From NCBI GenBank assembly GCA_016783145.1, contig JADHXD010000001.1:20665-84664 (forward strand): a stretch of 64,000 nt of DNA, read 5' to 3'. Numbering within the stretch: position 1 is the stretch's first letter; each line of letters begins with the position of its first letter. Under the pieces are notes generated by a model that was not told where the DNA came from, did no database searches, and saw nothing but the letters and a program-made list of their open reading frames with translations. Positions 1 through 64,000 of this stretch are shown in pieces. The translations under genes were made by a program, and so were the position numbers. Source of the stretch: Anaerolineae bacterium (GTDB taxonomy: Bacteria; Chloroflexota; Anaerolineae; JAFGEY01).

Positions 1-948
1 AAAGCTCGACCAGCGGCCCGTCCGCAGCCCGCGGAGCAGTGCGGCCACAACCCAGAACTCGAAAAACGGCAGCGTCACGCCATGCATTCCGACACGGCTC
101 CAGTTCACATCCCAGCGCGTGACAGCCACCAGGGTAGCCAGAGCCAGGCCCAGGCCCGATCCGTAGGTCGCACCGAACAGCTCACGCCCGCAAAAGTATG
201 CGGCGACGATCGTCAGCATCCCAAAGACAACGGCCACGGCCCGGATGGCATGCATCGAATCGCCCAGCAGGCGAAAGGAAAGAGCAACCAGGTAGAGAAA
301 ATGGGCCGGGAGATTGGTCGAAGGAACATAGACGGGCCGGAACTGGGGATTGGCGAGAATCTGGCGCGCCCAAAGGCCGTTGTCCGCCTCATCATACCAC
401 AGCCCATAGGGCACCTCGGTGAACCGGTACAGGCGAAAGAACGCCCCGACGAGGAGAATCAACGCCAGAGCGATCCACTCGAACCGGATTCCACCGACAT
501 TCCCAGGCTCGGAGGCCTGGTCTTGAGGAATCTGCCTGCCGGTGGGCGCCAGTACAGAGAGGGCGACCGCAAAGACCAGAATGGATCCCAGGTAGAGGAG
601 CCACCCCATCGACGGCTCGACGGCGTCACCAAAGCAGAGGAGCGCGAGAATCAGCGCGCCGCCAGAAACGAGCAAGAGCACGACGGCCCAGGTGGTCCGC
701 CGGGCGTCCAGTTTCGGACGCGTGGCCTGCGCGCAGGACGACAATGTAGGCGGCGGAGGCGTGCGCATCACCGCGGCGGCAAACATGGCCACCACGCCCA
801 CATAGACCAGCAGACCATCCACCGGCGTCGACCTGGGAAGGTAGCTCTCAAGATCGACGAAGAAGCCCTGAGCAATCAGACCCAAGATCAGAGCGCCCAC
901 GGCGAGAAGCAAACTGGTCAGAGTGCGCTTGTGTCGGAGCGTCTTCAT
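1..948 (-). CDS. Polytopic membrane glycosyltransferase, GT39/PMT-like (partial, 3' end outside window)
   Basis: Manual reverse-strand translation from ATG at 948 (MKTLRHKRTLTSLLLA...FTEVPYGLWYDEADNGLWARQIL...RWDVNWSRVGMHGVTLPFFEFW...) is open to base 1; hydrophobic, with an acidic YDEAD-type first loop as in GT39. Start overlaps the stop of the upstream gene by 4 nt (ATGA). Absent from the ORF track because it has no stop in the window. Confidence 0.8.
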   Translation of the reverse strand, partial: MKTLRHKRTLTSLLLAVGALILGLIAQGFFVDLESYLPRSTPVDGLLVYVGVVAMFAAAVMRTPPPPTLSSCAQATRPKLDARRTTWAVVLLLVSGGALILALLCFGDAVEPSMGWLLYLGSILVFAVALSVLAPTGRQIPQDQASEPGNVGGIRFEWIALALILLVGAFFRLYRFTEVPYGLWYDEADNGLWARQILANPQFRPVYVPSTNLPAHFLYLVALSFRLLGDSMHAIRAVAVVFGMLTIVAAYFCGRELFGATYGSGLGLALATLVAVTRWDVNWSRVGMHGVTLPFFEFWVVAALLRGLRTGRWSSF

Positions 949-3900
949 TCCTCAAGAGGCGCAAGCCTCATCAGTCGATCGGTCGCCGGATCAGCGACAT
1001 AGATATACCCCTGTGGGTCAACAGCAATGCCCGTGGGGAGCATGAACCCCTGATCATCCCGTCCATACTGCTGCAGCGAAGCCAGGTACGTGCCGTTTTC
1101 GTCAAAGACCAGGATACGATATCCCTCTGGGTCCGTGGCGTAGACGCGGCCCATCGCATCCACTGCCAGGTATGGCTTGTTTGACAGAGACTGTCCGGGC
1201 CAGGTATAGACCTCCCACTTGTGGCTGTAAAAGTGTGCCGAGTCAAAAGCCTGGATCCGCTGGTTCCAGGTGTCGGCCACAAAGACCTGGCCATCTGGGC
1301 CCAGGGCGACGCCCACGGGTTCGTCAAACTGGCCATCCAGCGTACCCTTGCCGCCCCACTGGGTCACCGGGTCACCGTCGGCCGTAAAGACCTGGATGCG
1401 CTTGTTGCCCGTGTCACTGACATAGATCATCCCCTCCGCATCCACGGCAACAGCGCGGGGCCCCCAGAAGGATCCTGCGGCACCCGCTGCGGACTCGGAC
1501 ACGCCGTATACCCCCCACATCGTGACGAACTGCCCGTCGGCAGTGAACCTCTGGATCCGATGGTTCCACGTATCCGCAACGTAGACAAACCCATCTCGAT
1601 CCACCGCGACGTCCCACGGATCATAGAACCCACCCGCCCCATCCGCCGTCTGGCAGCCATCCTTGTTCTCATACATCCTGCACAGATGGCCCCACGCGGT
1701 GATGAACTGGCCGTCGGCGGTGAATCTCTGGATACGGTGATTCCCACTGTCTGCGACATATACAGAGCCGTCCGGACCGATCGCCACGTTGCGCGGTTCC
1801 TCGAATCTGCCCTCAGCTACGCCCTGGCCTCCCCACACGGACACCGTGTTCAGCGGGCGCTGGTTCTTGGCGTAGGGGTCCTCGTCTTCGCCCAGATCCA
1901 CAGCCGCCGCTTCGGCGCCGAAATCCCACAACTGGGCGGCGACGTCCTTGCGAACGTAAAAGGCAAACGAGTGTGAAGGCTGCCAGTCGGCCAGCGATTG
2001 GTCGTATTTGCGGTAGAACAGGACATTCCAGAGCTGACGCCGTTTCTCAGGATCGCGCAGGTCGATGAGCAGGTACTTCTTGCCCAGCTCGCGATTCTCC
2101 TCCGGTGGCGTGGCGAGCGAGAGCCCCATGTAGTAGTCCTGGTGCGGCCACCAGACCACCTTGCGGTCGAACCGGTAGTACCGCTTGCCCAGGAAAGGTT
2201 CGGTCTTGCCGATCTCCTTGCTGCCCACCACCAAGACCGGCACGTCCGTGTTTTCGCGAGTAGGTTCCTCACCATAGAACACGCGGTTTGGAAAGCTCGT
2301 GTCAAAGTACCATTCAAAGGGCCACGTCGCGTCAGAGCTGTAGGCGAACTTGATCGAACCCTCATCGCCGTACAACCGCCGAGATATCTCTTTGATCTCC
2401 TCGACCGTCTGCTTGACATCAGGTGTGCCGTGAGCGTACACCAGGAACTCTTTGGCCGTGTCATAGTTGATGAAAGAGGCCATCCACGCAAAGCGAATGG
2501 TCAGCAGCGCCCCAAGAATCAACACCGAGGTGAACACCACGCGCCACGCCGCCTTTTGACCCAGGCGGCGACCAAGCCGCAGCGCGATCCAGAACAGCGC
2601 GCCGCCGATCACCAGCGCAGAGAGCCATCTGGATGTGTCATTCAGGTCTCCCAACGACATACCCCGGAATGCCTGCCCAAAGAAGAGCAGGCTAATCAGC
2701 ATCCCCAACGCCAGCAGGATGATCGGTACCAGCAGAGCCAGTACAGCACCCCCCTTGCGCCACACCTGCCGCCAGTCAACGCCGTAGAGCAGGTCGTTGA
2801 CAAAACGCCCAGTAAGGACGATCATCGGCTGCACGACGTGAACCAACAGCCACGGCATCTTTTCGCCAGCCCAGGTATAGATCAGCCAGGCAGAGAGCGT
2901 CCAGTATACAAGAAAGGCCACAATAGGAAGGGACGGCAACTGACCTTCTTGGTCCGCGGCCGCTTCCCCATCCTCCGGTCGGTCCACCTTGCCCGTGACC
3001 AGGTAGTAGAGGACTGCCACCAGGCCAAAGCCAATGGGCAGGAACTCGTACAGGGGCGCGATGATCAGATAGTAGAACCACGGCTGACCGGCCCGCTTGA
3101 CCTCCTGCTGGGCAAGCCAGTAGCTGATGGCACCGAACGTGCCCGTACCCATGCCCTTGGGGTTGGTAAAGAACGTCGTGTACAGCAGCGAGAAGATGAT
3201 CACCACCAATGCCACCGTGACATACAGGACCTGATCACGGAAGGCTGCAGGCAGCCATCCTGCCTTGCGTCCATAGCCCAGCAGGCGCCACCAGGCATAC
3301 CCGCCTGCCACCGCCCCCCCGCCGATCCCCACGACCTGTAGGAGCGTAAACGCGAGAGGGGGCAAGACGGCCTCTGGCATCTGGACCAGCACCAGCCAGA
3401 CTGCCCCCCCCGCCGTCGCGCAGAACACGACAAGTGCACCGATCGCCACCACATAGGCCGCGATCAAGCCGATCGCAGGTTTGAGCCGGACATCGCGCTT
3501 GATCAATAGGGTCCCCATCAGCATACTGATCAGGACCCCGATCAGCAGGAACACCACCTCGTCAACCTTTTTCACCTGACCGCGCGTAAGGCCCTCGGAT
3601 GGTTCGGTCGCACCAGGAGCTGGATCTGGCAGCGTCCCCATATACGAGTTCAACGCGATCCACACGATGACCAGCAGGATGACCAGCGCGATGCCGATCG
3701 TGTACGCGATCCGCGACCCCTTGGCAGAGAACATCTGCTGGATGAAAAGCGCGACCACAAAGGTTAAGCCGATGAACCCCGTGATATAGGCCGTTTCCTT
3801 TGTGGTGAGGGCCAAGGTGACCGCGATCGCGCCCAAGTAGATCCACTTGTGTTCACGCGACTGCAGGTAGCGAAAGAGCGCGATCACCATCAACATAGCC

Positions 3901-4397
3901 CAGACCATCATGTAGATGTCGTTGCGGATGTAGCGGGCATAGTACAACGTAGTCGGTGAGATGAGCGTCAAGGCGGACGTAGTCAACGCCCCTACCCGGC
4001 CCAGCTCCTTCCTCAAGAAGGCGGGCAGCAGAACCAGGATGACCCCAAAGGCTGCCGCCGACATGCGTGCCGTAAAGTCGCTCGTGCCAAAGAGAAAGTA
4101 GAACAGCGCGTTGATGTGAAACAGGAAAGGCCCATGCATCATCGGGTTGTGTTCGTAGCCTTCCCCGGCGTAGAGCTTCCACGAATACAGGGCGTGCAAG
4201 CTTTCATCGTGGCTCTGCGCCCGTGCGCCAAGATTGTAAAAGCAGGCGACCACGGCAACGATCGCCAGAAACACGTATAGCAGGACCTCCAGGTTGATGT
4301 GCAATACGCTGAACACGGGCGTATCCAGCAGGGCAGCCTGGGTCCGGGGTTTTCCTGAGGTTCCACTGTTCTGCATGTTCACCACCTTATTCGCCAC
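945..4397 (-). CDS. TIGR03663-type membrane protein (Agl23-like) with C-terminal NHL repeats
   Basis: N-terminus ARAQSHDESLHALYSWKLYAGEGYEHNPMMHGPFLFHINALFYFLFG is typical of TIGR03663; C-terminal repeats 'GPDGSVYVADSGNHRIQRFTADGQFITAWG' form NHL propeller blades. Start may be an internal ATG (MQNSG). Confidence 0.85.
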   Translation of the reverse strand: MANKVVNMQNSGTSGKPRTQAALLDTPVFSVLHINLEVLLYVFLAIVAVVACFYNLGARAQSHDESLHALYSWKLYAGEGYEHNPMMHGPFLFHINALFYFLFGTSDFTARMSAAAFGVILVLLPAFLRKELGRVGALTTSALTLISPTTLYYARYIRNDIYMMVWAMLMVIALFRYLQSREHKWIYLGAIAVTLALTTKETAYITGFIGLTFVVALFIQQMFSAKGSRIAYTIGIALVILLVIVWIALNSYMGTLPDPAPGATEPSEGLTRGQVKKVDEVVFLLIGVLISMLMGTLLIKRDVRLKPAIGLIAAYVVAIGALVVFCATAGGAVWLVLVQMPEAVLPPLAFTLLQVVGIGGGAVAGGYAWWRLLGYGRKAGWLPAAFRDQVLYVTVALVVIIFSLLYTTFFTNPKGMGTGTFGAISYWLAQQEVKRAGQPWFYYLIIAPLYEFLPIGFGLVAVLYYLVTGKVDRPEDGEAAADQEGQLPSLPIVAFLVYWTLSAWLIYTWAGEKMPWLLVHVVQPMIVLTGRFVNDLLYGVDWRQVWRKGGAVLALLVPIILLALGMLISLLFFGQAFRGMSLGDLNDTSRWLSALVIGGALFWIALRLGRRLGQKAAWRVVFTSVLILGALLTIRFAWMASFINYDTAKEFLVYAHGTPDVKQTVEEIKEISRRLYGDEGSIKFAYSSDATWPFEWYFDTSFPNRVFYGEEPTRENTDVPVLVVGSKEIGKTEPFLGKRYYRFDRKVVWWPHQDYYMGLSLATPPEENRELGKKYLLIDLRDPEKRRQLWNVLFYRKYDQSLADWQPSHSFAFYVRKDVAAQLWDFGAEAAAVDLGEDEDPYAKNQRPLNTVSVWGGQGVAEGRFEEPRNVAIGPDGSVYVADSGNHRIQRFTADGQFITAWGHLCRMYENKDGCQTADGAGGFYDPWDVAVDRDGFVYVADTWNHRIQRFTADGQFVTMWGVYGVSESAAGAAGSFWGPRAVAVDAEGMIYVSDTGNKRIQVFTADGDPVTQWGGKGTLDGQFDEPVGVALGPDGQVFVADTWNQRIQAFDSAHFYSHKWEVYTWPGQSLSNKPYLAVDAMGRVYATDPEGYRILVFDENGTYLASLQQYGRDDQGFMLPTGIAVDPQGYIYVADPATDRLMRLAPLEE

Positions 4398-6195
4398 TCT
4401 CAGTTCTCTCTTCCGCTTTCACCCACAGGATCGCTTTCTCGATCGAGACCGGCATGGCCTGGCTCTTGCGATACAGCCACCAGCTCAACCGGTCTTCGGC
4501 GACCAGCAGGCTTGGCTGCCACCACGTCCGCGTGACAAAGTCTTGCCCGATGTACTGGTCGCCCAACGCAGGGGCCCGCTGCGCCTCCGAGGCCAGCACC
4601 AGCGGTGTCGCTGCGCCTGAGGTGAGTTCCTCCACAAAGGTGACGTCCTCCCAGTCGCGCAGATACCAGCGCCACACCGGGCCCAGACCTGCTTCGACGG
4701 TGAGCGGGATCGCCGTTGGAGAGCCCCGCTTGCGGTACGATAGATCGGCCATCGCTTCCAGCGCGTCGCGGGTGCCTTCGTCGGAGGCGACCAGGATGTG
4801 CAGCTCACGCGGATCGTTTGCGCGACGGTAGTTGAGGCCCGTCGTTTCGGAGAACGCTCCCAGCAGCAGCACCGCGAGCAGCACTGCCCCTGCCACTCGC
4901 CAGGTCACGCCGACACCGAACCAGACCCAGGAGAGCCCGGCCAAGATAAGGACCAGCAGCACTGCCAGAAGCCAGAACCACAGGAACTGCGAAGCCTGCG
5001 GCAGGCCGACATAGAGGCTGCGCGCGTAGAACGCCGCCTCAAAGGACACGTAGACCATGATCCCCAAAATGACCAGGACAAAGAGCCCTTCACGTGTCAG
5101 GCGTGCCTTTTCCTGCCAGCTATGGGTGAGATGGCCGACTGCCCTCCCCGCTGGCAAAGCCAGGAATGCGCAGACCAGAGACACGTCGCCCGCATCGCGA
5201 CCGCCAGCCAGCAGCGCGGCGACCAGGGAACCCGCCGCCATCCAGACCGTGATCGCTGCCTTGTCGCGACGCACAAACAGATCCACTGCCCCGATGACGC
5301 CAAACAGCAGCAGCAGCGGTTCGTACATCAGCAGAGCGCCTAGCGGATAGGTCCACGCCTGCCCGTTGACCACCGGGGTCAGGTGTGCGGCCCACGCCGC
5401 CGGGTAGTCCGCCCACGCGCCCAAGCCGCTCGGGTTGAGCCCCAACGTCGTCACGACCAGGAGCAGTGCTCCGCCCAGCGTCAGGCCAAGGCGCTTCCAC
5501 GGGATCGGGTGCTCCACATCGGTTTGGATAAAGCTCCGCCTAAAGAGATATCGCTCGATCGCCCATGCCAGGAACTGGACGATCAGCACGCCCACCACCC
5601 GCGGGTCCGCGATGAAAGCGAGAGCGTCCATCACGGCAATCGTGTACAGATAGACAGGCCTTCGATCTCGCTGATAGGCCAGCCACAGAACCAAGGATCC
5701 CAGCACGCAGGCGGCAAGCAGGATCGAGCCATCCCCGTACCGAGAGCTGTAGACCAACGTGGGCGAGAGGGCCAGTATCAGTGCGGACACCAGCGAACCG
5801 GCGCGGCTGAGACAAGAGCGTGCGTAGACCGGCAAGAGGACCATCGCACTGCCCACCAGGGCAGGCAGCAAGCGAGCGGTGACCTCTCCGGCCCCAAATA
5901 GGCCGAACAGCAAGGCTTGACCAGAAAGGAGCAGCGGGCTGTACGAGCCATCCGCCGCTTGCCCGCTCGCCAACCGCCATGCCTGCCACGCCTGATCCGC
6001 TTCTGGGACATCCATGATCCGCACGTCCAATCCGCCCAGGCGCACGCTCAAGGCCAGCAGCAGTATCACCCCATAGAGGGCAGCTTCGCCGGTCAGCCAG
6101 GGCAAAGGTGGGCGGGAGACAACGCTGCGGTTCTCTTCAGTCTGCACGTGGGTTGTCATACACACTCCCTCCCACAGTGCCCAACCGGAGATCAT
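4387..6195 (-). CDS. Glycosyltransferase family 39-like membrane protein
   Basis: 602 aa, many TM segments, 'DVPEADQAWQAWRL' acidic loop and 'PTLVYSSRYGDGSILLA' GT39-like motif; tightly packed with neighbours. Confidence 0.7.
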   Translation of the reverse strand: MISGWALWEGVCMTTHVQTEENRSVVSRPPLPWLTGEAALYGVILLLALSVRLGGLDVRIMDVPEADQAWQAWRLASGQAADGSYSPLLLSGQALLFGLFGAGEVTARLLPALVGSAMVLLPVYARSCLSRAGSLVSALILALSPTLVYSSRYGDGSILLAACVLGSLVLWLAYQRDRRPVYLYTIAVMDALAFIADPRVVGVLIVQFLAWAIERYLFRRSFIQTDVEHPIPWKRLGLTLGGALLLVVTTLGLNPSGLGAWADYPAAWAAHLTPVVNGQAWTYPLGALLMYEPLLLLFGVIGAVDLFVRRDKAAITVWMAAGSLVAALLAGGRDAGDVSLVCAFLALPAGRAVGHLTHSWQEKARLTREGLFVLVILGIMVYVSFEAAFYARSLYVGLPQASQFLWFWLLAVLLVLILAGLSWVWFGVGVTWRVAGAVLLAVLLLGAFSETTGLNYRRANDPRELHILVASDEGTRDALEAMADLSYRKRGSPTAIPLTVEAGLGPVWRWYLRDWEDVTFVEELTSGAATPLVLASEAQRAPALGDQYIGQDFVTRTWWQPSLLVAEDRLSWWLYRKSQAMPVSIEKAILWVKAEERTESGE

Positions 6196-6237
6196 CGGCC
6201 GATCCCACGAAAACGATGTTTCTCACCAAGAACATCC

Positions 6238-8892
6238 TCACTTTCCTCGCCTCTTGTAGACCACCGTATTGCCATCCCGGAACGCCACATCCATGAAGTG
6301 GTCGAACTTGTCCGCCGCGTTCCCGAACTCTGCACGCTCCAGGTATCCCACAAAGACGTATGTGACGTCATACTTGTCCATGATGCGGACGGCATCCTGG
6401 GCGCTTCCCCCATAGAGCGCGTTCACATCTCGCTCGCGCTCTGCGATCTCATCGTGCAAGCCGTGCCACTGCCCTTCGTGCCCGGTCCAGCCCATCACCG
6501 CGGGCAGTCCGGTGCGGCTGGAAACACGCGCGTGCTCGTATGAAAAGGATCCGCGCACAGCCTCGACGATTACCGGATGGCCCGTCACATTCTCGTTCAG
6601 CCAGGTGATCGCTGCGTGCTCTTCGGGAAGATCGCGTGCCACAAACGCCGTCCCGTCCAACGTGGCCGGACCGGCGAACCCGTTTGTGCGGTTGATGCTT
6701 GCCCCGAGCGGGTAGAGCAGTCCCGCGAACAGGAGCAGTGCAAAGACGATGCCGAGCACCGATCGCCAGACTACGTGCACCTGCCGACCCTCCAGCACCT
6801 CGTACATGCCATACGCTGCGGCCAAACCCAACAGAGCCCAGGCCTGAAAGTAGAACTTGAACACGGTGTTCATGCGCGTGCCGAACGCGTCACGCAGGTA
6901 CACAAACTCGACACTAAAGATGAGCAGCAGCCCCGTAAGGGAGAGCAGCAGTGCAAAGCTCAGGCTGGAGGATGGCGCTTCGAGCTCTCCAAGATGTTCC
7001 TCGTTCCTGCGCGAGAACACCGTCCGCGCAAACCAAAGGAGAATGGCAGCAAGGAACAGCGACAGGACGACAAAGGTCCACGGTCCAGCGGACAGGCCAA
7101 GCGCCCGGAACTGCTGCGGCAGCAGGCCCAGGCGAATGCGCAGGCTGACCCCCAGCAGCGAGCCCAGTGTCTGCGACCCAAGGAATTGCTGCACCTGAGG
7201 GTTGGCCAGTGCGTCGTCGATATAGGTCCGCATAGAAGGAGACAGGACAACTGGCACCAGCACCAGGAGCAACAGGACTGGGAAACAGAGCATGGTCCCC
7301 GCCCAGATCGGCAGGCCCTGGCGGAGCAGCGTCCTGCCAGTCACCCTCTTTGCTTTCCACAGTTCCGCATAGAGCGCACCCAGCAACGCCGCCAGCACGC
7401 TCAAGTAGGTACCAAACATCAGAAAGAGCTGCGAAAAACGCGAGACGTTGAACAGGTTGGGCAGGATACCCGCGCCGGCCCGGGGCCGGCTGTAGAGCCA
7501 ATACGGAAGGTAAAGGATCACGCTGGCGGCACCCATCTCCAGGGCCCGAAAAACGACCTGGCGCAGCCAGGGAGCGGATGCCAGGAACCTGGCTTCTCTC
7601 TTTGCCAGCGCACGTTCGATCAGCGTCCTGGAGGCGAGATCTGGATGTGCGTAGCGGTTGAGTCCGTAGGCGACGACGAGCACAAAGTAGTAGAAGGGCA
7701 TATCCCAGCTATTCAGAAAGCCGACGGCCCCAAGGCATAGGTAGACCAGCCACCATTCCGCCTCTGTCGGCGCTGCCGTGGACAAGAGCAGGTTGAGCGC
7801 GAGCGCGAGCGCCAGGAACACAAAGGGATAGGCCAGCACATGCGGGTGCATATCGCCGAGGAGAAAGCTGAAGGCCGGGAACTCGTCGATCACCTCCATG
7901 TCGTTACCGGTCAGACCCTTGTCGTGGATCACGCGCGATGCACGCCACCACCACCAACCATCTGTCGGGTACCACGTTCCGCTGACCGTGCCGCGAGTGG
8001 TCAGATTCTTGACGTCGATCCAATCCCAGAAAGGATGGTGGCTGACAATGCGTCCCTGCTCGTCCACCGTCACTCCGACGCCGTTCGCGTGCAGGAACTC
8101 CAGAGCACCCTCTAGGTTGCCGACCAGCGGGATCAGTACTGCTGCGATGACGCCGTAGTAGATCGCCGCTCGCGCCACCTTGCGCAGGCTCTCGCGCGAC
8201 CTGGTCCGCACCCTCGCGCGCGCGGCCACGAACACCATATCATAGACTACGCTGAACGCTCCACTGGCAGTCAAGGCAAAGAGCATCGCGATGCCCAGGT
8301 TGAACGCATAGTTGGTGGGAATGTGCGCAAACTTGGCCAGGGTAGCCACTATCACGTAGCCAAAGTAGTAGTAGCTAATGCTGTATCCTGACATCCAGGG
8401 ATCGTAGGGCGGAAAGCGCTCACTCCGCACGATGGCGTTCAAGAAGGCAAACTCCATCGGCTTTTCTGTCACCGCGATGTCCGGGTCATACGCCTGGTAG
8501 AAAACCATCAGGGCGAAGGCCAGGGTGAAGACGAGTTCGCTTGCAAGCACCGTGACCCAGTGCTTGCGCACCCACGCCAGGAGCGTTTCCCCTCTTGACT
8601 CACGCTGCCCGATCTCCTGGCGATACAGGAGCACGCCTGCCACCAGGCATAGTACTGACGATACCAGGATGTTTCCCCACGAATTACGGAGAAAGCCAAG
8701 CGTGCCCAACATCCACAAGGTATAGTTGACGACGATCAGCCCCAACGGCTTGGAGAGGGCATATCCTCGGTCGGGCAGGTGCCGGAAGAGGCGAAAGGCC
8801 AGGGGGAGCGCCAACAAACCCGCGCCCTCAAGCACAAGCCACCACGTCAAGGCATAGACGACTTCACGGCTCGTATCCGGGATCAACGCCAA
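6238..8892 (-). CDS. DUF2298 / YYY-domain (TIGR03662-type) membrane protein
   Basis: 884 aa; 'PYDPWMSGYSISYYYFGYVIVATLAKF', 'EFPAFSFLLGDMHPHVLAYPFVFLALALAL', 'RMNTVFKFYFQAWALLG' are characteristic of the Chloroflexi/archaeal YYY family. Confidence 0.85.
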   Translation of the reverse strand: MALIPDTSREVVYALTWWLVLEGAGLLALPLAFRLFRHLPDRGYALSKPLGLIVVNYTLWMLGTLGFLRNSWGNILVSSVLCLVAGVLLYRQEIGQRESRGETLLAWVRKHWVTVLASELVFTLAFALMVFYQAYDPDIAVTEKPMEFAFLNAIVRSERFPPYDPWMSGYSISYYYFGYVIVATLAKFAHIPTNYAFNLGIAMLFALTASGAFSVVYDMVFVAARARVRTRSRESLRKVARAAIYYGVIAAVLIPLVGNLEGALEFLHANGVGVTVDEQGRIVSHHPFWDWIDVKNLTTRGTVSGTWYPTDGWWWWRASRVIHDKGLTGNDMEVIDEFPAFSFLLGDMHPHVLAYPFVFLALALALNLLLSTAAPTEAEWWLVYLCLGAVGFLNSWDMPFYYFVLVVAYGLNRYAHPDLASRTLIERALAKREARFLASAPWLRQVVFRALEMGAASVILYLPYWLYSRPRAGAGILPNLFNVSRFSQLFLMFGTYLSVLAALLGALYAELWKAKRVTGRTLLRQGLPIWAGTMLCFPVLLLLVLVPVVLSPSMRTYIDDALANPQVQQFLGSQTLGSLLGVSLRIRLGLLPQQFRALGLSAGPWTFVVLSLFLAAILLWFARTVFSRRNEEHLGELEAPSSSLSFALLLSLTGLLLIFSVEFVYLRDAFGTRMNTVFKFYFQAWALLGLAAAYGMYEVLEGRQVHVVWRSVLGIVFALLLFAGLLYPLGASINRTNGFAGPATLDGTAFVARDLPEEHAAITWLNENVTGHPVIVEAVRGSFSYEHARVSSRTGLPAVMGWTGHEGQWHGLHDEIAERERDVNALYGGSAQDAVRIMDKYDVTYVFVGYLERAEFGNAADKFDHFMDVAFRDGNTVVYKRRGK

Positions 8893-8934
8893 TGAACTCT
8901 ACCTCACCCACCAGACAGTGCGCCAGACAGCACG

Positions 8935-9768
8935 TTAGCGCACAGATCTCGCGATTCGCAGCGCCTCATCTTTGGAAAGCGTGTCTGTTTCCAATTCAAG
9001 CAACAGGCCATCCCTCTCCCAGAGCACAGTGTACGTCTCACCCTGACGCGACATCGTCAGCAAGGTGCCAGGCACTCCCGAGACCTCCACCTGCTCAAAT
9101 GCGGTGACCACATCGTCTGCTACCTGGAATCCGCTGATGCCGCCATACTGCCTGAACAGGAGGCGATACTGCCGCAAGCACACGCCACACGGCGCGCCCT
9201 CTGCGCCGTAGCACTGCTCGACAAAGAAAGGCTGCGAAATCCATGCCGGCAAATCGGGGTAGGACACGGCAGTGATCTCTTGCAGCTCATATGCTTCCGG
9301 CAGCGTCCGTGGTACAGAAGGCGCTCGTCCCATGAGAAGTTCGGCGGCGACCAGATCGCGCAGTGCCTCTCGAACCTCCCGGGTTGGGACATCGCTCTCC
9401 AGCGTCGGCGTCAGTTCCACACGTGTCTGACCCAGCAGCGCGCGCATCATCGCTGCTCCGACCTCTTGGCCGTTGGGCACAACCACCCACAGGAGCAGGA
9501 ACACGAACACCGCCGTCATCGCCCCGGAAACGACGGATGTCCACGACCGCGCCTGTGGGGCCGGCGGCGACCGGACGATGGCCTGGACCCGGCGCTCCAG
9601 CTCTGCAGGCACGGGCGGAAACCGATTATTGGCCTGACTCAGGCGTTGAGCGATCGACAGCTCGCCAGAGACCGGCAGCGAACCTTTTTCCTCGCCATCC
9701 GATCGCGCATCGCCCAGCAGACGATTGACTTCCTGATTCAGTCGATGGGCCGCTTTCCACCTTCTCAC
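8935..9768 (-). CDS. Anti-sigma factor-like single-TM protein with DUF4367-like C-terminal domain
   Basis: 277 aa, central TM (AMTAVFVFLLLWVVV), downstream of and overlapping an ECF sigma gene by 4 nt (ATGA); C-terminal 'GTLLTMSRQGETYTVLWERDGLLLELET' resembles DUF4367. Confidence 0.65.
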   Translation of the reverse strand: MRRWKAAHRLNQEVNRLLGDARSDGEEKGSLPVSGELSIAQRLSQANNRFPPVPAELERRVQAIVRSPPAPQARSWTSVVSGAMTAVFVFLLLWVVVPNGQEVGAAMMRALLGQTRVELTPTLESDVPTREVREALRDLVAAELLMGRAPSVPRTLPEAYELQEITAVSYPDLPAWISQPFFVEQCYGAEGAPCGVCLRQYRLLFRQYGGISGFQVADDVVTAFEQVEVSGVPGTLLTMSRQGETYTVLWERDGLLLELETDTLSKDEALRIARSVR

Positions 9769-10277
9769 GGTGACTCCTCGGCTTCCAGTACCGCACGCAT
9801 CTTGCGCAACGCGCGAAACAGGATGACGCCCACATTTCCCGCACGCAGTCCCATTGCTCTGCCAATGGACCGATTGGTCAGGCCGGCAAAGAACCTGAGA
9901 CGAACGATCTCACGCTCGCGCTCGGACAGCGTCGCCAGCGCCCCGCGCATCCTCGTCACCTCTTCCGAGTTCACGATCTGGCTCTCGACCGGCAGGTTCG
10001 GAGCAGGACAATTCAGCGCACTCTCCAGCGGCAAGTCCCGCCGCCGATGGCGATAGTAGCTGGCAACCACGTTGCGGGCGATGCGAAAGAGCCATCCCCC
10101 AAACGCGTCCTCATCCCGCAACATCGACAGCCGGGATAGGGCACGCTCAAACGCCAGCGCGGCAAGGTCTTGAGCTACGGCTTCCTCATCCACGCGCAAG
10201 CGCATATAGTTGAGCACGCGAGGCAGGTACACTGCATAGTGCTGGACAAAGAGTTCATACTTGCCTCGTCGGTCCAC
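9765..10277 (-). CDS. RNA polymerase ECF-type sigma factor
   Basis: 170 aa; region 2 'AFGGWLFRIARNVVASYYRHRRR' and region 4 'LATLSEREREIVRLRFFAGLTNRSIGRAMGLRAGNVGVILFRALRKMR'. Confidence 0.9.
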   Translation of the reverse strand: MDRRGKYELFVQHYAVYLPRVLNYMRLRVDEEAVAQDLAALAFERALSRLSMLRDEDAFGGWLFRIARNVVASYYRHRRRDLPLESALNCPAPNLPVESQIVNSEEVTRMRGALATLSEREREIVRLRFFAGLTNRSIGRAMGLRAGNVGVILFRALRKMRAVLEAEESP

Positions 10278-10339
10278 AGTGCACTCCTCGTCTCAAGCTC
10301 TATGCATAGGGACGCGAAAACGGCCCGAGTATTACAGGA

Positions 10340-13300
10340 CTACTGCTCCACTTTGTAGATCGTCACCTGTTCGTTTTGATAGGCCACTGACAGATACCGG
10401 CGAAAGGCAAGCTGCTCAAACTTGCCCGCCGCGTGCGGATATTGGGTCCTTTCCAGAGGCCCAATGTACACATACTCGACGTCCAGCTCGCGGAGCAGGT
10501 CGAGGGTCCTTTCGAGACTGGCCGTGTGAAACAAATCGTTCGCCTTTCCACTCCGCTCGCCCACCTGCCAGGCATAGCGCTGCTCGGACTCGTGCATGCC
10601 GATCAGCGTCGGAAGCCCGGTATGGCTGGATACACGCACGCCGAACTCCCGATAGTAGCCGATCGGGGCCTCAGCCAGGACGGGCGTACCCTCCACGTGC
10701 TCTCTTAGCCAGCGGATCGCCTCATAGTCCCCTTGCAGGTGGATCCGATTGCCTTCGTTGGGCCAGGAATAGGTGCCCACCGTCATAAACGCCATTCCGT
10801 CCAGTGTGCCGATCGCGGGGCGTTCTCCCGGAAAACGATCCATCACGCGCGCGGGTGTGCCCAGCACGGGATACAGAGCGGCAGACACGAGGAGCGCCCC
10901 CAGGAGGAACGTCCAGATCCAAGCCCAGCCTTTCGACCACCTCTCGACCGCATGCCAGATCTCGGGCAGTGACGCTCCCACGGCAACGGCCAACATCACC
11001 CATACCTGCAGGTAGAACTTGAACAAAGTGTTCATGCGCCACCACCCTGCTTGATCGCCGTCAAGGTGGTCCTTGAGGTAAAAGAGCTCAACCCCCACTA
11101 GCAGGAGAAAAGCCGTAAAGATCAGTGCCATGACAAAGCGGCCCTCACGCGTCAGGCTGCGCTGCAGGAGCAACGCTGCCGCCAAGATCACCAAGGGCAC
11201 CATCAACGCTACGACCCAGTATCCCCTCCACGCCCCCCATGCCAGGGCCACGACCAGCAGGATCGCTCCCCAGACAGAAAAACGGTAGCTGCCTCTGGCC
11301 TCGCGTACCAGCAGGCTGTACAACTCCTCGACGCGGTGCAGGCGGGACAGGTGGTGGCCCACCAGGCGCGCAAGGCGCAGAATCGCCCAGCGAGAGCGCT
11401 GCACCGAGAGCGTGATCAGCAGGAACGTGACAAGCACGAACAAAGAGAACCCCCACACCGTGAGGAACTCACCCAGCTTGGTATGCCCTCGACCCAGGCT
11501 CCAACCAAGGCCGACATAGAGGGCCGTATAGTACTTGAAAAACGGCGCGTATAGCAGCAAGCTGACCCCAGCCAGCCCGACACCCGCCAAAAGTGCCGGC
11601 ACAACACCGCGCCTGCCGTGCGTGCGCACCCAAGAAAAGAGCAAGATCAGCCCGCTGAATCCGGCATAGGCGGGCCAATCCCAGGTGTTGATCGCTGCCA
11701 GCGCGCCCAGCGCGACGGCCCACAGAGCCCAACTCAGCACACCGCCCCAATCAAGCCGGCGCTTGAGGTGCCGACTGCCACCCAATGACGGTGTGCCCTC
11801 GTCCCCAGGGAGGCTCTCGACGCTGTCTACAGAACCGGTTCGGGCAGGATCTGGCCTGCGACACAGCCAGCTCAGAGCCAGGGCAAGGACCACCAATGTG
11901 AACGGGATGTTGATCATGTGCGGGTGTAGGTCGGCGAACAGAAAGCTCCAGTAGGGGAACTCGTTGATCGTCAGCCCGACCACGCGGCTGGGATCCCAGT
12001 AGTTGAACCCCGCAAACTGGGTCTCCCGGGCCAGGATCCGCATCGCGCCTGTCACGGCACGCACCAGGGCCTCCAGGCCAGGGATCCGGCTGGTGAACTG
12101 GCTTTGACTTGCCCATCCCAGGCGCTCGATGACCTGTGTGGCGCTGGCCAGATTGCCGAGGACTCCCACGCAGAGCGCCGCCAGCAAGCCGTGGGCGACC
12201 CCGAACCCCGGGGACTCGCTCGCGTTCCCTCGCCTGGCCCAGACCTTGCCCGCCAGTGTATACCCGATGGAGAACGCATTGCTTATCGTCAGTGCAAAGA
12301 GCAGGGGAACGGCCAGGTTGAAAGCCACTGTCGACTCGATGCCGGTCAGCCTGGTGAGGATCGAGACCAAGAGGTGGCCATAGTAGTAGTAGTTGAGATA
12401 CCCACCGGAGAAATAGGGATCGTACGGCGGCAAGTACGCACTGCGTAGGCAGGCGTTCAGATAGGCGATGTCCATCCCTTTCTCGCCACCGTTCCAGGGC
12501 TGCCACAGATCAGGGTTCAGAATGCGGATGATGACAAAGAGCAGGAATGCCAGTCCAAAGGTCACCTCGCCGATGACGACGACGCGCCACTTGCGGCGCA
12601 AGAACGCCGCCATCTGTCCTCGCCTCCACCAAACCACGAGGCCGGAGGCCAGGGCCAGGAGCGCGATCGCAGCGTACGTCAGGGGTAAACCATTCTTCAG
12701 CCAGTGCAGACTGGACGGCAGCCAGACCAGGTAGCCAAGGACCAGCATTCCAATCGAACGCGTGAGCAGGTATCCGCGGTCGCGAAGGCCCTGGAACACT
12801 GCAAAAGTCAGCGGCCAGGCCAGCCAGCCCAACAGAGCGACCGCCAACCACCAGATGCTCACCGCGCCCCAAGTTGACTCGCTGGCCCAACGATTCCATC
12901 CCAGGCCAGAGACCACGGGCAGCTCTCCGACCGGTCTATCGAGCAGAAGCGTGCGTGTGGCGTCCTCTTGGGCGGTGGGTTTGCGATCCAGGATCGACAG
13001 CAGATCGAGCTTCTCCGTGGGTTCCCACACCGGCTGGATAGACAACACCCCGGCAAACAACTTGTCCCACTCCAGCCCGTCCAGGTCGCGCACCTTGCGA
13101 AAGACGATGGGCTTGGGATGATCATAGACGGTAAAGCTCTCATCGGCATCGTCATCTACGATCTCGGCGCCCAAGATGCCAGGATAAGCTGTGAACTCGC
13201 GTGCCCGCACGTATCCCAGTTTCTCTTCAAAGAGCAGGCGATAGAACTCTGTGCCCAACGGGTAGCGCTTTGGCAGGCGTGGGATCGTCCGGTAGAGACG

Positions 13301-14911
13301 GTTGGTCGCCAGGACCAGGTAATCCGCCTCCTTGAGCACGGAGCGGATCAGCAGATACTTGTCGTACCCGTCTCGTTCATACATCGGCAGTGTGACATGT
13401 CTGTAGCCGTGCTCGCCCGGGCTGGCCCGGTCCTCCGGAAGGGACAGAGGGAGGTGGTCATCCCAGTGTTCGACAGCGATCACCGACCCATCCGGCACCT
13501 GGGCATAGATCCATCGCGAGGCCTGGACCCACGGGTGCGTCTGGGCATACACGCGCATAAACGCCAGCGCCCACAGGCTTGCACCGACCAGGACAACATA
13601 GGGCAGGCTGGCAAGCGCCCCACGGACTGCGGGCCGGGCGCGGCGGAGCGCCGGACGTGCATCCATGTCCGCCATCTGGCTGCGTGCCCATCTGCTGATC
13701 TCGTACAGCATCGCCGCAGCCATCAAGACGAACAGCGGCAGCAGAGGAAGCATATAGCGCATAAACTTGACCATGAACGAACCGGTCATCGCAAAGTAGG
13801 GGATCGCCCAGCCGAGGAGCACCAGCTCTTCCGCGTGCGGGCGCTGGAACTGCCGCACGATTACCCACCCAAAGCCAGAGAGCGCGGCAATTCCCAGGGG
13901 CCAGCCCAATCCCCAGCGGACCTGCTGCACAATGTGATATAGGAACGGCGTGGTATTCCGGTATTGTCGAGTAAACGGCCAGTCAGTCTCGCCGCGCACC
14001 ATCGCTCCCTGCTCGGTGATCTGCTTGAGATAGAGTTTGAGGTCAAGGACGGCAAAGGGTGACGCGATCAGGAAGGCCAGCGCGGCAGAAAGCAAGCTGA
14101 GCAAGATGTTCGCCCACGAGCACCGCAGTATCCCGATCGCCCGATGTCGCTGGGGGCTACCCACGCAACGCGCGGCCCGGATCACCTGAGCGACCACGAG
14201 CACCGCGACGAGCGGCAGGGCACTGAACTTGGAGGCCACGGCGAACCCAGCCGCTGCCCCGGCCCAGATCGTGGGCCCTATGCTCTCCTTCCCGGCCTGC
14301 GCCACGCACACGGAGCCATATACGGAGAGAGTGATGAAAAAGGTGGTGATCACGTCGAACGTAGAGAAATGGGATAGCTGCACGTGCAGCACCGTAACAG
14401 CCACCAGCGCCGCCGCCAGCAGACCGACGCGTTCCCGGTAAACCCGTCGCCCCATCAAGTAGACCAGATAGATCGTACCCAGATCAAAGAGAGCGGAGAG
14501 GATCCGGCCTGTGACATGGATCGCCGCGTATTCGCCGTACGCCTCCAGCTCACGAGCAAGCGCCGCGTAGCAAGGAGACCATTGAGCCATCTTGCGTCCG
14601 GCGCCAGCCAACGCGTGACCGGCCAGCGACTGGAGGTAGAGAGGCAGGTGCCCGTAGGCAAAGCTGCGCACCTGGCCCCCTCCCTTCCCATCGGGCACCC
14701 ACAGCGGATTGAGCGTGGACCGGCGCGGATCGAGCACCTCGCTCGCTCGCTCGGGCCAGGTGATCGTCGGCGCGACCATCGCGATCCACCGCTCGTCAGG
14801 ATGGCTGTGTTGGCCGCTGTCCCAGTTCAGGCCATAGAAGCGCAGCCCTGCCGCGACGATCAAGACAAGCGCCAAGATCCAATGTGAGGCGGTTCGTTTC
14901 GGTGATTCCAT
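10340..14911 (-). CDS. GT39-like + DUF2298/YYY fusion membrane protein
   Basis: N-terminal half has PMT/GT39 features (GLNWDSGQHSHPDERWIAMVAPTITWP); C-terminal half repeats YYY motifs (EFPYWSFLFADLHPHMINIPFTLVVLALALSW; RMNTLFKFYLQVWVML). Start refined to ATG at 14911 (MESPKRT). Confidence 0.8.
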   Translation of the reverse strand: MESPKRTASHWILALVLIVAAGLRFYGLNWDSGQHSHPDERWIAMVAPTITWPERASEVLDPRRSTLNPLWVPDGKGGGQVRSFAYGHLPLYLQSLAGHALAGAGRKMAQWSPCYAALARELEAYGEYAAIHVTGRILSALFDLGTIYLVYLMGRRVYRERVGLLAAALVAVTVLHVQLSHFSTFDVITTFFITLSVYGSVCVAQAGKESIGPTIWAGAAAGFAVASKFSALPLVAVLVVAQVIRAARCVGSPQRHRAIGILRCSWANILLSLLSAALAFLIASPFAVLDLKLYLKQITEQGAMVRGETDWPFTRQYRNTTPFLYHIVQQVRWGLGWPLGIAALSGFGWVIVRQFQRPHAEELVLLGWAIPYFAMTGSFMVKFMRYMLPLLPLFVLMAAAMLYEISRWARSQMADMDARPALRRARPAVRGALASLPYVVLVGASLWALAFMRVYAQTHPWVQASRWIYAQVPDGSVIAVEHWDDHLPLSLPEDRASPGEHGYRHVTLPMYERDGYDKYLLIRSVLKEADYLVLATNRLYRTIPRLPKRYPLGTEFYRLLFEEKLGYVRAREFTAYPGILGAEIVDDDADESFTVYDHPKPIVFRKVRDLDGLEWDKLFAGVLSIQPVWEPTEKLDLLSILDRKPTAQEDATRTLLLDRPVGELPVVSGLGWNRWASESTWGAVSIWWLAVALLGWLAWPLTFAVFQGLRDRGYLLTRSIGMLVLGYLVWLPSSLHWLKNGLPLTYAAIALLALASGLVVWWRRGQMAAFLRRKWRVVVIGEVTFGLAFLLFVIIRILNPDLWQPWNGGEKGMDIAYLNACLRSAYLPPYDPYFSGGYLNYYYYGHLLVSILTRLTGIESTVAFNLAVPLLFALTISNAFSIGYTLAGKVWARRGNASESPGFGVAHGLLAALCVGVLGNLASATQVIERLGWASQSQFTSRIPGLEALVRAVTGAMRILARETQFAGFNYWDPSRVVGLTINEFPYWSFLFADLHPHMINIPFTLVVLALALSWLCRRPDPARTGSVDSVESLPGDEGTPSLGGSRHLKRRLDWGGVLSWALWAVALGALAAINTWDWPAYAGFSGLILLFSWVRTHGRRGVVPALLAGVGLAGVSLLLYAPFFKYYTALYVGLGWSLGRGHTKLGEFLTVWGFSLFVLVTFLLITLSVQRSRWAILRLARLVGHHLSRLHRVEELYSLLVREARGSYRFSVWGAILLVVALAWGAWRGYWVVALMVPLVILAAALLLQRSLTREGRFVMALIFTAFLLLVGVELFYLKDHLDGDQAGWWRMNTLFKFYLQVWVMLAVAVGASLPEIWHAVERWSKGWAWIWTFLLGALLVSAALYPVLGTPARVMDRFPGERPAIGTLDGMAFMTVGTYSWPNEGNRIHLQGDYEAIRWLREHVEGTPVLAEAPIGYYREFGVRVSSHTGLPTLIGMHESEQRYAWQVGERSGKANDLFHTASLERTLDLLRELDVEYVYIGPLERTQYPHAAGKFEQLAFRRYLSVAYQNEQVTIYKVEQ

Positions 14912-14949
14912 TCGACGTCCTTGAGAACAGCAACCTGAGAGCGCGGGAT

Positions 14950-14978
14950 ATTGTATCATCACCGAGCCTTTCAGGCAA
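14950..14978 (-). promoter_or_regulatory. Sigma70-like promoter TTGCCT-17-TACAAT for the 10340-14911 gene
   Basis: Reverse-strand -35 TTGCCT (14973-14978), 17-nt spacer, -10 TACAAT (14950-14955), ~40 nt upstream of the refined ATG. Confidence 0.55.
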
Positions 14979-14991
14979 GACGACAACAAGA

Positions 14992-15021
14992 GAGCCCTCG
15001 CCCAGGATCAGGTGAGGGCTC
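14992..15021 (-). terminator. Rho-independent terminator-like hairpin downstream of the 15237-16400 gene
   Basis: Arms gagccctcgcc / ggtgagggctc (11 bp, one G.U) followed on the minus strand by T-rich TCTTGTTGTCGTCTT. Confidence 0.65.
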
Positions 15022-15233
15022 CAATCAAGATAGATTTGCGAAAGCACAATCGCTGTGATGGCGCAGTTGGACAGCAACCCGGCACGCGTGCTCCGACTGG
15101 CCCGGCTCTGCGCTCAGATATGGACGCAACAGAACGTCCACGGGACCTTCTCAAGCAGGAGCAGGGATCTACATCGATGCCCTGCGTGACGTACGCCATC
15201 AGTGGTGAGCGCCCTCCGGAACAAAGGGCACAC

Positions 15234-16400
15234 TCACCTGAGGCGGCGCCCGGTTACGATTCGCTTCTGTAGGATCTCAAGCAAGGCTTCCGGGGACGCT
15301 GCCTCGATGACATCGAGCAGCACATCCTGGTCCCCCTGAAGCCTGGCAAGCACCTCTGGATCAGGATTGATCGCCGTGACAAACCCCTTGTTCTTTAGAG
15401 CGGACTGTACGCTTCGTCCAGAACTCGGTCCGAAGCGCATCAGGTAGTGTAGTAGGGCCGCGTACCAACTCCGTCCCGCCGACGGCGACATCAGGATGTA
15501 GTCGACATCGGAGGGCGGCGGCTGCGCCAAGTGGTGCCCATCCTCGATGCGCTCAGCAAGGGCCGTGCTCAGCTCGACCGGCGTGGCGGCAAGAATGACC
15601 TCGACGCCGAGCTCCAGTTCTTCCATCTCGGAGAGCAGCCCTTCAGTCGGGTTGATGGCAACGATAACCCCGCCCAGCAAGCCAGCGTCCTGCCGCCTTT
15701 TCCCCGCACTGATCCCAAACTCAGCCAGGTACGGGACTGCGGCCTGGTACCACTCTGCGCCCGCCCCCTCGGGCAGCAAGAGATAGTCACCCCCTGTCTT
15801 TAGCATCGGCTCAGCGTACAGACGCGCCTCGTCCCAATAGGAGTCATTGTGCTTGACCCGCCACTGGACCGTCCCTCGGAGAAACACCGTGATCGTATCT
15901 GACACGGCTTCGACGCTCACTGTGCGCTGACCCCACACATCATACTCCTCGGTCAGCTCGCCCCAGATCACTTGCGGAGCGCGAGGATCGGTGCCACCGT
16001 AGGGATCGATGCCCACACATGTCTTGTAGCAGCCGTTTTCTTTTGACTGTTCGATGTTGTCGTGCTTGCTGGACCAGACTTGTACCCAAGCGGAGAACGT
16101 GACCTGCTTGCCCACGGAAACGCCGGATACTTGCTGATAGATGCCTGCCTCGTGCGTGGAAAAGGTGGTGAAGAGCTTCTGTGCAAAGTCGCCCGTCCGT
16201 ATACGTCTGTACCCAAACCTGCGACCATCTTCTGGCTCATAATCTGGACGGTGGAGATAGCCGGGCTCCTGGTGATCCTCCCCCTCCCGCCACCAGGCAT
16301 GCCAATCGTTCGCCACCGTCAGCTCGCCGATGTCGTTGTAGTTCCGGAATCCATCGCAAAAGTCCTTGTTCTTGAGTGCCAACTCGGTTCTCTTGACCAT
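15234..16400 (-). CDS. Hypothetical protein: beta-sandwich-like N-terminal domain plus duplicated ~85-aa C-terminal domain
   Basis: Start refined to ATG 16400 (MVKRTEL) with RBS GGAAGGAG; N-terminal module shares 'YQQVSGVSVGKQVTFSAW...VGIDPYGGTDPR' with the CDS at 63332; C-terminus contains two related repeats. Confidence 0.7.
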   Translation of the reverse strand: MVKRTELALKNKDFCDGFRNYNDIGELTVANDWHAWWREGEDHQEPGYLHRPDYEPEDGRRFGYRRIRTGDFAQKLFTTFSTHEAGIYQQVSGVSVGKQVTFSAWVQVWSSKHDNIEQSKENGCYKTCVGIDPYGGTDPRAPQVIWGELTEEYDVWGQRTVSVEAVSDTITVFLRGTVQWRVKHNDSYWDEARLYAEPMLKTGGDYLLLPEGAGAEWYQAAVPYLAEFGISAGKRRQDAGLLGGVIVAINPTEGLLSEMEELELGVEVILAATPVELSTALAERIEDGHHLAQPPPSDVDYILMSPSAGRSWYAALLHYLMRFGPSSGRSVQSALKNKGFVTAINPDPEVLARLQGDQDVLLDVIEAASPEALLEILQKRIVTGRRLR

Positions 16401-16472
16401 CTGATGCTCCTTCCTCTGCTGGTCGTGAGTGGCCGGGATCCCCCCCCGGGCACCTGCGAACATCACGGCTCT

Positions 16473-16501
16473 ACTATACACCATCCCACAGCATCTGTCA
16501 A
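16473..16501 (-). promoter_or_regulatory. Sigma70-like promoter TTGACA-17-TATAGT for the 15234-16400 gene
   Basis: Reverse strand TTGACA (16496-16501), 17-nt spacer, TATAGT (16473-16478). Confidence 0.65.
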
Positions 16502-16583
16502 TAGCTCTCGAGAGGACAAACACCGCAAAATCCGTCACAAACATGCACGATCACGCTCCGGATCGGCCACAAGTGCGCAGGAC

Positions 16584-16612
16584 TTGACAGTGCTCTCCAC
16601 GCGTGCTATAAT
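16584..16612 (+). promoter_or_regulatory. Consensus sigma70 promoter TTGACA-17-TATAAT for the DeoR-family gene
   Basis: ttgaca 16584-16589, 17-nt spacer, tataat 16607-16612; -10 flanked by a perfect inverted repeat. Confidence 0.75.
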
Positions 16613-16731
16613 GCACGCGTCGTTGGCAGAGTGCCTCATTTGCAGTTCCGCCTGGGCCATGCACAGTCCGCTGCCGTTGCCACCATGCGTACTGCGGCAG
16701 ATCTGGCGAGTTGGCCTCCACATAGCGAGGA

Positions 16732-17493
16732 ATGAAAGTGCTTGCCGCCGAACGTCGCCGGGCAATCACGAACCTGATGCGCAAGCAATCCAGTGTCCGC
16801 GTGGAGGACTTGTGCACGCGCTTTGGGGCCAGTGCCTCCACCATTCGCCGCGACCTGGAGTACCTGGAGCGGCGCGGCACCCTGAAGCGGACGTACGGAG
16901 GGGCGATTGCTGCCGACGGAGATGAGGTCAGCTTGGCTGTGGAAGACACCGCGCTTTCCGAGGTCAGATCCAGGATCGGGGCCGCCACCGCCGCGCTGAT
17001 CAGGGAGGGAGAGACGGTCTTCCTGGGCCCGGGGCCGACTACGTTGGCGGTGGCACAGCATCTCGTGACCCGATCGTCGGTCACGGTTGTGACCAACGCA
17101 CTGAATGTAGCCACCTACCTGACCGCACACTCGCACCTGCCCGTCATCGTCACGGGAGGTCAGGTCGACCGCCCACAGACAGCCCTCTTGGGGCACCTGG
17201 CGCAACTGACCTTGCGCGAGCTGCGCGCAGATCGAGCCATCATCGGTGTGGGCGGCATACACGTGCCCGATGGAGTCACCGGAGAAAGCCTGCCCGGGGT
17301 GCAGTTCCTGCGCTCGGTCATCGAGCTGATGCCTGAGCTGGTGATCGTCGCCGACTCTGGCAGGTGGGGGCGCGTCGGGCCCGCATTTCTGGCAGCGCTG
17401 GAGGCCATCGATGTCATCGTCACAGACCTCAACGCGCCTGCCGCGATGGTCTGGGATCTAGCCCAATTGGGGATTCAGGTCATACAAACTTGA
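16732..17493 (+). CDS. DeoR/GlpR-family transcriptional regulator
   Basis: 253 aa; N-terminal HTH 'RRRAITNLMRKQSSVRVEDLCTRFGASASTIRRDLEYLERRGTLKRTYGGA' and DeoR sensor core 'FLGPGPTTLAVAQHL...TGGQV'. Confidence 0.9.
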   Translation: MKVLAAERRRAITNLMRKQSSVRVEDLCTRFGASASTIRRDLEYLERRGTLKRTYGGAIAADGDEVSLAVEDTALSEVRSRIGAATAALIREGETVFLGPGPTTLAVAQHLVTRSSVTVVTNALNVATYLTAHSHLPVIVTGGQVDRPQTALLGHLAQLTLRELRADRAIIGVGGIHVPDGVTGESLPGVQFLRSVIELMPELVIVADSGRWGRVGPAFLAALEAIDVIVTDLNAPAAMVWDLAQLGIQVIQT

Positions 17494-17512
17494 CTCAAAG
17501 GAGGAACCTGTC

Positions 17513-18619
17513 ATGGCAAGCGTAACGTATGAGCACGTGAGCAAGCGATTCGGCAACGTCGAAGCGGTCAACGATCTGAGCATCGAGATCCCGGACAAAG
17601 AGTTCCTGGTGTTTGTAGGCCCTTCGGGTTGTGGCAAGACCACCAGCTTGCGCCTGCTGGCAGGGCTGGAGGAGCTGACCGAGGGAAACATCTACATCGG
17701 GGACCGCCTGGTCAATGATGTAGCCCCCAAGGACCGCGACATCGCCATGGTCTTCCAGAGCTATGCGCTCTACCCGCACATGTCGGTCTATGACAACATG
17801 GCCTTTGGCCTCAGGCTGCGCAAGACCCCGAAGATCGAAATCGATCAGCGGGTCAAGCAGGCTGCGGGAGATCTGGGCATCGGCGACCTGCTGGATCGCA
17901 AGCCCAAGCAGCTTTCGGGTGGCCAGCGACAGCGCGTGGCCGTGGGCCGGGCCATCGTCCGCGATCCAGCCGTGTTCCTGATGGACGAGCCGCTCTCGAA
18001 CCTCGACGCCAAGCTTCGCGTCGAGGCGCGCGCGATGCTCAGCAGGCTTCACCAGCGGCTGGAGACGACTTTTATCTATGTGACCCACGACCAGACCGAG
18101 GCGATGACGATGGGCAGCCGGATCTCTGTGCTGCGTGACGGGGTTCTGCAGCAGATCGATACCCCGCAGGTGCTCTATGATACGCCCGCCAACATCTTTG
18201 TCGCTGGTTTCATCGGCAGTCCGAGCATGAACTTTTTCGACGCAACCCTGGTGGGCAGCGCAGACGAGATGGTTGTCCAGTCGGACACGTTCAAGCTGGC
18301 CGTCCCCCCGGGCAGGGCCAAGATCTACGCCGAGAGAGGATACGCAGGGCGCGAGGTCGTCTTTGGCATCCGGCCCGGCGACATCTACGACCCCGAGTTC
18401 CAGGCCCTCAACGTCTACGCCCAGACACTCACCGCCAAGGTGGACGTCACCGAGTTGATGGGCAATGAGATCTTTTTGTACTTGCTGACCGGTGAAAAAG
18501 AGTTCAAGGCACGGGTCGACCCTCGCTCCAAAGCGCGGGTAGGCCACGAACTGAACTTTGTCTTTGATATGGAGCGTATGCAGATCTTTGACCGCCAGAC
18601 CGAAATGGCAGTCCGGTAA
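17513..18619 (+). CDS. ABC transporter ATP-binding protein, MsmX/UgpC (CUT1) type
   Basis: Walker A GPSGCGKTT, signature LSGGQRQRVAVGRAIVR, Walker B VFLMDEPLSNLDAKLR, C-terminal TOBE-like region. Confidence 0.92.
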   Translation: MASVTYEHVSKRFGNVEAVNDLSIEIPDKEFLVFVGPSGCGKTTSLRLLAGLEELTEGNIYIGDRLVNDVAPKDRDIAMVFQSYALYPHMSVYDNMAFGLRLRKTPKIEIDQRVKQAAGDLGIGDLLDRKPKQLSGGQRQRVAVGRAIVRDPAVFLMDEPLSNLDAKLRVEARAMLSRLHQRLETTFIYVTHDQTEAMTMGSRISVLRDGVLQQIDTPQVLYDTPANIFVAGFIGSPSMNFFDATLVGSADEMVVQSDTFKLAVPPGRAKIYAERGYAGREVVFGIRPGDIYDPEFQALNVYAQTLTAKVDVTELMGNEIFLYLLTGEKEFKARVDPRSKARVGHELNFVFDMERMQIFDRQTEMAVR

Positions 18620-18640
18620 CCAGGACCGCCGTAGACATCA

Positions 18641-18673
18641 AGCCGGTCACCCCCAAGAAGAGGGTGACCGGCT
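18641..18673 (+). terminator. Terminator hairpin between convergent genes
   Basis: Perfect 12-bp stem agccggtcaccc / gggtgaccggct with 9-nt loop. Confidence 0.75.
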
Positions 18674-18720
18674 CTTGCTTTCCTTGCCTTGGGCCCCATC
18701 CTTCGGCTCCGCTCAGGACG

Positions 18721-19248
18721 CTATGTGTAGCGAGACACCTCGAATCGCGACAGCTTGATCGGTTCGTCCGGTCCGATCCCGGCCTTGAGGCGGCAGATGC
18801 GGATCTGCTCCGCCACCGTGTCCACTCCCTCCAGGTCGGGGAGAAGCAGCCCCCTCCTGGTCCAGCCCTGCGCGGCCTCGACGATCACGCCGTAGCGCCT
18901 GGGATCGAGTTCCTCCGGGCTGGAGATCGGTTCCGGTTGGCTCAGCACGTCGACCTTGGTGTCCAGCCCGTCGAGCTCGCCCGGCATCACCGGCGGGAAG
19001 CGGGGATCCCGGGTGGCGGCTGAGATCGCATTCGAGATGATCTCCAGCGCTACGTTCGGCTGGGTGGGCAGAAACGTGCCAATGCAGCCCCTCAACTGAC
19101 CATACCGATCGTGCAAGGAGACAAATGTCCCGGCCTGCTCGTGCATCTCCGCAGTCAGTTCGTCAGGAGGATCCACGACTCGGCCCTCACACACGTATAT
19201 CCTGATCGCCTCGCTCGCCAGTCGCACCAACGGATGGCTCTCTTTCAC
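18721..19248 (-). CDS. AMMECR1-domain protein (AmmeMemoRadiSam system protein A-like)
   Basis: '[57 protein letters not shown]' is diagnostic of AMMECR1; GTG start refined to 19248 with RBS GGAGGTG. Confidence 0.88.
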
Positions 19249-19309
19249 CGACGCACCTCCCCAGTCCAGAACCTGTACGCAACCTTCACGCAATATCGAG
19301 CAAAACCTG

Positions 19310-19338
19310 TTGCACCCTCTCACAGCACATGCTACAAT
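19310..19338 (+). promoter_or_regulatory. Sigma70-like promoter TTGCAC-17-TACAAT
   Basis: ttgcac 19310-19315, 17-nt spacer, tacaat 19333-19338, ~180 nt upstream of the 19521 gene. Confidence 0.6.
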
Positions 19339-19520
19339 AAATAAAAGTATGTCGCGCACGTGGAGCACGCCCTCGCAGCTTCCCGCATCGCAAGAGCGGA
19401 CGCCTGCCAGGAGTGCCCATCCAGACGTCTGAGACGTTCACCGCAACACCGTAGGTCCCTTACGGGAGAAGTGGATCTCCCGTTGAACCAGCCAAGCTCA
19501 GAGAACAAAGGAGAAGAACC

Positions 19521-19778
19521 GTGTCACTCTTTCAGAAGCGAGAGAACCTGACAGATGAAGAGAAAAAGCTAAGCGTTGTCACCTTCTGGCTCTTTGTCGT
19601 CGGCTTGTTTGCCTGGGTGATCCCATTTGCCGTCCTCTTTGTGCTGCAGCTTCCGACTCAGACGGTGGCCGGCGCGATGGGAACTGCCCTCTGGCCAAGC
19701 ATCGTCTCTTTCATCGTTACCGCCGTGCTATGCATCGTCGCATACGTGATCTATCGCAAGGCCGTGCTCAGGATCTAG
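19521..19778 (+). CDS. Small two-TM membrane protein, unknown function
   Basis: 85 aa, GTG start with aaaggag RBS, two hydrophobic segments. Confidence 0.65.
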   Translation: MSLFQKRENLTDEEKKLSVVTFWLFVVGLFAWVIPFAVLFVLQLPTQTVAGAMGTALWPSIVSFIVTAVLCIVAYVIYRKAVLRI

Positions 19779-19861
19779 CGACAACCCATCCTCGCCATAG
19801 CGACAGAGCCCTGGCTGCTTTGCCGCCAAGCCGCGCACCGTCTAGGCTGTCCTGAGGGCCA

Positions 19862-19898
19862 GCCGGCGAGCCTCCTGCGTGCAGGGGGGCTCGCCGGC
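19862..19898 (+). terminator. Strong GC hairpin downstream of the 19521-19778 gene
   Basis: gccggcgagcc / ggctcgccggc perfect 11-bp arms, extendable through cctgc/gcagg; no clear T-tract. Confidence 0.5.
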
Positions 19899-20005
19899 CA
19901 TCCCCAGGTCAACGCTGCATGCCTATGGGTGGGCGGCTGCCTTCATTGTACCACATCGGGGGGATTAGTCAATCCCCCACCCCTATCTCTCCCCTCTCCT
20001 CGCAA

Positions 20006-20034
20006 TTGCGGAACATCCCAAGGTATGCTAGAAT
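20006..20034 (+). promoter_or_regulatory. Sigma70-like promoter TTGCGG-17-TAGAAT
   Basis: ttgcgg 20006-20011, 17-nt spacer, tagaat 20029-20034, just upstream of the 20061 gene. Confidence 0.5.
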
Positions 20035-20060
20035 AGCGGTTCGGAAAGGAGAACGGGACC

Positions 20061-21116
20061 TTGAGCATCATCGAATCGCTAGGCAAGGGATTCCAGGTCG
20101 TCCGCCGATACTGGTGGCTACCCCTAATCCCTATTCTGTTGGACACTTTTCTCTGGATCGGGCCGCAGGCGTCGGTAGAGAACCTGATGCGGCAGACCCT
20201 CGATGCACTACCGGTCGAGATGGCTGACGCACCCAACGAGGACATGTCCGAGTGGGTAAAATCTCTGCAGGCCGCGATGGGAGAAATGGCTTCCCGGTAC
20301 AACGGGTTCTCTGCGCTTCGCGTGGGGTTATTGGGCGTGCCCAGCCTCATGAGCTGGGGTGAAGTGCGTCTTGGCTCTGCATCGACGTATGAGACGATGT
20401 GGATCATTTTCTCACTGATCACGGATCGGCCTGACCTGCTGGTTTCTGTGCCGGACGCAACGTTCGTCGACGTGCTCGTGTTGCAGCTCACGCAGCCTTG
20501 GAGCTGGCTCCTGTCCAGCATCCTGCTGGCCATCGCAGGCATCCTCATCGGATGCACGTATCTGGCCTCCATCACGCACACCCTGCGCGGCCTGAGCGAT
20601 TCACGGACCTTCTGGCAGCGCGTACTCAGATTGGGAAGTCACTGCGTGCTCTTCTGGGTCCTGAGGGCGGTCGTGATGTTGATAGCCGGGGTCCCGTTCG
20701 TCCTCGTGTTCCTGGCCTTGAGCGCGTTCAGCCCAGCTCTATCCTCGCTGTTCGGCACCATTGTGCTGGGGATGGTCACCTGGCTTTCGTTCTATGGCAC
20801 CTTTCTTGTCGCCGCGATGGCCATGAACGATGCCTCCGTACTGCAGGCGATCTGGTACAGCTTTAACGTGGTGCTGCGCAACTTTGGGTCTACGCTTGGG
20901 CTCTTCTTGCTGATCAACCTGATCGGTGGCGGACTGACCATCCTGTGGCAAAGACTGAGCACCGGATCGTGGTGGACGTGGATCGGGATCGTCGGCAACG
21001 CCTACGTAGGAACCAGTCTGGTGGTGGCAAGCCTAGTCTTCTACCACGATCGATACACCAGGTGGAGGGAGGCCCTGATCGGCGCGCTTGCCGGTCAGAG
21101 CAAGCGAACTGCCTGA
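20061..21116 (+). CDS. Polytopic integral membrane protein, unknown function
   Basis: 351 aa, multiple hydrophobic segments, TTG start preceded by ggaaaggag. Confidence 0.7.
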   Translation: MSIIESLGKGFQVVRRYWWLPLIPILLDTFLWIGPQASVENLMRQTLDALPVEMADAPNEDMSEWVKSLQAAMGEMASRYNGFSALRVGLLGVPSLMSWGEVRLGSASTYETMWIIFSLITDRPDLLVSVPDATFVDVLVLQLTQPWSWLLSSILLAIAGILIGCTYLASITHTLRGLSDSRTFWQRVLRLGSHCVLFWVLRAVVMLIAGVPFVLVFLALSAFSPALSSLFGTIVLGMVTWLSFYGTFLVAAMAMNDASVLQAIWYSFNVVLRNFGSTLGLFLLINLIGGGLTILWQRLSTGSWWTWIGIVGNAYVGTSLVVASLVFYHDRYTRWREALIGALAGQSKRTA

Positions 21117-21144
21117 GACGAGACTAGCAGGAGCGAATAAGAGA

Positions 21145-22143
21145 ATGTCTCACTACTTGATCACCGGAGGGGCAGGGTTCATCGGCTCTCACCTATCGGA
21201 AGCCCTCCTTGAGCGCGGTCACTATGTGACTGTCATCGACAATCTTTCCACGGGACGGTTCGAGAACATCGCCCCACTGGTCGGCAATCCCCGTTTCCGT
21301 TTTGCCATCGACACCATCACCAACGAGATCGTGATGGACCGGCTGGTGAGCGAGTGTGACATCGTCGTCCACATGGCAGCGGTCGTCGGCGTAGAGCTGA
21401 TCCTCAAGGACCCAGTGAACGTCATTGAGACCAACATCCTGGGGACACATTTCGTGCTCAAGGTCGCCAACCGCTATCGCAAGCAGGTGCTGTTCGCCTC
21501 TACCTCCGAGATCTATGGCAAGAACGAAAACGTTCCTTTCCGTGAAGATGATGACCGGGTCCTGGGACCGGCGACCGTAGCCCGGTGGAGCTACTCCTCT
21601 TCGAAGGCGGTAGACGAGTTCCTGAGCCTGGCATACCACCGGAAGAACGATCTGCCCGTTGTCATCTTTCGCCTGTTTAACACGGTAGGACCCCGGCAAA
21701 CAGGTCGCTACGGAATGGTCATCCCTCGGTTCGTGAGGCAAGCTCTGTCCGGCGAGCCCATCACCGTCTATGGAGACGGGAACCAGGCCCGCTGTTTCGT
21801 GCACGTCAAGGATGTCGTCGAGGCGATCATCGCCTTGTCCGCGTGCCCGCAGGCGATCGGCCAAGTGTTCAACATTGGCTCCACCGACGAGGTCTCCATC
21901 CTCGAGCTGGCGCACCGGGTGCTGAAACTGGCGGACGCTGCGCTCGGACGTGCTCCTACAGGCATAGATGAACGTGTCAGACTCGTGCCCTACGAGCAGG
22001 CCTACACCGCTGGGTTCGAGGACATGAAGCGCAGGATGCCGGACATCGGCAAGATAGGCCGGTACGTAGGGTGGCAACCTCGTTCGTCGCTCGACGAGAT
22101 CCTGCAGGATGTCATCCAGTTCTCCATGCAGAGATCGCAGTAG
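21145..22143 (+). CDS. NAD-dependent epimerase/dehydratase (extended SDR)
   Basis: ITGGAGFIGSHL Rossmann motif, FASTSEIYG and YSSSKAVDE (YxxxK); start refined to ATG 21145. Confidence 0.9.
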   Translation: MSHYLITGGAGFIGSHLSEALLERGHYVTVIDNLSTGRFENIAPLVGNPRFRFAIDTITNEIVMDRLVSECDIVVHMAAVVGVELILKDPVNVIETNILGTHFVLKVANRYRKQVLFASTSEIYGKNENVPFREDDDRVLGPATVARWSYSSSKAVDEFLSLAYHRKNDLPVVIFRLFNTVGPRQTGRYGMVIPRFVRQALSGEPITVYGDGNQARCFVHVKDVVEAIIALSACPQAIGQVFNIGSTDEVSILELAHRVLKLADAALGRAPTGIDERVRLVPYEQAYTAGFEDMKRRMPDIGKIGRYVGWQPRSSLDEILQDVIQFSMQRSQ

Positions 22144-22159
22144 AGACAAGGAGTGAAGG

Positions 22160-23290
22160 TTGGCAGAAAAGGTCCTGGTCACAGGGGGAGCGGGGTTCAT
22201 CGGATCGCACCTGGTAGATGCGCTGCTGGCAGCAGGGCACGAGGTACGCGTGTTAGACAACCTGGAGCCGCAGGTGCACGGCGGTTTGCGGGAACGCGGC
22301 CAGTGGCCAGGTTACCTGGCTGCAGAGTGCGAGCGAATCCTGGGGGACGTGCGAGACCGAGATACGCTGCGAAAGGCCATCCAGGGCGCGGAAGTGATTT
22401 TTCACCAGGCAGCAGCGGTGGGCGTGGGTCAGTCTATGTACGCGATCGAGCACTATGTAGACGCCAACACGCGCGGCACTGCTGTGCTGCTGGACGTTCT
22501 GGCCAACGAGAAACACAACGTGCGCAAGCTCCTAGTCGCTTCTTCGATGTCCATATATGGAGAGGGCAGGTACCGCTGCCCCGAGCACGGTGAGACCTCT
22601 CCGCGACTGCGACCAGTTGAGCAGCTGGCTCGGCGAGACTGGGAAATGCGCTGCCCCACATGTGGGGCGCGAGCCGATCCCTTGCCTACGGACGAGGACA
22701 AGCCGCTGTACCCGACGAGCGTCTATGCCATCACCAAGCGATCCCAGGAAGAGATGTGTCTGGCTGTGGGGCTGGCCTACGGTCTGCCCACGGTGGCCCT
22801 GCGTTACTTTAACGCCTACGGCACTCGACAGGCGCTCTCCAACCCATACACCGGCGTGGCAGCGATCTTTTCTGGCCGCTTGCTGAACGGCAAGCAGCCG
22901 GTTATCTTTGAGGACGGGTTGCAGTCACGAGACCTGACACACGTAAAAGACATCGTACAGGCCAACCTGCTTGCGCTGGAACGAGATGAGATGGACTACG
23001 GCGCGTTCAATGTGGGTACAGGACGGCAGTTGACGATTTTGGACGTGGCTGAGGCACTGAATGACCACCTTGGGAACGAAGGCGAGCCCGAGATCGTGCA
23101 TAGGTTCCGTGCGGGAGACATCCGCCACTGCTATGCCGACATCCGGCGCATTCAGGCGATGGGTTTCCAGCCGACGGTGCGCTTTGAGGACGGGGTGGCC
23201 GAACTCGTGAACTGGGTACGCTCGCAGACGGCAACGGACGACTTTGAGCAGGCGCGCAGCGAGCTGCAAAACCACGGGCTGACGGTATAG
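22160..23290 (+). CDS. NAD-dependent epimerase/dehydratase (SDR) with Cys-rich insertion
   Basis: VTGGAGFIGSHLVDALL, ASSMSIYGEG, YAITK active site; insertion 'RYRCPEHGETSPRLRPVEQLARRDWEMRCPTCGARADPLPT' between them. Confidence 0.9.
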   Translation: MAEKVLVTGGAGFIGSHLVDALLAAGHEVRVLDNLEPQVHGGLRERGQWPGYLAAECERILGDVRDRDTLRKAIQGAEVIFHQAAAVGVGQSMYAIEHYVDANTRGTAVLLDVLANEKHNVRKLLVASSMSIYGEGRYRCPEHGETSPRLRPVEQLARRDWEMRCPTCGARADPLPTDEDKPLYPTSVYAITKRSQEEMCLAVGLAYGLPTVALRYFNAYGTRQALSNPYTGVAAIFSGRLLNGKQPVIFEDGLQSRDLTHVKDIVQANLLALERDEMDYGAFNVGTGRQLTILDVAEALNDHLGNEGEPEIVHRFRAGDIRHCYADIRRIQAMGFQPTVRFEDGVAELVNWVRSQTATDDFEQARSELQNHGLTV

Positions 23291-23425
23291 AAAATCTGGA
23301 TGGAGGGCACCGCGCCCTCGAAAACCTATAGGTAGGTCGCCTTTCACAGGCGGCATTTCTCAGCAGAATCTTCCGGACCCAGCGCAGCAGGAACCGCTCG
23401 AGTACGGTCCAGAGAGGACGATAGC

Positions 23426-26400
23426 ATGGGGCAGGCGAGCAGGGACGGCAGTGCGGCCTTTCTGCAACAGGCATATCAGAACAGCTGGCAGCAGTATCTG
23501 GCCTCTCTGCAGCCCGGTGCCAGGGCCGGCTGGGATGCCTGCGTGCTGACAGCCAGTGACGAGCGCCAGGCCGCCATGTATCGCCGGCAGTTGGAGTGGC
23601 GCATAGAGAGCGGATTGCTGCCCGTTCGAACGCGATTCCTCGTCCTGCCCGATCCCCAGGGCCAGCGCATCGGGTCAGGTGGTGCGACCCTGCGTGTGAT
23701 GGACTGGCTCTCTACCTCGGGCTCGCAGCCAGGCGAATCAGGCCGGTGCCCAGAGGCCGGCCCCCTCGACCTCTCGACCGCAGGAGGACTGGATCGGCTC
23801 CGGATACTGGTCATCCACTCCGGCGGCGATTCGAAACGCTTGCCACACTGCTCTGCCACCGGAAAGCTTTTCTCGCGTGTGCCCCGTGTCTTGCCGGATG
23901 GGCGCGCGTCAACCATCTTTGATGAATTCCTGATCAGCCTGAGCGGGCTGTCGGCTGGACTGCCACCCGGTATCTTGGTCGCCTCAGGTGATGTGCTGTT
24001 GATCTATGATCATCTCCAGATCTCCTTCCAGCGCAGTGGCGTGATCGGGGTGGCGGCAGCAGCCCCGGCAGAGATGGGCACGCATCACGGCGTCTATGTC
24101 AGTGGGGATGGCGGTCATCGCGTGCGTGCCTACCTGCACAAACCGCCCGTGGAGGAACTGGCTCGTTGGGACGCCGTGCACAAAGACGGGACCGTACAGA
24201 TCGACACTGGCCTGGTGTGGTTTGGCGCACGGACGGTACGGAAGCTCGTTGCCCTGACAAAGGAAGAGCCCGTAGCGGCGCTCTGCGGTTTGTCTGCTGT
24301 ACCCGCCGAGCGTACCGTGGGCCTGAATCTATACGGCGACCTGCTGCTGCCGATGGCCGAATCGACCTCACAGGAAGGTTACTTGAGCGACACCAGCGAT
24401 GGGCCAGCCACGTCCGCGATCCAGGCGGCGAGGCGCGTGATTTGGGAGAGCCTGCGACATAGCACGCCCTTTACGGTGGAGCGCCTTCAGCCTGCCGTGT
24501 TCGTTCACTTTGGCACATCGTACGAGTATTGGCACATGGTGGCGGCCGACCCAGAGCTGGCGCGCGCGTGCGGATGGACGCCTCGCGCGGCAGCGTGGAT
24601 GTCGGATCCGGCACAGTGTTCGAACGCAAGCCTGGTGCTCATCAACGCAGCGGTGGAAGGGCCAGTGGACGCCCCCTCAGAGTCCGCAGTCGTGACAGAC
24701 AGCCTCCTTGCAGAGAGGTTCTCCTGGAAGGGCGGGACCATCGTGTCCGGGGTGCATACGACAGCGCCTCTTGCACTGGCACAGGACATCGTTTTGCACC
24801 AGATGCCCGTTGCTGGCGGGAGGTATGTCACCCGTCTCTACGGCCTGCACGACAACCCCAAGCTGGCATGGGATGATCCCAATGCCAGCTTTATGAACCA
24901 ACACTGGGCGGATTGGCTGGCAGAGGCGTGTGTAGAGCCAGATACGCTGTGGCCAGGCCTGCCGGCAGCAGAGCGAACGTTGTGGAACGCAAGACTGTAC
25001 CCCGCGGCGGGCGACCGCGAGCAAAGCCTATCCCTGTCTCTGCCCCTGCAGCGTCCAGGGAGTGCCCTCCCCAACTGGCTGGTCCAGTGGAGGAGGACGC
25101 CCCGTTTCTCCCTGGCAGAGAGTTTTCTCCAGGCGGATGGGGAGCGCATCCTCTCCGGCCAGACAGAGGTGCAGGACCGTGTGGCAGCCCGCCGCGCGTA
25201 TGAGGCGATCCAGGCCGAACGCCCAGCGGCGGAGATCAAGCCCTTGTTCGGGTCGTTGAAAGGACCGGCGGGCCGCAGATGCGAGCAGATTGCAGGGTGG
25301 CTGGCAGAGGCCGATCCGATCCTGCGGCTGCGGGGATATGAGGCCTTGGCGCAGGCAAGCGGAGAAGCAACCTGGGAAGACCGGGCTTTTGCCACGTTGG
25401 CAGACGTCATCGAGCGATCGGTCAACGAGCGGAGGCCCGCGCGCGAGTCTCACACGCCTGTGGCTATGTCCTGCTCTGACACTGGTGTCTCGGTCCGGGT
25501 CGAAACAGCAGCGCGGATCGACTTTGGCGGCGGATGGTCAGACACACCACCGCACAGCATAGAGCGAGGGGGAACGGTGCTCAATGCCGCTCTGACCTTG
25601 AAAGGCAGGTATCCTATCGCCGCCGAGGCGTGCTGGTTGCCTGAGCGCCGGCTGATCCTGGACAGCAGGGACATCGACGCCACCCTGGAACCGGAATGTC
25701 TGGGCGAGGTGCTGGCTTACGCCAATCCTGCGGATCCCTTTGCCCTGCACAAGGCAGCGCTGGTGATGCGTGGGATCGTGCCCGCAGAGGGCGACCCGGA
25801 GATGCCCGTAGCCGAACTGCTGGACACGTGGGGAGCTGGGCTGCGGCTGCGCACCGAGACCAACATCCCCCGCGGCTCCGGCCTGGGCACCAGTTCGATC
25901 ATCGCCGGAGCCGCGCTGGTATGCCTGGGGCGACTGCTCGGCGTGGAACTCTCACACGCACAGCTCTACGACGAGGTGCTCTGTCTGGAACAGATGATGA
26001 CCACTGGGGGTGGCTGGCAGGACCAGGTCGGCGGCTTGGTCGGCGGGATCAAGCTCATCGCAACCGCTCCAGGGCTGCCCCAGGTCATCCGTGTAGAACC
26101 GGTGCGGCTGTCGCCGGAGACAGAGGCCGAGATCTCAGAGCGACTGGTTGTCGTGTACACCGGTCAACAGCGGCTGGCCAAGAACTTGCTGCAGGCGGTG
26201 ATGGGGCGCTGGATGGCTCGCGACCCAGAGATGGTGTGGATGCTGGGCGAGATCTCTCGACTGGCGATAGCCATGCGAGACGCACTGAACGCAGGGGACG
26301 TGAGCGGCTTCGGAGCGCTGCTTCAGGAACACTGGGCGATCAACCGGCGTATGGACCCAGGCTGCACCAATGTCTTTATTGATGCCCTGTTCGAGGAGAT

Positions 26401-26599
26401 GAGGCCGCACATCTGCGGCGGCAAACTGGCCGGAGCGGGCGGCGGCGGGTTTGCGATCGTCATCGCGCGCAAGGCAGACGGACGACAAGCACTGGCCCGC
26501 GCTCTGGAAGCGCGATATCCCAATACCCCGGTGAGCATCTGGCAGAGCGCCATTCCGTCCGAAGCAATGGTGGTGGGCATTCAGGCTGCGAGTGAGTAA
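23426..26599 (+). CDS. Bifunctional fucokinase / fucose-1-phosphate guanylyltransferase-like protein
   Basis: N-terminal fucokinase-family region (RFLVLPDPQGQRIGSGGATLRVM; IHSGGDSKRLPHCSATGKLF); C-terminal GHMP kinase (RIDFGGGWSDTPPHSIERGG; NIPRGSGLGTSSIIAGAAL; GGKLAGAGGGGFAIVI). Confidence 0.85.
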   Translation: MGQASRDGSAAFLQQAYQNSWQQYLASLQPGARAGWDACVLTASDERQAAMYRRQLEWRIESGLLPVRTRFLVLPDPQGQRIGSGGATLRVMDWLSTSGSQPGESGRCPEAGPLDLSTAGGLDRLRILVIHSGGDSKRLPHCSATGKLFSRVPRVLPDGRASTIFDEFLISLSGLSAGLPPGILVASGDVLLIYDHLQISFQRSGVIGVAAAAPAEMGTHHGVYVSGDGGHRVRAYLHKPPVEELARWDAVHKDGTVQIDTGLVWFGARTVRKLVALTKEEPVAALCGLSAVPAERTVGLNLYGDLLLPMAESTSQEGYLSDTSDGPATSAIQAARRVIWESLRHSTPFTVERLQPAVFVHFGTSYEYWHMVAADPELARACGWTPRAAAWMSDPAQCSNASLVLINAAVEGPVDAPSESAVVTDSLLAERFSWKGGTIVSGVHTTAPLALAQDIVLHQMPVAGGRYVTRLYGLHDNPKLAWDDPNASFMNQHWADWLAEACVEPDTLWPGLPAAERTLWNARLYPAAGDREQSLSLSLPLQRPGSALPNWLVQWRRTPRFSLAESFLQADGERILSGQTEVQDRVAARRAYEAIQAERPAAEIKPLFGSLKGPAGRRCEQIAGWLAEADPILRLRGYEALAQASGEATWEDRAFATLADVIERSVNERRPARESHTPVAMSCSDTGVSVRVETAARIDFGGGWSDTPPHSIERGGTVLNAALTLKGRYPIAAEACWLPERRLILDSRDIDATLEPECLGEVLAYANPADPFALHKAALVMRGIVPAEGDPEMPVAELLDTWGAGLRLRTETNIPRGSGLGTSSIIAGAALVCLGRLLGVELSHAQLYDEVLCLEQMMTTGGGWQDQVGGLVGGIKLIATAPGLPQVIRVEPVRLSPETEAEISERLVVVYTGQQRLAKNLLQAVMGRWMARDPEMVWMLGEISRLAIAMRDALNAGDVSGFGALLQEHWAINRRMDPGCTNVFIDALFEEMRPHICGGKLAGAGGGGFAIVIARKADGRQALARALEARYPNTPVSIWQSAIPSEAMVVGIQAASE

Positions 26600-27170
26600 G
26601 CAGATGGTGGATGCGCGCCCGGCCGTATTCCTTGACCGGGACGGGGTGATCAACGCGTACCGGTCGAATTACGTCAAGAGATGGTCCGAAGTATCTTTTC
26701 TGCCTGGGTCGCTGGCGGCCTTGCGGCGTCTGAGCGCAACGTGCTGCCGCATAGTGGTCGTGACCAACCAATCCGCAGTGGGTCGAGGGATCATGACCCT
26801 GGACGAGGTGAGCGAGATCAACCGGCGGCTTGTCGACGTCATCACGGCGCAGGGAGGACGGATCGACCGGATATACATCTGCCCTCACCGACCTGAGGCA
26901 GGCTGCACCTGCCGCAAGCCCCGGCCCGGGATGCTGCTCGCCGCGGCAGCGGAGATGAACCTGGACCTGGGATCCTCCTATCTGGTCGGTGATGCCCGGT
27001 CGGATGTGGAAGCCGCGCGTGCTGCGGGGGTGCGCGGGATCATAGTCCTCACCGGCAGGGGCAAGCAGACAGCAGAGAGCCTCTCGCCGGACGAGCGCGC
27101 GACGTGGCGGATCGTCCAGGACCTCGAAGGAGCGGTGGCGTACATCCTGGACGACCATCGCCAACTTTGA
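26592..27170 (+). CDS. HAD-superfamily histidinol/heptose-bisphosphate phosphatase (GmhB-like)
   Basis: FLDRDGVINAYRSNYVKRW, VTNQSAVGRG, zinc motif CPHRPEAGCTCRKPRPGM. Translation may begin at ATG 26604. Confidence 0.88.
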   Translation: MSKQMVDARPAVFLDRDGVINAYRSNYVKRWSEVSFLPGSLAALRRLSATCCRIVVVTNQSAVGRGIMTLDEVSEINRRLVDVITAQGGRIDRIYICPHRPEAGCTCRKPRPGMLLAAAAEMNLDLGSSYLVGDARSDVEAARAAGVRGIIVLTGRGKQTAESLSPDERATWRIVQDLEGAVAYILDDHRQL

Positions 27171-27205
27171 AGCGTCAATTTGGAGAGGCCCAACAAGCAG
27201 CGAAC

Positions 27206-28672
27206 GTGTGCGTTGAGGGACGATCGTTGTTCAAGAGAAACCACAGTCACGTGACTCTACTGACCCTGTTCGTGTGCGCGATGGCGCTGGCCACGGCGAT
27301 TGCCCCTCGCGGAGCGCACTCTGGCTCCTCACAGGCCGCGCTCAAAGATTCGCTCTACCCATCGGATGCCGACCGTTTCGGCATCGACGTGAGCTCAGCC
27401 TTTGGTCAAGTCGGTCTCTTTGATGTGGCCCGAGTGCGGGCAGGGTGGTACATAGACTGGTCCACAAAGCTCGATCCTCCTGCCCCTGCCGGCATGGAGT
27501 TCGTACAGACCATATGGACGCTTGGGGACGTCTTTGCCCCCAGCGAAGCCGGCCTGGCAGCCCTGGTCGCCGCCAATCCAGGCGCGACTTGGACCATCGG
27601 CAACGAGCCCGACTGCATCTGGCAGGGGAACAGTACCCCCGATCAGTATGCGCGTCTCTACCACAGGCTCTACACCTTTCTCAAGGCACTGGACCCGACC
27701 TGCCGCGTCACCGTCGGAGGCATCGTACAGGCCACGCCCCTGCGAATGCAGTGGCTGAAGGAGGTCTGGACGCGATACAAGGACTACTACGGAACAAACC
27801 TTCCAGTGGATCTGTGGAACATCCACACGTTCGTCTTGCGCGAAGAGCGAGGGCAGTGGGGCTGTGACATCCCCCCGGGGTTCAATGTCAACCGGGGGAT
27901 GCTTTGGCAGATCCAGGACCACGATCGACTCGATCTCGTCATCGAACAGATCGTACGCTTTCGGACCTGGATGAGAGACATCGGGGAGCGCGACAAGGAG
28001 CTCATCATCACCGAGTACGGGATCCTGGTCACTGAGGAGTGGGGATTCCACGAAGCACGCGCCGCTTCCTTTATGCGCCAGACATTCGACTACTTTCTGA
28101 ACGCCACAGATCCGTACATTGGCTACCCTCGTGATGGGAACCGCCTGGTGCAACGCTGGGCTTGGTTTAGCCTCAACGTCGATCGCATGGGAGACCAGAC
28201 CCTACGCAGCCATCTCTTTGAGTCCGAGAGCAAAACGATCACCTCCCTGGGTGTCGACTATGAGAGCTATGCAGCGCCGCTGTACACCCCTTACGTGGAC
28301 CTGACCGCTGCCAGGGTCGGGTTCGCCACGCCGCCGCCCCTGTCGATGGAGGGAGAGCCGGTCACAGCCTCGCTCAAAGCCACGATACGCAATGCCGGCA
28401 ACAGCGATGCCGAAAACGTGTCCGTTCAGTTCTGGGTAGGCAGCCCTGCGCATCCCATTGGCCCGGCGCATGTGATCGCCGTCCTGCCGGCGAGGAAGCT
28501 CACAAACGTGTTCGCCCAGTGGATCGATGCACCAGTAGGGATGTCCACGATCGGGGTCACTGCCGATGTCTACAATCTCATCGACGAGTCCAACGAAACC
28601 AACAACCAGATCTCTCGTGCCCTGCTGATCGCCCAGCACGAGGTCTACCTGCCGCTGGTCTCTGGTCACTGA
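27206..28672 (+). CDS. Exported clan-A-like glycoside hydrolase with CARDB-like C-terminal domain
   Basis: Signal-like hydrophobic N-terminus; 'WTIGNEPDCIWQGNSTPDQYARLYHRLY' GH-like NEP motif; C-terminal 'SLKATIRNAGNSDAENVSVQFWVG...VTADVYNLIDESNETNNQIS' CARDB-like. Start uncertain (GTG chosen). Confidence 0.6.
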   Translation: MCVEGRSLFKRNHSHVTLLTLFVCAMALATAIAPRGAHSGSSQAALKDSLYPSDADRFGIDVSSAFGQVGLFDVARVRAGWYIDWSTKLDPPAPAGMEFVQTIWTLGDVFAPSEAGLAALVAANPGATWTIGNEPDCIWQGNSTPDQYARLYHRLYTFLKALDPTCRVTVGGIVQATPLRMQWLKEVWTRYKDYYGTNLPVDLWNIHTFVLREERGQWGCDIPPGFNVNRGMLWQIQDHDRLDLVIEQIVRFRTWMRDIGERDKELIITEYGILVTEEWGFHEARAASFMRQTFDYFLNATDPYIGYPRDGNRLVQRWAWFSLNVDRMGDQTLRSHLFESESKTITSLGVDYESYAAPLYTPYVDLTAARVGFATPPPLSMEGEPVTASLKATIRNAGNSDAENVSVQFWVGSPAHPIGPAHVIAVLPARKLTNVFAQWIDAPVGMSTIGVTADVYNLIDESNETNNQISRALLIAQHEVYLPLVSGH

Positions 28673-28769
28673 CCCCATCCGCTCGCGTTGGTTCGCCTTT
28701 GCACCGGCGGCCTCGTCGTTTCGCTCACGCTGTTGCCCGCAGGGCAGGTTGGACCGAGGAAGAAAAGAC

Positions 28770-29453
28770 ATGTCCAGACGGCGACTCAGGATGCACATCC
28801 GGGGGATCACAGCCCTCCTGATCGGGAGCGCGATCGTGATCGCCTCGTTTGCGCGCACCGCTTGGGCCACGCCAGGGCAGGACCCGCACAGGCAAACCGT
28901 TCCCACCCGTCCGCCGACGCTCGGACCGCAAACGCCAACTTCTCCCCCTTCCGAGCCCACGCCTACAGAAGTGGCACCGCTGCCGCCTCCCGCACCGACC
29001 TCGACCGCTGTGCCCCCCATCCCGCCTGTCCAGGACTCCCCGACAGCCACGCCGCCGTCCACGCCCACAGCAGAGTCAACGGCAACCAGGGCACAGACCG
29101 GGACCTCAACGTGGACAGCTGTCGCCTCGCCTTCTCCTGGGCAGGCAAGCCCAACGCCCACACCGACGGCCTCACCCTTCCCAGCGCTCCGCCCCACCAC
29201 CCTGTCGCCAGCGGCAGAAGCGACACCGGAGCCGACCCAAACAGCCCTTGCCATGCCGTCGGCCACGTCCACATCACTCCCCAAGCCGGCCGCACTCCCC
29301 GTCGGTTTCTCGCGATCGTGTTGTCGCCTGTGGCCAGGGCTTTTGGTCCTGTTTCTGCTGATCAGTTCTACGGCTGCGATAGCTTGGCTGCGCCAGAGGA
29401 GCAAAGAGGACTCGCGGTCAGGGAACGAGACAGACCAGGCAGCCAGTGCATGA
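28770..29453 (+). CDS. Pro/Thr/Ser-rich exported protein with C-terminal TM anchor
   Basis: Signal-like N-terminus, long PTP/TATP low-complexity region, C-terminal hydrophobic segment then basic tail. Confidence 0.6.
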   Translation: MSRRRLRMHIRGITALLIGSAIVIASFARTAWATPGQDPHRQTVPTRPPTLGPQTPTSPPSEPTPTEVAPLPPPAPTSTAVPPIPPVQDSPTATPPSTPTAESTATRAQTGTSTWTAVASPSPGQASPTPTPTASPFPALRPTTLSPAAEATPEPTQTALAMPSATSTSLPKPAALPVGFSRSCCRLWPGLLVLFLLISSTAAIAWLRQRSKEDSRSGNETDQAASA

Positions 29454-31116
29454 CTCGATGCGATCCGCGATCGCGCCCAAAGAACTCTCCCACATTCCCG
29501 CTATGGGGGGCCGAGTGAGCACGCCAGCGTACTCGATCATCATCCCAGCCTACAATGCCCAGGCCACACTGGGAGACTGCCTGAAGGCACTGCAGACACA
29601 GTCTACGCCGAGGGGCGAGTATGAGGTCATCGTCGTGGACGACGGATCGACGGATGCTACGGCAGAGGTGGCCCGGAGCTTTGACACGCGCCTGCTATGC
29701 CAAGATAACACCGGCCCGGCAGCAGCCCGCAACCACGGCGCACGGGTCGCCAGGGGAAGCATCCTCCTGTTCACGGACGCAGACTGCGTACCGGCGTACG
29801 ACTGGCTCGAGCGGATCTCCGAACCACTGCGCGATCCAGAGGTGACCGGAGCCAAGGGAATCTACCGGACGAGGCAGCGTGTGGCAGTGGCCCGTTTTGT
29901 TCAGCTCGAGTATGAGGACAGGTACGCTCGGATGTCGCGCAGAGAGCGCATCGACTTCGTGGACACCTACTCGGCCGCCTACCGCCGCGAGACCTTTCTC
30001 GCAAACGGCGGCTTTGACACAACCTTTCCAACGGCGTCTGTCGAAGACCAAGAACTCTCTTTTCGTCTCGCGCGCAAGGGATACTGGCTCGTGTTTGCCC
30101 CGCAAGCTGTCGTCTATCATCATCACGATGCGACCGTGGGCGAATACTGGCGACGCAAGTTCGCGATTGGCTACTGGAAGGCCCTCCTTCTGCGCTGGCA
30201 CCCAGGGCGAGCGGTCACGGATTCTCACACCCCACAGGTTCTCAAAGTGCAGATCGGACTCGCGGGACTGCTGGGACTCTTGCTCCCGTTGACCCTGTTC
30301 TGGTCATTCGCCCGCTATGCAGCCCTGATCGTCGCGGGGATTTTCTGCTGCACGGCGGTTCGTTTCCTTGCCCGGGTGCTACGTCGAGACCCGGCGATCG
30401 CCGTCATCGTACCACTTCTCCTCGTCCTGCGGTCTCTGGCATTGGGCTCCGGCCTCGTGACAGGCACGCTGTCTTTCGCTGGCCAGCCCAGCCCTCATCC
30501 GCCCCCTATCAGCCTATGGGACCGCATCGGCAAGCGAACGATGGATATTGTGGGCAGCTTGTTGGGTTTGGCGCTGACCTCTCCTCTCCTGGCTGTGCTC
30601 GCCCTGGCAGTCCGGCTGGACTCACCCGGCCCCATATGCTCCTCCTCGCAGCGTATCGGACGCAACGGTCACCTGTTCACCATGCACTGCCTGCGGACGA
30701 CGGCACGTGGAAGAGAACCGGCCCAGCCTGGACCCACGGACCCCAACTCTCTGCCCTCACGCACGTCGAGGGCAGAGACTGGCTCAGATGCCAATTACAT
30801 AGGGCGTTTCTTGAGGCGAACCGGCCTGGACGCACTTCCACAACTGTGGAACGTGCTCGTGGGAGAGATGAGCCTGGTCGGGCCTGTCCCCGAGGAAGGG
30901 GACGTCGCTCAGCGCTACGACGACTGGCACCGACAGCGGCTGGCGATTAGGCCTGGGATGACCGGCCCCAGCCAGGTCAGCGAACGAGGGGCACTGGGAT
31001 TGGATGAACGCGTCCGGATGGAGCTGGATTACATCGAGCACTATTCTCTGTGGAGGGATATGTGCATCCTGTTTCGTGCGGTAGCCACGGCCCTCTCTGG
31101 ACGAAGCGCACCCTGA
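29446..31116 (+). CDS. GT2 glycosyltransferase fused to bacterial sugar transferase (PF02397-like)
   Basis: N-terminal GT2 'YSIIIPAYNAQATLGDCLKAL...VVDDGSTDATAEV'; C-terminal 'GKRTMDIVGSLLGLALTSPLLAVLALAVRLDSPGPI...FLRRTGLDALPQLWNVLVGEMSLVGPVP'. Start could be an internal ATG. Confidence 0.82.
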   Translation: MHDSMRSAIAPKELSHIPAMGGRVSTPAYSIIIPAYNAQATLGDCLKALQTQSTPRGEYEVIVVDDGSTDATAEVARSFDTRLLCQDNTGPAAARNHGARVARGSILLFTDADCVPAYDWLERISEPLRDPEVTGAKGIYRTRQRVAVARFVQLEYEDRYARMSRRERIDFVDTYSAAYRRETFLANGGFDTTFPTASVEDQELSFRLARKGYWLVFAPQAVVYHHHDATVGEYWRRKFAIGYWKALLLRWHPGRAVTDSHTPQVLKVQIGLAGLLGLLLPLTLFWSFARYAALIVAGIFCCTAVRFLARVLRRDPAIAVIVPLLLVLRSLALGSGLVTGTLSFAGQPSPHPPPISLWDRIGKRTMDIVGSLLGLALTSPLLAVLALAVRLDSPGPICSSSQRIGRNGHLFTMHCLRTTARGREPAQPGPTDPNSLPSRTSRAETGSDANYIGRFLRRTGLDALPQLWNVLVGEMSLVGPVPEEGDVAQRYDDWHRQRLAIRPGMTGPSQVSERGALGLDERVRMELDYIEHYSLWRDMCILFRAVATALSGRSAP

Positions 31117-32603
31117 CCGGAAGGGCAGCAGCCTACCTCTGCGCAGCGATCGTGGGCCTTGCCAGCCTGGGATTCTACCTGGCAACGCTTGCGCCAGGCC
31201 TGACGTGGGCCTACGACAGCGGAGATGGCGGAGAACTGGCTGCGGCGGCCCGCACCTGGGGCATCGCCCACTCGCCAGGCTATCCCTCCTATCTCTTGGC
31301 TGCACGCGCGTTCACTCTGCTGCCAGTTGGCGAGATCGCCACGCGCACGAATCTCTTTTCTGCTGTGTGCGCGGCCGGAACGTCTGCCCTGATTACCTGG
31401 ACGCTGGTCCGCGCAGGCAAGAGACCGGTCAGCGCCATCAGCGCGGGATGGGCGCTGGCTCTGTCTCCCATGTTGTGGTCACAGGCCATCGTCACCGAAG
31501 TTCATGCTCTGAATGGCCTGTTCACGGCGCTCCTGCTGGTTCCAGCGGCACTGTCCAAACCGGAGGGTCAGTCACCTTGGCCGCGCGTCGCCGTGCAGGC
31601 GCTCGTCGTCGGAGGAGTGTGGGGGCTCAGCCTCGGCAACCATCCGACCGCCATCTTTTGCGCTCCCCTCGTTTATCTGGCCCTGTGGCCACTGGGTCGA
31701 CGGGGGCTGGCTGGCCTCATCGGGATCCTCCTCGGCCTTGCCGTCTACCTCTATCTCCCCCTGTGCGCGGCCAGTGACCCGCCGATCAACTGGGGAGATC
31801 CGCGTACCGTCGAGCGGTTCTGGTGGACGGTTTCCGGCACGCCGTACCGGCAGTTCGTCTTTGCCCTTCCTTTCGAGCACCTTTGGACGAGGATGCTCTC
31901 CTGGAGCGGGTTGCTGACCCAACAGTTCGGGTGGGCTGGCCTGATGGTAGCCGCGTGGGGGATCGCAGCACGACCAAAGGTGGACGCTCCCCTGCTCGTG
32001 GCGACAGGAACGGCCATGATGCTTGGCACCGTCTTTGCGGTTGGGTACAACACCTCCGATTCCTACCTCTATCTCATCCCCACGCTCGTCTGCCTGGGAC
32101 TGTGGCTGGGAACAGGACTTGATCAGTTCCTCAGTGCGTTGGACAAGGCGACTCATCCGAGGGCGTACATCACCCGGGCAGGCGCCCTGCTGGTGCTTAC
32201 GCTGCCCCTGATCGCTGCAGTGCGGAGAGCTCCTACCCTGGATCTCAGCGCTGACCGGGCTGCGTGTGACTTTGCGGACACCGTCCTCGAACGTGCGCCG
32301 CAGGCGGCCCTCCTTCTCAGCCGGCGAGATGCGCATACCTTTGCCCTTTGGTACGTGCAGCACGCGCTGGAGCGGCGACCGGACGTGTCGGTGGTGGACC
32401 TTGATCTTTTGGGATACGACTGGTATACTGCACACTCGTCAAGACAGCTTGCGCTCGATGTCGCAGACCTGGTCGCCGGTGGAGGTGAGCAAGACCCACA
32501 GCGATGGGCCGATGTCGCGGTGCGCCCTGTCTGCTGGATAGTCGGGCAGCGAGAAGAGCTTGCCTGCATCTTGCCGAGCGCCGATCGGACTCGAGACCGA
32601 TGA
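31050..32603 (+). CDS. DUF2723-like membrane protein (GT39-related)
   Basis: 'LAPGLTWAYDSGDGGELAAAARTWGIAHSPGYPSYLLAARAFTLLP' is characteristic of DUF2723; polytopic. The exact start, within or after the overlap with the preceding gene, is unclear. Confidence 0.82.
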   Translation: MEGYVHPVSCGSHGPLWTKRTLTGRAAAYLCAAIVGLASLGFYLATLAPGLTWAYDSGDGGELAAAARTWGIAHSPGYPSYLLAARAFTLLPVGEIATRTNLFSAVCAAGTSALITWTLVRAGKRPVSAISAGWALALSPMLWSQAIVTEVHALNGLFTALLLVPAALSKPEGQSPWPRVAVQALVVGGVWGLSLGNHPTAIFCAPLVYLALWPLGRRGLAGLIGILLGLAVYLYLPLCAASDPPINWGDPRTVERFWWTVSGTPYRQFVFALPFEHLWTRMLSWSGLLTQQFGWAGLMVAAWGIAARPKVDAPLLVATGTAMMLGTVFAVGYNTSDSYLYLIPTLVCLGLWLGTGLDQFLSALDKATHPRAYITRAGALLVLTLPLIAAVRRAPTLDLSADRAACDFADTVLERAPQAALLLSRRDAHTFALWYVQHALERRPDVSVVDLDLLGYDWYTAHSSRQLALDVADLVAGGGEQDPQRWADVAVRPVCWIVGQREELACILPSADRTRDR

Positions 32604-34591
32604 AACCAAACCAGGCTCAAGCACACGAACGGATGCGGACCAGCGAGCTCCTGTCGAGGCGCAGGCGAGTGTCTCTCGCGGCGTGCGTCCTCTTGCTCCT
32701 GCTCGCTGTCATCTGGATGGGGAGCGCGCTTGCCCGGCTGCGCCAGGCCATGTCCGCGGTCCAAGCCGACCTGGACACACTGGAGACGCTGACCGCCGGT
32801 GGGCTGCATCCTGTGGACCCTCAGGAAGCGTTGGCACTGCTGCGCACGACCCACAGGGACCTGGAAACGCTCCACGCGGCAGGACGGCCCTTCCTGTGGA
32901 TGGCCCCCTATCTTGGCTGGCTGCCTGGCTACGGCCCTGACATCCAGGCAGCTCCCGCGCTCCTCGAGATCGCCCTCGGCGTGGCATCTGCGGGAGAAAA
33001 GATGGCGGGATCGCTCTCCTTCCTCCTGAACGAGGCGGACGTTCAGGAACCACCGGGAAGGGCAGTGACTTCTCTACACGAAGCAAAACCGCAGATTACG
33101 AGTGCGCTGCTGGACATTCAGGACGCCCAGACGGCCCGTGAGCGACTAAAGGGCCACGAGTTGAGCCCCCGAGTCCAGAGGTGGCTGGACCGACTGGACC
33201 GCTATCTTCCGCTCCTGGAGTGGGGCGCAAGGGCAGCGCTTGTGATCCCAGAGCTGCTTGGGGTGGATGAGGCCCGCACCTATCTGGTGCTGGTCCAGAA
33301 CGAGGATGAGCTCCGCGCCACTGGAGGCTTTATCAGCGGCGTCATCCGCCTCACCGTCGAGGGTGGCCGCGTGTTGGAGCTCGAGTTCGAGGACAGCTAT
33401 GCCGTGGATGACCTGCGACAGCCATATCCAGACCCGCCCGACCCACTGCGCGAGGTTATGCTCTCTGGGCTGTGGCTCTTTCGCGACAGCAATTGGAGCC
33501 CCGATTTTCCCACATCCGCACAAGCGGCCATCGCTCTCTATGCCCTCGGTCGAGACGTCCGGGCAGACGGCGTCGTCGCGCTGGACCAGCATGCCCTCGT
33601 TTTGCTGATCGAGGTGCTGGGGCCCTTGGAGGTTGAGGGGCAGCCTGAGCCCATCACCGCACAGAATGTCATCCAGGCCATGAGACAGGCGTGGAGCCCT
33701 GCGGGCGAGATCGACACAGAATGGTGGCAGCACCGCAAGGACTTTATGGCTGCCGTGTTGGCCGCGGTCTCTCGGCGGTGGTCGGACAAGATGGACCCAG
33801 ACACGCTGCGCCTCCTGGGGCGTGCGGCGCTGCAGTCGCTGGAGCAGAAGCATCTCTTGATCTACCTGGAAGATGCAGACGCCGCCGCGTTGGCATCGGA
33901 CCTCGGCTGGGATGGGGCCCTGCGGCCCAGCGCCGGCGACTACTTGATGGTCGTGGACGCGAACGTGGGGTTCAACAAGGCCAATGCGGTGATAAAAGAG
34001 AGCATCGCATATACTGTGCATCTTGACGAGATGGACGCTCCACGCGTGACACTTGTCGTCCAGCACAGGCACACCATCGAGAAGCGACGAGCACCTTGTC
34101 TCCACGAGCCGCGGTACAACCTGACCTACGAGCAGATGATGGATCGATGCTACTGGGACTACCTGCGCGTATATGCGCCGCTCGAGGCTCGGCTCATTGA
34201 CGCGACCGCCCACGCGATCAGCGGGCAGGAACTGCTCAGTGGTCGCCCCAGCCCAGCCCAGGTGATGGTCGGCCCTCCCGAAGCCGGGCACAATGTCTTT
34301 GCCACCTTGCTGCTCGTCGGTCAGGCTGAGACCCTGGAGACCCGTTTCGAGTACACGCTGGCGGAGAGCATCCTGCGAACTCGCGATGGAGACACAGAGT
34401 ACGCCTTGCTTGTCCAAAAGCAGCCTGGCACGCAGGCAATCCCCCTTCGCGTCCGCATCCTGCTTCCACCGGGGGCACAGGTGAAGGACAGTGAACCGGA
34501 GCCCGCCTTGCTCACCTCGTCCGAGCTGGCCTACGACCTCACTCTTGAGCAGGATCGATCTCTCCGAATCGTCCTTCGAGCTCCTCCCTGA
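32600..34591 (+). CDS. DUF4012-domain protein
   Basis: 'YLVLVQNEDELRATGGFISGVIRLTVEGGRVLELEFEDSYAVDD' DUF4012 signature; N-terminal TM; ATG overlaps previous stop (ATGA). Confidence 0.85.
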   Translation: MKPNQAQAHERMRTSELLSRRRRVSLAACVLLLLLAVIWMGSALARLRQAMSAVQADLDTLETLTAGGLHPVDPQEALALLRTTHRDLETLHAAGRPFLWMAPYLGWLPGYGPDIQAAPALLEIALGVASAGEKMAGSLSFLLNEADVQEPPGRAVTSLHEAKPQITSALLDIQDAQTARERLKGHELSPRVQRWLDRLDRYLPLLEWGARAALVIPELLGVDEARTYLVLVQNEDELRATGGFISGVIRLTVEGGRVLELEFEDSYAVDDLRQPYPDPPDPLREVMLSGLWLFRDSNWSPDFPTSAQAAIALYALGRDVRADGVVALDQHALVLLIEVLGPLEVEGQPEPITAQNVIQAMRQAWSPAGEIDTEWWQHRKDFMAAVLAAVSRRWSDKMDPDTLRLLGRAALQSLEQKHLLIYLEDADAAALASDLGWDGALRPSAGDYLMVVDANVGFNKANAVIKESIAYTVHLDEMDAPRVTLVVQHRHTIEKRRAPCLHEPRYNLTYEQMMDRCYWDYLRVYAPLEARLIDATAHAISGQELLSGRPSPAQVMVGPPEAGHNVFATLLLVGQAETLETRFEYTLAESILRTRDGDTEYALLVQKQPGTQAIPLRVRILLPPGAQVKDSEPEPALLTSSELAYDLTLEQDRSLRIVLRAPP

Positions 34592-34634
34592 TCCCTCGCC
34601 AGCCGCCCTCACTGGACAGGGATTCTACCTACCC

Positions 34635-34663
34635 TTTACAACGCCGCCCCTCTATACTATAAT
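34635..34663 (+). promoter_or_regulatory. Near-consensus sigma70 promoter TTTACA-17-TATAAT at the head of the signalling island
   Basis: tttaca 34635-34640, 17-nt spacer, tataat 34658-34663. Confidence 0.75.
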
Positions 34664-34669
34664 ATAGAG

Positions 34670-34879
34670 AGTGCGCCCGACGGGCCAGCAGCGCCTGTGT
34701 ACCGACGCTGTGGGCGGCTCAAGCCCAGCACCTCCCAGCCTGTGCAGTTGGCCTGGCATCCTGGGCAGACAGATTCTGAGGCGGGGGATCGCCCTCAGAG
34801 AATCTACGGACCGACTGCACATCGCCGCCCAACCTGATCAGGTCGAACAGCGCATCCCATAGGCAGATAGGAGGACCAG
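34670..34879 (+). ncRNA. Candidate structured leader RNA or independent small RNA
   Basis: Nested helices: 34711-34718/34824-34831, 34741-34751/34811-34821 (one G.U), 34771-34777/34799-34805; plus palindrome acctgatcaggt 34832-34843. ~210 nt between the promoter and the GTG start. Confidence 0.5.
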
Positions 34880-37591
34880 GTGACCCTCACAAAGCGATTC
34901 CGAATCGCGATCGCAGTCGTGCTCAGCGGGCTTGCCCTGCTCGCCGGAGCATGGGTTCTGCGGGCTTGTGCATCGCCACCTCAGGCGAGAGCCGGCGGCA
35001 GTGTACTGGCGGCACTGACGGACCACACGATCTTGGAGGCAGAAGGCGTATCCACCAGGACGTTGACGCTCACACTGGCCTCCACGGAGACGCTGAGGCT
35101 CTCCATCGTGCCCACGGGAACGCTGACCCTGATCCGTGACCCGGGCGGACCGCACACTGTTACGGTCATCCTCTCCGGCACCCAGGGGATAGATGCCCCG
35201 GTCCCTGGTGCCCTGGAGATCCTGTTCGAGCCCGGCAGTTCGTTGACGCGTATCGTGACGCTCGAGGAGCCCCTGGACTTTGCCATCATACCCACCGGAT
35301 CGCTGCTGGCAGATGATCTGATCTTTACGGTCACCACCCCGGACAGTGGAACACTGGTCTTTGGCGTCCTGGACTGGGACGTAGTGGACTCGCAGGCTAG
35401 CCCTCCCTCAATCACCGAACCGACTGCAACACAACCCAAACCGACTGCGACGCCGCCCGAGCCCACCGCAACACAGCCCGAGCCGACTCCGACGGCGCCT
35501 GCTCCCACAGCCACGCCGCCCGAGCCAACCGCGACGCCGCCTGCCCCCACTGCAACACAGCCCGCACCCACCGCCTCGCCGCCGGCGCCCACCGCCGCGC
35601 TGGTCGAGCCCACTGCTGCCACGCCGATTGCGATCCCCACGCCTGCGCGGACCCTGGTGGAGCGGGTCAGGGACAACTTTGCCCTGTTTGCCGGCATCCT
35701 GCTGGGATTGCTCGTCATCCTGGTTGTCCTTCTTGTCGTTCAGCTCTTTGGCAGTCGCAAGCAGCCGGAGACAAAAGCTCTTCACCCGGCACCCGAACAG
35801 GCACCAGGACCAGCAGGCGCCTTCTCACCTCTCGTATGTCCTGAATGTCGTTTCGAGAACCGGGCAAACGCCAGCTTCTGCAATCGCTGCGGAGCACCAC
35901 TGCCTGGCGAGAGCGCAGTCAGCGAGGCAGCCAAGGGATCCCCAACCATACCCATGTCGGCAGCCGGCGAACCATCTGAACTGCTCTCGCTCCTGTCCGT
36001 CGGTTCGCTGATCGGCGGAGAACGGCTCCGCGTGCTAAAGGTGGTAGGACAGGGCAAGACGTTCAACACCTACCTGGTTCAGGAGCAACCAGCGACCCTA
36101 CGCTGCCCCAATGCAGAGTGCGGCGCAGTCAATCCCGGCGGCGTTCAGCACTGTGAGGTGTGTGGTGCAGCGATGAACGATGAGGCGCGTGACACTCAAA
36201 CGTACTGGGTAAAAGAGGCACCCAGCGCGAACGCCTTTATGGTTGAACGCGAGATCATTGCCCTGGGGTTGGCCCACCCGAACCTGGTCCCTCCCCGCGC
36301 GGTGTTCGCGGAACCCGTTGGCGAGCAGACGCGCCACTATGTCGTGCTGGACGAGCCGCGTTGGCAGACAGCCGAGCAGCTCAGTACGCCGCAGCCTCTG
36401 TCCTCCGTGCTAGAGTGGGGCATTGGTCTGGCAGAAGGTCTGGCGTACCTGCACGAGCACCGCATCGTCCTCCACAAATTGGGCGACCGACAAGTCGCTC
36501 TGGCGAATGCGAACGGAGAAGAGCATCCGGCATTGGCCAAGTGGGCGGACCTGAGTACAGGTTTTGTGATCCCCTTGGAAGAATGGCAGCAGACGGGCAC
36601 GCGGCGGATCGCCAGCGATGTTCGGCAGCTTGCCGCCCTAATGTACCGCCTGGCAACCGGCCTCACACAGTATGATCCGCATGTCACGGTAGCGCTGCCC
36701 CAGCTTCAGGCCACATTCGCCCACGCGCTTGGGACGGAGGGATACACCACGTCGGAGGAGCTGGCGGCAACCTTGCGGCAGGCCAAGGTCAGCGTACGCC
36801 ACCCAAGCGGCCTGGATATCCACGCTGTTCGCCTCTCAGACACAGGCCGGCAGCGCCCTTTGGATGAAGACAGCATCGTGACGCTGGAGTTGGGCCAGGT
36901 CTACCGCTCGGTTAGCATGCCGTTGGGCGTATACGCCGTAGCTGACGGGATGGGTGGCCATCAAGGCGGAGACGTAGCCAGTCGCCTGGCGGCCCACACG
37001 ATCGCTCGGCGGGCGATCCAAGATGTGCTGACCCCGGCAGTGACGGACGGCGCGCCCCCGGTAGACTATGTGGCGTGGCTCAAGAGCGTCATCGCGGAAA
37101 CCAACCAGATTGTCTTTGAGCGACGCAGATCCTCTCGGAACGATATGGGAACGACGCTGGTCCTCGCCGTAGTGGAAGACGATACCGCTCACATTGCTCA
37201 CGTAGGCGACAGTCGCGCTTACCTGATCGCGGATGGGGCCATCACCCGGCTCACCACGGATCACTCTCTTGTGGAACGGCTGGTCGCCACAGGACAGATC
37301 ACCGCGGAACAGGCGGCCACTCATCCCCAGCGCAATGTCATCTACCGGAACATCGGCGACAAGCCCAAGGTCGAGCCGGACATCACGCGACAGACCCTGG
37401 CTCCTGGCAACGTCCTGCTGTTGTGCTGTGATGGACTGAGCGGCGAGATCAGCGATGAGGAGATTCTGCGGATCGTGACCCAGTCGCCCTCCCTGCCAGA
37501 AGCGGCGCAGCAACTGGTCGCCGCGGCAAACGCCGCAGGAGGCAGCGACAATATCAGCGTCATCCTGATCGGCGTCCGTGCCGTGATGTGA
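34880..37591 (+). CDS. Membrane protein: PT-rich linker, TM, zinc ribbon, pseudokinase-like region and PP2C phosphatase domain
   Basis: CPECRFENRANASFCNRCGAPL zinc ribbon; degenerate kinase region lacking HRD/DFG (VLHKLGDRQVALAN...KWADLSTG); PP2C motifs VYAVADGMGGHQGGDVAS, HIAHVGDSRAYL, LLLCCDGLSGEI, GGSDNISVI. Confidence 0.85.
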   Translation: MTLTKRFRIAIAVVLSGLALLAGAWVLRACASPPQARAGGSVLAALTDHTILEAEGVSTRTLTLTLASTETLRLSIVPTGTLTLIRDPGGPHTVTVILSGTQGIDAPVPGALEILFEPGSSLTRIVTLEEPLDFAIIPTGSLLADDLIFTVTTPDSGTLVFGVLDWDVVDSQASPPSITEPTATQPKPTATPPEPTATQPEPTPTAPAPTATPPEPTATPPAPTATQPAPTASPPAPTAALVEPTAATPIAIPTPARTLVERVRDNFALFAGILLGLLVILVVLLVVQLFGSRKQPETKALHPAPEQAPGPAGAFSPLVCPECRFENRANASFCNRCGAPLPGESAVSEAAKGSPTIPMSAAGEPSELLSLLSVGSLIGGERLRVLKVVGQGKTFNTYLVQEQPATLRCPNAECGAVNPGGVQHCEVCGAAMNDEARDTQTYWVKEAPSANAFMVEREIIALGLAHPNLVPPRAVFAEPVGEQTRHYVVLDEPRWQTAEQLSTPQPLSSVLEWGIGLAEGLAYLHEHRIVLHKLGDRQVALANANGEEHPALAKWADLSTGFVIPLEEWQQTGTRRIASDVRQLAALMYRLATGLTQYDPHVTVALPQLQATFAHALGTEGYTTSEELAATLRQAKVSVRHPSGLDIHAVRLSDTGRQRPLDEDSIVTLELGQVYRSVSMPLGVYAVADGMGGHQGGDVASRLAAHTIARRAIQDVLTPAVTDGAPPVDYVAWLKSVIAETNQIVFERRRSSRNDMGTTLVLAVVEDDTAHIAHVGDSRAYLIADGAITRLTTDHSLVERLVATGQITAEQAATHPQRNVIYRNIGDKPKVEPDITRQTLAPGNVLLLCCDGLSGEISDEEILRIVTQSPSLPEAAQQLVAAANAAGGSDNISVILIGVRAVM
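35420..35629 (+). repeat. Tandem degenerate 21-nt repeat encoding (PTATxPx)n, ~10 units
   Basis: Translated units PTATQPK PTATPPE PTATQPE PTPTAPA PTATPPE PTATPPA PTATQPA PTASPPA PTAALVE PTAATPI. Confidence 0.8.
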
Positions 37592-37760
37592 TCCATCGCA
37601 CACGTGCTTCCTGTGCAGTGGACGGCATACCCTGCCTGCCAGGCAGTGTGTAGCACCGGACGGCGCAACCCGTGCGATGGGATGGGCCGTAATCCACGGA
37701 ACGGGTGGCGATCCGGCTCGTACCGACCAGCAGGTCCCTTTTTCACTCTGGAGGTAGAAC

Positions 37761-39020
37761 ATGCCAGGAGAAGTGAGCCTGACCGTAAGAACCAACAAGG
37801 TCAACTTTCCCGTTACCGGGACACCGCAATTGGTCTATGTGCTGATCGAGGCGATGCCTACGGATGCCGTAGCCACCGTACAGATGCCTCTGAACTTTGC
37901 ACTCGTGCTCGATCACAGCGGCTCCATGTCCGGGGCCAAGTTGGCTAATATGAAGACAGCGGCCAAGATGGCCACTGATCAGATGGGTCCCAACGACATC
38001 GTCTCCATCGTGGTCTACGATGAGAAGGCTCGCGTGATCGCCGCTGCGCAGGCGGCGACCAACCGATCCGAACTGCACCGCGAGATCGACCGCATCCGCG
38101 ATAGGGGAGGTACAGCCATTTCCTCGGGAATGCAGGCCGGACTGAGTGAGCTGCGCAAGAACCTGGGCCCAGGCCGCGTTAGCCGCCTTCTGCTGCTCAC
38201 AGACGGACAGACCTATGGGGACGAGCCTGAATGCCACCGGCTGGCCGCGGAGGCTGGACGACTAGAGATCCCCGTGACCGCATTCGGCCTGGGAGATGAC
38301 TGGAACCAGGACCTGCTGGACGGCATAGCCCGGGAGAGCGGCGGCGTTTCTGATTTCATCGACGATGTCACGCCACAGAAGATCATAGACCAGTTCCAGC
38401 AGTCTGTGACTTCAGCACAGGCAGCGGTAGTCAAGAATGCCAACCTGGTCTTGCGTCTGGTAACCGGCGTGATCCCCAAGAACGTTTGGCAAGTCCGGCC
38501 TCAGATCGCCAAATTGGGGCAGCGCGCGCTCTCAGATCGCGATGTCCAGGTCTACCTTGGCGACCTGGAAAAGGTCCAAGGACGCAGCGTTCTGATCGAG
38601 ATGACCGTGCCTGCGCGCCAGCCGGGGCGATACCGCGTGGCTCAGGCAGAGCTGGACTACGAGGTGCCCGCGACGGGTCTGACCCACGAAACGGTGCGCA
38701 CCGATGTGCTGCTCGGCTTCACAGGAGACCCCAGTGTGGCCAGGCAGGTGGATCCGCTGGTGATGAACGTTGTCGAAAAGGTGACCACGTTCAAACTGCA
38801 GACCCGCGCCCTGGAGGAGGCACAAGCCGGCAACATCGCCGCCGCAACGCAGAAACTGCGTGCCGCAGCCACTCGATTGCTGGAGATGGGCGAGGAGGAT
38901 CTAGCAGCCGATATGCAGCAAGAGGCGGCCAACCTTGAGCAGAAGGGACAGATGTCCTCGAGAGGTACCAAAAGGATCAGCTATGCCACGCGCAAGCTGA
39001 CACAGAAACTAGAGGACTAG
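37761..39020 (+). CDS. vWA-domain protein
   Basis: MIDAS ALVLDHSGSMSGAKL, LLLLTDGQTYGDEPEC; C-terminal helical region 'FKLQTRALEEAQAGNIAAATQKLRAAATRLLEMGEEDLA'. Confidence 0.9.
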   Translation: MPGEVSLTVRTNKVNFPVTGTPQLVYVLIEAMPTDAVATVQMPLNFALVLDHSGSMSGAKLANMKTAAKMATDQMGPNDIVSIVVYDEKARVIAAAQAATNRSELHREIDRIRDRGGTAISSGMQAGLSELRKNLGPGRVSRLLLLTDGQTYGDEPECHRLAAEAGRLEIPVTAFGLGDDWNQDLLDGIARESGGVSDFIDDVTPQKIIDQFQQSVTSAQAAVVKNANLVLRLVTGVIPKNVWQVRPQIAKLGQRALSDRDVQVYLGDLEKVQGRSVLIEMTVPARQPGRYRVAQAELDYEVPATGLTHETVRTDVLLGFTGDPSVARQVDPLVMNVVEKVTTFKLQTRALEEAQAGNIAAATQKLRAAATRLLEMGEEDLAADMQQEAANLEQKGQMSSRGTKRISYATRKLTQKLED

Positions 39021-39051
39021 GCACGATCCAAGATGGAGCAAGGAGACAGAG

Positions 39052-39726
39052 ATGAACTGCCCACAGTGTGGTACCGCAAACGAGGACGGAGCGGCATTCT
39101 GCGATAACTGTGGTTTCAGGATGCCGGATCTGGAGACGATCGTTCAGCCCGGCCCGGCTCCACAGGCGTATCCGCCGGCTCCTCCATCCGCTCAGCCGGC
39201 AGACATGGCGCCTACAGTGCTTGCCGGAGCCGGGGCAACACGGTGTGCCCAATGTGGTACATCCCTACCACCAGGCGCGGCATTCTGTGACAATTGCGGG
39301 GGCCCCGTGGGCGCCGCCGTGCCCGTTGTCCAGCAGCCAGCGCCTCCGCCAGTCGTTCAGCCATCTTATCAGCCGGCGATGCCGCAGCCGCCTGCCAGCA
39401 GCCAACCCGTCCTGATCATCCAGGTGACGGGCGCTCAGATCCCGCTGCCTCTCGGGAAGGGAGAGTATCTCATCGGCCGCGAGGATCCGGTGAGCAACAT
39501 CTTTCCCGACGCAGATCTGGCACCACATGGCGGCGAAGAGGGGGGTGTCAGCCGCCGCCACGCACGCCTATTCCAGCAGGCTGGGGGGTGGTACATTGAG
39601 GACTATAACACCGTCAATTTCACCTTTGTCAACAACCAGAGGGCACAGCCGGGTGTGCCGATGTCAGTGCACAGCGGCACCGAACTGCGCTTTGGTCGGG
39701 TCAAGGTGACACTCTTGCTGCAGTAG
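39052..39726 (+). CDS. Double zinc ribbon + FHA-domain protein
   Basis: CPQCGTANEDGAAFCDNCGFRM, CAQCGTSLPPGAAFCDNCGGPV; FHA 'GEYLIGREDPVSNIFPDADLAPHGGEEGGVSRRHARLF'. Confidence 0.9.
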   Translation: MNCPQCGTANEDGAAFCDNCGFRMPDLETIVQPGPAPQAYPPAPPSAQPADMAPTVLAGAGATRCAQCGTSLPPGAAFCDNCGGPVGAAVPVVQQPAPPPVVQPSYQPAMPQPPASSQPVLIIQVTGAQIPLPLGKGEYLIGREDPVSNIFPDADLAPHGGEEGGVSRRHARLFQQAGGWYIEDYNTVNFTFVNNQRAQPGVPMSVHSGTELRFGRVKVTLLLQ

Positions 39727-39754
39727 AGCGGCTCACGCATATGCAGAATCCAAG

Positions 39755-40669
39755 ATGAGCAACTACTGCCACCTATGCGGACGCCCGCTGGCCCAAGGCC
39801 TGAGCATCCATGTGCACCCTGAGCACCCCGACCATCAGCTTGCAGTGTGTGGACACTGTCACAAAACGGCCCCGCGCTGCCGGCGCTGTGGGCTGCCGAT
39901 GCGCGCCGACATGTCCACCGGCGCCAATTGTGCACTGTGCGCGGCGGGCGCGCCGCGCTGCCGTTCGTGTGGTTCGCCAGTCACCGGCAGCTATGTCGAG
40001 ATCAATGGCCTAGGTCCCTACTGCAGGACATGCCATGAGACGCGCCAGCATTGCAGCGTCTGTGGTGTTCCGCTCGACGCTCGCGCGCGCTACCTGCCGG
40101 ATGGGCGCGCCATCTGTGCAACCTGCCAGCAGACGGCAGTTCTCGAGGCTGGACAGGCCAAGTCGCTGTTTGATTGGACAGTCCAGGCCATCCAGACCGC
40201 GCTCAGCCTCGGCCTGCGTGTCGGTGTGCGCTTTGTGGTAACCGACCATCCGGGTCTCCGCGCCCAGATCCAGAAGGCGCGGCCCGACCTGATCTATGAG
40301 GCCGACAGGCTGCTCGGCGTCTATGTGCGGGAAGACCCACACCGCACCATCTATGTCGAGAATGGGCTGCCCAGCATCCTGTTGATCCAGGTCGTGGCTC
40401 ACGAGTGGGCACACGCCTGGCAGATGGAGAACTGCCCGACGCCCCAAGAGATGCTGATCGTGGAGGGCTTTGCCGAGTGGGTGGCATACAAGGTGCTGCA
40501 GGAGATGGGCGCGGTGAAGAAAATGGGGCTGATGGCCGCGCGACCCGACTTGTACGGCGAAGGACTGCGGCTTATGCTTGCTCGAGAAGAGCGCAAAGGC
40601 ATCCCGGGCGTATTGGCGCTGTGTCTTGCCCGCGCCCAGCCGGACAAGGCACAGACCCCGGCCCCATGA
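39755..40669 (+). CDS. LIM-like zinc-finger protein with DA1-like metallopeptidase domain
   Basis: Series of CxxC pairs (CHLCGRPL, CGHCHKTAPRCRRCGLPM, CALCAAGAPRCRSCGSPV, CRTCHETRQHCSVCGVPL, CATC) followed by 'IQVVAHEWAHAWQMENC...LIVEGFAEWVAYKVLQEMG' (HExxH plus EGFAEW). Confidence 0.75.
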   Translation: MSNYCHLCGRPLAQGLSIHVHPEHPDHQLAVCGHCHKTAPRCRRCGLPMRADMSTGANCALCAAGAPRCRSCGSPVTGSYVEINGLGPYCRTCHETRQHCSVCGVPLDARARYLPDGRAICATCQQTAVLEAGQAKSLFDWTVQAIQTALSLGLRVGVRFVVTDHPGLRAQIQKARPDLIYEADRLLGVYVREDPHRTIYVENGLPSILLIQVVAHEWAHAWQMENCPTPQEMLIVEGFAEWVAYKVLQEMGAVKKMGLMAARPDLYGEGLRLMLAREERKGIPGVLALCLARAQPDKAQTPAP

Positions 40670-40700
40670 GTCTTCACGGCCAAAGACGCGGGAGATCGAG

Positions 40701-42116
40701 GTCCCCTATGGAGGGTGCCACACGGACGCCCAACTGATCCTGACACACCAGTTGAACAGAACCACCATTCCGATCAGCGATCGACCGCGCCTGCTGTACC
40801 TGCTGATCGAAACCAGCAGCGGACAGGACCGCGCCGCGCGGATGCCAGTTCACCTGGCCCTGGTCGTGGACAAGAGCGATTCGATGATGATCCGCGTCGC
40901 GCCCCCCGACCTGCAAGAGAGGTGGATGAAGCTGGGCTATGTGCGCGAAAACGTGATAGATGGCGTCCCCTCACTACGAGTGGACGTCGACAAGGTCTCG
41001 CCCGCGGAATTGCGTGCTTTGCCACGCGCCACCGACATGGTCAAGCAGGCCCTGCGTGCCGTTGTGGACTTGTTAGGCGCCGGCGATCGATGTGCGCTGA
41101 TCCTGTTCGCGGTGCAGGCGTTCTCGCTCGTCCCGCTGTCGTCCTCCTTGGATCGGGAAAAGATCCTCTCGGCAGTAGAGACGATGGACAACTTGGCCTT
41201 GGGCGATGACACGTACATGGGCCGCGGCATCGCCCTGGGGCTGGAGGAGCTGGGGCGCAGCACAAACCACCGTGTCACCAGCAGGATGATCGTACTGACA
41301 GACGGCTACACACTGGATGAGGCCGACTGCCGTGTGCTCGCACGGCGAGCCAAGTCGATGGGCATCGCGATCAGCACGATGGGCGTGGGCGGAAGCTACA
41401 ACGAGGAGTTGATCATCCCCATAGCTGACGACACCGGTGGTCACGCCTACGGCATCGAAAAGCTGGAGGACATCCTGCCGTCGTTCCGGCACGAGCTGAG
41501 CATGGTCCAGTCGATCGTCTGCCGCAACCTAGAGCTCAAACTACGCCTGAGTCAGGGCGTAGAGCTGCGCGCTGCGCACCGGGTGCAGCCCGCCATCTCC
41601 CATCTGGGCGACGTGGCGCTGGTTGACCGGAGTGCCAGCTTGAGCCTGGGTGACTATGAAACAAACGCACCACCAGCCTTGCTTCTGGAATTGGTGTGTC
41701 CGCCCAGATCCACCGCCGGGACATACCGCCTGGCCCAACTGGTGTTGGCCTACGACGAGCCCACCAGTCTCCCTGGGCAGGCGCCACGACGACTCATCCG
41801 CCAGGACGTCGTGGCGCACTATGTAGCCGGCCCGATCCGCGAGCCGGCCCACCCACGAGTGATGAACATCGTCGAGCGGGTAACGACCTTTACGCTGCAG
41901 ACGCGCGCACTGCAAGATGTCCAGCGCGGCGATATCTCTGGCGCAACACAGAGGCTGCGGACCGCAGCGACGCGTCTGCTGGATATGGGAGAGACGGATC
42001 TGGCGCAGACCGTGCAGGAGCAAGCGCGGCAATTGGCAGAGCGAGGCCAGATCTCGTCAGAGACGGCCAAGTCCGCGCGCTACAAGACGCGCAGACTGAC
42101 CAAGACGCTGCGCTAG
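40701..42116 (+). CDS. vWA-domain protein, paralogue of the 37761-39020 gene
   Basis: LALVVDKSDSMMIR MIDAS, RMIVLTDGYTLDEADC; C-terminus 'FTLQTRALQDVQRGDISGATQRLRTAATRLLDMGETDLA' matches the paralogue. Start codon ambiguous: 40701 is where similarity begins, not a start; the ORF opens at 40578. Confidence 0.85.
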   Translation, partial: VPYGGCHTDAQLILTHQLNRTTIPISDRPRLLYLLIETSSGQDRAARMPVHLALVVDKSDSMMIRVAPPDLQERWMKLGYVRENVIDGVPSLRVDVDKVSPAELRALPRATDMVKQALRAVVDLLGAGDRCALILFAVQAFSLVPLSSSLDREKILSAVETMDNLALGDDTYMGRGIALGLEELGRSTNHRVTSRMIVLTDGYTLDEADCRVLARRAKSMGIAISTMGVGGSYNEELIIPIADDTGGHAYGIEKLEDILPSFRHELSMVQSIVCRNLELKLRLSQGVELRAAHRVQPAISHLGDVALVDRSASLSLGDYETNAPPALLLELVCPPRSTAGTYRLAQLVLAYDEPTSLPGQAPRRLIRQDVVAHYVAGPIREPAHPRVMNIVERVTTFTLQTRALQDVQRGDISGATQRLRTAATRLLDMGETDLAQTVQEQARQLAERGQISSETAKSARYKTRRLTKTLR

Positions 42117-42178
42117 CCGGTCGACGGGACCCAGGCCGGTCTCGCAGACGCCGTCACCATCGCTGAGGGGACTCCAAG

Positions 42179-44086
42179 GTGATCAGAACGTGTCAAAAGT
42201 GTCACCATCCACTGCGCCCGGGAGCGCGCTTTTGCGGCGCCTGCAACACGCCGGCACCGCCTCTCACAGCAGGTAACCCGGCCTACGGGACATGCGCCAA
42301 CGGACACGCGCAAATCCGCCCGAACGCGCGCTTCTGCTACCGGTGCGGCGAGCCGGTCCGCCGAGCTGCCGCGTCCGATCTCTCGCACGGCGTGTGCGCA
42401 AAAGGTCACGAACAGATCCGTGCTGGTGCCCGGTTCTGCTACATCTGCGGCGCGCCCGTTACTCGCGCGGGACGGGCGGCGCCGGACCGGTCCAGCGCAG
42501 GGCTGAACGGACGCTACCAGATCTTGGGAGAAGTCGGAAGAGGCGGTATGGGCAGCATCGTCTACCAGGTGCGCGAAGCAAAGGCAGGATCCATCTTGGC
42601 CATCAAGGAGATGGACGAATCGGAGCTCCAGTCCTCCTTGGCGTCACCAGAGGACGTGCCCGAGATTGTCAAGGCATTTCGGCGCGAGGCCGACCTCCTG
42701 CAGCGTCTTGACCATCCCAACATCGTCAAGGTACACGACTATTTCCAACTCAGCGATCGACACTACACCGTTATGGACCTGGTGCAGGGACAGACGCTCA
42801 ACGAGATGCTGGAGACGAGCCCGGGTGGGTTTCCTGAACAGCGTGTCCTGCCGTGGGCTGAACAGTTGTGCGATGCACTGGAGTATCTACACGCTCTGAC
42901 CCCGCCCATCATCTACCGAGATCTGAAGCCGGGCAACGTGATGATCGAGACCGCCAGCAGCCGGGTCAAGGTGATCGACTTTGGTATCGCCCGCGAATAC
43001 AAGGGGGGAAAGAAGAAAAGCGACACCATCAAGTTCGGCACGGATGGCTATGCGTCGCCAGAGCAGTACGGCTCCAAGGGCACGGAAACGTCCCCTGCCT
43101 CAGACGTGTACTCGCTGGGCGCGCTCTTGTACCGGCTCCTGACCGGCGAGGACCCAATGCAGAATCCCTTTAGCTTCTACCGGCGGGATTCTCTGCTGCG
43201 TCCCCCGGTTTCCGCCTCCGCGCACGTGGCAGACGCCCTGGAACGTGCGGTCGAACTGGATGCCGCCCAACGCTTCCAGAGCATGGCCGAGTTCAAGAAA
43301 GCCCTGACCGGACAGGACGCAGCCACAGCTAGCAGTCAAAGTCACGCCAGGGTGAGGCGGGGGGGGGCAAAGAGAAAAGTACGAAAGGCCAACCCCTCCA
43401 GCACGGGTAGCTCCGTTCCTCCTTACTCGCCGCCGGGCAAATCGATGCCATCCATGGCAACGACACCGGTGCGTGTCTCCCAGAGGAAAATGGACCTGCG
43501 TAGGGTGGCAAAGGGAGGACCACCTCCAGCCCCTCGGCAATTCATCGTCCTCTCCGCAGGGGGCGGCACGGTCGAGGTGACCGCTGCAGCACCTTGGCTA
43601 AAGATCTCGCCGAGCATGGCGGTCGGCGGGCAGGCTGTGGACGTCTTGGTCGTGCCGGAGCAATTGGCGCTGACCCGATACCGCTGGCAGGCACCCAACA
43701 TCCTGGCCCCCCCTTTCAGGGTGCTGGCAGCGTGGTTCAGACGAACATGGTGGGTCTGGCTCTTTGTTGCCCTGGCTGCGTTTCTGTTTCACCCGGTCGC
43801 TCAAGGACTCGTGCTGCTCGTGGGCGGCACAATCGGCATTCAGATGGCGATGTGGCTGATGACGTGGCTTCTGCCGCGTTGTGTGCCCAAGCCCAAGACA
43901 CTTACCGATCAGGTCCGCATCGACAACGGCTTCAGCAGCCAGGTCATGGAGGTCACGGTCAAGGCCGTGCCCTCTGTGCGCCGCCGGGTGCTCGGCTGGG
44001 GTGCGCTGGTCGCTGCCCTCCTGGCAGAAGTGACTGCGGTCGGCGCTGGACTGTGGTGGACGTACTGGACGCTGGCCGGAAGCTAG
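42179..44086 (+). CDS. Zinc-ribbon Ser/Thr protein kinase with C-terminal TM segments
   Basis: Three CxxC-type ribbons; kinase GEVGRGGMGSIVYQV, AIKEMDE, IIYRDLKPGNVM, VIDFGIAREY, DGYASPEQYG; C-terminal TM helices. Confidence 0.92.
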   Translation: MIRTCQKCHHPLRPGARFCGACNTPAPPLTAGNPAYGTCANGHAQIRPNARFCYRCGEPVRRAAASDLSHGVCAKGHEQIRAGARFCYICGAPVTRAGRAAPDRSSAGLNGRYQILGEVGRGGMGSIVYQVREAKAGSILAIKEMDESELQSSLASPEDVPEIVKAFRREADLLQRLDHPNIVKVHDYFQLSDRHYTVMDLVQGQTLNEMLETSPGGFPEQRVLPWAEQLCDALEYLHALTPPIIYRDLKPGNVMIETASSRVKVIDFGIAREYKGGKKKSDTIKFGTDGYASPEQYGSKGTETSPASDVYSLGALLYRLLTGEDPMQNPFSFYRRDSLLRPPVSASAHVADALERAVELDAAQRFQSMAEFKKALTGQDAATASSQSHARVRRGGAKRKVRKANPSSTGSSVPPYSPPGKSMPSMATTPVRVSQRKMDLRRVAKGGPPPAPRQFIVLSAGGGTVEVTAAAPWLKISPSMAVGGQAVDVLVVPEQLALTRYRWQAPNILAPPFRVLAAWFRRTWWVWLFVALAAFLFHPVAQGLVLLVGGTIGIQMAMWLMTWLLPRCVPKPKTLTDQVRIDNGFSSQVMEVTVKAVPSVRRRVLGWGALVAALLAEVTAVGAGLWWTYWTLAGS

Positions 44087-44184
44087 GCACCTGGCGGGGC
44101 TGACGAGCAAGCGCGCCTGGAGCAGTTTCCGAGGTACACCGGACTGGAGAGGTCGGGCGAGGACGGTACAGGGGGAAAAGACCT

Positions 44185-45909
44185 ATGGATGCAGTCGTGT
44201 GTCCCAACTGCGGAGCCGAGAACCGGCCTGAGGCCAGGTTCTGTGCCAACTGCCGGTACGACCTGGCTTCCCGCACTTTGACTGAGCAGGCCGAGCCAGC
44301 ACCCACTCGCAGACCAAGGGGCGATCTGCTGTCGGCACTTGTGGAGGTCGGAGGGAGTATCGCTGGAGGAGCGCGGGGAAAGCGGACGGGCAGCCGCCCG
44401 ACGATAAAGATCGAGCCAAGGCTCAAGGAAAGGTCGCCACAGCCCGAGCGCTTGACCAACGGCCAGCTTTACCCATCCACGATCTATCGGCGCACAGAAC
44501 CCGTTGGCCGGCATGCCGATTACTTTGTGGCCGAGGACGGTCAGGCGCATTTCCTGATCCGGGAAGTTGAGGGATTCTCCTGCGAGCGGGGCGAGATCCA
44601 CGGGCTGGTCAAGCTGTCTGCCGAGCTGCCAAGCGTACAGAACCTGATCGATGTCGTCTGCGCGGAGGATGGCCGTACGTACATGGTGCTGACACATCCA
44701 GACGCACGGTGGTACCTGCTGTCCGATCAGCTTGACCCCATTCCACCTGAACAGGCGATCGAGTGGGGCATTCAGATCGGCCAGGCCCTGGCTGGCTTGC
44801 ACCAGTACGGCTACACGCTCGGAGAAAAGCGGCAGGGCGGACTGGACAAGATACTGATCGCCGGCACTGCGGCCAGGCTGGCCGATCTGAGCACGTGCGT
44901 TCCACTGGCGACCTCTGAATCCCAGAGGCGCCAGGCCGTGCTGGACGACACGTTGTTCCTGGCCCGCGCGCTATATGCCATGGTGAGTGGGAAGGATCTG
45001 ACAACCGACTCGCAGTGGTCGCAGGAGTTGGAGCATCTGCCGCGATCGCTGCGGTCCGCGATCTCGGCTGGTGTCAGAGGCAGCTACATCAAGATGCAGG
45101 AGATGCTGGCCAACCTTGCCGGACGCAACTTGCCGCCACTGCGCCTGTCTTCGGGCAAGGCCACGCATCCCGGACGTGTTCACGAGCACAATGAGGATCA
45201 GTACTTTGCCTACGAAGTGTCCAAGGGACGCAGCGATCAGCCCCTGCCTGCATTCTACATGGTCGCCGACGGTATGGGAGGTCATCAGGCTGGAGAAGTG
45301 GCAAGCGATACGATCAGCATCGCGCTCAAAGAATGGCTGGACGAGTTCAGCGCGCGCAAATCAGGCCGCGCCACGCGCAAACTGGGCGAATTGCCCGACG
45401 AGGCGCTTCGGAGGGCGATTCAAGATGCCAATGCGGCCGTGTTCCGCCAGGCGCAGGCTCGGCAGAACGACATGGGCGCAACGGTTACGGCGGCGCTCAT
45501 CGTGGGAGAGACGGCGCACGTGGCCAACGTGGGCGACAGCCGCACATACCTGTTCCGACGGGGCAAACTCGAGCAGATCACAAAGGACCACTCGCTGGTC
45601 TACAGCCTGGCAGCCTCTGGACAGATCGATTGGGACGAGATATACACCCACCCGCAGCGGAACCAGATCTACCGCAGCCTGGGCACCGAAGCCAAAGTGA
45701 CCGTCGACGTGTTCAGCATCGACCTTCAGCCGGGTGACAGCCTGCTCCTGTGCAGCGATGGGTTGTGGGAAATGGTGCGCGACCCGCAGATCGTGAGCAT
45801 CCTGCAGCAGGCCCGCAACCCCCAGGACGCGTGCGACCAACTGATAGATGCCGCCAATCGAGGGGGTGGCAAAGACAACATTGCAGCGATCATCGTGAGA
45901 GCAGACTAG
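44185..45909 (+). CDS. Zinc ribbon + pseudokinase-like region + PP2C phosphatase
   Basis: VCPNCGAENRPEARFCANCRYDL; kinase-like region with no HRD/DFG (IAGTAARLADLSTCVP); PP2C motifs HEHNEDQYF, FYMVADGMGGHQAGEVAS, HVANVGDSRTYLF, LLLCSDGLWEMV, GGKDNIAAII. Confidence 0.88.
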   Translation: MDAVVCPNCGAENRPEARFCANCRYDLASRTLTEQAEPAPTRRPRGDLLSALVEVGGSIAGGARGKRTGSRPTIKIEPRLKERSPQPERLTNGQLYPSTIYRRTEPVGRHADYFVAEDGQAHFLIREVEGFSCERGEIHGLVKLSAELPSVQNLIDVVCAEDGRTYMVLTHPDARWYLLSDQLDPIPPEQAIEWGIQIGQALAGLHQYGYTLGEKRQGGLDKILIAGTAARLADLSTCVPLATSESQRRQAVLDDTLFLARALYAMVSGKDLTTDSQWSQELEHLPRSLRSAISAGVRGSYIKMQEMLANLAGRNLPPLRLSSGKATHPGRVHEHNEDQYFAYEVSKGRSDQPLPAFYMVADGMGGHQAGEVASDTISIALKEWLDEFSARKSGRATRKLGELPDEALRRAIQDANAAVFRQAQARQNDMGATVTAALIVGETAHVANVGDSRTYLFRRGKLEQITKDHSLVYSLAASGQIDWDEIYTHPQRNQIYRSLGTEAKVTVDVFSIDLQPGDSLLLCSDGLWEMVRDPQIVSILQQARNPQDACDQLIDAANRGGGKDNIAAIIVRAD

Positions 45910-45973
45910 CCTCAACCGCGTACCGACGTTGAGCGCCACCGATGGGCGCTGCGCGAGAGAGCGGAGGAATGAT

Positions 45974-47665
45974 ATGAGCATAACCTGCCCAAGCTGTGGC
46001 TCAGAGAACCGCGATGGCGCTCGTTTCTGCTCGCGGTGCGGGTCTCCCCTGAGCGCATCAGAGCTGGATGGTACCCTGATCCAGCGTACGCTCCCGGTGA
46101 CAAGCGGTCCACCGCAAGGGCCGGCTGTCTTGCCTTTCTCTTCGGCTCGCATGACGGGCATGCTGCCGCCGAACGCTGTGGTCGCCGAACGGTACGTGAT
46201 CGCGCGCAAAGTGGGGCGCGGCGGAATGGCTGCAGTGTACGACGCGATCGATACACATACAAACCGCCGCGTGGCGATCAAAGAGATGAGCGACTCTGCC
46301 CTCAGCGATCCTGCGGATCGCCAGCAGGCCCTGGTTCAGTTCCGGCAAGAAGCCGAGATGTTGGCCCGCCTCGAGCACCCTAACTTGCCCAAGGTGAGCG
46401 ACGTATTTAGCGCCGCAGGCAAGCAATACCTGGTGATGGACTTTGTCGATGGCGACACACTGGAGACCATCATGGTGAACAGCCGCACTCCCCTTCCAGA
46501 GTCAGGGGTGAAGGAGTGGGCTGCACAACTGTGCGACGTGCTGGACTATCTGCACTCTCAGGCTCCTCCGATCATCTTTCGCGATCTCAAGCCAAACAAC
46601 ATCATGATCGATCGGACTGGGCAGGTCAAGCTGATCGACTTTGGCATCGCGCGTATGTTCAAACCAGGCAAGACACACGATACGATCACGATGGGCACGG
46701 TGGGCTATGCCGCCCCTGAACAGCACGGCGGCGCACAATCGGATGCCCGCACGGACATCTATGCGATGGGTGTGACTTTGTACGTACTGCTCACCCGGTA
46801 CGATCCAGCCACCACGCCATTTCACCTGCCTCCTATGCGCCAGTTGAATCCGTACATCTCACCGACGATGGAGACGGTCATTTCGCGCGCATTGGAGCAG
46901 AACCCAGAGAGACGCTGGCAGAGAGCTCGCGACATCAAGCTCGCGATTACCGGACAGCTCCCGTCTGCAAGTCAGGCTCCCGCGCTGGTGTCTTTTCCTC
47001 CCCCACCGCCGATCGACATGCCGCCCACGCGAGCCACGCCGCGCCCACCGCAGCCATTGCGTCCGACGACCAGGCTGGTGTTGGCAGTGGCGCAGTGGTC
47101 CGGACCACAGATCGCGATAGCTCTGGGAGCTCTGGTCGTGCTGATCGTAGCCGCCCTGTGGCTGGGCACGCCGGTGCTCGCCCGCTTCCCGCTCTTCTGG
47201 AACAACGTCCCGGGCTTTGCGATCGTAGCGGCGTTGATTTATGCTGCGATCCGACGCTCGTGGACTGCTTCGCTCGCGCACTTTATGGCTGTCTTGGTCA
47301 GCGTCGTCATCACGACCCTTCGTCTGAACTACGGATACATTCCCTCGGGAAGGATCGTCCTCGCCCTGGTCGCCGCCGTCGGAAGCGGGCTGGTTATCGA
47401 GGGGTTCCTGCGCCTGCTGCCCCGCGTGCGAGGGCGCCAGCACGAAGAAAGGTGGCGCCGTGAGCTGGCATGGCTGGTGACGATGGCAACCGTGAGCGCT
47501 CTGATCGTCAACAGCATCCTCTGGGGCATCAGATGGGTGCTGAGTCCGCTGATGTGGATCAGCGGGGCACTTCTGGGTGCGCTGGGCTGGTTCCTGGGAG
47601 ATCTACTGCACCAATATATGCTCTACAGGCAGACAGGGTTCCGCCGCGGGATCGGGGGACATTGA
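45974..47665 (+). CDS. Zinc-ribbon Ser/Thr protein kinase with C-terminal TM segments
   Basis: CPSCGSENRDGARFCSRCGSPL; kinase KVGRGGMAAVYDAID, AIKEMSD, IIFRDLKPNNIM, LIDFGIAR; start refined to ATG 45974. Confidence 0.92.
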   Translation: MSITCPSCGSENRDGARFCSRCGSPLSASELDGTLIQRTLPVTSGPPQGPAVLPFSSARMTGMLPPNAVVAERYVIARKVGRGGMAAVYDAIDTHTNRRVAIKEMSDSALSDPADRQQALVQFRQEAEMLARLEHPNLPKVSDVFSAAGKQYLVMDFVDGDTLETIMVNSRTPLPESGVKEWAAQLCDVLDYLHSQAPPIIFRDLKPNNIMIDRTGQVKLIDFGIARMFKPGKTHDTITMGTVGYAAPEQHGGAQSDARTDIYAMGVTLYVLLTRYDPATTPFHLPPMRQLNPYISPTMETVISRALEQNPERRWQRARDIKLAITGQLPSASQAPALVSFPPPPPIDMPPTRATPRPPQPLRPTTRLVLAVAQWSGPQIAIALGALVVLIVAALWLGTPVLARFPLFWNNVPGFAIVAALIYAAIRRSWTASLAHFMAVLVSVVITTLRLNYGYIPSGRIVLALVAAVGSGLVIEGFLRLLPRVRGRQHEERWRRELAWLVTMATVSALIVNSILWGIRWVLSPLMWISGALLGALGWFLGDLLHQYMLYRQTGFRRGIGGH

Positions 47666-47733
47666 TCTCTTGATCCCGCAGTATGACGGATCGGATAGAC
47701 TTGAGACCGCGGGTCGAGCCAAGGAATTCGACG

Positions 47734-50457
47734 ATGCCCAACTTTTGCAGGTACTGTGGCGCAAAGCTCCGCCATCCTGGTGCGTCCTTTTGCACCACGT
47801 GTGGTCGCCCTCTGCAGGCTGACGACGGCAGGACGGAGCTGCTAGACACCAACATCCCCGAACTCATCGTTGAGGAGCCGGGCAAAGCGCCCCGATCCAT
47901 CCCCCTGGCCAAGCCGCAGCTCACCATCGGACGCGCGGCAGGGAATGACATCGTGATCCAGAATCCGGTGGTATCGCGCCAGCACGCCCAGGTGGAGCAG
48001 CGTGCGGCTCACTACTGGATCTCCGATCTGGACAGCACCAATGGCGTCGCAGTCAACGGAAAGCGCATCGCGCATCGCCAGGAGTTGAGCAGTGGCGATA
48101 TCATCCGCATTGGCGATCCGCAAGGAAACTCTATCAGTCTGACGCTTCGCAGCAGCGAGGCCCGCTTTGAGGGAAACACCTCGACGTTCATAGGCAAACA
48201 CGGGCTGGGACATGCAGCCACCGTCGTCATTGGCCGTGACCCAAGCAGCGATCTAGTCCTCGACCACCCGACCGTCTCTCGACGTCACGCTCAGGTAGAG
48301 CAAACGGCACAGGGACACGATATCCGCGACCTAAACAGCATCAACGGCACGTTCGTGAACGGTCAGGCAGTGAGGCGCCCGCAGTTGCTGCAGGTAGGCG
48401 ACGTGGTACAGATCGGCCCGTTCAAGCTCGCCTATGACCGCACGGGACTCTCCCAATACGCCCCCGCAGGGAACTACCGCCTGGACGCCATCCGGTTGAG
48501 CCGCCGAGTGCCGCTGCTTGGCCCGTTCTCACCCCAGCGGCTGCTTGGGTTGAACGGCCGGCCCACGCACAGGCTCATCTTGGATGACATCAGCCTGTCG
48601 GTCTATCCTCGAGAATTCGTAGCCCTGGTGGGCGGGAGCGGGGCCGGGAAAAGCACGTTGATGAAGGCCCTCAGCGGCTTTGCGCCGGCCCAGGGGCAGA
48701 TCCTGGTCAATGGCGATGACCTCTATGCCAACTTTGCCGCCTACCGCAGCATATTGGGCTATGTGCCACAGGACGATGTGATCCACGACCACTTGTCTGT
48801 GCGCAGCGCACTGACCTATGCCGCCCGCTTGAGGCTCTCTGATGCCGGCGCCGACGAGACCGAGCGTCGCATCTCGGGCGTGCTCGAACAGGTAGAGATG
48901 ACAGAACACGCCGGCAAGCAGGTCAGCACTCTGAGCGGCGGACAGCGAAAGCGCGTGAGCATCGCTGTAGAGCTGCTGGCCGAGCCGGGTCTCTTTTTCC
49001 TCGACGAGCCCACCTCGGGCCTGGATCCAGGCCTGGAGAAAAAGATGATGTACACCCTGCGCCGGTTGGCGGACGCCGGGCGGACGATCGTGCTGGTGAC
49101 CCACGCCACAGCCAACATCACTCAATGTACGCATCTCGCCTTTCTGGCCGAAGGTCGCCTGGCCTTCTATGGCCCCCCACAGGAGGCACTGGCCTTCTTT
49201 GGCGTCGAGGACTTTCCGGACATCTATACTCGCTTGTCGCAGCCGATAGATCCGGCCCGGAATCCACTGCCGCCGCATCTCCAGCAGAATCGCCAGCAGA
49301 TGCAGGCCAGCCAGTCCGGGCGGGCACCCACGGCGGCAGAGGTATGGTCCGCGGCGTTCCGGAACTCACCCCAGTGGCAGAGATATGTCATCGGCCGTCT
49401 GCAGACCGCGAGCGCGGCGCCAGAACCGGCCACTGTTGGCCCCCAGCTCGCTCGGCAGCGAGTATCCGCGCTCCGGCAGTTCGGGATTCTGACCCAGCGC
49501 TACCTGGATCTGATCCGCCGCGACACGATGAGCCTGCTCATCCTCCTGCTGGTCATGCCCCTTATCGGGATACTGCTGCTGATCATCTCGGGTCGCCACG
49601 ACCTGGTCGGCAAGAACCAGAACGCGATCCAGACCCAGATCCAGCAGGCCATAGATGACAAGCGGGCCGAACACAACCCCGACAGGGACGATGAGCGGTT
49701 CCAGGCTTCGTACGGAGTCGCCGACAAGGCACAGCAACTGCTGTTCGTGATGGCCCTATCCGCCAACCTGCTGGGGCTCTTTGCCGCCGCGTTCGAGATC
49801 GTGAAAGAGCAGTCTATCTATGCGCGGGAGAGGATGGTCAATCTGGGGATCGTGCCCTATCTACTGTCCAAGATGGCGGTCCTGGGCCTGTTTGCGGCAC
49901 TGCAGTGTCTCCTGCTCTTGCTGGTCGTGCGTCTCAAGGTCAAATACCCGCCCAAGGGCGTGTTCTTGCCCGCCCCGATCGAGATGTATGTCACGATGCT
50001 GCTGGCCACGCTGGCGAGCACCAGTATGGGTCTGCTGATCTCGGCGCTGGTGCGCAGCACCAACACGGTGATCTATGTGATTCTGTTCGTCCTCTTTGTA
50101 CAGATCATCTTTGCTGGCGCAGCGTTTGAGCTGCCGCCGCTTGCAGAGCCGGTCTCGTACCTGACGACGACCCGATGGACGCTGGAGGCCCTGGGTAGCA
50201 CGGCGAACATGGAGGCCCTCAGTGACAAGGGCGTGAGCTGCGTGGAATTCGAAGATGAGATGATCAGACGTGGGATGGGCGAGCCCGAAGCTCCCTGCGA
50301 GACAGGTCAGATGAGGCAGCCCGTCAAGTTCCCGTTCTACGTGGTCTATGAGCACACGACCCAGTCGCTGGTGCGTCACTGGCTGGCGCTGGGCACATTC
50401 GCATTCGTCCTGTCTGGGCTCGCTGCCATCGTCCAAAAGAAAAAGGACGCGATCTAG
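47734..50457 (+). CDS. Zinc ribbon + two FHA domains + ABC ATPase + ABC-2/ABCG-like permease
   Basis: FCRYCGAKLRHPGASFCTTCGRPL; FHA 1 TIGRAAGNDIVIQNPVVSRQHAQVE, FHA 2 VIGRDPSSDLVLDHPTVSRRHAQVE; Walker A GGSGAGKSTLM, LSGGQRKRVSIAVELL, LFFLDEPTSGLDP; C-terminal multi-TM. Start refined to MPNF. Confidence 0.92.
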   Translation: MPNFCRYCGAKLRHPGASFCTTCGRPLQADDGRTELLDTNIPELIVEEPGKAPRSIPLAKPQLTIGRAAGNDIVIQNPVVSRQHAQVEQRAAHYWISDLDSTNGVAVNGKRIAHRQELSSGDIIRIGDPQGNSISLTLRSSEARFEGNTSTFIGKHGLGHAATVVIGRDPSSDLVLDHPTVSRRHAQVEQTAQGHDIRDLNSINGTFVNGQAVRRPQLLQVGDVVQIGPFKLAYDRTGLSQYAPAGNYRLDAIRLSRRVPLLGPFSPQRLLGLNGRPTHRLILDDISLSVYPREFVALVGGSGAGKSTLMKALSGFAPAQGQILVNGDDLYANFAAYRSILGYVPQDDVIHDHLSVRSALTYAARLRLSDAGADETERRISGVLEQVEMTEHAGKQVSTLSGGQRKRVSIAVELLAEPGLFFLDEPTSGLDPGLEKKMMYTLRRLADAGRTIVLVTHATANITQCTHLAFLAEGRLAFYGPPQEALAFFGVEDFPDIYTRLSQPIDPARNPLPPHLQQNRQQMQASQSGRAPTAAEVWSAAFRNSPQWQRYVIGRLQTASAAPEPATVGPQLARQRVSALRQFGILTQRYLDLIRRDTMSLLILLLVMPLIGILLLIISGRHDLVGKNQNAIQTQIQQAIDDKRAEHNPDRDDERFQASYGVADKAQQLLFVMALSANLLGLFAAAFEIVKEQSIYARERMVNLGIVPYLLSKMAVLGLFAALQCLLLLLVVRLKVKYPPKGVFLPAPIEMYVTMLLATLASTSMGLLISALVRSTNTVIYVILFVLFVQIIFAGAAFELPPLAEPVSYLTTTRWTLEALGSTANMEALSDKGVSCVEFEDEMIRRGMGEPEAPCETGQMRQPVKFPFYVVYEHTTQSLVRHWLALGTFAFVLSGLAAIVQKKKDAI

Positions 50458-50488
50458 GGACGCTCGACGTTTGGCAAAGGAGCAGTCA

Positions 50489-51913
50489 ATGACCCTTTCT
50501 GTGGGACAGTTCGTTCAGAATCGGTACCGGATCGAGGCCCTGCTGGGGCAGGGCGGCTTTGGTGCGGTATACCGTGCGTTGGACCTCAACATCAACTACG
50601 TGGTGGCCCTCAAGGAGAACCTGGATGCATCGCCGGAAGCTGAGCGCCAGTTTGCACGAGAGGCGGCACTCCTGGTACGCCTGCGCCACCCCTCCCTGCC
50701 GCGTGTCACAGACACCTTTGTCGTCCCCGGTCAGGGCCGCTACCTGGTTATGGACTTTGTGGAGGGGCAGGATCTGCAGGATATGCTCGACCGCTACGGT
50801 TCCCTCGACGAGGCGCGAGCGATGGCCTGGATGAGCCAGGTGTTGGACGCGCTCGCCTATCTGCACAGCCAGAACCCGCCCATCATTCACCGTGACGTCA
50901 AGCCAGCCAACATCCGGGTCACGCCGGACGGGCGGGCCGTGCTGGTGGACTTTGGCATCGCCAAGCTCTACGACCCCCGCCTGCTGACAACATCTGGCGC
51001 GCGCGCGGTGACCCCTGGCTATTCGCCTTGGGAGCAGTACGGACATGGCGGCACGGATGCCCGGTCTGACGTGTACGCTGCCGGGGCCACACTGTACGCC
51101 CTGCTGACAGGCCAGGTGCCACCAGAATCCCTGGCCCTGATGGGTGGCACAGAGCGCGCCGTGGCTCCCCGGGCGATCAACCCCCGCCTGTCCCCCAATG
51201 TTGAGGCCATCATCCAACGAGCGATGACCACTCAGCCCACCGGTCGCTATCAAGATGCCGGGCAGATGCGACAGGCTCTGGCGGCGCGACCACAGCAGCA
51301 GCCGGGCGTCCAGCCTCCGGCCTGGCAGGCGAACGTGACACTCGGCTCCAGCACGCCTGCCAGACAACCGCCGGTCGCCCGTCCTCAAGTGGCCGCACCG
51401 GCTGTGGCTCATCCTGCGCCAGGCTCGGTCGCTGCTGGTCTGCCCGTGGGCATGGAGGTGGCGGACCTCGGGTCGCGCTTTGTCGCTTTCCTGGTCGATG
51501 GCGTCCTCTCCACCGTGATTGCCACCCTCGCCTCGATCCCCTGTTGGATAGTGGCCGTGCTCCTCAGCGAAGAGATCTCTTCAGATGCGGACACCTTCTT
51601 GCTGCTTGGCATCGCGGCTGTCGGGACCCTCGCGGCATGCTGGTACCGGGTCCACTTTCACGCCAAGACTGGCCAGACTCCCGGGAAGCGATGGCTGCAC
51701 ATCAAGGTGGTCGGTGAAGATGGCAAGCCGATCAGCAGAAAGCGGGCCTTGGTGCGCGTCCTGTTCTTCTGGATTTTGCCCGGGCTCGCGAGCGCGTTCA
51801 CCTTTGGGCTGAGCTGCCTGATCTGGATCATGCCCCTGTTCGGCGCAAAGCACCTTGGGCTGCACGACGTGGTCGCCAAGACGCTCGTGGTCAAGGCGCA
51901 GCCCGAGCCCTAG
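50489..51913 (+). CDS. Ser/Thr protein kinase with C-terminal RDD membrane domain
   Basis: LLGQGGFGAVYRALD, IIHRDVKPANIR, LVDFGIAKLY, GYSPWEQYG; C-terminal 'DLGSRFVAFLVDGVLSTVIATLASIP...HAKTGQTPGKRWLHIKVV' RDD. Start refined to ATG 50489. Confidence 0.92.
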   Translation: MTLSVGQFVQNRYRIEALLGQGGFGAVYRALDLNINYVVALKENLDASPEAERQFAREAALLVRLRHPSLPRVTDTFVVPGQGRYLVMDFVEGQDLQDMLDRYGSLDEARAMAWMSQVLDALAYLHSQNPPIIHRDVKPANIRVTPDGRAVLVDFGIAKLYDPRLLTTSGARAVTPGYSPWEQYGHGGTDARSDVYAAGATLYALLTGQVPPESLALMGGTERAVAPRAINPRLSPNVEAIIQRAMTTQPTGRYQDAGQMRQALAARPQQQPGVQPPAWQANVTLGSSTPARQPPVARPQVAAPAVAHPAPGSVAAGLPVGMEVADLGSRFVAFLVDGVLSTVIATLASIPCWIVAVLLSEEISSDADTFLLLGIAAVGTLAACWYRVHFHAKTGQTPGKRWLHIKVVGEDGKPISRKRALVRVLFFWILPGLASAFTFGLSCLIWIMPLFGAKHLGLHDVVAKTLVVKAQPEP

Positions 51914-51971
51914 AGCGAAAGGACAAGGTTGCGATGGCGTTTCCCGGCAGTCGAGGAGACGGAGACGTACT

Positions 51972-54470
51972 GTGAACAAGCGTACTTTACGCTGGGTGCT
52001 CATCTCGGTCACTGCGGTCGTGCTGATCGCCGCGGCAGTGACGGCTGGCATCTTGGTGCTCGATCGGCAGGGCGGAGTCCTACCCACGCCGATGCCCACC
52101 TTTGCGCCCTTGGCGATCTCTTTGATTCCCCCTCTGTCGCTGCAGGACATGGCGACACAGGTGCCCAGGTTGGCCGGCATCTTGGCCGATCCGGAGCTCA
52201 ACTCGGCCTACAAGGACTTTCTCCTCGCCTACCAGCAAGATGGGATCGAGGGAGCAGCAGAACTCGCGCACCGGCGCGGCCTGCTCACACCAGAGGATGA
52301 GCTCCGTGCAACGCTGATCCTGGATACCGCGGACAACGCCGAGGTGGTGGAACAACTCGAGTCGATCGGCGTGATCGTGGAGAGCGCCTACAAGAGCCAG
52401 GTGGATATCGCCGTGCCGCTGACCCTGATCGAACAAACCGCGGCGTCGGAGGATCCGGGCGCGATCTTTGCACGTCTGACTGCGCTTGAACACGTCATTC
52501 GCGTCAAGCTGCCGAGCAAGACGCGCACCGGAGCGCTACCCTCGATCCCTCCGTCGGTCATCAGCCAGGGCGTGCGCGTAATTGGCGCAGACAAGTGGCA
52601 CAAGGAAGGCTATGCAGGGGCGGGCATCCGGATCGGCATCCTCGACTGTGGGTTCAGGGGATACGCGGAACTGCTGGGCACCGAGCTACCCGCGGCCGTT
52701 CAGGCCCAGACATTCGTGCGTGGACTGGCCGATGTGAACGACTCTGGCACACGGCACGGCACGGCTGTGGCTGAGATCATCCACGAGATCGTGTCCGAGG
52801 CCACTCTCTACCTGGCCGACTATGGATGCCGGAGCACGGCCCAAGGCCAGGCCGTGGAATGGCTCCTGGAGCAGGATGTACACATCATCTCCAACTCGAC
52901 CGGCAGCCTGGCCGCACCGATGGATGGATCCGGCTGGCACGCACAATTGGCCCAGATGGCAGCAGACCAGGGAGTGCTGTGGGTGAACTCGGCGGGCAAC
53001 GCAGCCCAGACTCACTATCGCGGCGAGTTTGCCGACGCCGACAGCGATGGCTATCACGAATTCGACGTGGGCCTGGAGGGCATGGCTTTCACGTCGGGCG
53101 CTCCATACGTCGAGATCTCGCTGCGTTGGAATGACTGGGCGCTTGTCGACCAGGACTATGATCTGCTGCTGGTGGATGCCGACGGGAACAAGCTGGCCTG
53201 GGCGCGCGACGCGCAGACGGGCAGCCCCGGAGAAGAGCCCATCGAGATCCTCGAGTATGAGGGCCTGGTCCCAGGGGACGTGTACTACCTGGCGATCTAT
53301 GCAGACGACGCCAGCCGGTCCGTCCTGTTCGACCTGATGGTGTACGGGGAAGACATCGTCATCGAGTTCCCTGTGCCCGAGTACAGCCTGGTCAGCCCCG
53401 CCGACGCGCGCGACGCCCTGGCAGTGGGAGCCGTGCTGTGGAAGAGCGATCAGGTCACTGGATACAGCTCGCGCGGCCCCACTGCGGACGAACGCCCCAA
53501 GCCGGATATTTCCGCGCCCACAGAGGTAGATAGCGCGAGCTATGGTCGCTTCGGAGGCACCTCCGCCGCCGCGCCACACGTCGCCGGTGCGGCGGCCCTG
53601 GTGTGGGGCGCGTACCCCGACCTGACGCGCCAGCAAGTTTGGGACTATTTGACGAGCAACGCAGTGGACCTGGGACCTCCTGGGGCAGACAGCGCCTATG
53701 GCATAGGGCGCGTGTACCTGCCTATGGCGCAACCCATCACGCCCACCCCGGAGCCCACCGCCACACCGATTCCTCCCCCATCGACCCCTACGGGCACGCC
53801 TACCGAAACGGCGGTTTCTCCCGTCGCCACAGACACGCCTGCCGCAACGCCAGTTTCATCGGTCCCCACGAACACACCTGGCGTGGCAAAGGTTGTCTCT
53901 CCCACTGCCGCTGTGGCTGTCGTGCCCACTGCTACCCGAACGCCAATCCCCTTTGTGCCGGGCGTGCCCACGCCGTCCGATCCAATCGCTGAGCGACGCG
54001 TGGCCGCTGGCCTGGCGATCGGGCTGTGCAGCGGGCTGGTGGCGATCGTGGCGCTCGCCGCGATAGCTTATGCCGTGATCAGCCGCCTGCGCCAGTCGCC
54101 CGAAGCGCCGGCCCCGCCTTTTCAGCCGCCGCGCAGGCCCCAGTACCCAACGCCCGGAGCGCAGGCCCCGCCACGCCCGGTCCCGCGCAGACCCCAACAC
54201 CCACCGCCCGGAGCGCAGGCTCCGCCGCGCCTGGCCCCGCGGGGCCCCCAGCGCCTGCCGCCGGACTATCAGCCGCCTTCCGTGCTGGCGTGCCCCCATT
54301 GCGGCCGGCCAACGAGAGCGGGAGCACTCTTCTGCTCAGAGTGCGGTATGTCGCTATCCCCACCGACGCCAGGGGGGACCGCAGCTTCACCTGATGCGCG
54401 CTGCCGGCAGTGTGGGGCGACGCTGCGAGCGGGGGCGAGGTTCTGCGCACGCTGTGGGGCACGGCAATGA
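51972..54470 (+). CDS. Membrane-anchored subtilisin-like (S8) serine protease with C-terminal zinc ribbons
   Basis: Triad motifs IGILDCGF (D), SGTRHGTAVAEI (H), GGTSAAAPHVAGAAAL (S); N-terminal TM, PT-rich linker, second TM, then CPHCGRPTRAGALFCSECGMSL and CRQCGATLRAGARFCARCGARQ. GTG start at 51972. Confidence 0.9.
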   Translation: MNKRTLRWVLISVTAVVLIAAAVTAGILVLDRQGGVLPTPMPTFAPLAISLIPPLSLQDMATQVPRLAGILADPELNSAYKDFLLAYQQDGIEGAAELAHRRGLLTPEDELRATLILDTADNAEVVEQLESIGVIVESAYKSQVDIAVPLTLIEQTAASEDPGAIFARLTALEHVIRVKLPSKTRTGALPSIPPSVISQGVRVIGADKWHKEGYAGAGIRIGILDCGFRGYAELLGTELPAAVQAQTFVRGLADVNDSGTRHGTAVAEIIHEIVSEATLYLADYGCRSTAQGQAVEWLLEQDVHIISNSTGSLAAPMDGSGWHAQLAQMAADQGVLWVNSAGNAAQTHYRGEFADADSDGYHEFDVGLEGMAFTSGAPYVEISLRWNDWALVDQDYDLLLVDADGNKLAWARDAQTGSPGEEPIEILEYEGLVPGDVYYLAIYADDASRSVLFDLMVYGEDIVIEFPVPEYSLVSPADARDALAVGAVLWKSDQVTGYSSRGPTADERPKPDISAPTEVDSASYGRFGGTSAAAPHVAGAAALVWGAYPDLTRQQVWDYLTSNAVDLGPPGADSAYGIGRVYLPMAQPITPTPEPTATPIPPPSTPTGTPTETAVSPVATDTPAATPVSSVPTNTPGVAKVVSPTAAVAVVPTATRTPIPFVPGVPTPSDPIAERRVAAGLAIGLCSGLVAIVALAAIAYAVISRLRQSPEAPAPPFQPPRRPQYPTPGAQAPPRPVPRRPQHPPPGAQAPPRLAPRGPQRLPPDYQPPSVLACPHCGRPTRAGALFCSECGMSLSPPTPGGTAASPDARCRQCGATLRAGARFCARCGARQ
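54132..54255 (+). repeat. 54-nt tandem repeat (~2.3 copies) encoding RRPQYPTPGAQAPPRPVP
   Basis: Copies begin at 54132, 54186 and 54240 (last partial); Pro-rich juxtamembrane linker. Confidence 0.75.
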
Positions 54471-55576
54471 AAGGAGCCCTAGTCTGCGGAGCCCAGAGTT
54501 CCACACTGTCCCCCACGCTCGCCCTCTCCCTGGCGGTGCTCGCCCTGGTGGTCTTGGCGATCGGTGGACTGGGCCTCAGGGTTCTGCTCCACCGGCGGAC
54601 TGGTTCCCGCTTGGCGGGGGAGGGTCGCAAACCACCGGGCGAGCGTGCCGACCAGTCCCCCGTGCGCCCAGTACGTGCCCCTGGGGGGCTCAAGCCTTCA
54701 CACGTCCTTGCCTCATCCACTTGCATCCGGTGCAGCGCCAATCTGCGTCCCGGACAGACGCACTGCCCGCGCTGCCACTGGCCTGTGCTCACCATCGGCA
54801 ACCGGTACCAGGTGCTGCGCCTGTTGGGCAAGGGCGGCATGAGCTCTGTGTATCTGGTTCGGGACCGACGCATCTCTGGTCAGTATTTGGCGGCAAAAGA
54901 GATGAGCGACGCGACGATCGCAACAACCGAGGAACGCAAGCAAGCCATCGACGCCTTCCAGCAGGAGGCACAATTGCTCGCTCGGCTCGAGCACGCCAAC
55001 CTGCCCCGGGTCACAGAGTTCCTCAGCCAGGGCGATCGTCACTATCTGTTGATGGATTGCATCGATGGCGAGACATTGCAGGATCTGCTGGCCCAACGCG
55101 CAGCTCCCTTTGCAGAGGCAGAGGTGCTGGGTTGGGCGGGCCAGCTCTGCAGCGTCCTGTCCTACCTGCACACCCGTCATCCGCCGGTGATCTTTTGCGA
55201 TCTCAAGCCGGGCAATATCATGCTGGGCCGCGATGGACGACTCAAGCTGATCGACTTTGGCATCGCCCGCTTTTTCCTGCAGCACTGGATGGCCAGCGAA
55301 CCGCAGCGGTTGGGCACACCGGGCTACGCACCTCCCGAGCAGTATGGACAAAGTCAGGCCGACGCCCGGTGGGATGTCTACGCGCTGGGGGTGACCTTGC
55401 ACCAACTGCTGACCCTGCACGACCCGGCAAGCACGCTCTTTGCCCTTCCTCCAGTGCGGCGGCTGAATCCCGCCGTATCGCCCAGGACGCAGGCCGCCAT
55501 CACCCAGGCGATACAGCCCGATCCGAACCATCGCTTTCGCAGTGCCGCCGAGATGGGGCACGCACTGGGGGTGTGA
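54467..55576 (+). CDS. Membrane Ser/Thr protein kinase with Cys4 ribbon and atypical FCD catalytic loop
   Basis: N-terminal TM, CIRCSANLRPGQTHCPRCHWPV, LLGKGGMSSVYLVRD, AAKEMSD, VIFCDLKPGNIM, LIDFGIARFF; ATGA overlap with the upstream stop. Confidence 0.88.
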   Translation: MKGALVCGAQSSTLSPTLALSLAVLALVVLAIGGLGLRVLLHRRTGSRLAGEGRKPPGERADQSPVRPVRAPGGLKPSHVLASSTCIRCSANLRPGQTHCPRCHWPVLTIGNRYQVLRLLGKGGMSSVYLVRDRRISGQYLAAKEMSDATIATTEERKQAIDAFQQEAQLLARLEHANLPRVTEFLSQGDRHYLLMDCIDGETLQDLLAQRAAPFAEAEVLGWAGQLCSVLSYLHTRHPPVIFCDLKPGNIMLGRDGRLKLIDFGIARFFLQHWMASEPQRLGTPGYAPPEQYGQSQADARWDVYALGVTLHQLLTLHDPASTLFALPPVRRLNPAVSPRTQAAITQAIQPDPNHRFRSAAEMGHALGV

Positions 55577-55585
55577 GCGCACGCC

Positions 55586-57595
55586 ATGGCGAGGACCAAC
55601 GTGGATAGAGATCCTGGCAGCCGTCCACCAGCCAGCCGAGGCCGATTCCTTCGCCGTACTGGCTGGATGCTCCGTGCCGGCGCTGCAAGCCCATCTCGCC
55701 TTCTTGCCATCGGCTGGATCATCTGGTCGGTGAGCGGCGTCTTACTTGTCGGGGTCGTTACGCTGCTCATCCTGTATCGATGGCTCGACCAACAAGAGGG
55801 CCAACTGCGATCCGCGGGCGTGTCCGTCCTCACCCCGGTCCCCACAGTGCAGCAAACGGGCCGCGCGACCGCCACGCCAACCGCGACGCCAACGCCAACC
55901 GCCCTCATCCCAAGCCCCACCCTACCCACGCCGAGACCCGATCCCGTCGCCCAACGTGTCGATCAGCTCCTGTCCAGAATGACGCTCGAAGAAAAGGTAG
56001 GACAGCTATTCCTGGTGTTCTTTGTCGGTCCTGACCTGTCCCCTTCTCTCCAAGAGCTAGTCGCCCAATATCACGTGGGTGGAATCCTGCTGTTCAGCTC
56101 TACCGACAACGTGCAAAGCATGCCCCAGGTGGCGCAATTGATCAACCAGGTCCAGGGTGAGGCTGTCAGCCACGGGGCCGGGATCCCACTGTTCGTCGCC
56201 CTGGATCAGGAAGGGGGCTCCGTCGTCCGTCTGGCGCGTGGAGCGACGGTATTCCCCAGCAATATGGCCCTCGGCGCGACTCGATCAATCGACAACGCAC
56301 GCCTTATGGCCCAGGTGACGGCCACCGAGCTCAAGGCCCTGGGCATCAATATGAACCTGGCCCCGGTGGTAGACGTCAATAACAATCCCGATAACCCGGT
56401 GATCGGCACACGCTCGTTCGGTTCTTCGCCCCAACAGGTGGCCGACCTGGGCGCGGCGATGATCGAGACGTACAAGGCCAACGGCATCATCGCCACGGCA
56501 AAGCACTTTCCTGGACACGGTGATACAGCGACGGACTCGCACCTGGCCCTCCCAGTCATCCCTCACCGAATCGAGCGCCTGGAAGCCACGGAGCTGCTGC
56601 CATTCCGGGCAGCCATCCGCGCCGGAGTGGACGCCATCATGACCGCACACGTCCTCGTTCCCGCCGTCGATCCGAGTCCTGCGCTGCCGGCAACCCTCTC
56701 GTCGGATGTCTTGCAGGGCCTGCTGCGGGATAGGCTGCGCTACCAGGGTCTGATCACAACGGACTCGCTGGGTATGCGCGCGATCGGCCAGGCCTACGGA
56801 GTTCCCGAGGCAGCCGGCATGGCTTTCCTGGCTGGTGCGGACCTGCTGGCTCTCGGGGCCGACCCCGGACACATGCCCGCAGAGCAGCGCTCCGCCTGCC
56901 AGCACGTCCTATCTCTGGTAGAGTCTGATCCGCTCCTGGAAAGCCGCCTGAACGAGTCAATACGGCGCATCCTGCTGGTCAAGGCACGGTATGGACTGCT
57001 GGATTGGGAGCCCGCCCACGTCGGCGAACCTGCGCTGCAGATCGGGACAGACGACCACGACAGGATTGCCCGTCACATCGCCCAGGAGAGCATCACCCTG
57101 GTACGGAACCATGCCGGTACGCTCCCTCTCGCAGCAGACCAACTTCTGCTGGCAGTCGTCCCGCCGGGAGCGGCCGGTTTCGGAGGGAACCTACAGGCAT
57201 ACCATCCCCACACCCACGTTCTCCAGCTCAGCCTCAATCCATCCCCGGAGGAGATCGAGCGGGTCGTTCGCGCGGCAGAGGGCGCGTCCGTGGTCGTCGT
57301 GGGGACAGTGAATGCGCGTCGCCATCCGGGACAGCTTGACCTGGTGCGCGCGCTGGCAGACCAGCCTCTGGTCGTGGCGGCGCTGGACACACCGTATGAC
57401 CTCATGAGCTTTCCCGGCATCAGCGCGTACTTGGCCTCGTACGGGCGCGTCCCTGTGTCCCTGGACGCCCTGGCGCGCGTGATCGTTGGCCTGGAGAAGC
57501 CCAGGGGGCACCTTCCGGTTGCGCTGCCGGGGCTGTACCCCCTGGGCCATGGGATGCACGATTTCGTCTCTGAGACTGCAGTGAGCAGCGACTAA
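55586..57595 (+). CDS. Membrane-anchored GH3 beta-N-acetylhexosaminidase-like protein
   Basis: N-terminal TM, PT linker; VALDQEGGSVVRLARG, NMNLAPVVDVNNNPDNPVIGTRSFG, ATAKHFPGHGDTATDSHLALP (NagZ-type GH3). Confidence 0.88.
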   Translation: MARTNVDRDPGSRPPASRGRFLRRTGWMLRAGAASPSRLLAIGWIIWSVSGVLLVGVVTLLILYRWLDQQEGQLRSAGVSVLTPVPTVQQTGRATATPTATPTPTALIPSPTLPTPRPDPVAQRVDQLLSRMTLEEKVGQLFLVFFVGPDLSPSLQELVAQYHVGGILLFSSTDNVQSMPQVAQLINQVQGEAVSHGAGIPLFVALDQEGGSVVRLARGATVFPSNMALGATRSIDNARLMAQVTATELKALGINMNLAPVVDVNNNPDNPVIGTRSFGSSPQQVADLGAAMIETYKANGIIATAKHFPGHGDTATDSHLALPVIPHRIERLEATELLPFRAAIRAGVDAIMTAHVLVPAVDPSPALPATLSSDVLQGLLRDRLRYQGLITTDSLGMRAIGQAYGVPEAAGMAFLAGADLLALGADPGHMPAEQRSACQHVLSLVESDPLLESRLNESIRRILLVKARYGLLDWEPAHVGEPALQIGTDDHDRIARHIAQESITLVRNHAGTLPLAADQLLLAVVPPGAAGFGGNLQAYHPHTHVLQLSLNPSPEEIERVVRAAEGASVVVVGTVNARRHPGQLDLVRALADQPLVVAALDTPYDLMSFPGISAYLASYGRVPVSLDALARVIVGLEKPRGHLPVALPGLYPLGHGMHDFVSETAVSSD

Positions 57596-57648
57596 CATCT
57601 TCTGGTTTGCAGGCCCCTGACCTTTGGGCATCGTCGACCAGGGTCGAT

Positions 57649-57677
57649 TTGCGATTTGGTGGGACTGTGACTATAAT
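57649..57677 (+). promoter_or_regulatory. Sigma70-like promoter TTGCGA-17-TATAAT upstream of the kinase-FHA gene
   Basis: ttgcga 57649-57654, 17-nt spacer, tataat 57672-57677; leader of ~140 nt. Confidence 0.65.
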
Positions 57678-57822
57678 CCCTGTATCCCCGCCGCACTGCA
57701 CACGCACATCGACCACCCGTGGAGACGAATACGCCTTTGTCGGGCGAGCAAGGGCACACGTGGCAAGCCTGTCGCGATGATCGGCTCGCGGCAGTCACAA
57801 GCAAGTGTAGAGGAGTCGGGCC

Positions 57823-59052
57823 ATGAGCGGGGTCGGGTATACGCTTGGCGGCTACCGAATCGAGGAGGAGATCGGCCAGGGCAAAGCGGCCCGGGTCTAC
57901 CGTGCCTACCAGGCTCAACTGGATCGATGGGTAGCGCTCAAGGTGCTGAAAACAAGCAATGCGGGCGATCAAGAGTTCCTCGCGCGCTTTCGCCGCGAGG
58001 CCAGGGCGATCGCTGCCCTGCGGCACCCCAATATCCTCACCATCTATGACTATGGCGAAGAGGGCGGGTACGCCTACATTGTGATGGAGCACGTACCCGG
58101 AGGCCCTCTCCGGGTGCGATTGACGGGACAGCCCCTCGAGTGGCCGGACGCGGCAACACTGATCATCCCGGTAGGCCGTGCGCTGGCCTATGCGCACTCG
58201 CGGGGTATCGTCCACCGCGACGTTAAGCCAGCCAATATCCTGCTGGCAAACGCAGACTGGCCTCTTCTGGCCGACTTTGGCCTGGTCAAGGTGGTCGGTG
58301 GACCAGGCACGATCACTCAGCCTGGGGTCAGCATTGGCACACCGACCTACTTTTCTCCCGAGCAAGCCGCAGGCGATGAGGTAGACCATCGCAGCGACAT
58401 CTACAGCCTGGGGATCCTGCTCTACGAAGTGCTCACCGGTCACCTCCCCTTCGAAGGCGGCACGCCGTTTGAGGCGATGATCCGCAGGCTGCGCGAACCA
58501 CCCATCCCTCCCCGACATCTCAATCCGCTGATCACGCCCCAGCTACAGGACATCACTCTGCGAGCATTGGCCCGAGAGCCCGAGGAGCGCTATCCCACCA
58601 TGCAAGCGATGGTCGACGAGCTGGCAAAACAGCCGGGCGCTACGGGACGGGTTGCTGTACAACCCTCGTCAACCTCGTGGTCGGCGGACACGACGACTCG
58701 CATCAGTGAGTTCTCTGCTGTCACAGGTCCTCACTTGATCGTCGTGAGTACCGAAACCACGGTGTGTCTCCCTTATCCTCAGAAGAGCGAGATCTTCATT
58801 GGCCGCGTCCATCCTCACACCGTCCCGCTGCCCGACGTGGACCTGGGCCCCTACGGAGGAAGCTCGGCGGGAGTCTCTCGCCGCCACGCTCGTTTGACAT
58901 TCGGCCCGGCAGGCTGGCTGCTGGAGGACCTGGGCAGTACGAACGGCACCTTCCTGAACGGTGTGCAGGTGCATCCCGGACAACCGGGGTGTGTGCAAAG
59001 CGGCGATTCGATCCGCTGTGGCCAGTTGATGCTGGTATTCTACGAGGAATAG
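57823..59052 (+). CDS. Ser/Thr protein kinase with C-terminal FHA domain
   Basis: EEIGQGKAARVYRAYQ, IVHRDVKPANIL, LADFGLVK, PTYFSPEQAAG; FHA 'IFIGRVHPHTVPLPDVDLGPYGGSSAGVSRRHARLTF...DLGSTNGTFLNG'. Confidence 0.92.
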   Translation: MSGVGYTLGGYRIEEEIGQGKAARVYRAYQAQLDRWVALKVLKTSNAGDQEFLARFRREARAIAALRHPNILTIYDYGEEGGYAYIVMEHVPGGPLRVRLTGQPLEWPDAATLIIPVGRALAYAHSRGIVHRDVKPANILLANADWPLLADFGLVKVVGGPGTITQPGVSIGTPTYFSPEQAAGDEVDHRSDIYSLGILLYEVLTGHLPFEGGTPFEAMIRRLREPPIPPRHLNPLITPQLQDITLRALAREPEERYPTMQAMVDELAKQPGATGRVAVQPSSTSWSADTTTRISEFSAVTGPHLIVVSTETTVCLPYPQKSEIFIGRVHPHTVPLPDVDLGPYGGSSAGVSRRHARLTFGPAGWLLEDLGSTNGTFLNGVQVHPGQPGCVQSGDSIRCGQLMLVFYEE

Positions 59053-59172
59053 CACAAGAGCAGAGAGATGCACCCCTCGCCCTTTGCCTGCCTGTGAGGG
59101 AATGCCAGGGACCAGACCCTGACCCATTGCCGCAGCACTTGGCGCTCTGGTACCAGCGAAAGGAAGTGCGCG

Positions 59173-62022
59173 ATGAAGTGTCCCAACTGTGGCCTTGAGA
59201 ACCGGCCTGGCGCTCGCTTCTGCAAGCGCTGCGGCCAGGCGATGGAGGAGGTACAGGGGAGCCTGTGCCCGGCCTGCGGGACCGCCAACCAGCCCGACGC
59301 CCGGTTCTGCAGACAGTGCGGGACCTCTCTGACCACCGCCTCCGCCCCGCCCCAGCCCATCGCCGAACTCACCTGTCCGGCCTGCGGGGCCAGCAACAAG
59401 CTGGATGCGCGATTCTGCCGGCAGTGCGGCACGTCCCTGGCCTCCGTCCCCTCCTCGCCGTCCGCCGACGCCGGCCTGACCTGCCCCGCGTGCGGAGCCG
59501 CGCTCAGGCCAGGAGCCCCTTTCTGCTCCCAGTGCGGCGCCCGCAGAACGATCGAGCCGGTGCCGCTCGCTCCTCGCGAGCCTCCTCTTCCGTCTCCCCC
59601 CCGCGCGAGTGACGCCGGGGTGCGCGTGGCGGGAGGGGTCAGCGGGCAGATGGTCGTGGGAGACCACAACCTGGTGCTCCAGGTCGAACACTTGCACGGC
59701 GACATCGTCCACAAGGTTCAGCAGCAGCCGCAGGTCCGCCACCGGTCCAAAGCCGCTACCAGCCACCTCGACCCTACCCCCGAGCTGCTGGACCGGCGGA
59801 CAGAGCTGGACGTCGCCGCCGATGCCTTCGGGTCCGCCGCGCCGATCGAGTTCCACGGCCAGGATGGGATCGGCAAAACGGCCCTCTTGCGTCACCTGGC
59901 TCACCACTACCCGGGGGGCGCTTACCCTCAGGGGGTCGTATACCTCCTGGCCCAGAGGACACCGGTCGCGGACCTCTTCCAATGCCTCCACGATGCCTTC
60001 TACGAGAGCGATATCGCTTTCAAGCCCAGTGAGCGCCGCATCCGAGACGATCTCCGGGGAGAGCAGGCCCTCGTCCTTCTCGACGACGTGGAGCTGCCCC
60101 GGAACGAGGTCGAGTCCCTGATCGACGTCGCACCGCGCTGCACCTTTGTGCTCGCCTCTCCGCAGCGCCGCCTGTGGGCACGAGGGCGATCCATCGAACT
60201 GGGCGGGCTGCCCCTGGAAGACGCTGTGGCCCTCGTCGAGCGCCACGTTGGACGTCCCTTGACCTCCCAGGAACAGCTCGATGCCCAGGGCCTGTGTGCC
60301 GCCCTCGACGGTCGTCCAGATCAGCTCATCCAGGCCGCCGCGCAGGTCTGCGAAGGTGAATGCTCCCTGGTCGAGGTCTCTCGGCGCGCGCAGACCTCTG
60401 CGAGGACACTCACCACGGGTGCGCTGGCTTCCCTCTCTGACACCGCGCGACGGATCCTGGCACTCCTGGCAGCGGTCAAAGACGCCCCACTGCACGCCGA
60501 GCACATCGCCGCCATCCTGGGCACGACCGATGCCCTCCCTGCCCTCCAGTCTCTGCAGCAGCGCGGACTCGCACAGGCCCACAGCCCTCGCTACAGCCTG
60601 GCCGGCACCCTGGGCGAGGAATTACGGGGATCCTGGGACCTGGACCCCTGGACGGAGCGCGCCCTGTCCTACTTTGCGTCGTGGGCAGAGGGGGGGCAGG
60701 CGACCGAGCTCCTGCTCGCCGAGGCGGACCCCATGCTGCGCGTGCTCGAATGGGGTGCTGGCGCGGGGCGTTGGGAGCAGGTGCTGCGCCTGGGTCGAGC
60801 GATCGAGGGCCCCTTAGCCCTCGACAGGCGATGGGGGGCGTGGGCGCAGGTCTTGCAGTGGATCTTGGAGGCCTCACGCGCGCTGGCGGACCAGGCTGCC
60901 GAAGGGTGGGCCCTGCACCAGTTGGGCACCCGCGCCCTCTGCCTGGGCGAGTTCCCTGCGGCCCGCACCGCGCTGACCCAGGCCCTCGACGTGCGCCAGG
61001 CGCTGGGCGATCAGGCGGGAGCAGCGGTTACCCAGCACAACCTGGACATTCTCGTGGGCCTCGTCGCTGCGCCGCAGGAACCTGAGGAACCGCCAGAGGA
61101 ACCGCCTCGACCACCGAGCCCAAGCCTTCCGCTGCTGGTCAAGGGGGCCATCGCCCTCGTCTCCATCTTGATCCTGTCCGTGGGAGGATGGTTCGTTTGG
61201 ACCCAAATCCGCCCCCCGCCTACGCCGCCACCGACGTATACGCCTCGACCGCCGACGTCCACGCCGGTTCCTGCTGTCCGGCCAACCGACACGAGGCAGG
61301 CACCCACCCCGGCCCAACCGAGGCCAACCGACACGAGGCGGGTCCCGTCGCCCACTCCCGACATCTGGGGGCCGAACATCGAGGACATCCGCGTTGAGCC
61401 AGAGCGCTATCCGGGCGAGGCCCTCTGCGGCAACCAGCAAGCCGACGTTTCCTGCCAGATCACCGACCCCTCCGGTGTAGGGCGAGCAGCACTCTCGTAC
61501 AGATATACGTCCGCAGAGGGCGTGGGCACGGTGCGGACGGAAGCAATGGAGCGCACAAACGACGGGCGCTACCACGCGAGTCTCGGGACCTTTCCGGGCG
61601 AAGGCGAACTGGTGTTCCGTGTGGAGGCGTGGGACGATCTCGGGAACCCCTCCAGCTCGGGCGAGCAGGGACGGGTGGTCCTTTCCTGCATCCCGCCCAG
61701 CATCGAGGAGATCATCATCGATCCCGAGTACCGTCCGGGCAAGTCCGTCTGCTACTACCAGGACCTGGTCGTCATCAGCTCGGTCGTCGACTCGCCCCCG
61801 GCAGAGAAGGCGCAGTTCTGCTACCGGTTCACGCCCGCCGAGGGCGGATCGCCCAGGTCGGGGTGCGTCGAGATGGAGCGGGTAGACGACCAAACCTTCT
61901 CTGCCCAGATAAAGGCTATGGGATGGTGGGGTCAGTTGTCCTACACCGTCGAGGCCTGGGACGGAGAAGGGAACGCGTCCCTCCGCGAGGACGTGAGAGA
62001 GGTCAGCATGTGCATTGAGTAG
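59173..62022 (+). CDS. Transmembrane STAND (NB-ARC-like) ATPase: four zinc ribbons, NTPase, TPR-like region, TM, two ectodomain repeats
   Basis: Four CPxCG..FCxxCG units; Walker A GQDGIGKTALLRHLA, Walker B ALVLLDDVEL; TPR-like 'EGWALHQLGTRALCLGEFPAARTALTQALDVRQALGDQ'; TM 'LLVKGAIALVSILILSVGGWFVW'; duplicated Cys-containing C-terminal modules. Confidence 0.85.
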   Translation: MKCPNCGLENRPGARFCKRCGQAMEEVQGSLCPACGTANQPDARFCRQCGTSLTTASAPPQPIAELTCPACGASNKLDARFCRQCGTSLASVPSSPSADAGLTCPACGAALRPGAPFCSQCGARRTIEPVPLAPREPPLPSPPRASDAGVRVAGGVSGQMVVGDHNLVLQVEHLHGDIVHKVQQQPQVRHRSKAATSHLDPTPELLDRRTELDVAADAFGSAAPIEFHGQDGIGKTALLRHLAHHYPGGAYPQGVVYLLAQRTPVADLFQCLHDAFYESDIAFKPSERRIRDDLRGEQALVLLDDVELPRNEVESLIDVAPRCTFVLASPQRRLWARGRSIELGGLPLEDAVALVERHVGRPLTSQEQLDAQGLCAALDGRPDQLIQAAAQVCEGECSLVEVSRRAQTSARTLTTGALASLSDTARRILALLAAVKDAPLHAEHIAAILGTTDALPALQSLQQRGLAQAHSPRYSLAGTLGEELRGSWDLDPWTERALSYFASWAEGGQATELLLAEADPMLRVLEWGAGAGRWEQVLRLGRAIEGPLALDRRWGAWAQVLQWILEASRALADQAAEGWALHQLGTRALCLGEFPAARTALTQALDVRQALGDQAGAAVTQHNLDILVGLVAAPQEPEEPPEEPPRPPSPSLPLLVKGAIALVSILILSVGGWFVWTQIRPPPTPPPTYTPRPPTSTPVPAVRPTDTRQAPTPAQPRPTDTRRVPSPTPDIWGPNIEDIRVEPERYPGEALCGNQQADVSCQITDPSGVGRAALSYRYTSAEGVGTVRTEAMERTNDGRYHASLGTFPGEGELVFRVEAWDDLGNPSSSGEQGRVVLSCIPPSIEEIIIDPEYRPGKSVCYYQDLVVISSVVDSPPAEKAQFCYRFTPAEGGSPRSGCVEMERVDDQTFSAQIKAMGWWGQLSYTVEAWDGEGNASLREDVREVSMCIE
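59188..59559 (+). repeat. Protein-coding tandem zinc-ribbon repeats (4 units)
   Basis: CPNCGLENRPGARFCKRCG / CPACGTANQPDARFCRQCGTSL / CPACGASNKLDARFCRQCGTSL / CPACGAALRPGAPFCSQCG. Confidence 0.85.
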
Positions 62023-62059
62023 GCCCCTCGCCGGGACCGTTTGAGCCGAGGAGGAAAGA

Positions 62060-63256
62060 ATGACCGTCTACGATGGAGGGCACGCGCTGATCGTCGGCGT
62101 GGGCGGCGATTTGCCGAACACAACGCGCGATGCCGAGGGGCTCGCGGACATCCTCAAAGATCCATCCCGCTGTGCCTACCCGCCCGGGCACGTCCGCCTG
62201 CTGAGCGGCGAGGGAGCGACTCGCGACGCGGTGCTCTCTGCGCTCGACACACTGGCCCAGACCGCGGAGCCCGAGTCGGCAGCCATCGTCTACTTTTCCG
62301 GACACGGCTATCGGGTCGCCTCACCGACGGGCGAGTTCTTCTACATGCTCCCCTACGGGTACGACCTGCGCCGGCTGTACCAAACCGCGATCAGCGGCGC
62401 CGAGTTCACGGCTCGACTCCGCGCCATCCCTGCCCGGAAGCTGCTGGTGCTGCTCGACTGCTGCCACGCGGGAGGGGTGGGCGAAGAGACCGAGGCACCC
62501 GGCCTGGAGCTCGCCAAGTCCCCTCTGCCGCCGGAAGCGCGTGACCTGTTGGCCGAGGGCAGCGGCAGGGTGCTCATTGCGTCCTCGCGGAACAACGAGC
62601 TGTCCTTCGCTGGGAGGCCCTACAGCGCCTTTACCCTGGCTCTGATCGAGGCCCTGTCTGGCACAGGCGCTGCCAGGCAGGACGGCTATGTGCGCGTGGC
62701 CGACCTGGCCCTACATGCCCGCCAGGTCGTCCCCGGGCGCACGCGCGACCGGCAGCACCCCATCCTCCACTTTGAGCAGGCCGACAACTTTGTCCTGGCC
62801 TACTATGCTGGCGGCGAGACGCAGGCCAAGGGCGTCCCCTTTGCCGGAGAGCCCGAGATCGAGCCCGAACCCGGGGCGTGGACCGCCCTCGACCAGCGCG
62901 GACAGACCGTCCACGGCCCGCAGGTCAACGTGGCGGGGACCTTCGAGGGCCCGGTCACCGTCACTCAGAGCGAAAAGACCGATATGCGCGGCGCGCAAGG
63001 CGTCGTCTACAAGCCGGCTGGACCGGTCACTCAGGAATTCGGCCCACACGTCGAGGTCGACGGCGGGGTCAGCGGGCAGGTCGGAGTGGGCGATGGACAG
63101 ACCATGATCCAGATCAGGGATGCGTCCGCGGACCGCGACCGAGAACAGACCCCGAGCTCAGGGCATGCTCGGCAGTTCTGCACCTCGTGTGGACGGCGGC
63201 TGAGGGCCGGCGCCAGGTTTTGCAGCGGGTGTGGCGAGCCGGTCGATCGGTCATAG
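62060..63256 (+). CDS. Caspase-like (peptidase C14) protein with C-terminal zinc ribbon
   Basis: Catalytic His AAIVYFSGHGYR and Cys LLVLLDCCHAGG; 'ASSRNNELSFAGRPYSAFTLALIEAL'; C-terminal FCTSCGRRLRAGARFCSGCGEPV. Confidence 0.9.
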   Translation: MTVYDGGHALIVGVGGDLPNTTRDAEGLADILKDPSRCAYPPGHVRLLSGEGATRDAVLSALDTLAQTAEPESAAIVYFSGHGYRVASPTGEFFYMLPYGYDLRRLYQTAISGAEFTARLRAIPARKLLVLLDCCHAGGVGEETEAPGLELAKSPLPPEARDLLAEGSGRVLIASSRNNELSFAGRPYSAFTLALIEALSGTGAARQDGYVRVADLALHARQVVPGRTRDRQHPILHFEQADNFVLAYYAGGETQAKGVPFAGEPEIEPEPGAWTALDQRGQTVHGPQVNVAGTFEGPVTVTQSEKTDMRGAQGVVYKPAGPVTQEFGPHVEVDGGVSGQVGVGDGQTMIQIRDASADRDREQTPSSGHARQFCTSCGRRLRAGARFCSGCGEPVDRS

Positions 63257-63269
63257 GGCCCGTTCGACC

Positions 63270-63298
63270 TTGACAGGAGGGGAGATCCCTCCTATACT
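63270..63298 (+). promoter_or_regulatory. Consensus-like promoter TTGACA-17-TATACT with inverted repeat in spacer
   Basis: ttgaca 63270-63275, 17-nt spacer, tatact 63293-63298; spacer contains aggaggg gagat ccctcct. Confidence 0.7.
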
Positions 63299-63331
63299 GG
63301 TGTAAACGCGCCTATCAAGAAAGGGGCCTCC

Positions 63332-64000
63332 ATGCGCAAGGGAACGAACCTCCTGACCATGTGCATCGCCGGACTGGCGAGCACGATAGGCATCGTGGCC
63401 TTCTTTGCCTGGCTTCCCTCCCTCTCCCCAAGAGCGACGGTCGCCGGCGCGTCCTGGATCGCGAACCCGGGCTTTGAGGGCGAGTTCACGGAGCTGGAAC
63501 AATGGCTGTCGATCGCGGATGGGTGGGAGCTGTGGTACGCCACGGACGGGGGCGAAGACGGCATCGCCGCGCCCAAGGCTTTCCAGGAGAACACGCGGGT
63601 GCGCGAGGGCCTCCAGTCGCAGCACGTACGGGCACAGAATGACGGCAGCATCTTTGACGCCTGCCTCTACCAACAGGTCACAGGGATCACGGTCGGGGAG
63701 TACATCCGCTTCTCTGCCTGGGCCTACGTGGACGCGCACGATGACCTGAACTCAGAGGAAAAGTGGCAGACCCGTGTGGGCATCGATCCCGATGGGGGCA
63801 CGGACCCGCGCGACATCAACTACTACCTCTACCCGTCACTGTGGGATTCGGTCACCGAAAAGGGGCGGTGGCAGCACCTCAGCGTCGTGATCAAGGCGAC
63901 CTCCCCGACGGCGACCGCCTACGCCTGCGCGCATCCGATCTGGCGCTATAGCTTTCACGTCTTCTGGGATGACACCGAGTTCGCAATATCCTCGGAAAAG
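63332..64000 (+). CDS. Exported protein, N-terminal beta-sandwich-like module (partial, runs off window)
   Basis: ATG 63332 with upstream aagaaagggg; MRKGTNLLTMCIAGLASTIGIVAFFAWLPSLSPRATVAGASW signal-like; 'YQQVTGITVGEYIRFSAWAYV...VGIDPDGGTDPR'. Absent from the ORF track because it has no in-window stop. Confidence 0.75.
   Translation, partial: MRKGTNLLTMCIAGLASTIGIVAFFAWLPSLSPRATVAGASWIANPGFEGEFTELEQWLSIADGWELWYATDGGEDGIAAPKAFQENTRVREGLQSQHVRAQNDGSIFDACLYQQVTGITVGEYIRFSAWAYVDAHDDLNSEEKWQTRVGIDPDGGTDPRDINYYLYPSLWDSVTEKGRWQHLSVVIKATSPTATAYACAHPIWRYSFHVFWDDTEFAISSEK

Follow-up and report, generated by a model that had tools for sequence, protein, structure and literature searches.

Sixteen consecutive genes in an Anaerolineae genome encode kinases, phosphatases, FHA readers, an exporter, proteases, and a caspase, and most of their products share a small Cys4 zinc ribbon. 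Why should proteins of such different folds carry the same element? The ribbon could be a tag that ties its carriers into one signaling system, as a first-pass annotation made from the sequence alone had proposed. Alternatively, it could be a generic domain that happens to abound at this locus. We examined the gene content of the island, the distribution of ribbons within this genome and across the class, and the resemblance of the core proteins to known systems.

Gene content of the island

The source genome is a 4.98-Mb draft, about 92% complete and with 5.5% contamination. The window, that is, the whole stretch of 64,000 nucleotides that was analyzed (G000:C12:20665-84664), reaches the end of its contig (84664 bases). 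Within it, positions 34880-63256 hold 16 genes, all on the + strand and separated by gaps mostly shorter than 100 bases, in keeping with the consecutive same-strand arrangement first described. A DUF4012 protein is encoded just upstream on the same strand (32504-34591). A sigma-70-like promoter match (TTTACA-17-TATAAT, 34635-34663, + strand), which is a consensus match only (11 of 12 positions), lies at the island start given by the first-pass annotation and suggests that the DUF4012 gene is a separate transcription unit.

The first gene of the island (34880-37591) encodes an extracellular part, a transmembrane segment (TM), a ribbon (35837), a pseudokinase-like segment, and an active-looking PP2C; in Pfam, the PP2C has an E value of 1e-16 and the ribbon scores above the cut-off, and the Stp1-type PP2C profile scores above that of NCBIfam. 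It is followed by vWA1 (37761-39020), an ArnB-type protein composed of a vWA domain, a beta-sandwich, and a four-helix bundle, and by an ArnA-type reader (39052-39726) with two N-terminal ribbons (39058 and 39244) and an FHA domain matched by Pfam. The next protein (39755-40669) had been described as a DA1/LIM-like peptidase. Its HExxH metallopeptidase-like motif and LIM-like Cys fingers are present, but the Pfam matches to LIM (21.1 bits) and DA1-like (15.8 bits) are weak and under cut-off, and a fold search gave no significant match; we therefore ruled out the DA1 assignment and kept the protein as LIM-like/HExxH. A second ArnB-type protein, vWA2 (40704-42116), comes next; neither vWA protein has a ribbon.

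Downstream lie a kinase (42179-44086) with a canonical N-terminal ribbon (42191), two variant copies, and a C-terminal TM; a PP2C protein (44185-45909) with an N-terminal ribbon (44200) and a pseudokinase-like segment; and a kinase (45974-47665) with an N-terminal ribbon (45986) and a C-terminal multi-TM region. The latter two have full-length homologs in the island of genome G128 (55% and 53%, respectively). The following gene (47683-50457) joins a ribbon (47746; under the Pfam cut-off) and two FHA domains to an ABC exporter, and its homologs are found in the islands of G128, G017, G100, and G070, among others. Next to it are a ribbon-free kinase with an RDD membrane domain (50489-51913) and a subtilase (51972-54470), whose signal anchor, extracellular catalytic domain, and TM precede a cytosolic tail with two ribbons (54291 and 54402). 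The gene for a TM kinase with a ribbon at 54722 (54467-55576) shares its first four bases with the end of the subtilase gene. A search within the genome itself matched this frame as a kinase; the longest open reading frame there (54394-55608) was discarded as the wrong frame, with no domain. The remaining genes encode a membrane-anchored GH3 protein without a ribbon, a NagZ-like beta-N-acetylhexosaminidase (55586-57595; Pfam E value of 7e-91; 203 bits against a cut-off of 207); a ribbon-free kinase-FHA protein (57823-59052), which has a full-length homolog (62%) adjoining a subtilase in G100; a STAND-like ATPase (59173-62022) with four N-terminal ribbons (59179, 59266, 59374, and 59482), a VSGQ segment, a TM, and an extracellular C-terminal part; and a C14 caspase (62060-63256) with a C-terminal ribbon (63179).

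The domain list of the first-pass annotation largely stands. Pfam confirms the two PP2Cs, two vWAs, five kinases, FHA-ABC exporter, subtilase, GH3, and caspase, as well as three FHA proteins (39052, 47683, which has two FHA domains, and 57823). The STAND ATPase is retained as P-loop/STAND-like, with weak matches to NACHT and NB-ARC (E ~0.004 in Pfam). Judging by sequence motifs, both PP2Cs, the subtilase (Ser), the caspase (His and Cys), and the HExxH protein appear catalytically intact. The HRD/YRD/FRD motif is preserved in four of the five kinases; in the 54467 kinase, it is replaced by FCD.

Zinc ribbons and conserved neighborhoods

Ten island proteins contain Cys4 zinc ribbons and an eleventh (39755) has other, LIM-like Cys-pair fingers, consistent with the initial count of at least ten proteins with a ribbon or related fingers. 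The canonical Cys4 motif occurs in 14 copies over nine proteins, with one more in the 54467 kinase besides the two variant copies in 42179. The ribbon-free proteins are both vWAs, kinase 50489, kinase-FHA 57823, and GH3. All window proteins with a cytosolic domain carry a ribbon, an FHA domain, or, for 39755, Cys fingers, except the vWAs and kinase 50489.

Genome-wide, the ribbon family PF13240 yields 54 hits in about 30 proteins, and 15 of these hits, in at least eight proteins, fall within the 28 kb of the island, or 0.57% of the genome. At least eight proteins are thus observed where 0.17 would be expected (binomial p ~6e-12). The genome has 32 kinase matches. Of the 30 that were read, those with a ribbon are three of the five located here, one of the paralogous cluster at C137, and two others. 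Similarity among the window ribbons is higher than among other ribbons sampled from the genome (permutation p 0.003), a modest result obtained with short motifs. Recent DNA copying of ribbons between neighbors was ruled out, with identity at most 77%. Multi-ribbon proteins are also encoded beyond the island in the same genome (L084 on G000:C9, L085 on C221, L086 on C99, and L087 on C104), one of them, a TM protein of 1521 residues, having two ribbons at its N-terminus.

When 150 genomes of the class were searched with vWA1, 80 had hits, and the neighborhoods of these hits are of two kinds. The plain core, composed of four genes (kinase-PP2C-vWA-ribbonFHA), is widespread in the class, and this genome has one at C217; in plain cores, the ribbon is found on FHA only (FHA, 10/10; PP2C, 0/10; kinase, 0/11). 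The ribbon-rich kind is present in 14 genomes including this one, with vWA identities of 49-74%, either as short clusters (C137 of this genome, G042, G114, G067, and G035) or as large islands (G128, G070, G136, G100, G017, and Leptolinea UBA4782). Recurrent components of the large islands are the FHA-FHA-ABC exporter, vWA2, and ribbon-kinases; several islands also encode the 39755 peptidase and a subtilase that has a TM and, at its C-terminus, two or three ribbons. Strong homologs of 39755 are found in 5 of the 150 genomes, all five among the 14 (p 3e-6), where they share a contig with other island genes. The subtilase recurs in several genomes, and GH3 has a homolog in one other island, that of G128. 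In the vWA tree, plain-core vWAs are set apart from all others (support of 100/100), and vWA2 (40704) forms one clade (100/99) with the vWA2 of four other Chloroflexota islands or loci. In several Chloroflexales and Herpetosiphonaceae, an ArnB-type vWA has no kinase, PP2C, or ribbon-FHA neighbors (L129, L132, L133, L134, L149, L170, and L184). Overall, the core and several extra genes are repeatedly linked in different families. The first-pass annotation had set conserved neighborhoods across Chloroflexota against scattered genes and generic ribbons; core linkage is conserved and the ribbons are enriched, so that the outcome it named as a refutation did not occur.

The G128 island, a much larger relative of the one described here, comprises a 15.5-kb contig and about 102 kb of another, which probably join into one island. 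Nearly all its genes are co-directional, and its some 30 kinases resemble tandem copies. Its loci (L049, L050, L089, L090, L095, L096, and L097) also encode TM-vWA and TM-FHA proteins with ribbons, an M14-LysM carboxypeptidase, a HerA-like ATPase, and an FGE-sulfatase domain, and CHAT proteases are found in or adjoining the island. One protein (L090:7830-8843) combines an AhpC/thioredoxin-like domain, a TM, and zinc ribbons, yet another unrelated fold with the tag. A block within the G070 island (L070:11363-20000 and L071:1-2847) encodes a DO-GTPase2 with a ribbon, a radical-SAM/Fer4_12 protein, an AAA_2 ATPase, and coiled-coil proteins, and a 948-residue protein without a Pfam match comes after it. 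A secretion or injection system, suspected in these two islands from FtsK, HerA, and AAA hits, was not found there; the islands have DO-GTPase2, radical-SAM, and CHAT proteins instead.

Ribbon state differs between homologs inside and outside the islands. Loci were chosen by vWA type rather than by ribbons, with the exception of three contigs reached via subtilase hits (L276-L278). In ribbon-rich loci, ribbons are carried by 26 of 31 PP2Cs and 53 of 101 kinases, compared with 0/10 and 5/42 outside. Subtilase, STAND, and caspase together have a ribbon in six of seven island cases and in none of 21 outside. For all these comparisons, locus classes were assigned by hand, the counts include some truncated genes, and p-values are indicative only, as related sequences are not independent. 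In a search covering 14 genomes, subtilase homologs from islands share the TM-ribbon tail, whereas those outside lack it. According to a simple hydropathy prediction, an odd number of TMs separates the ribbon from a kinase, PP2C, or FHA domain in 0 of 214 pairs and from the subtilase domain in 11 of 11. Since the subtilase is extracellular, this parity places the ribbons in the cytosol. In these results, the ribbon behaves like a tag common to island proteins of unrelated folds, whether cytosolic or anchored in the membrane.

An ArnA/ArnB-like pair and a proposed role of the ribbon

In both profile and sequence searches, the best match of vWA1 (37761) is chain A of PDB 8s05 (phmmer against 8s05_A, E 8e-14), and the best profile match of the ribbon-FHA protein (39052) is 8s05_C, over ribbon and FHA, followed by ArnA of 5a8i. 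The 8s05 structure is the Sulfolobus ArnA-ArnB complex (PMC12852372); thus, the products of two adjacent genes independently match both partners of a single switch of known structure. An AF2 model of vWA1 (pLDDT of 90) contains a vWA domain, a beta-sandwich, and a four-helix bundle. In a Foldseek search with this model, ArnAB takes the second and third places (E ~1e-25), after 4fx5, a bacterial protein of the same tripartite structure (PMC6509490). In Sulfolobus, ArnA attaches to unphosphorylated ArnB solely through its zinc ribbon, which contacts the beta-sandwich and helix bundle; phosphorylation by ArnC alters the bundle so that it binds the FHA domain instead (PMC12852372).

Among 18 homologs of 39052, the FHA phosphate-binding residues and one ribbon Cys4 are invariant, and kinase and PP2C genes adjoin the vWA/ribbon-FHA pair in the window and in plain cores. 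None of 57 ArnB-type vWAs carries a ribbon. The prediction that conservation of the vWA proteins would be highest in the regions equivalent to the ArnAB docking surface gave a mixed result, holding for one of three stretches: the start of the helix bundle is in the 99th conservation percentile, and the others are in the 27th and 7th. The other tagged proteins have in common with ArnA its docking part, the ribbon.

We consider it an even question whether the island forms a membrane-associated phospho-signaling assembly around an ArnA/ArnB-like switch, in which the ribbon would dock its carriers on a vWA hub that itself has no tag. The two ArnB-type vWAs (37761 and 40704) would be the hub. Kinases would phosphorylate its C-terminal helix bundle, as ArnC does in Sulfolobus; the ribbon-FHA protein (39052) would read this mark, as ArnA does, and PP2C would erase it, as does the phosphatase in Sulfolobus. 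The ribbon may originally have been the hub-contacting part of the FHA partner and may have spread from it to kinases, phosphatases, the FHA-ABC exporter, and the cytosolic tail of the subtilase, and in this genome also to the STAND-like ATPase and the caspase. As a weak, pluggable tag, it would keep clients on the hub until phosphorylation rearranges the latter. As outputs, we would expect export, proteolysis at the surface or hydrolysis of the wall, and, in this genome, action of the caspase. The docking tag of the first-pass annotation stands as a shared, island-associated element with a structural precedent in ArnAB, although that annotation had noted neither the ArnA/ArnB match nor the untagged vWA as the probable hub; from that precedent, we infer that ribbons other than ArnA's might also bind a vWA, and any pairing of kinases with targets would follow the same analogy. 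Some observations speak against the hub: two of the three docking stretches are not unusually conserved, kinase 50489 has neither ribbon nor FHA, about half of the kinases in ribbon-rich loci have no ribbon, ribbons occur elsewhere in the genome, and several Chloroflexales have the vWA alone.

The ribbon may instead be a shared island tag whose partner is not the vWA but another ribbon, nucleic acid, lipid, or another protein, or it may sense zinc or redox state. Zinc ribbons are versatile, some of these proteins have up to four, a nucleic-acid role has been suggested for the ribbon of the TerY-P kinase (PMC11090510), and the uneven conservation of the docking surface fits such a role as well. 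Yet docking of a ribbon on a vWA is what the sole solved relative shows, many of the tagged proteins are anchored in the membrane, and the vWA is the one core component that never has a tag, so that we regard a different partner as rather unlikely. The idea that the ribbon has no common function, being generic, easily gained in this phylum, and accumulated through tandem duplication of kinases, seems very improbable to us. PF13240 is indeed common, with 7-17 hits in five genomes picked as having no ribbon-rich island, and the G128 kinases look like tandem copies; however, genomes with a ribbon-rich locus have 13-75 hits, the enrichment in the window is strong, and the ribbons sit on unrelated folds, at different protein ends, and are missing from homologs outside islands.

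The boundary of the system is a separate matter. The closest caspases (50-69% identity) and the four closest STAND homologs (31-52% identity) lie beyond islands and have no ribbon, having other C-termini or starting directly near the VSGQ segment. Neither gene was found in any other island read, and the EACC1-type caspase profile (NCBIfam NF047832) scored 98.7 bits, below its curated cut-off of 140. The STAND and caspase genes are a local, ribbon-tagged addition, and a single conserved system of all genes was rejected for these two, whose homologs elsewhere have no ribbons. One conserved system ending in STAND and caspase effectors is not supported; the subtilase and GH3 do recur. These two genes could even form a conflict or cell-death cassette beside the island, with the system proper ending at kinase-FHA 57823. 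Their nearest homologs either come from genomes that have no type-A island or lie on other contigs, both proteins contain VSGQ-like segments, and a 120-base gap precedes the STAND gene. We doubt this separation, since both carry ribbons that their homologs lack and other islands also contain conflict-type genes, such as the CHAT proteases in or adjoining that of G128 and the ribbon-bearing DO-GTPase2 in that of G070.

Taking the docking-tag assembly to its full extent, an ArnA-like ribbon would wire kinases, phosphatases, an exporter, a surface protease, an NLR-like ATPase, and a caspase to an ArnB/Sec23-like vWA hub, as plug-ins to a platform, and hub phosphorylation would be the master switch, including over the caspase. 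We advance this extended form tentatively, at somewhat less than an even chance. No description of such a bacterial arrangement was found in the literature searched, most subscription journals being outside it. If true, a bacterium scaffolds kinase signaling by fitting one small docking tag to new proteins, and an archaeal phosphoswitch with a Sec23/24-like core is linked to bacterial membrane signaling and perhaps cell death. It would also provide a sequence rule for finding further clients, namely, ribbon-tagged proteins near an untagged ArnB-type vWA.

Comparison with known systems

A known anti-phage system was ruled out, as PADLOC, run on ten proteins, matched only shared kinase, PP2C, ABC, and caspase domains. 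The TerY-P triad (PMC11090510) also groups vWA, PP2C, and kinase genes and has kinases with a ribbon. Its kinase ribbon is C-terminal, whereas window kinases have an N-terminal ribbon or none; a kinase-ribbon-FHA order does occur in the C137 cluster. Unlike TerY-P, the island has an FHA reader, no Ter or restriction genes, and a vWA that, by its best structural matches, is probably of the three-part ArnB type rather than TerY-like. The GAP1-N2/DO-GTPase conflict systems (PMC7159879) resemble the island in their often ribbon-fused kinase, PP2C, and stand-alone vWA, and the G070 island has a ribbon-bearing DO-GTPase2. Pfam found no DO-GTPase or GAP1 among the window island proteins, and the theme is described as restricted to actinobacteria (PMC7159879). 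TerY-P and GAP1-N2 systems thus share the kinase/PP2C/vWA triad, but the island lacks defining features of both.

The exporter Rv1747, encoded with the Ser/Thr kinase PknF (PMC3908365), likewise fuses FHA to an ABC exporter. In contrast, the 47683 protein has an N-terminal ribbon and would be a client among many others in its large island.

The closest parallel is Sulfolobus ArnA-ArnB (PDB 8s05, 5a8i, and 5a8j; PMC12852372 and PMC6509490), in which a protein with vWA, beta-sandwich, and helix bundle stands beside a Cys4-ribbon-FHA protein, with Ser/Thr kinases and a phosphatase, and two vWA paralogs are near the FHA gene. The island differs in being bacterial, in having PP2C instead of PP2A, and in having no archaellum; its ribbon is found on many other proteins, and it is a large membrane island with an exporter, proteases, and a caspase. 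As far as structural models and profile matches indicate, the anatomical features of ArnAB are present in the island.
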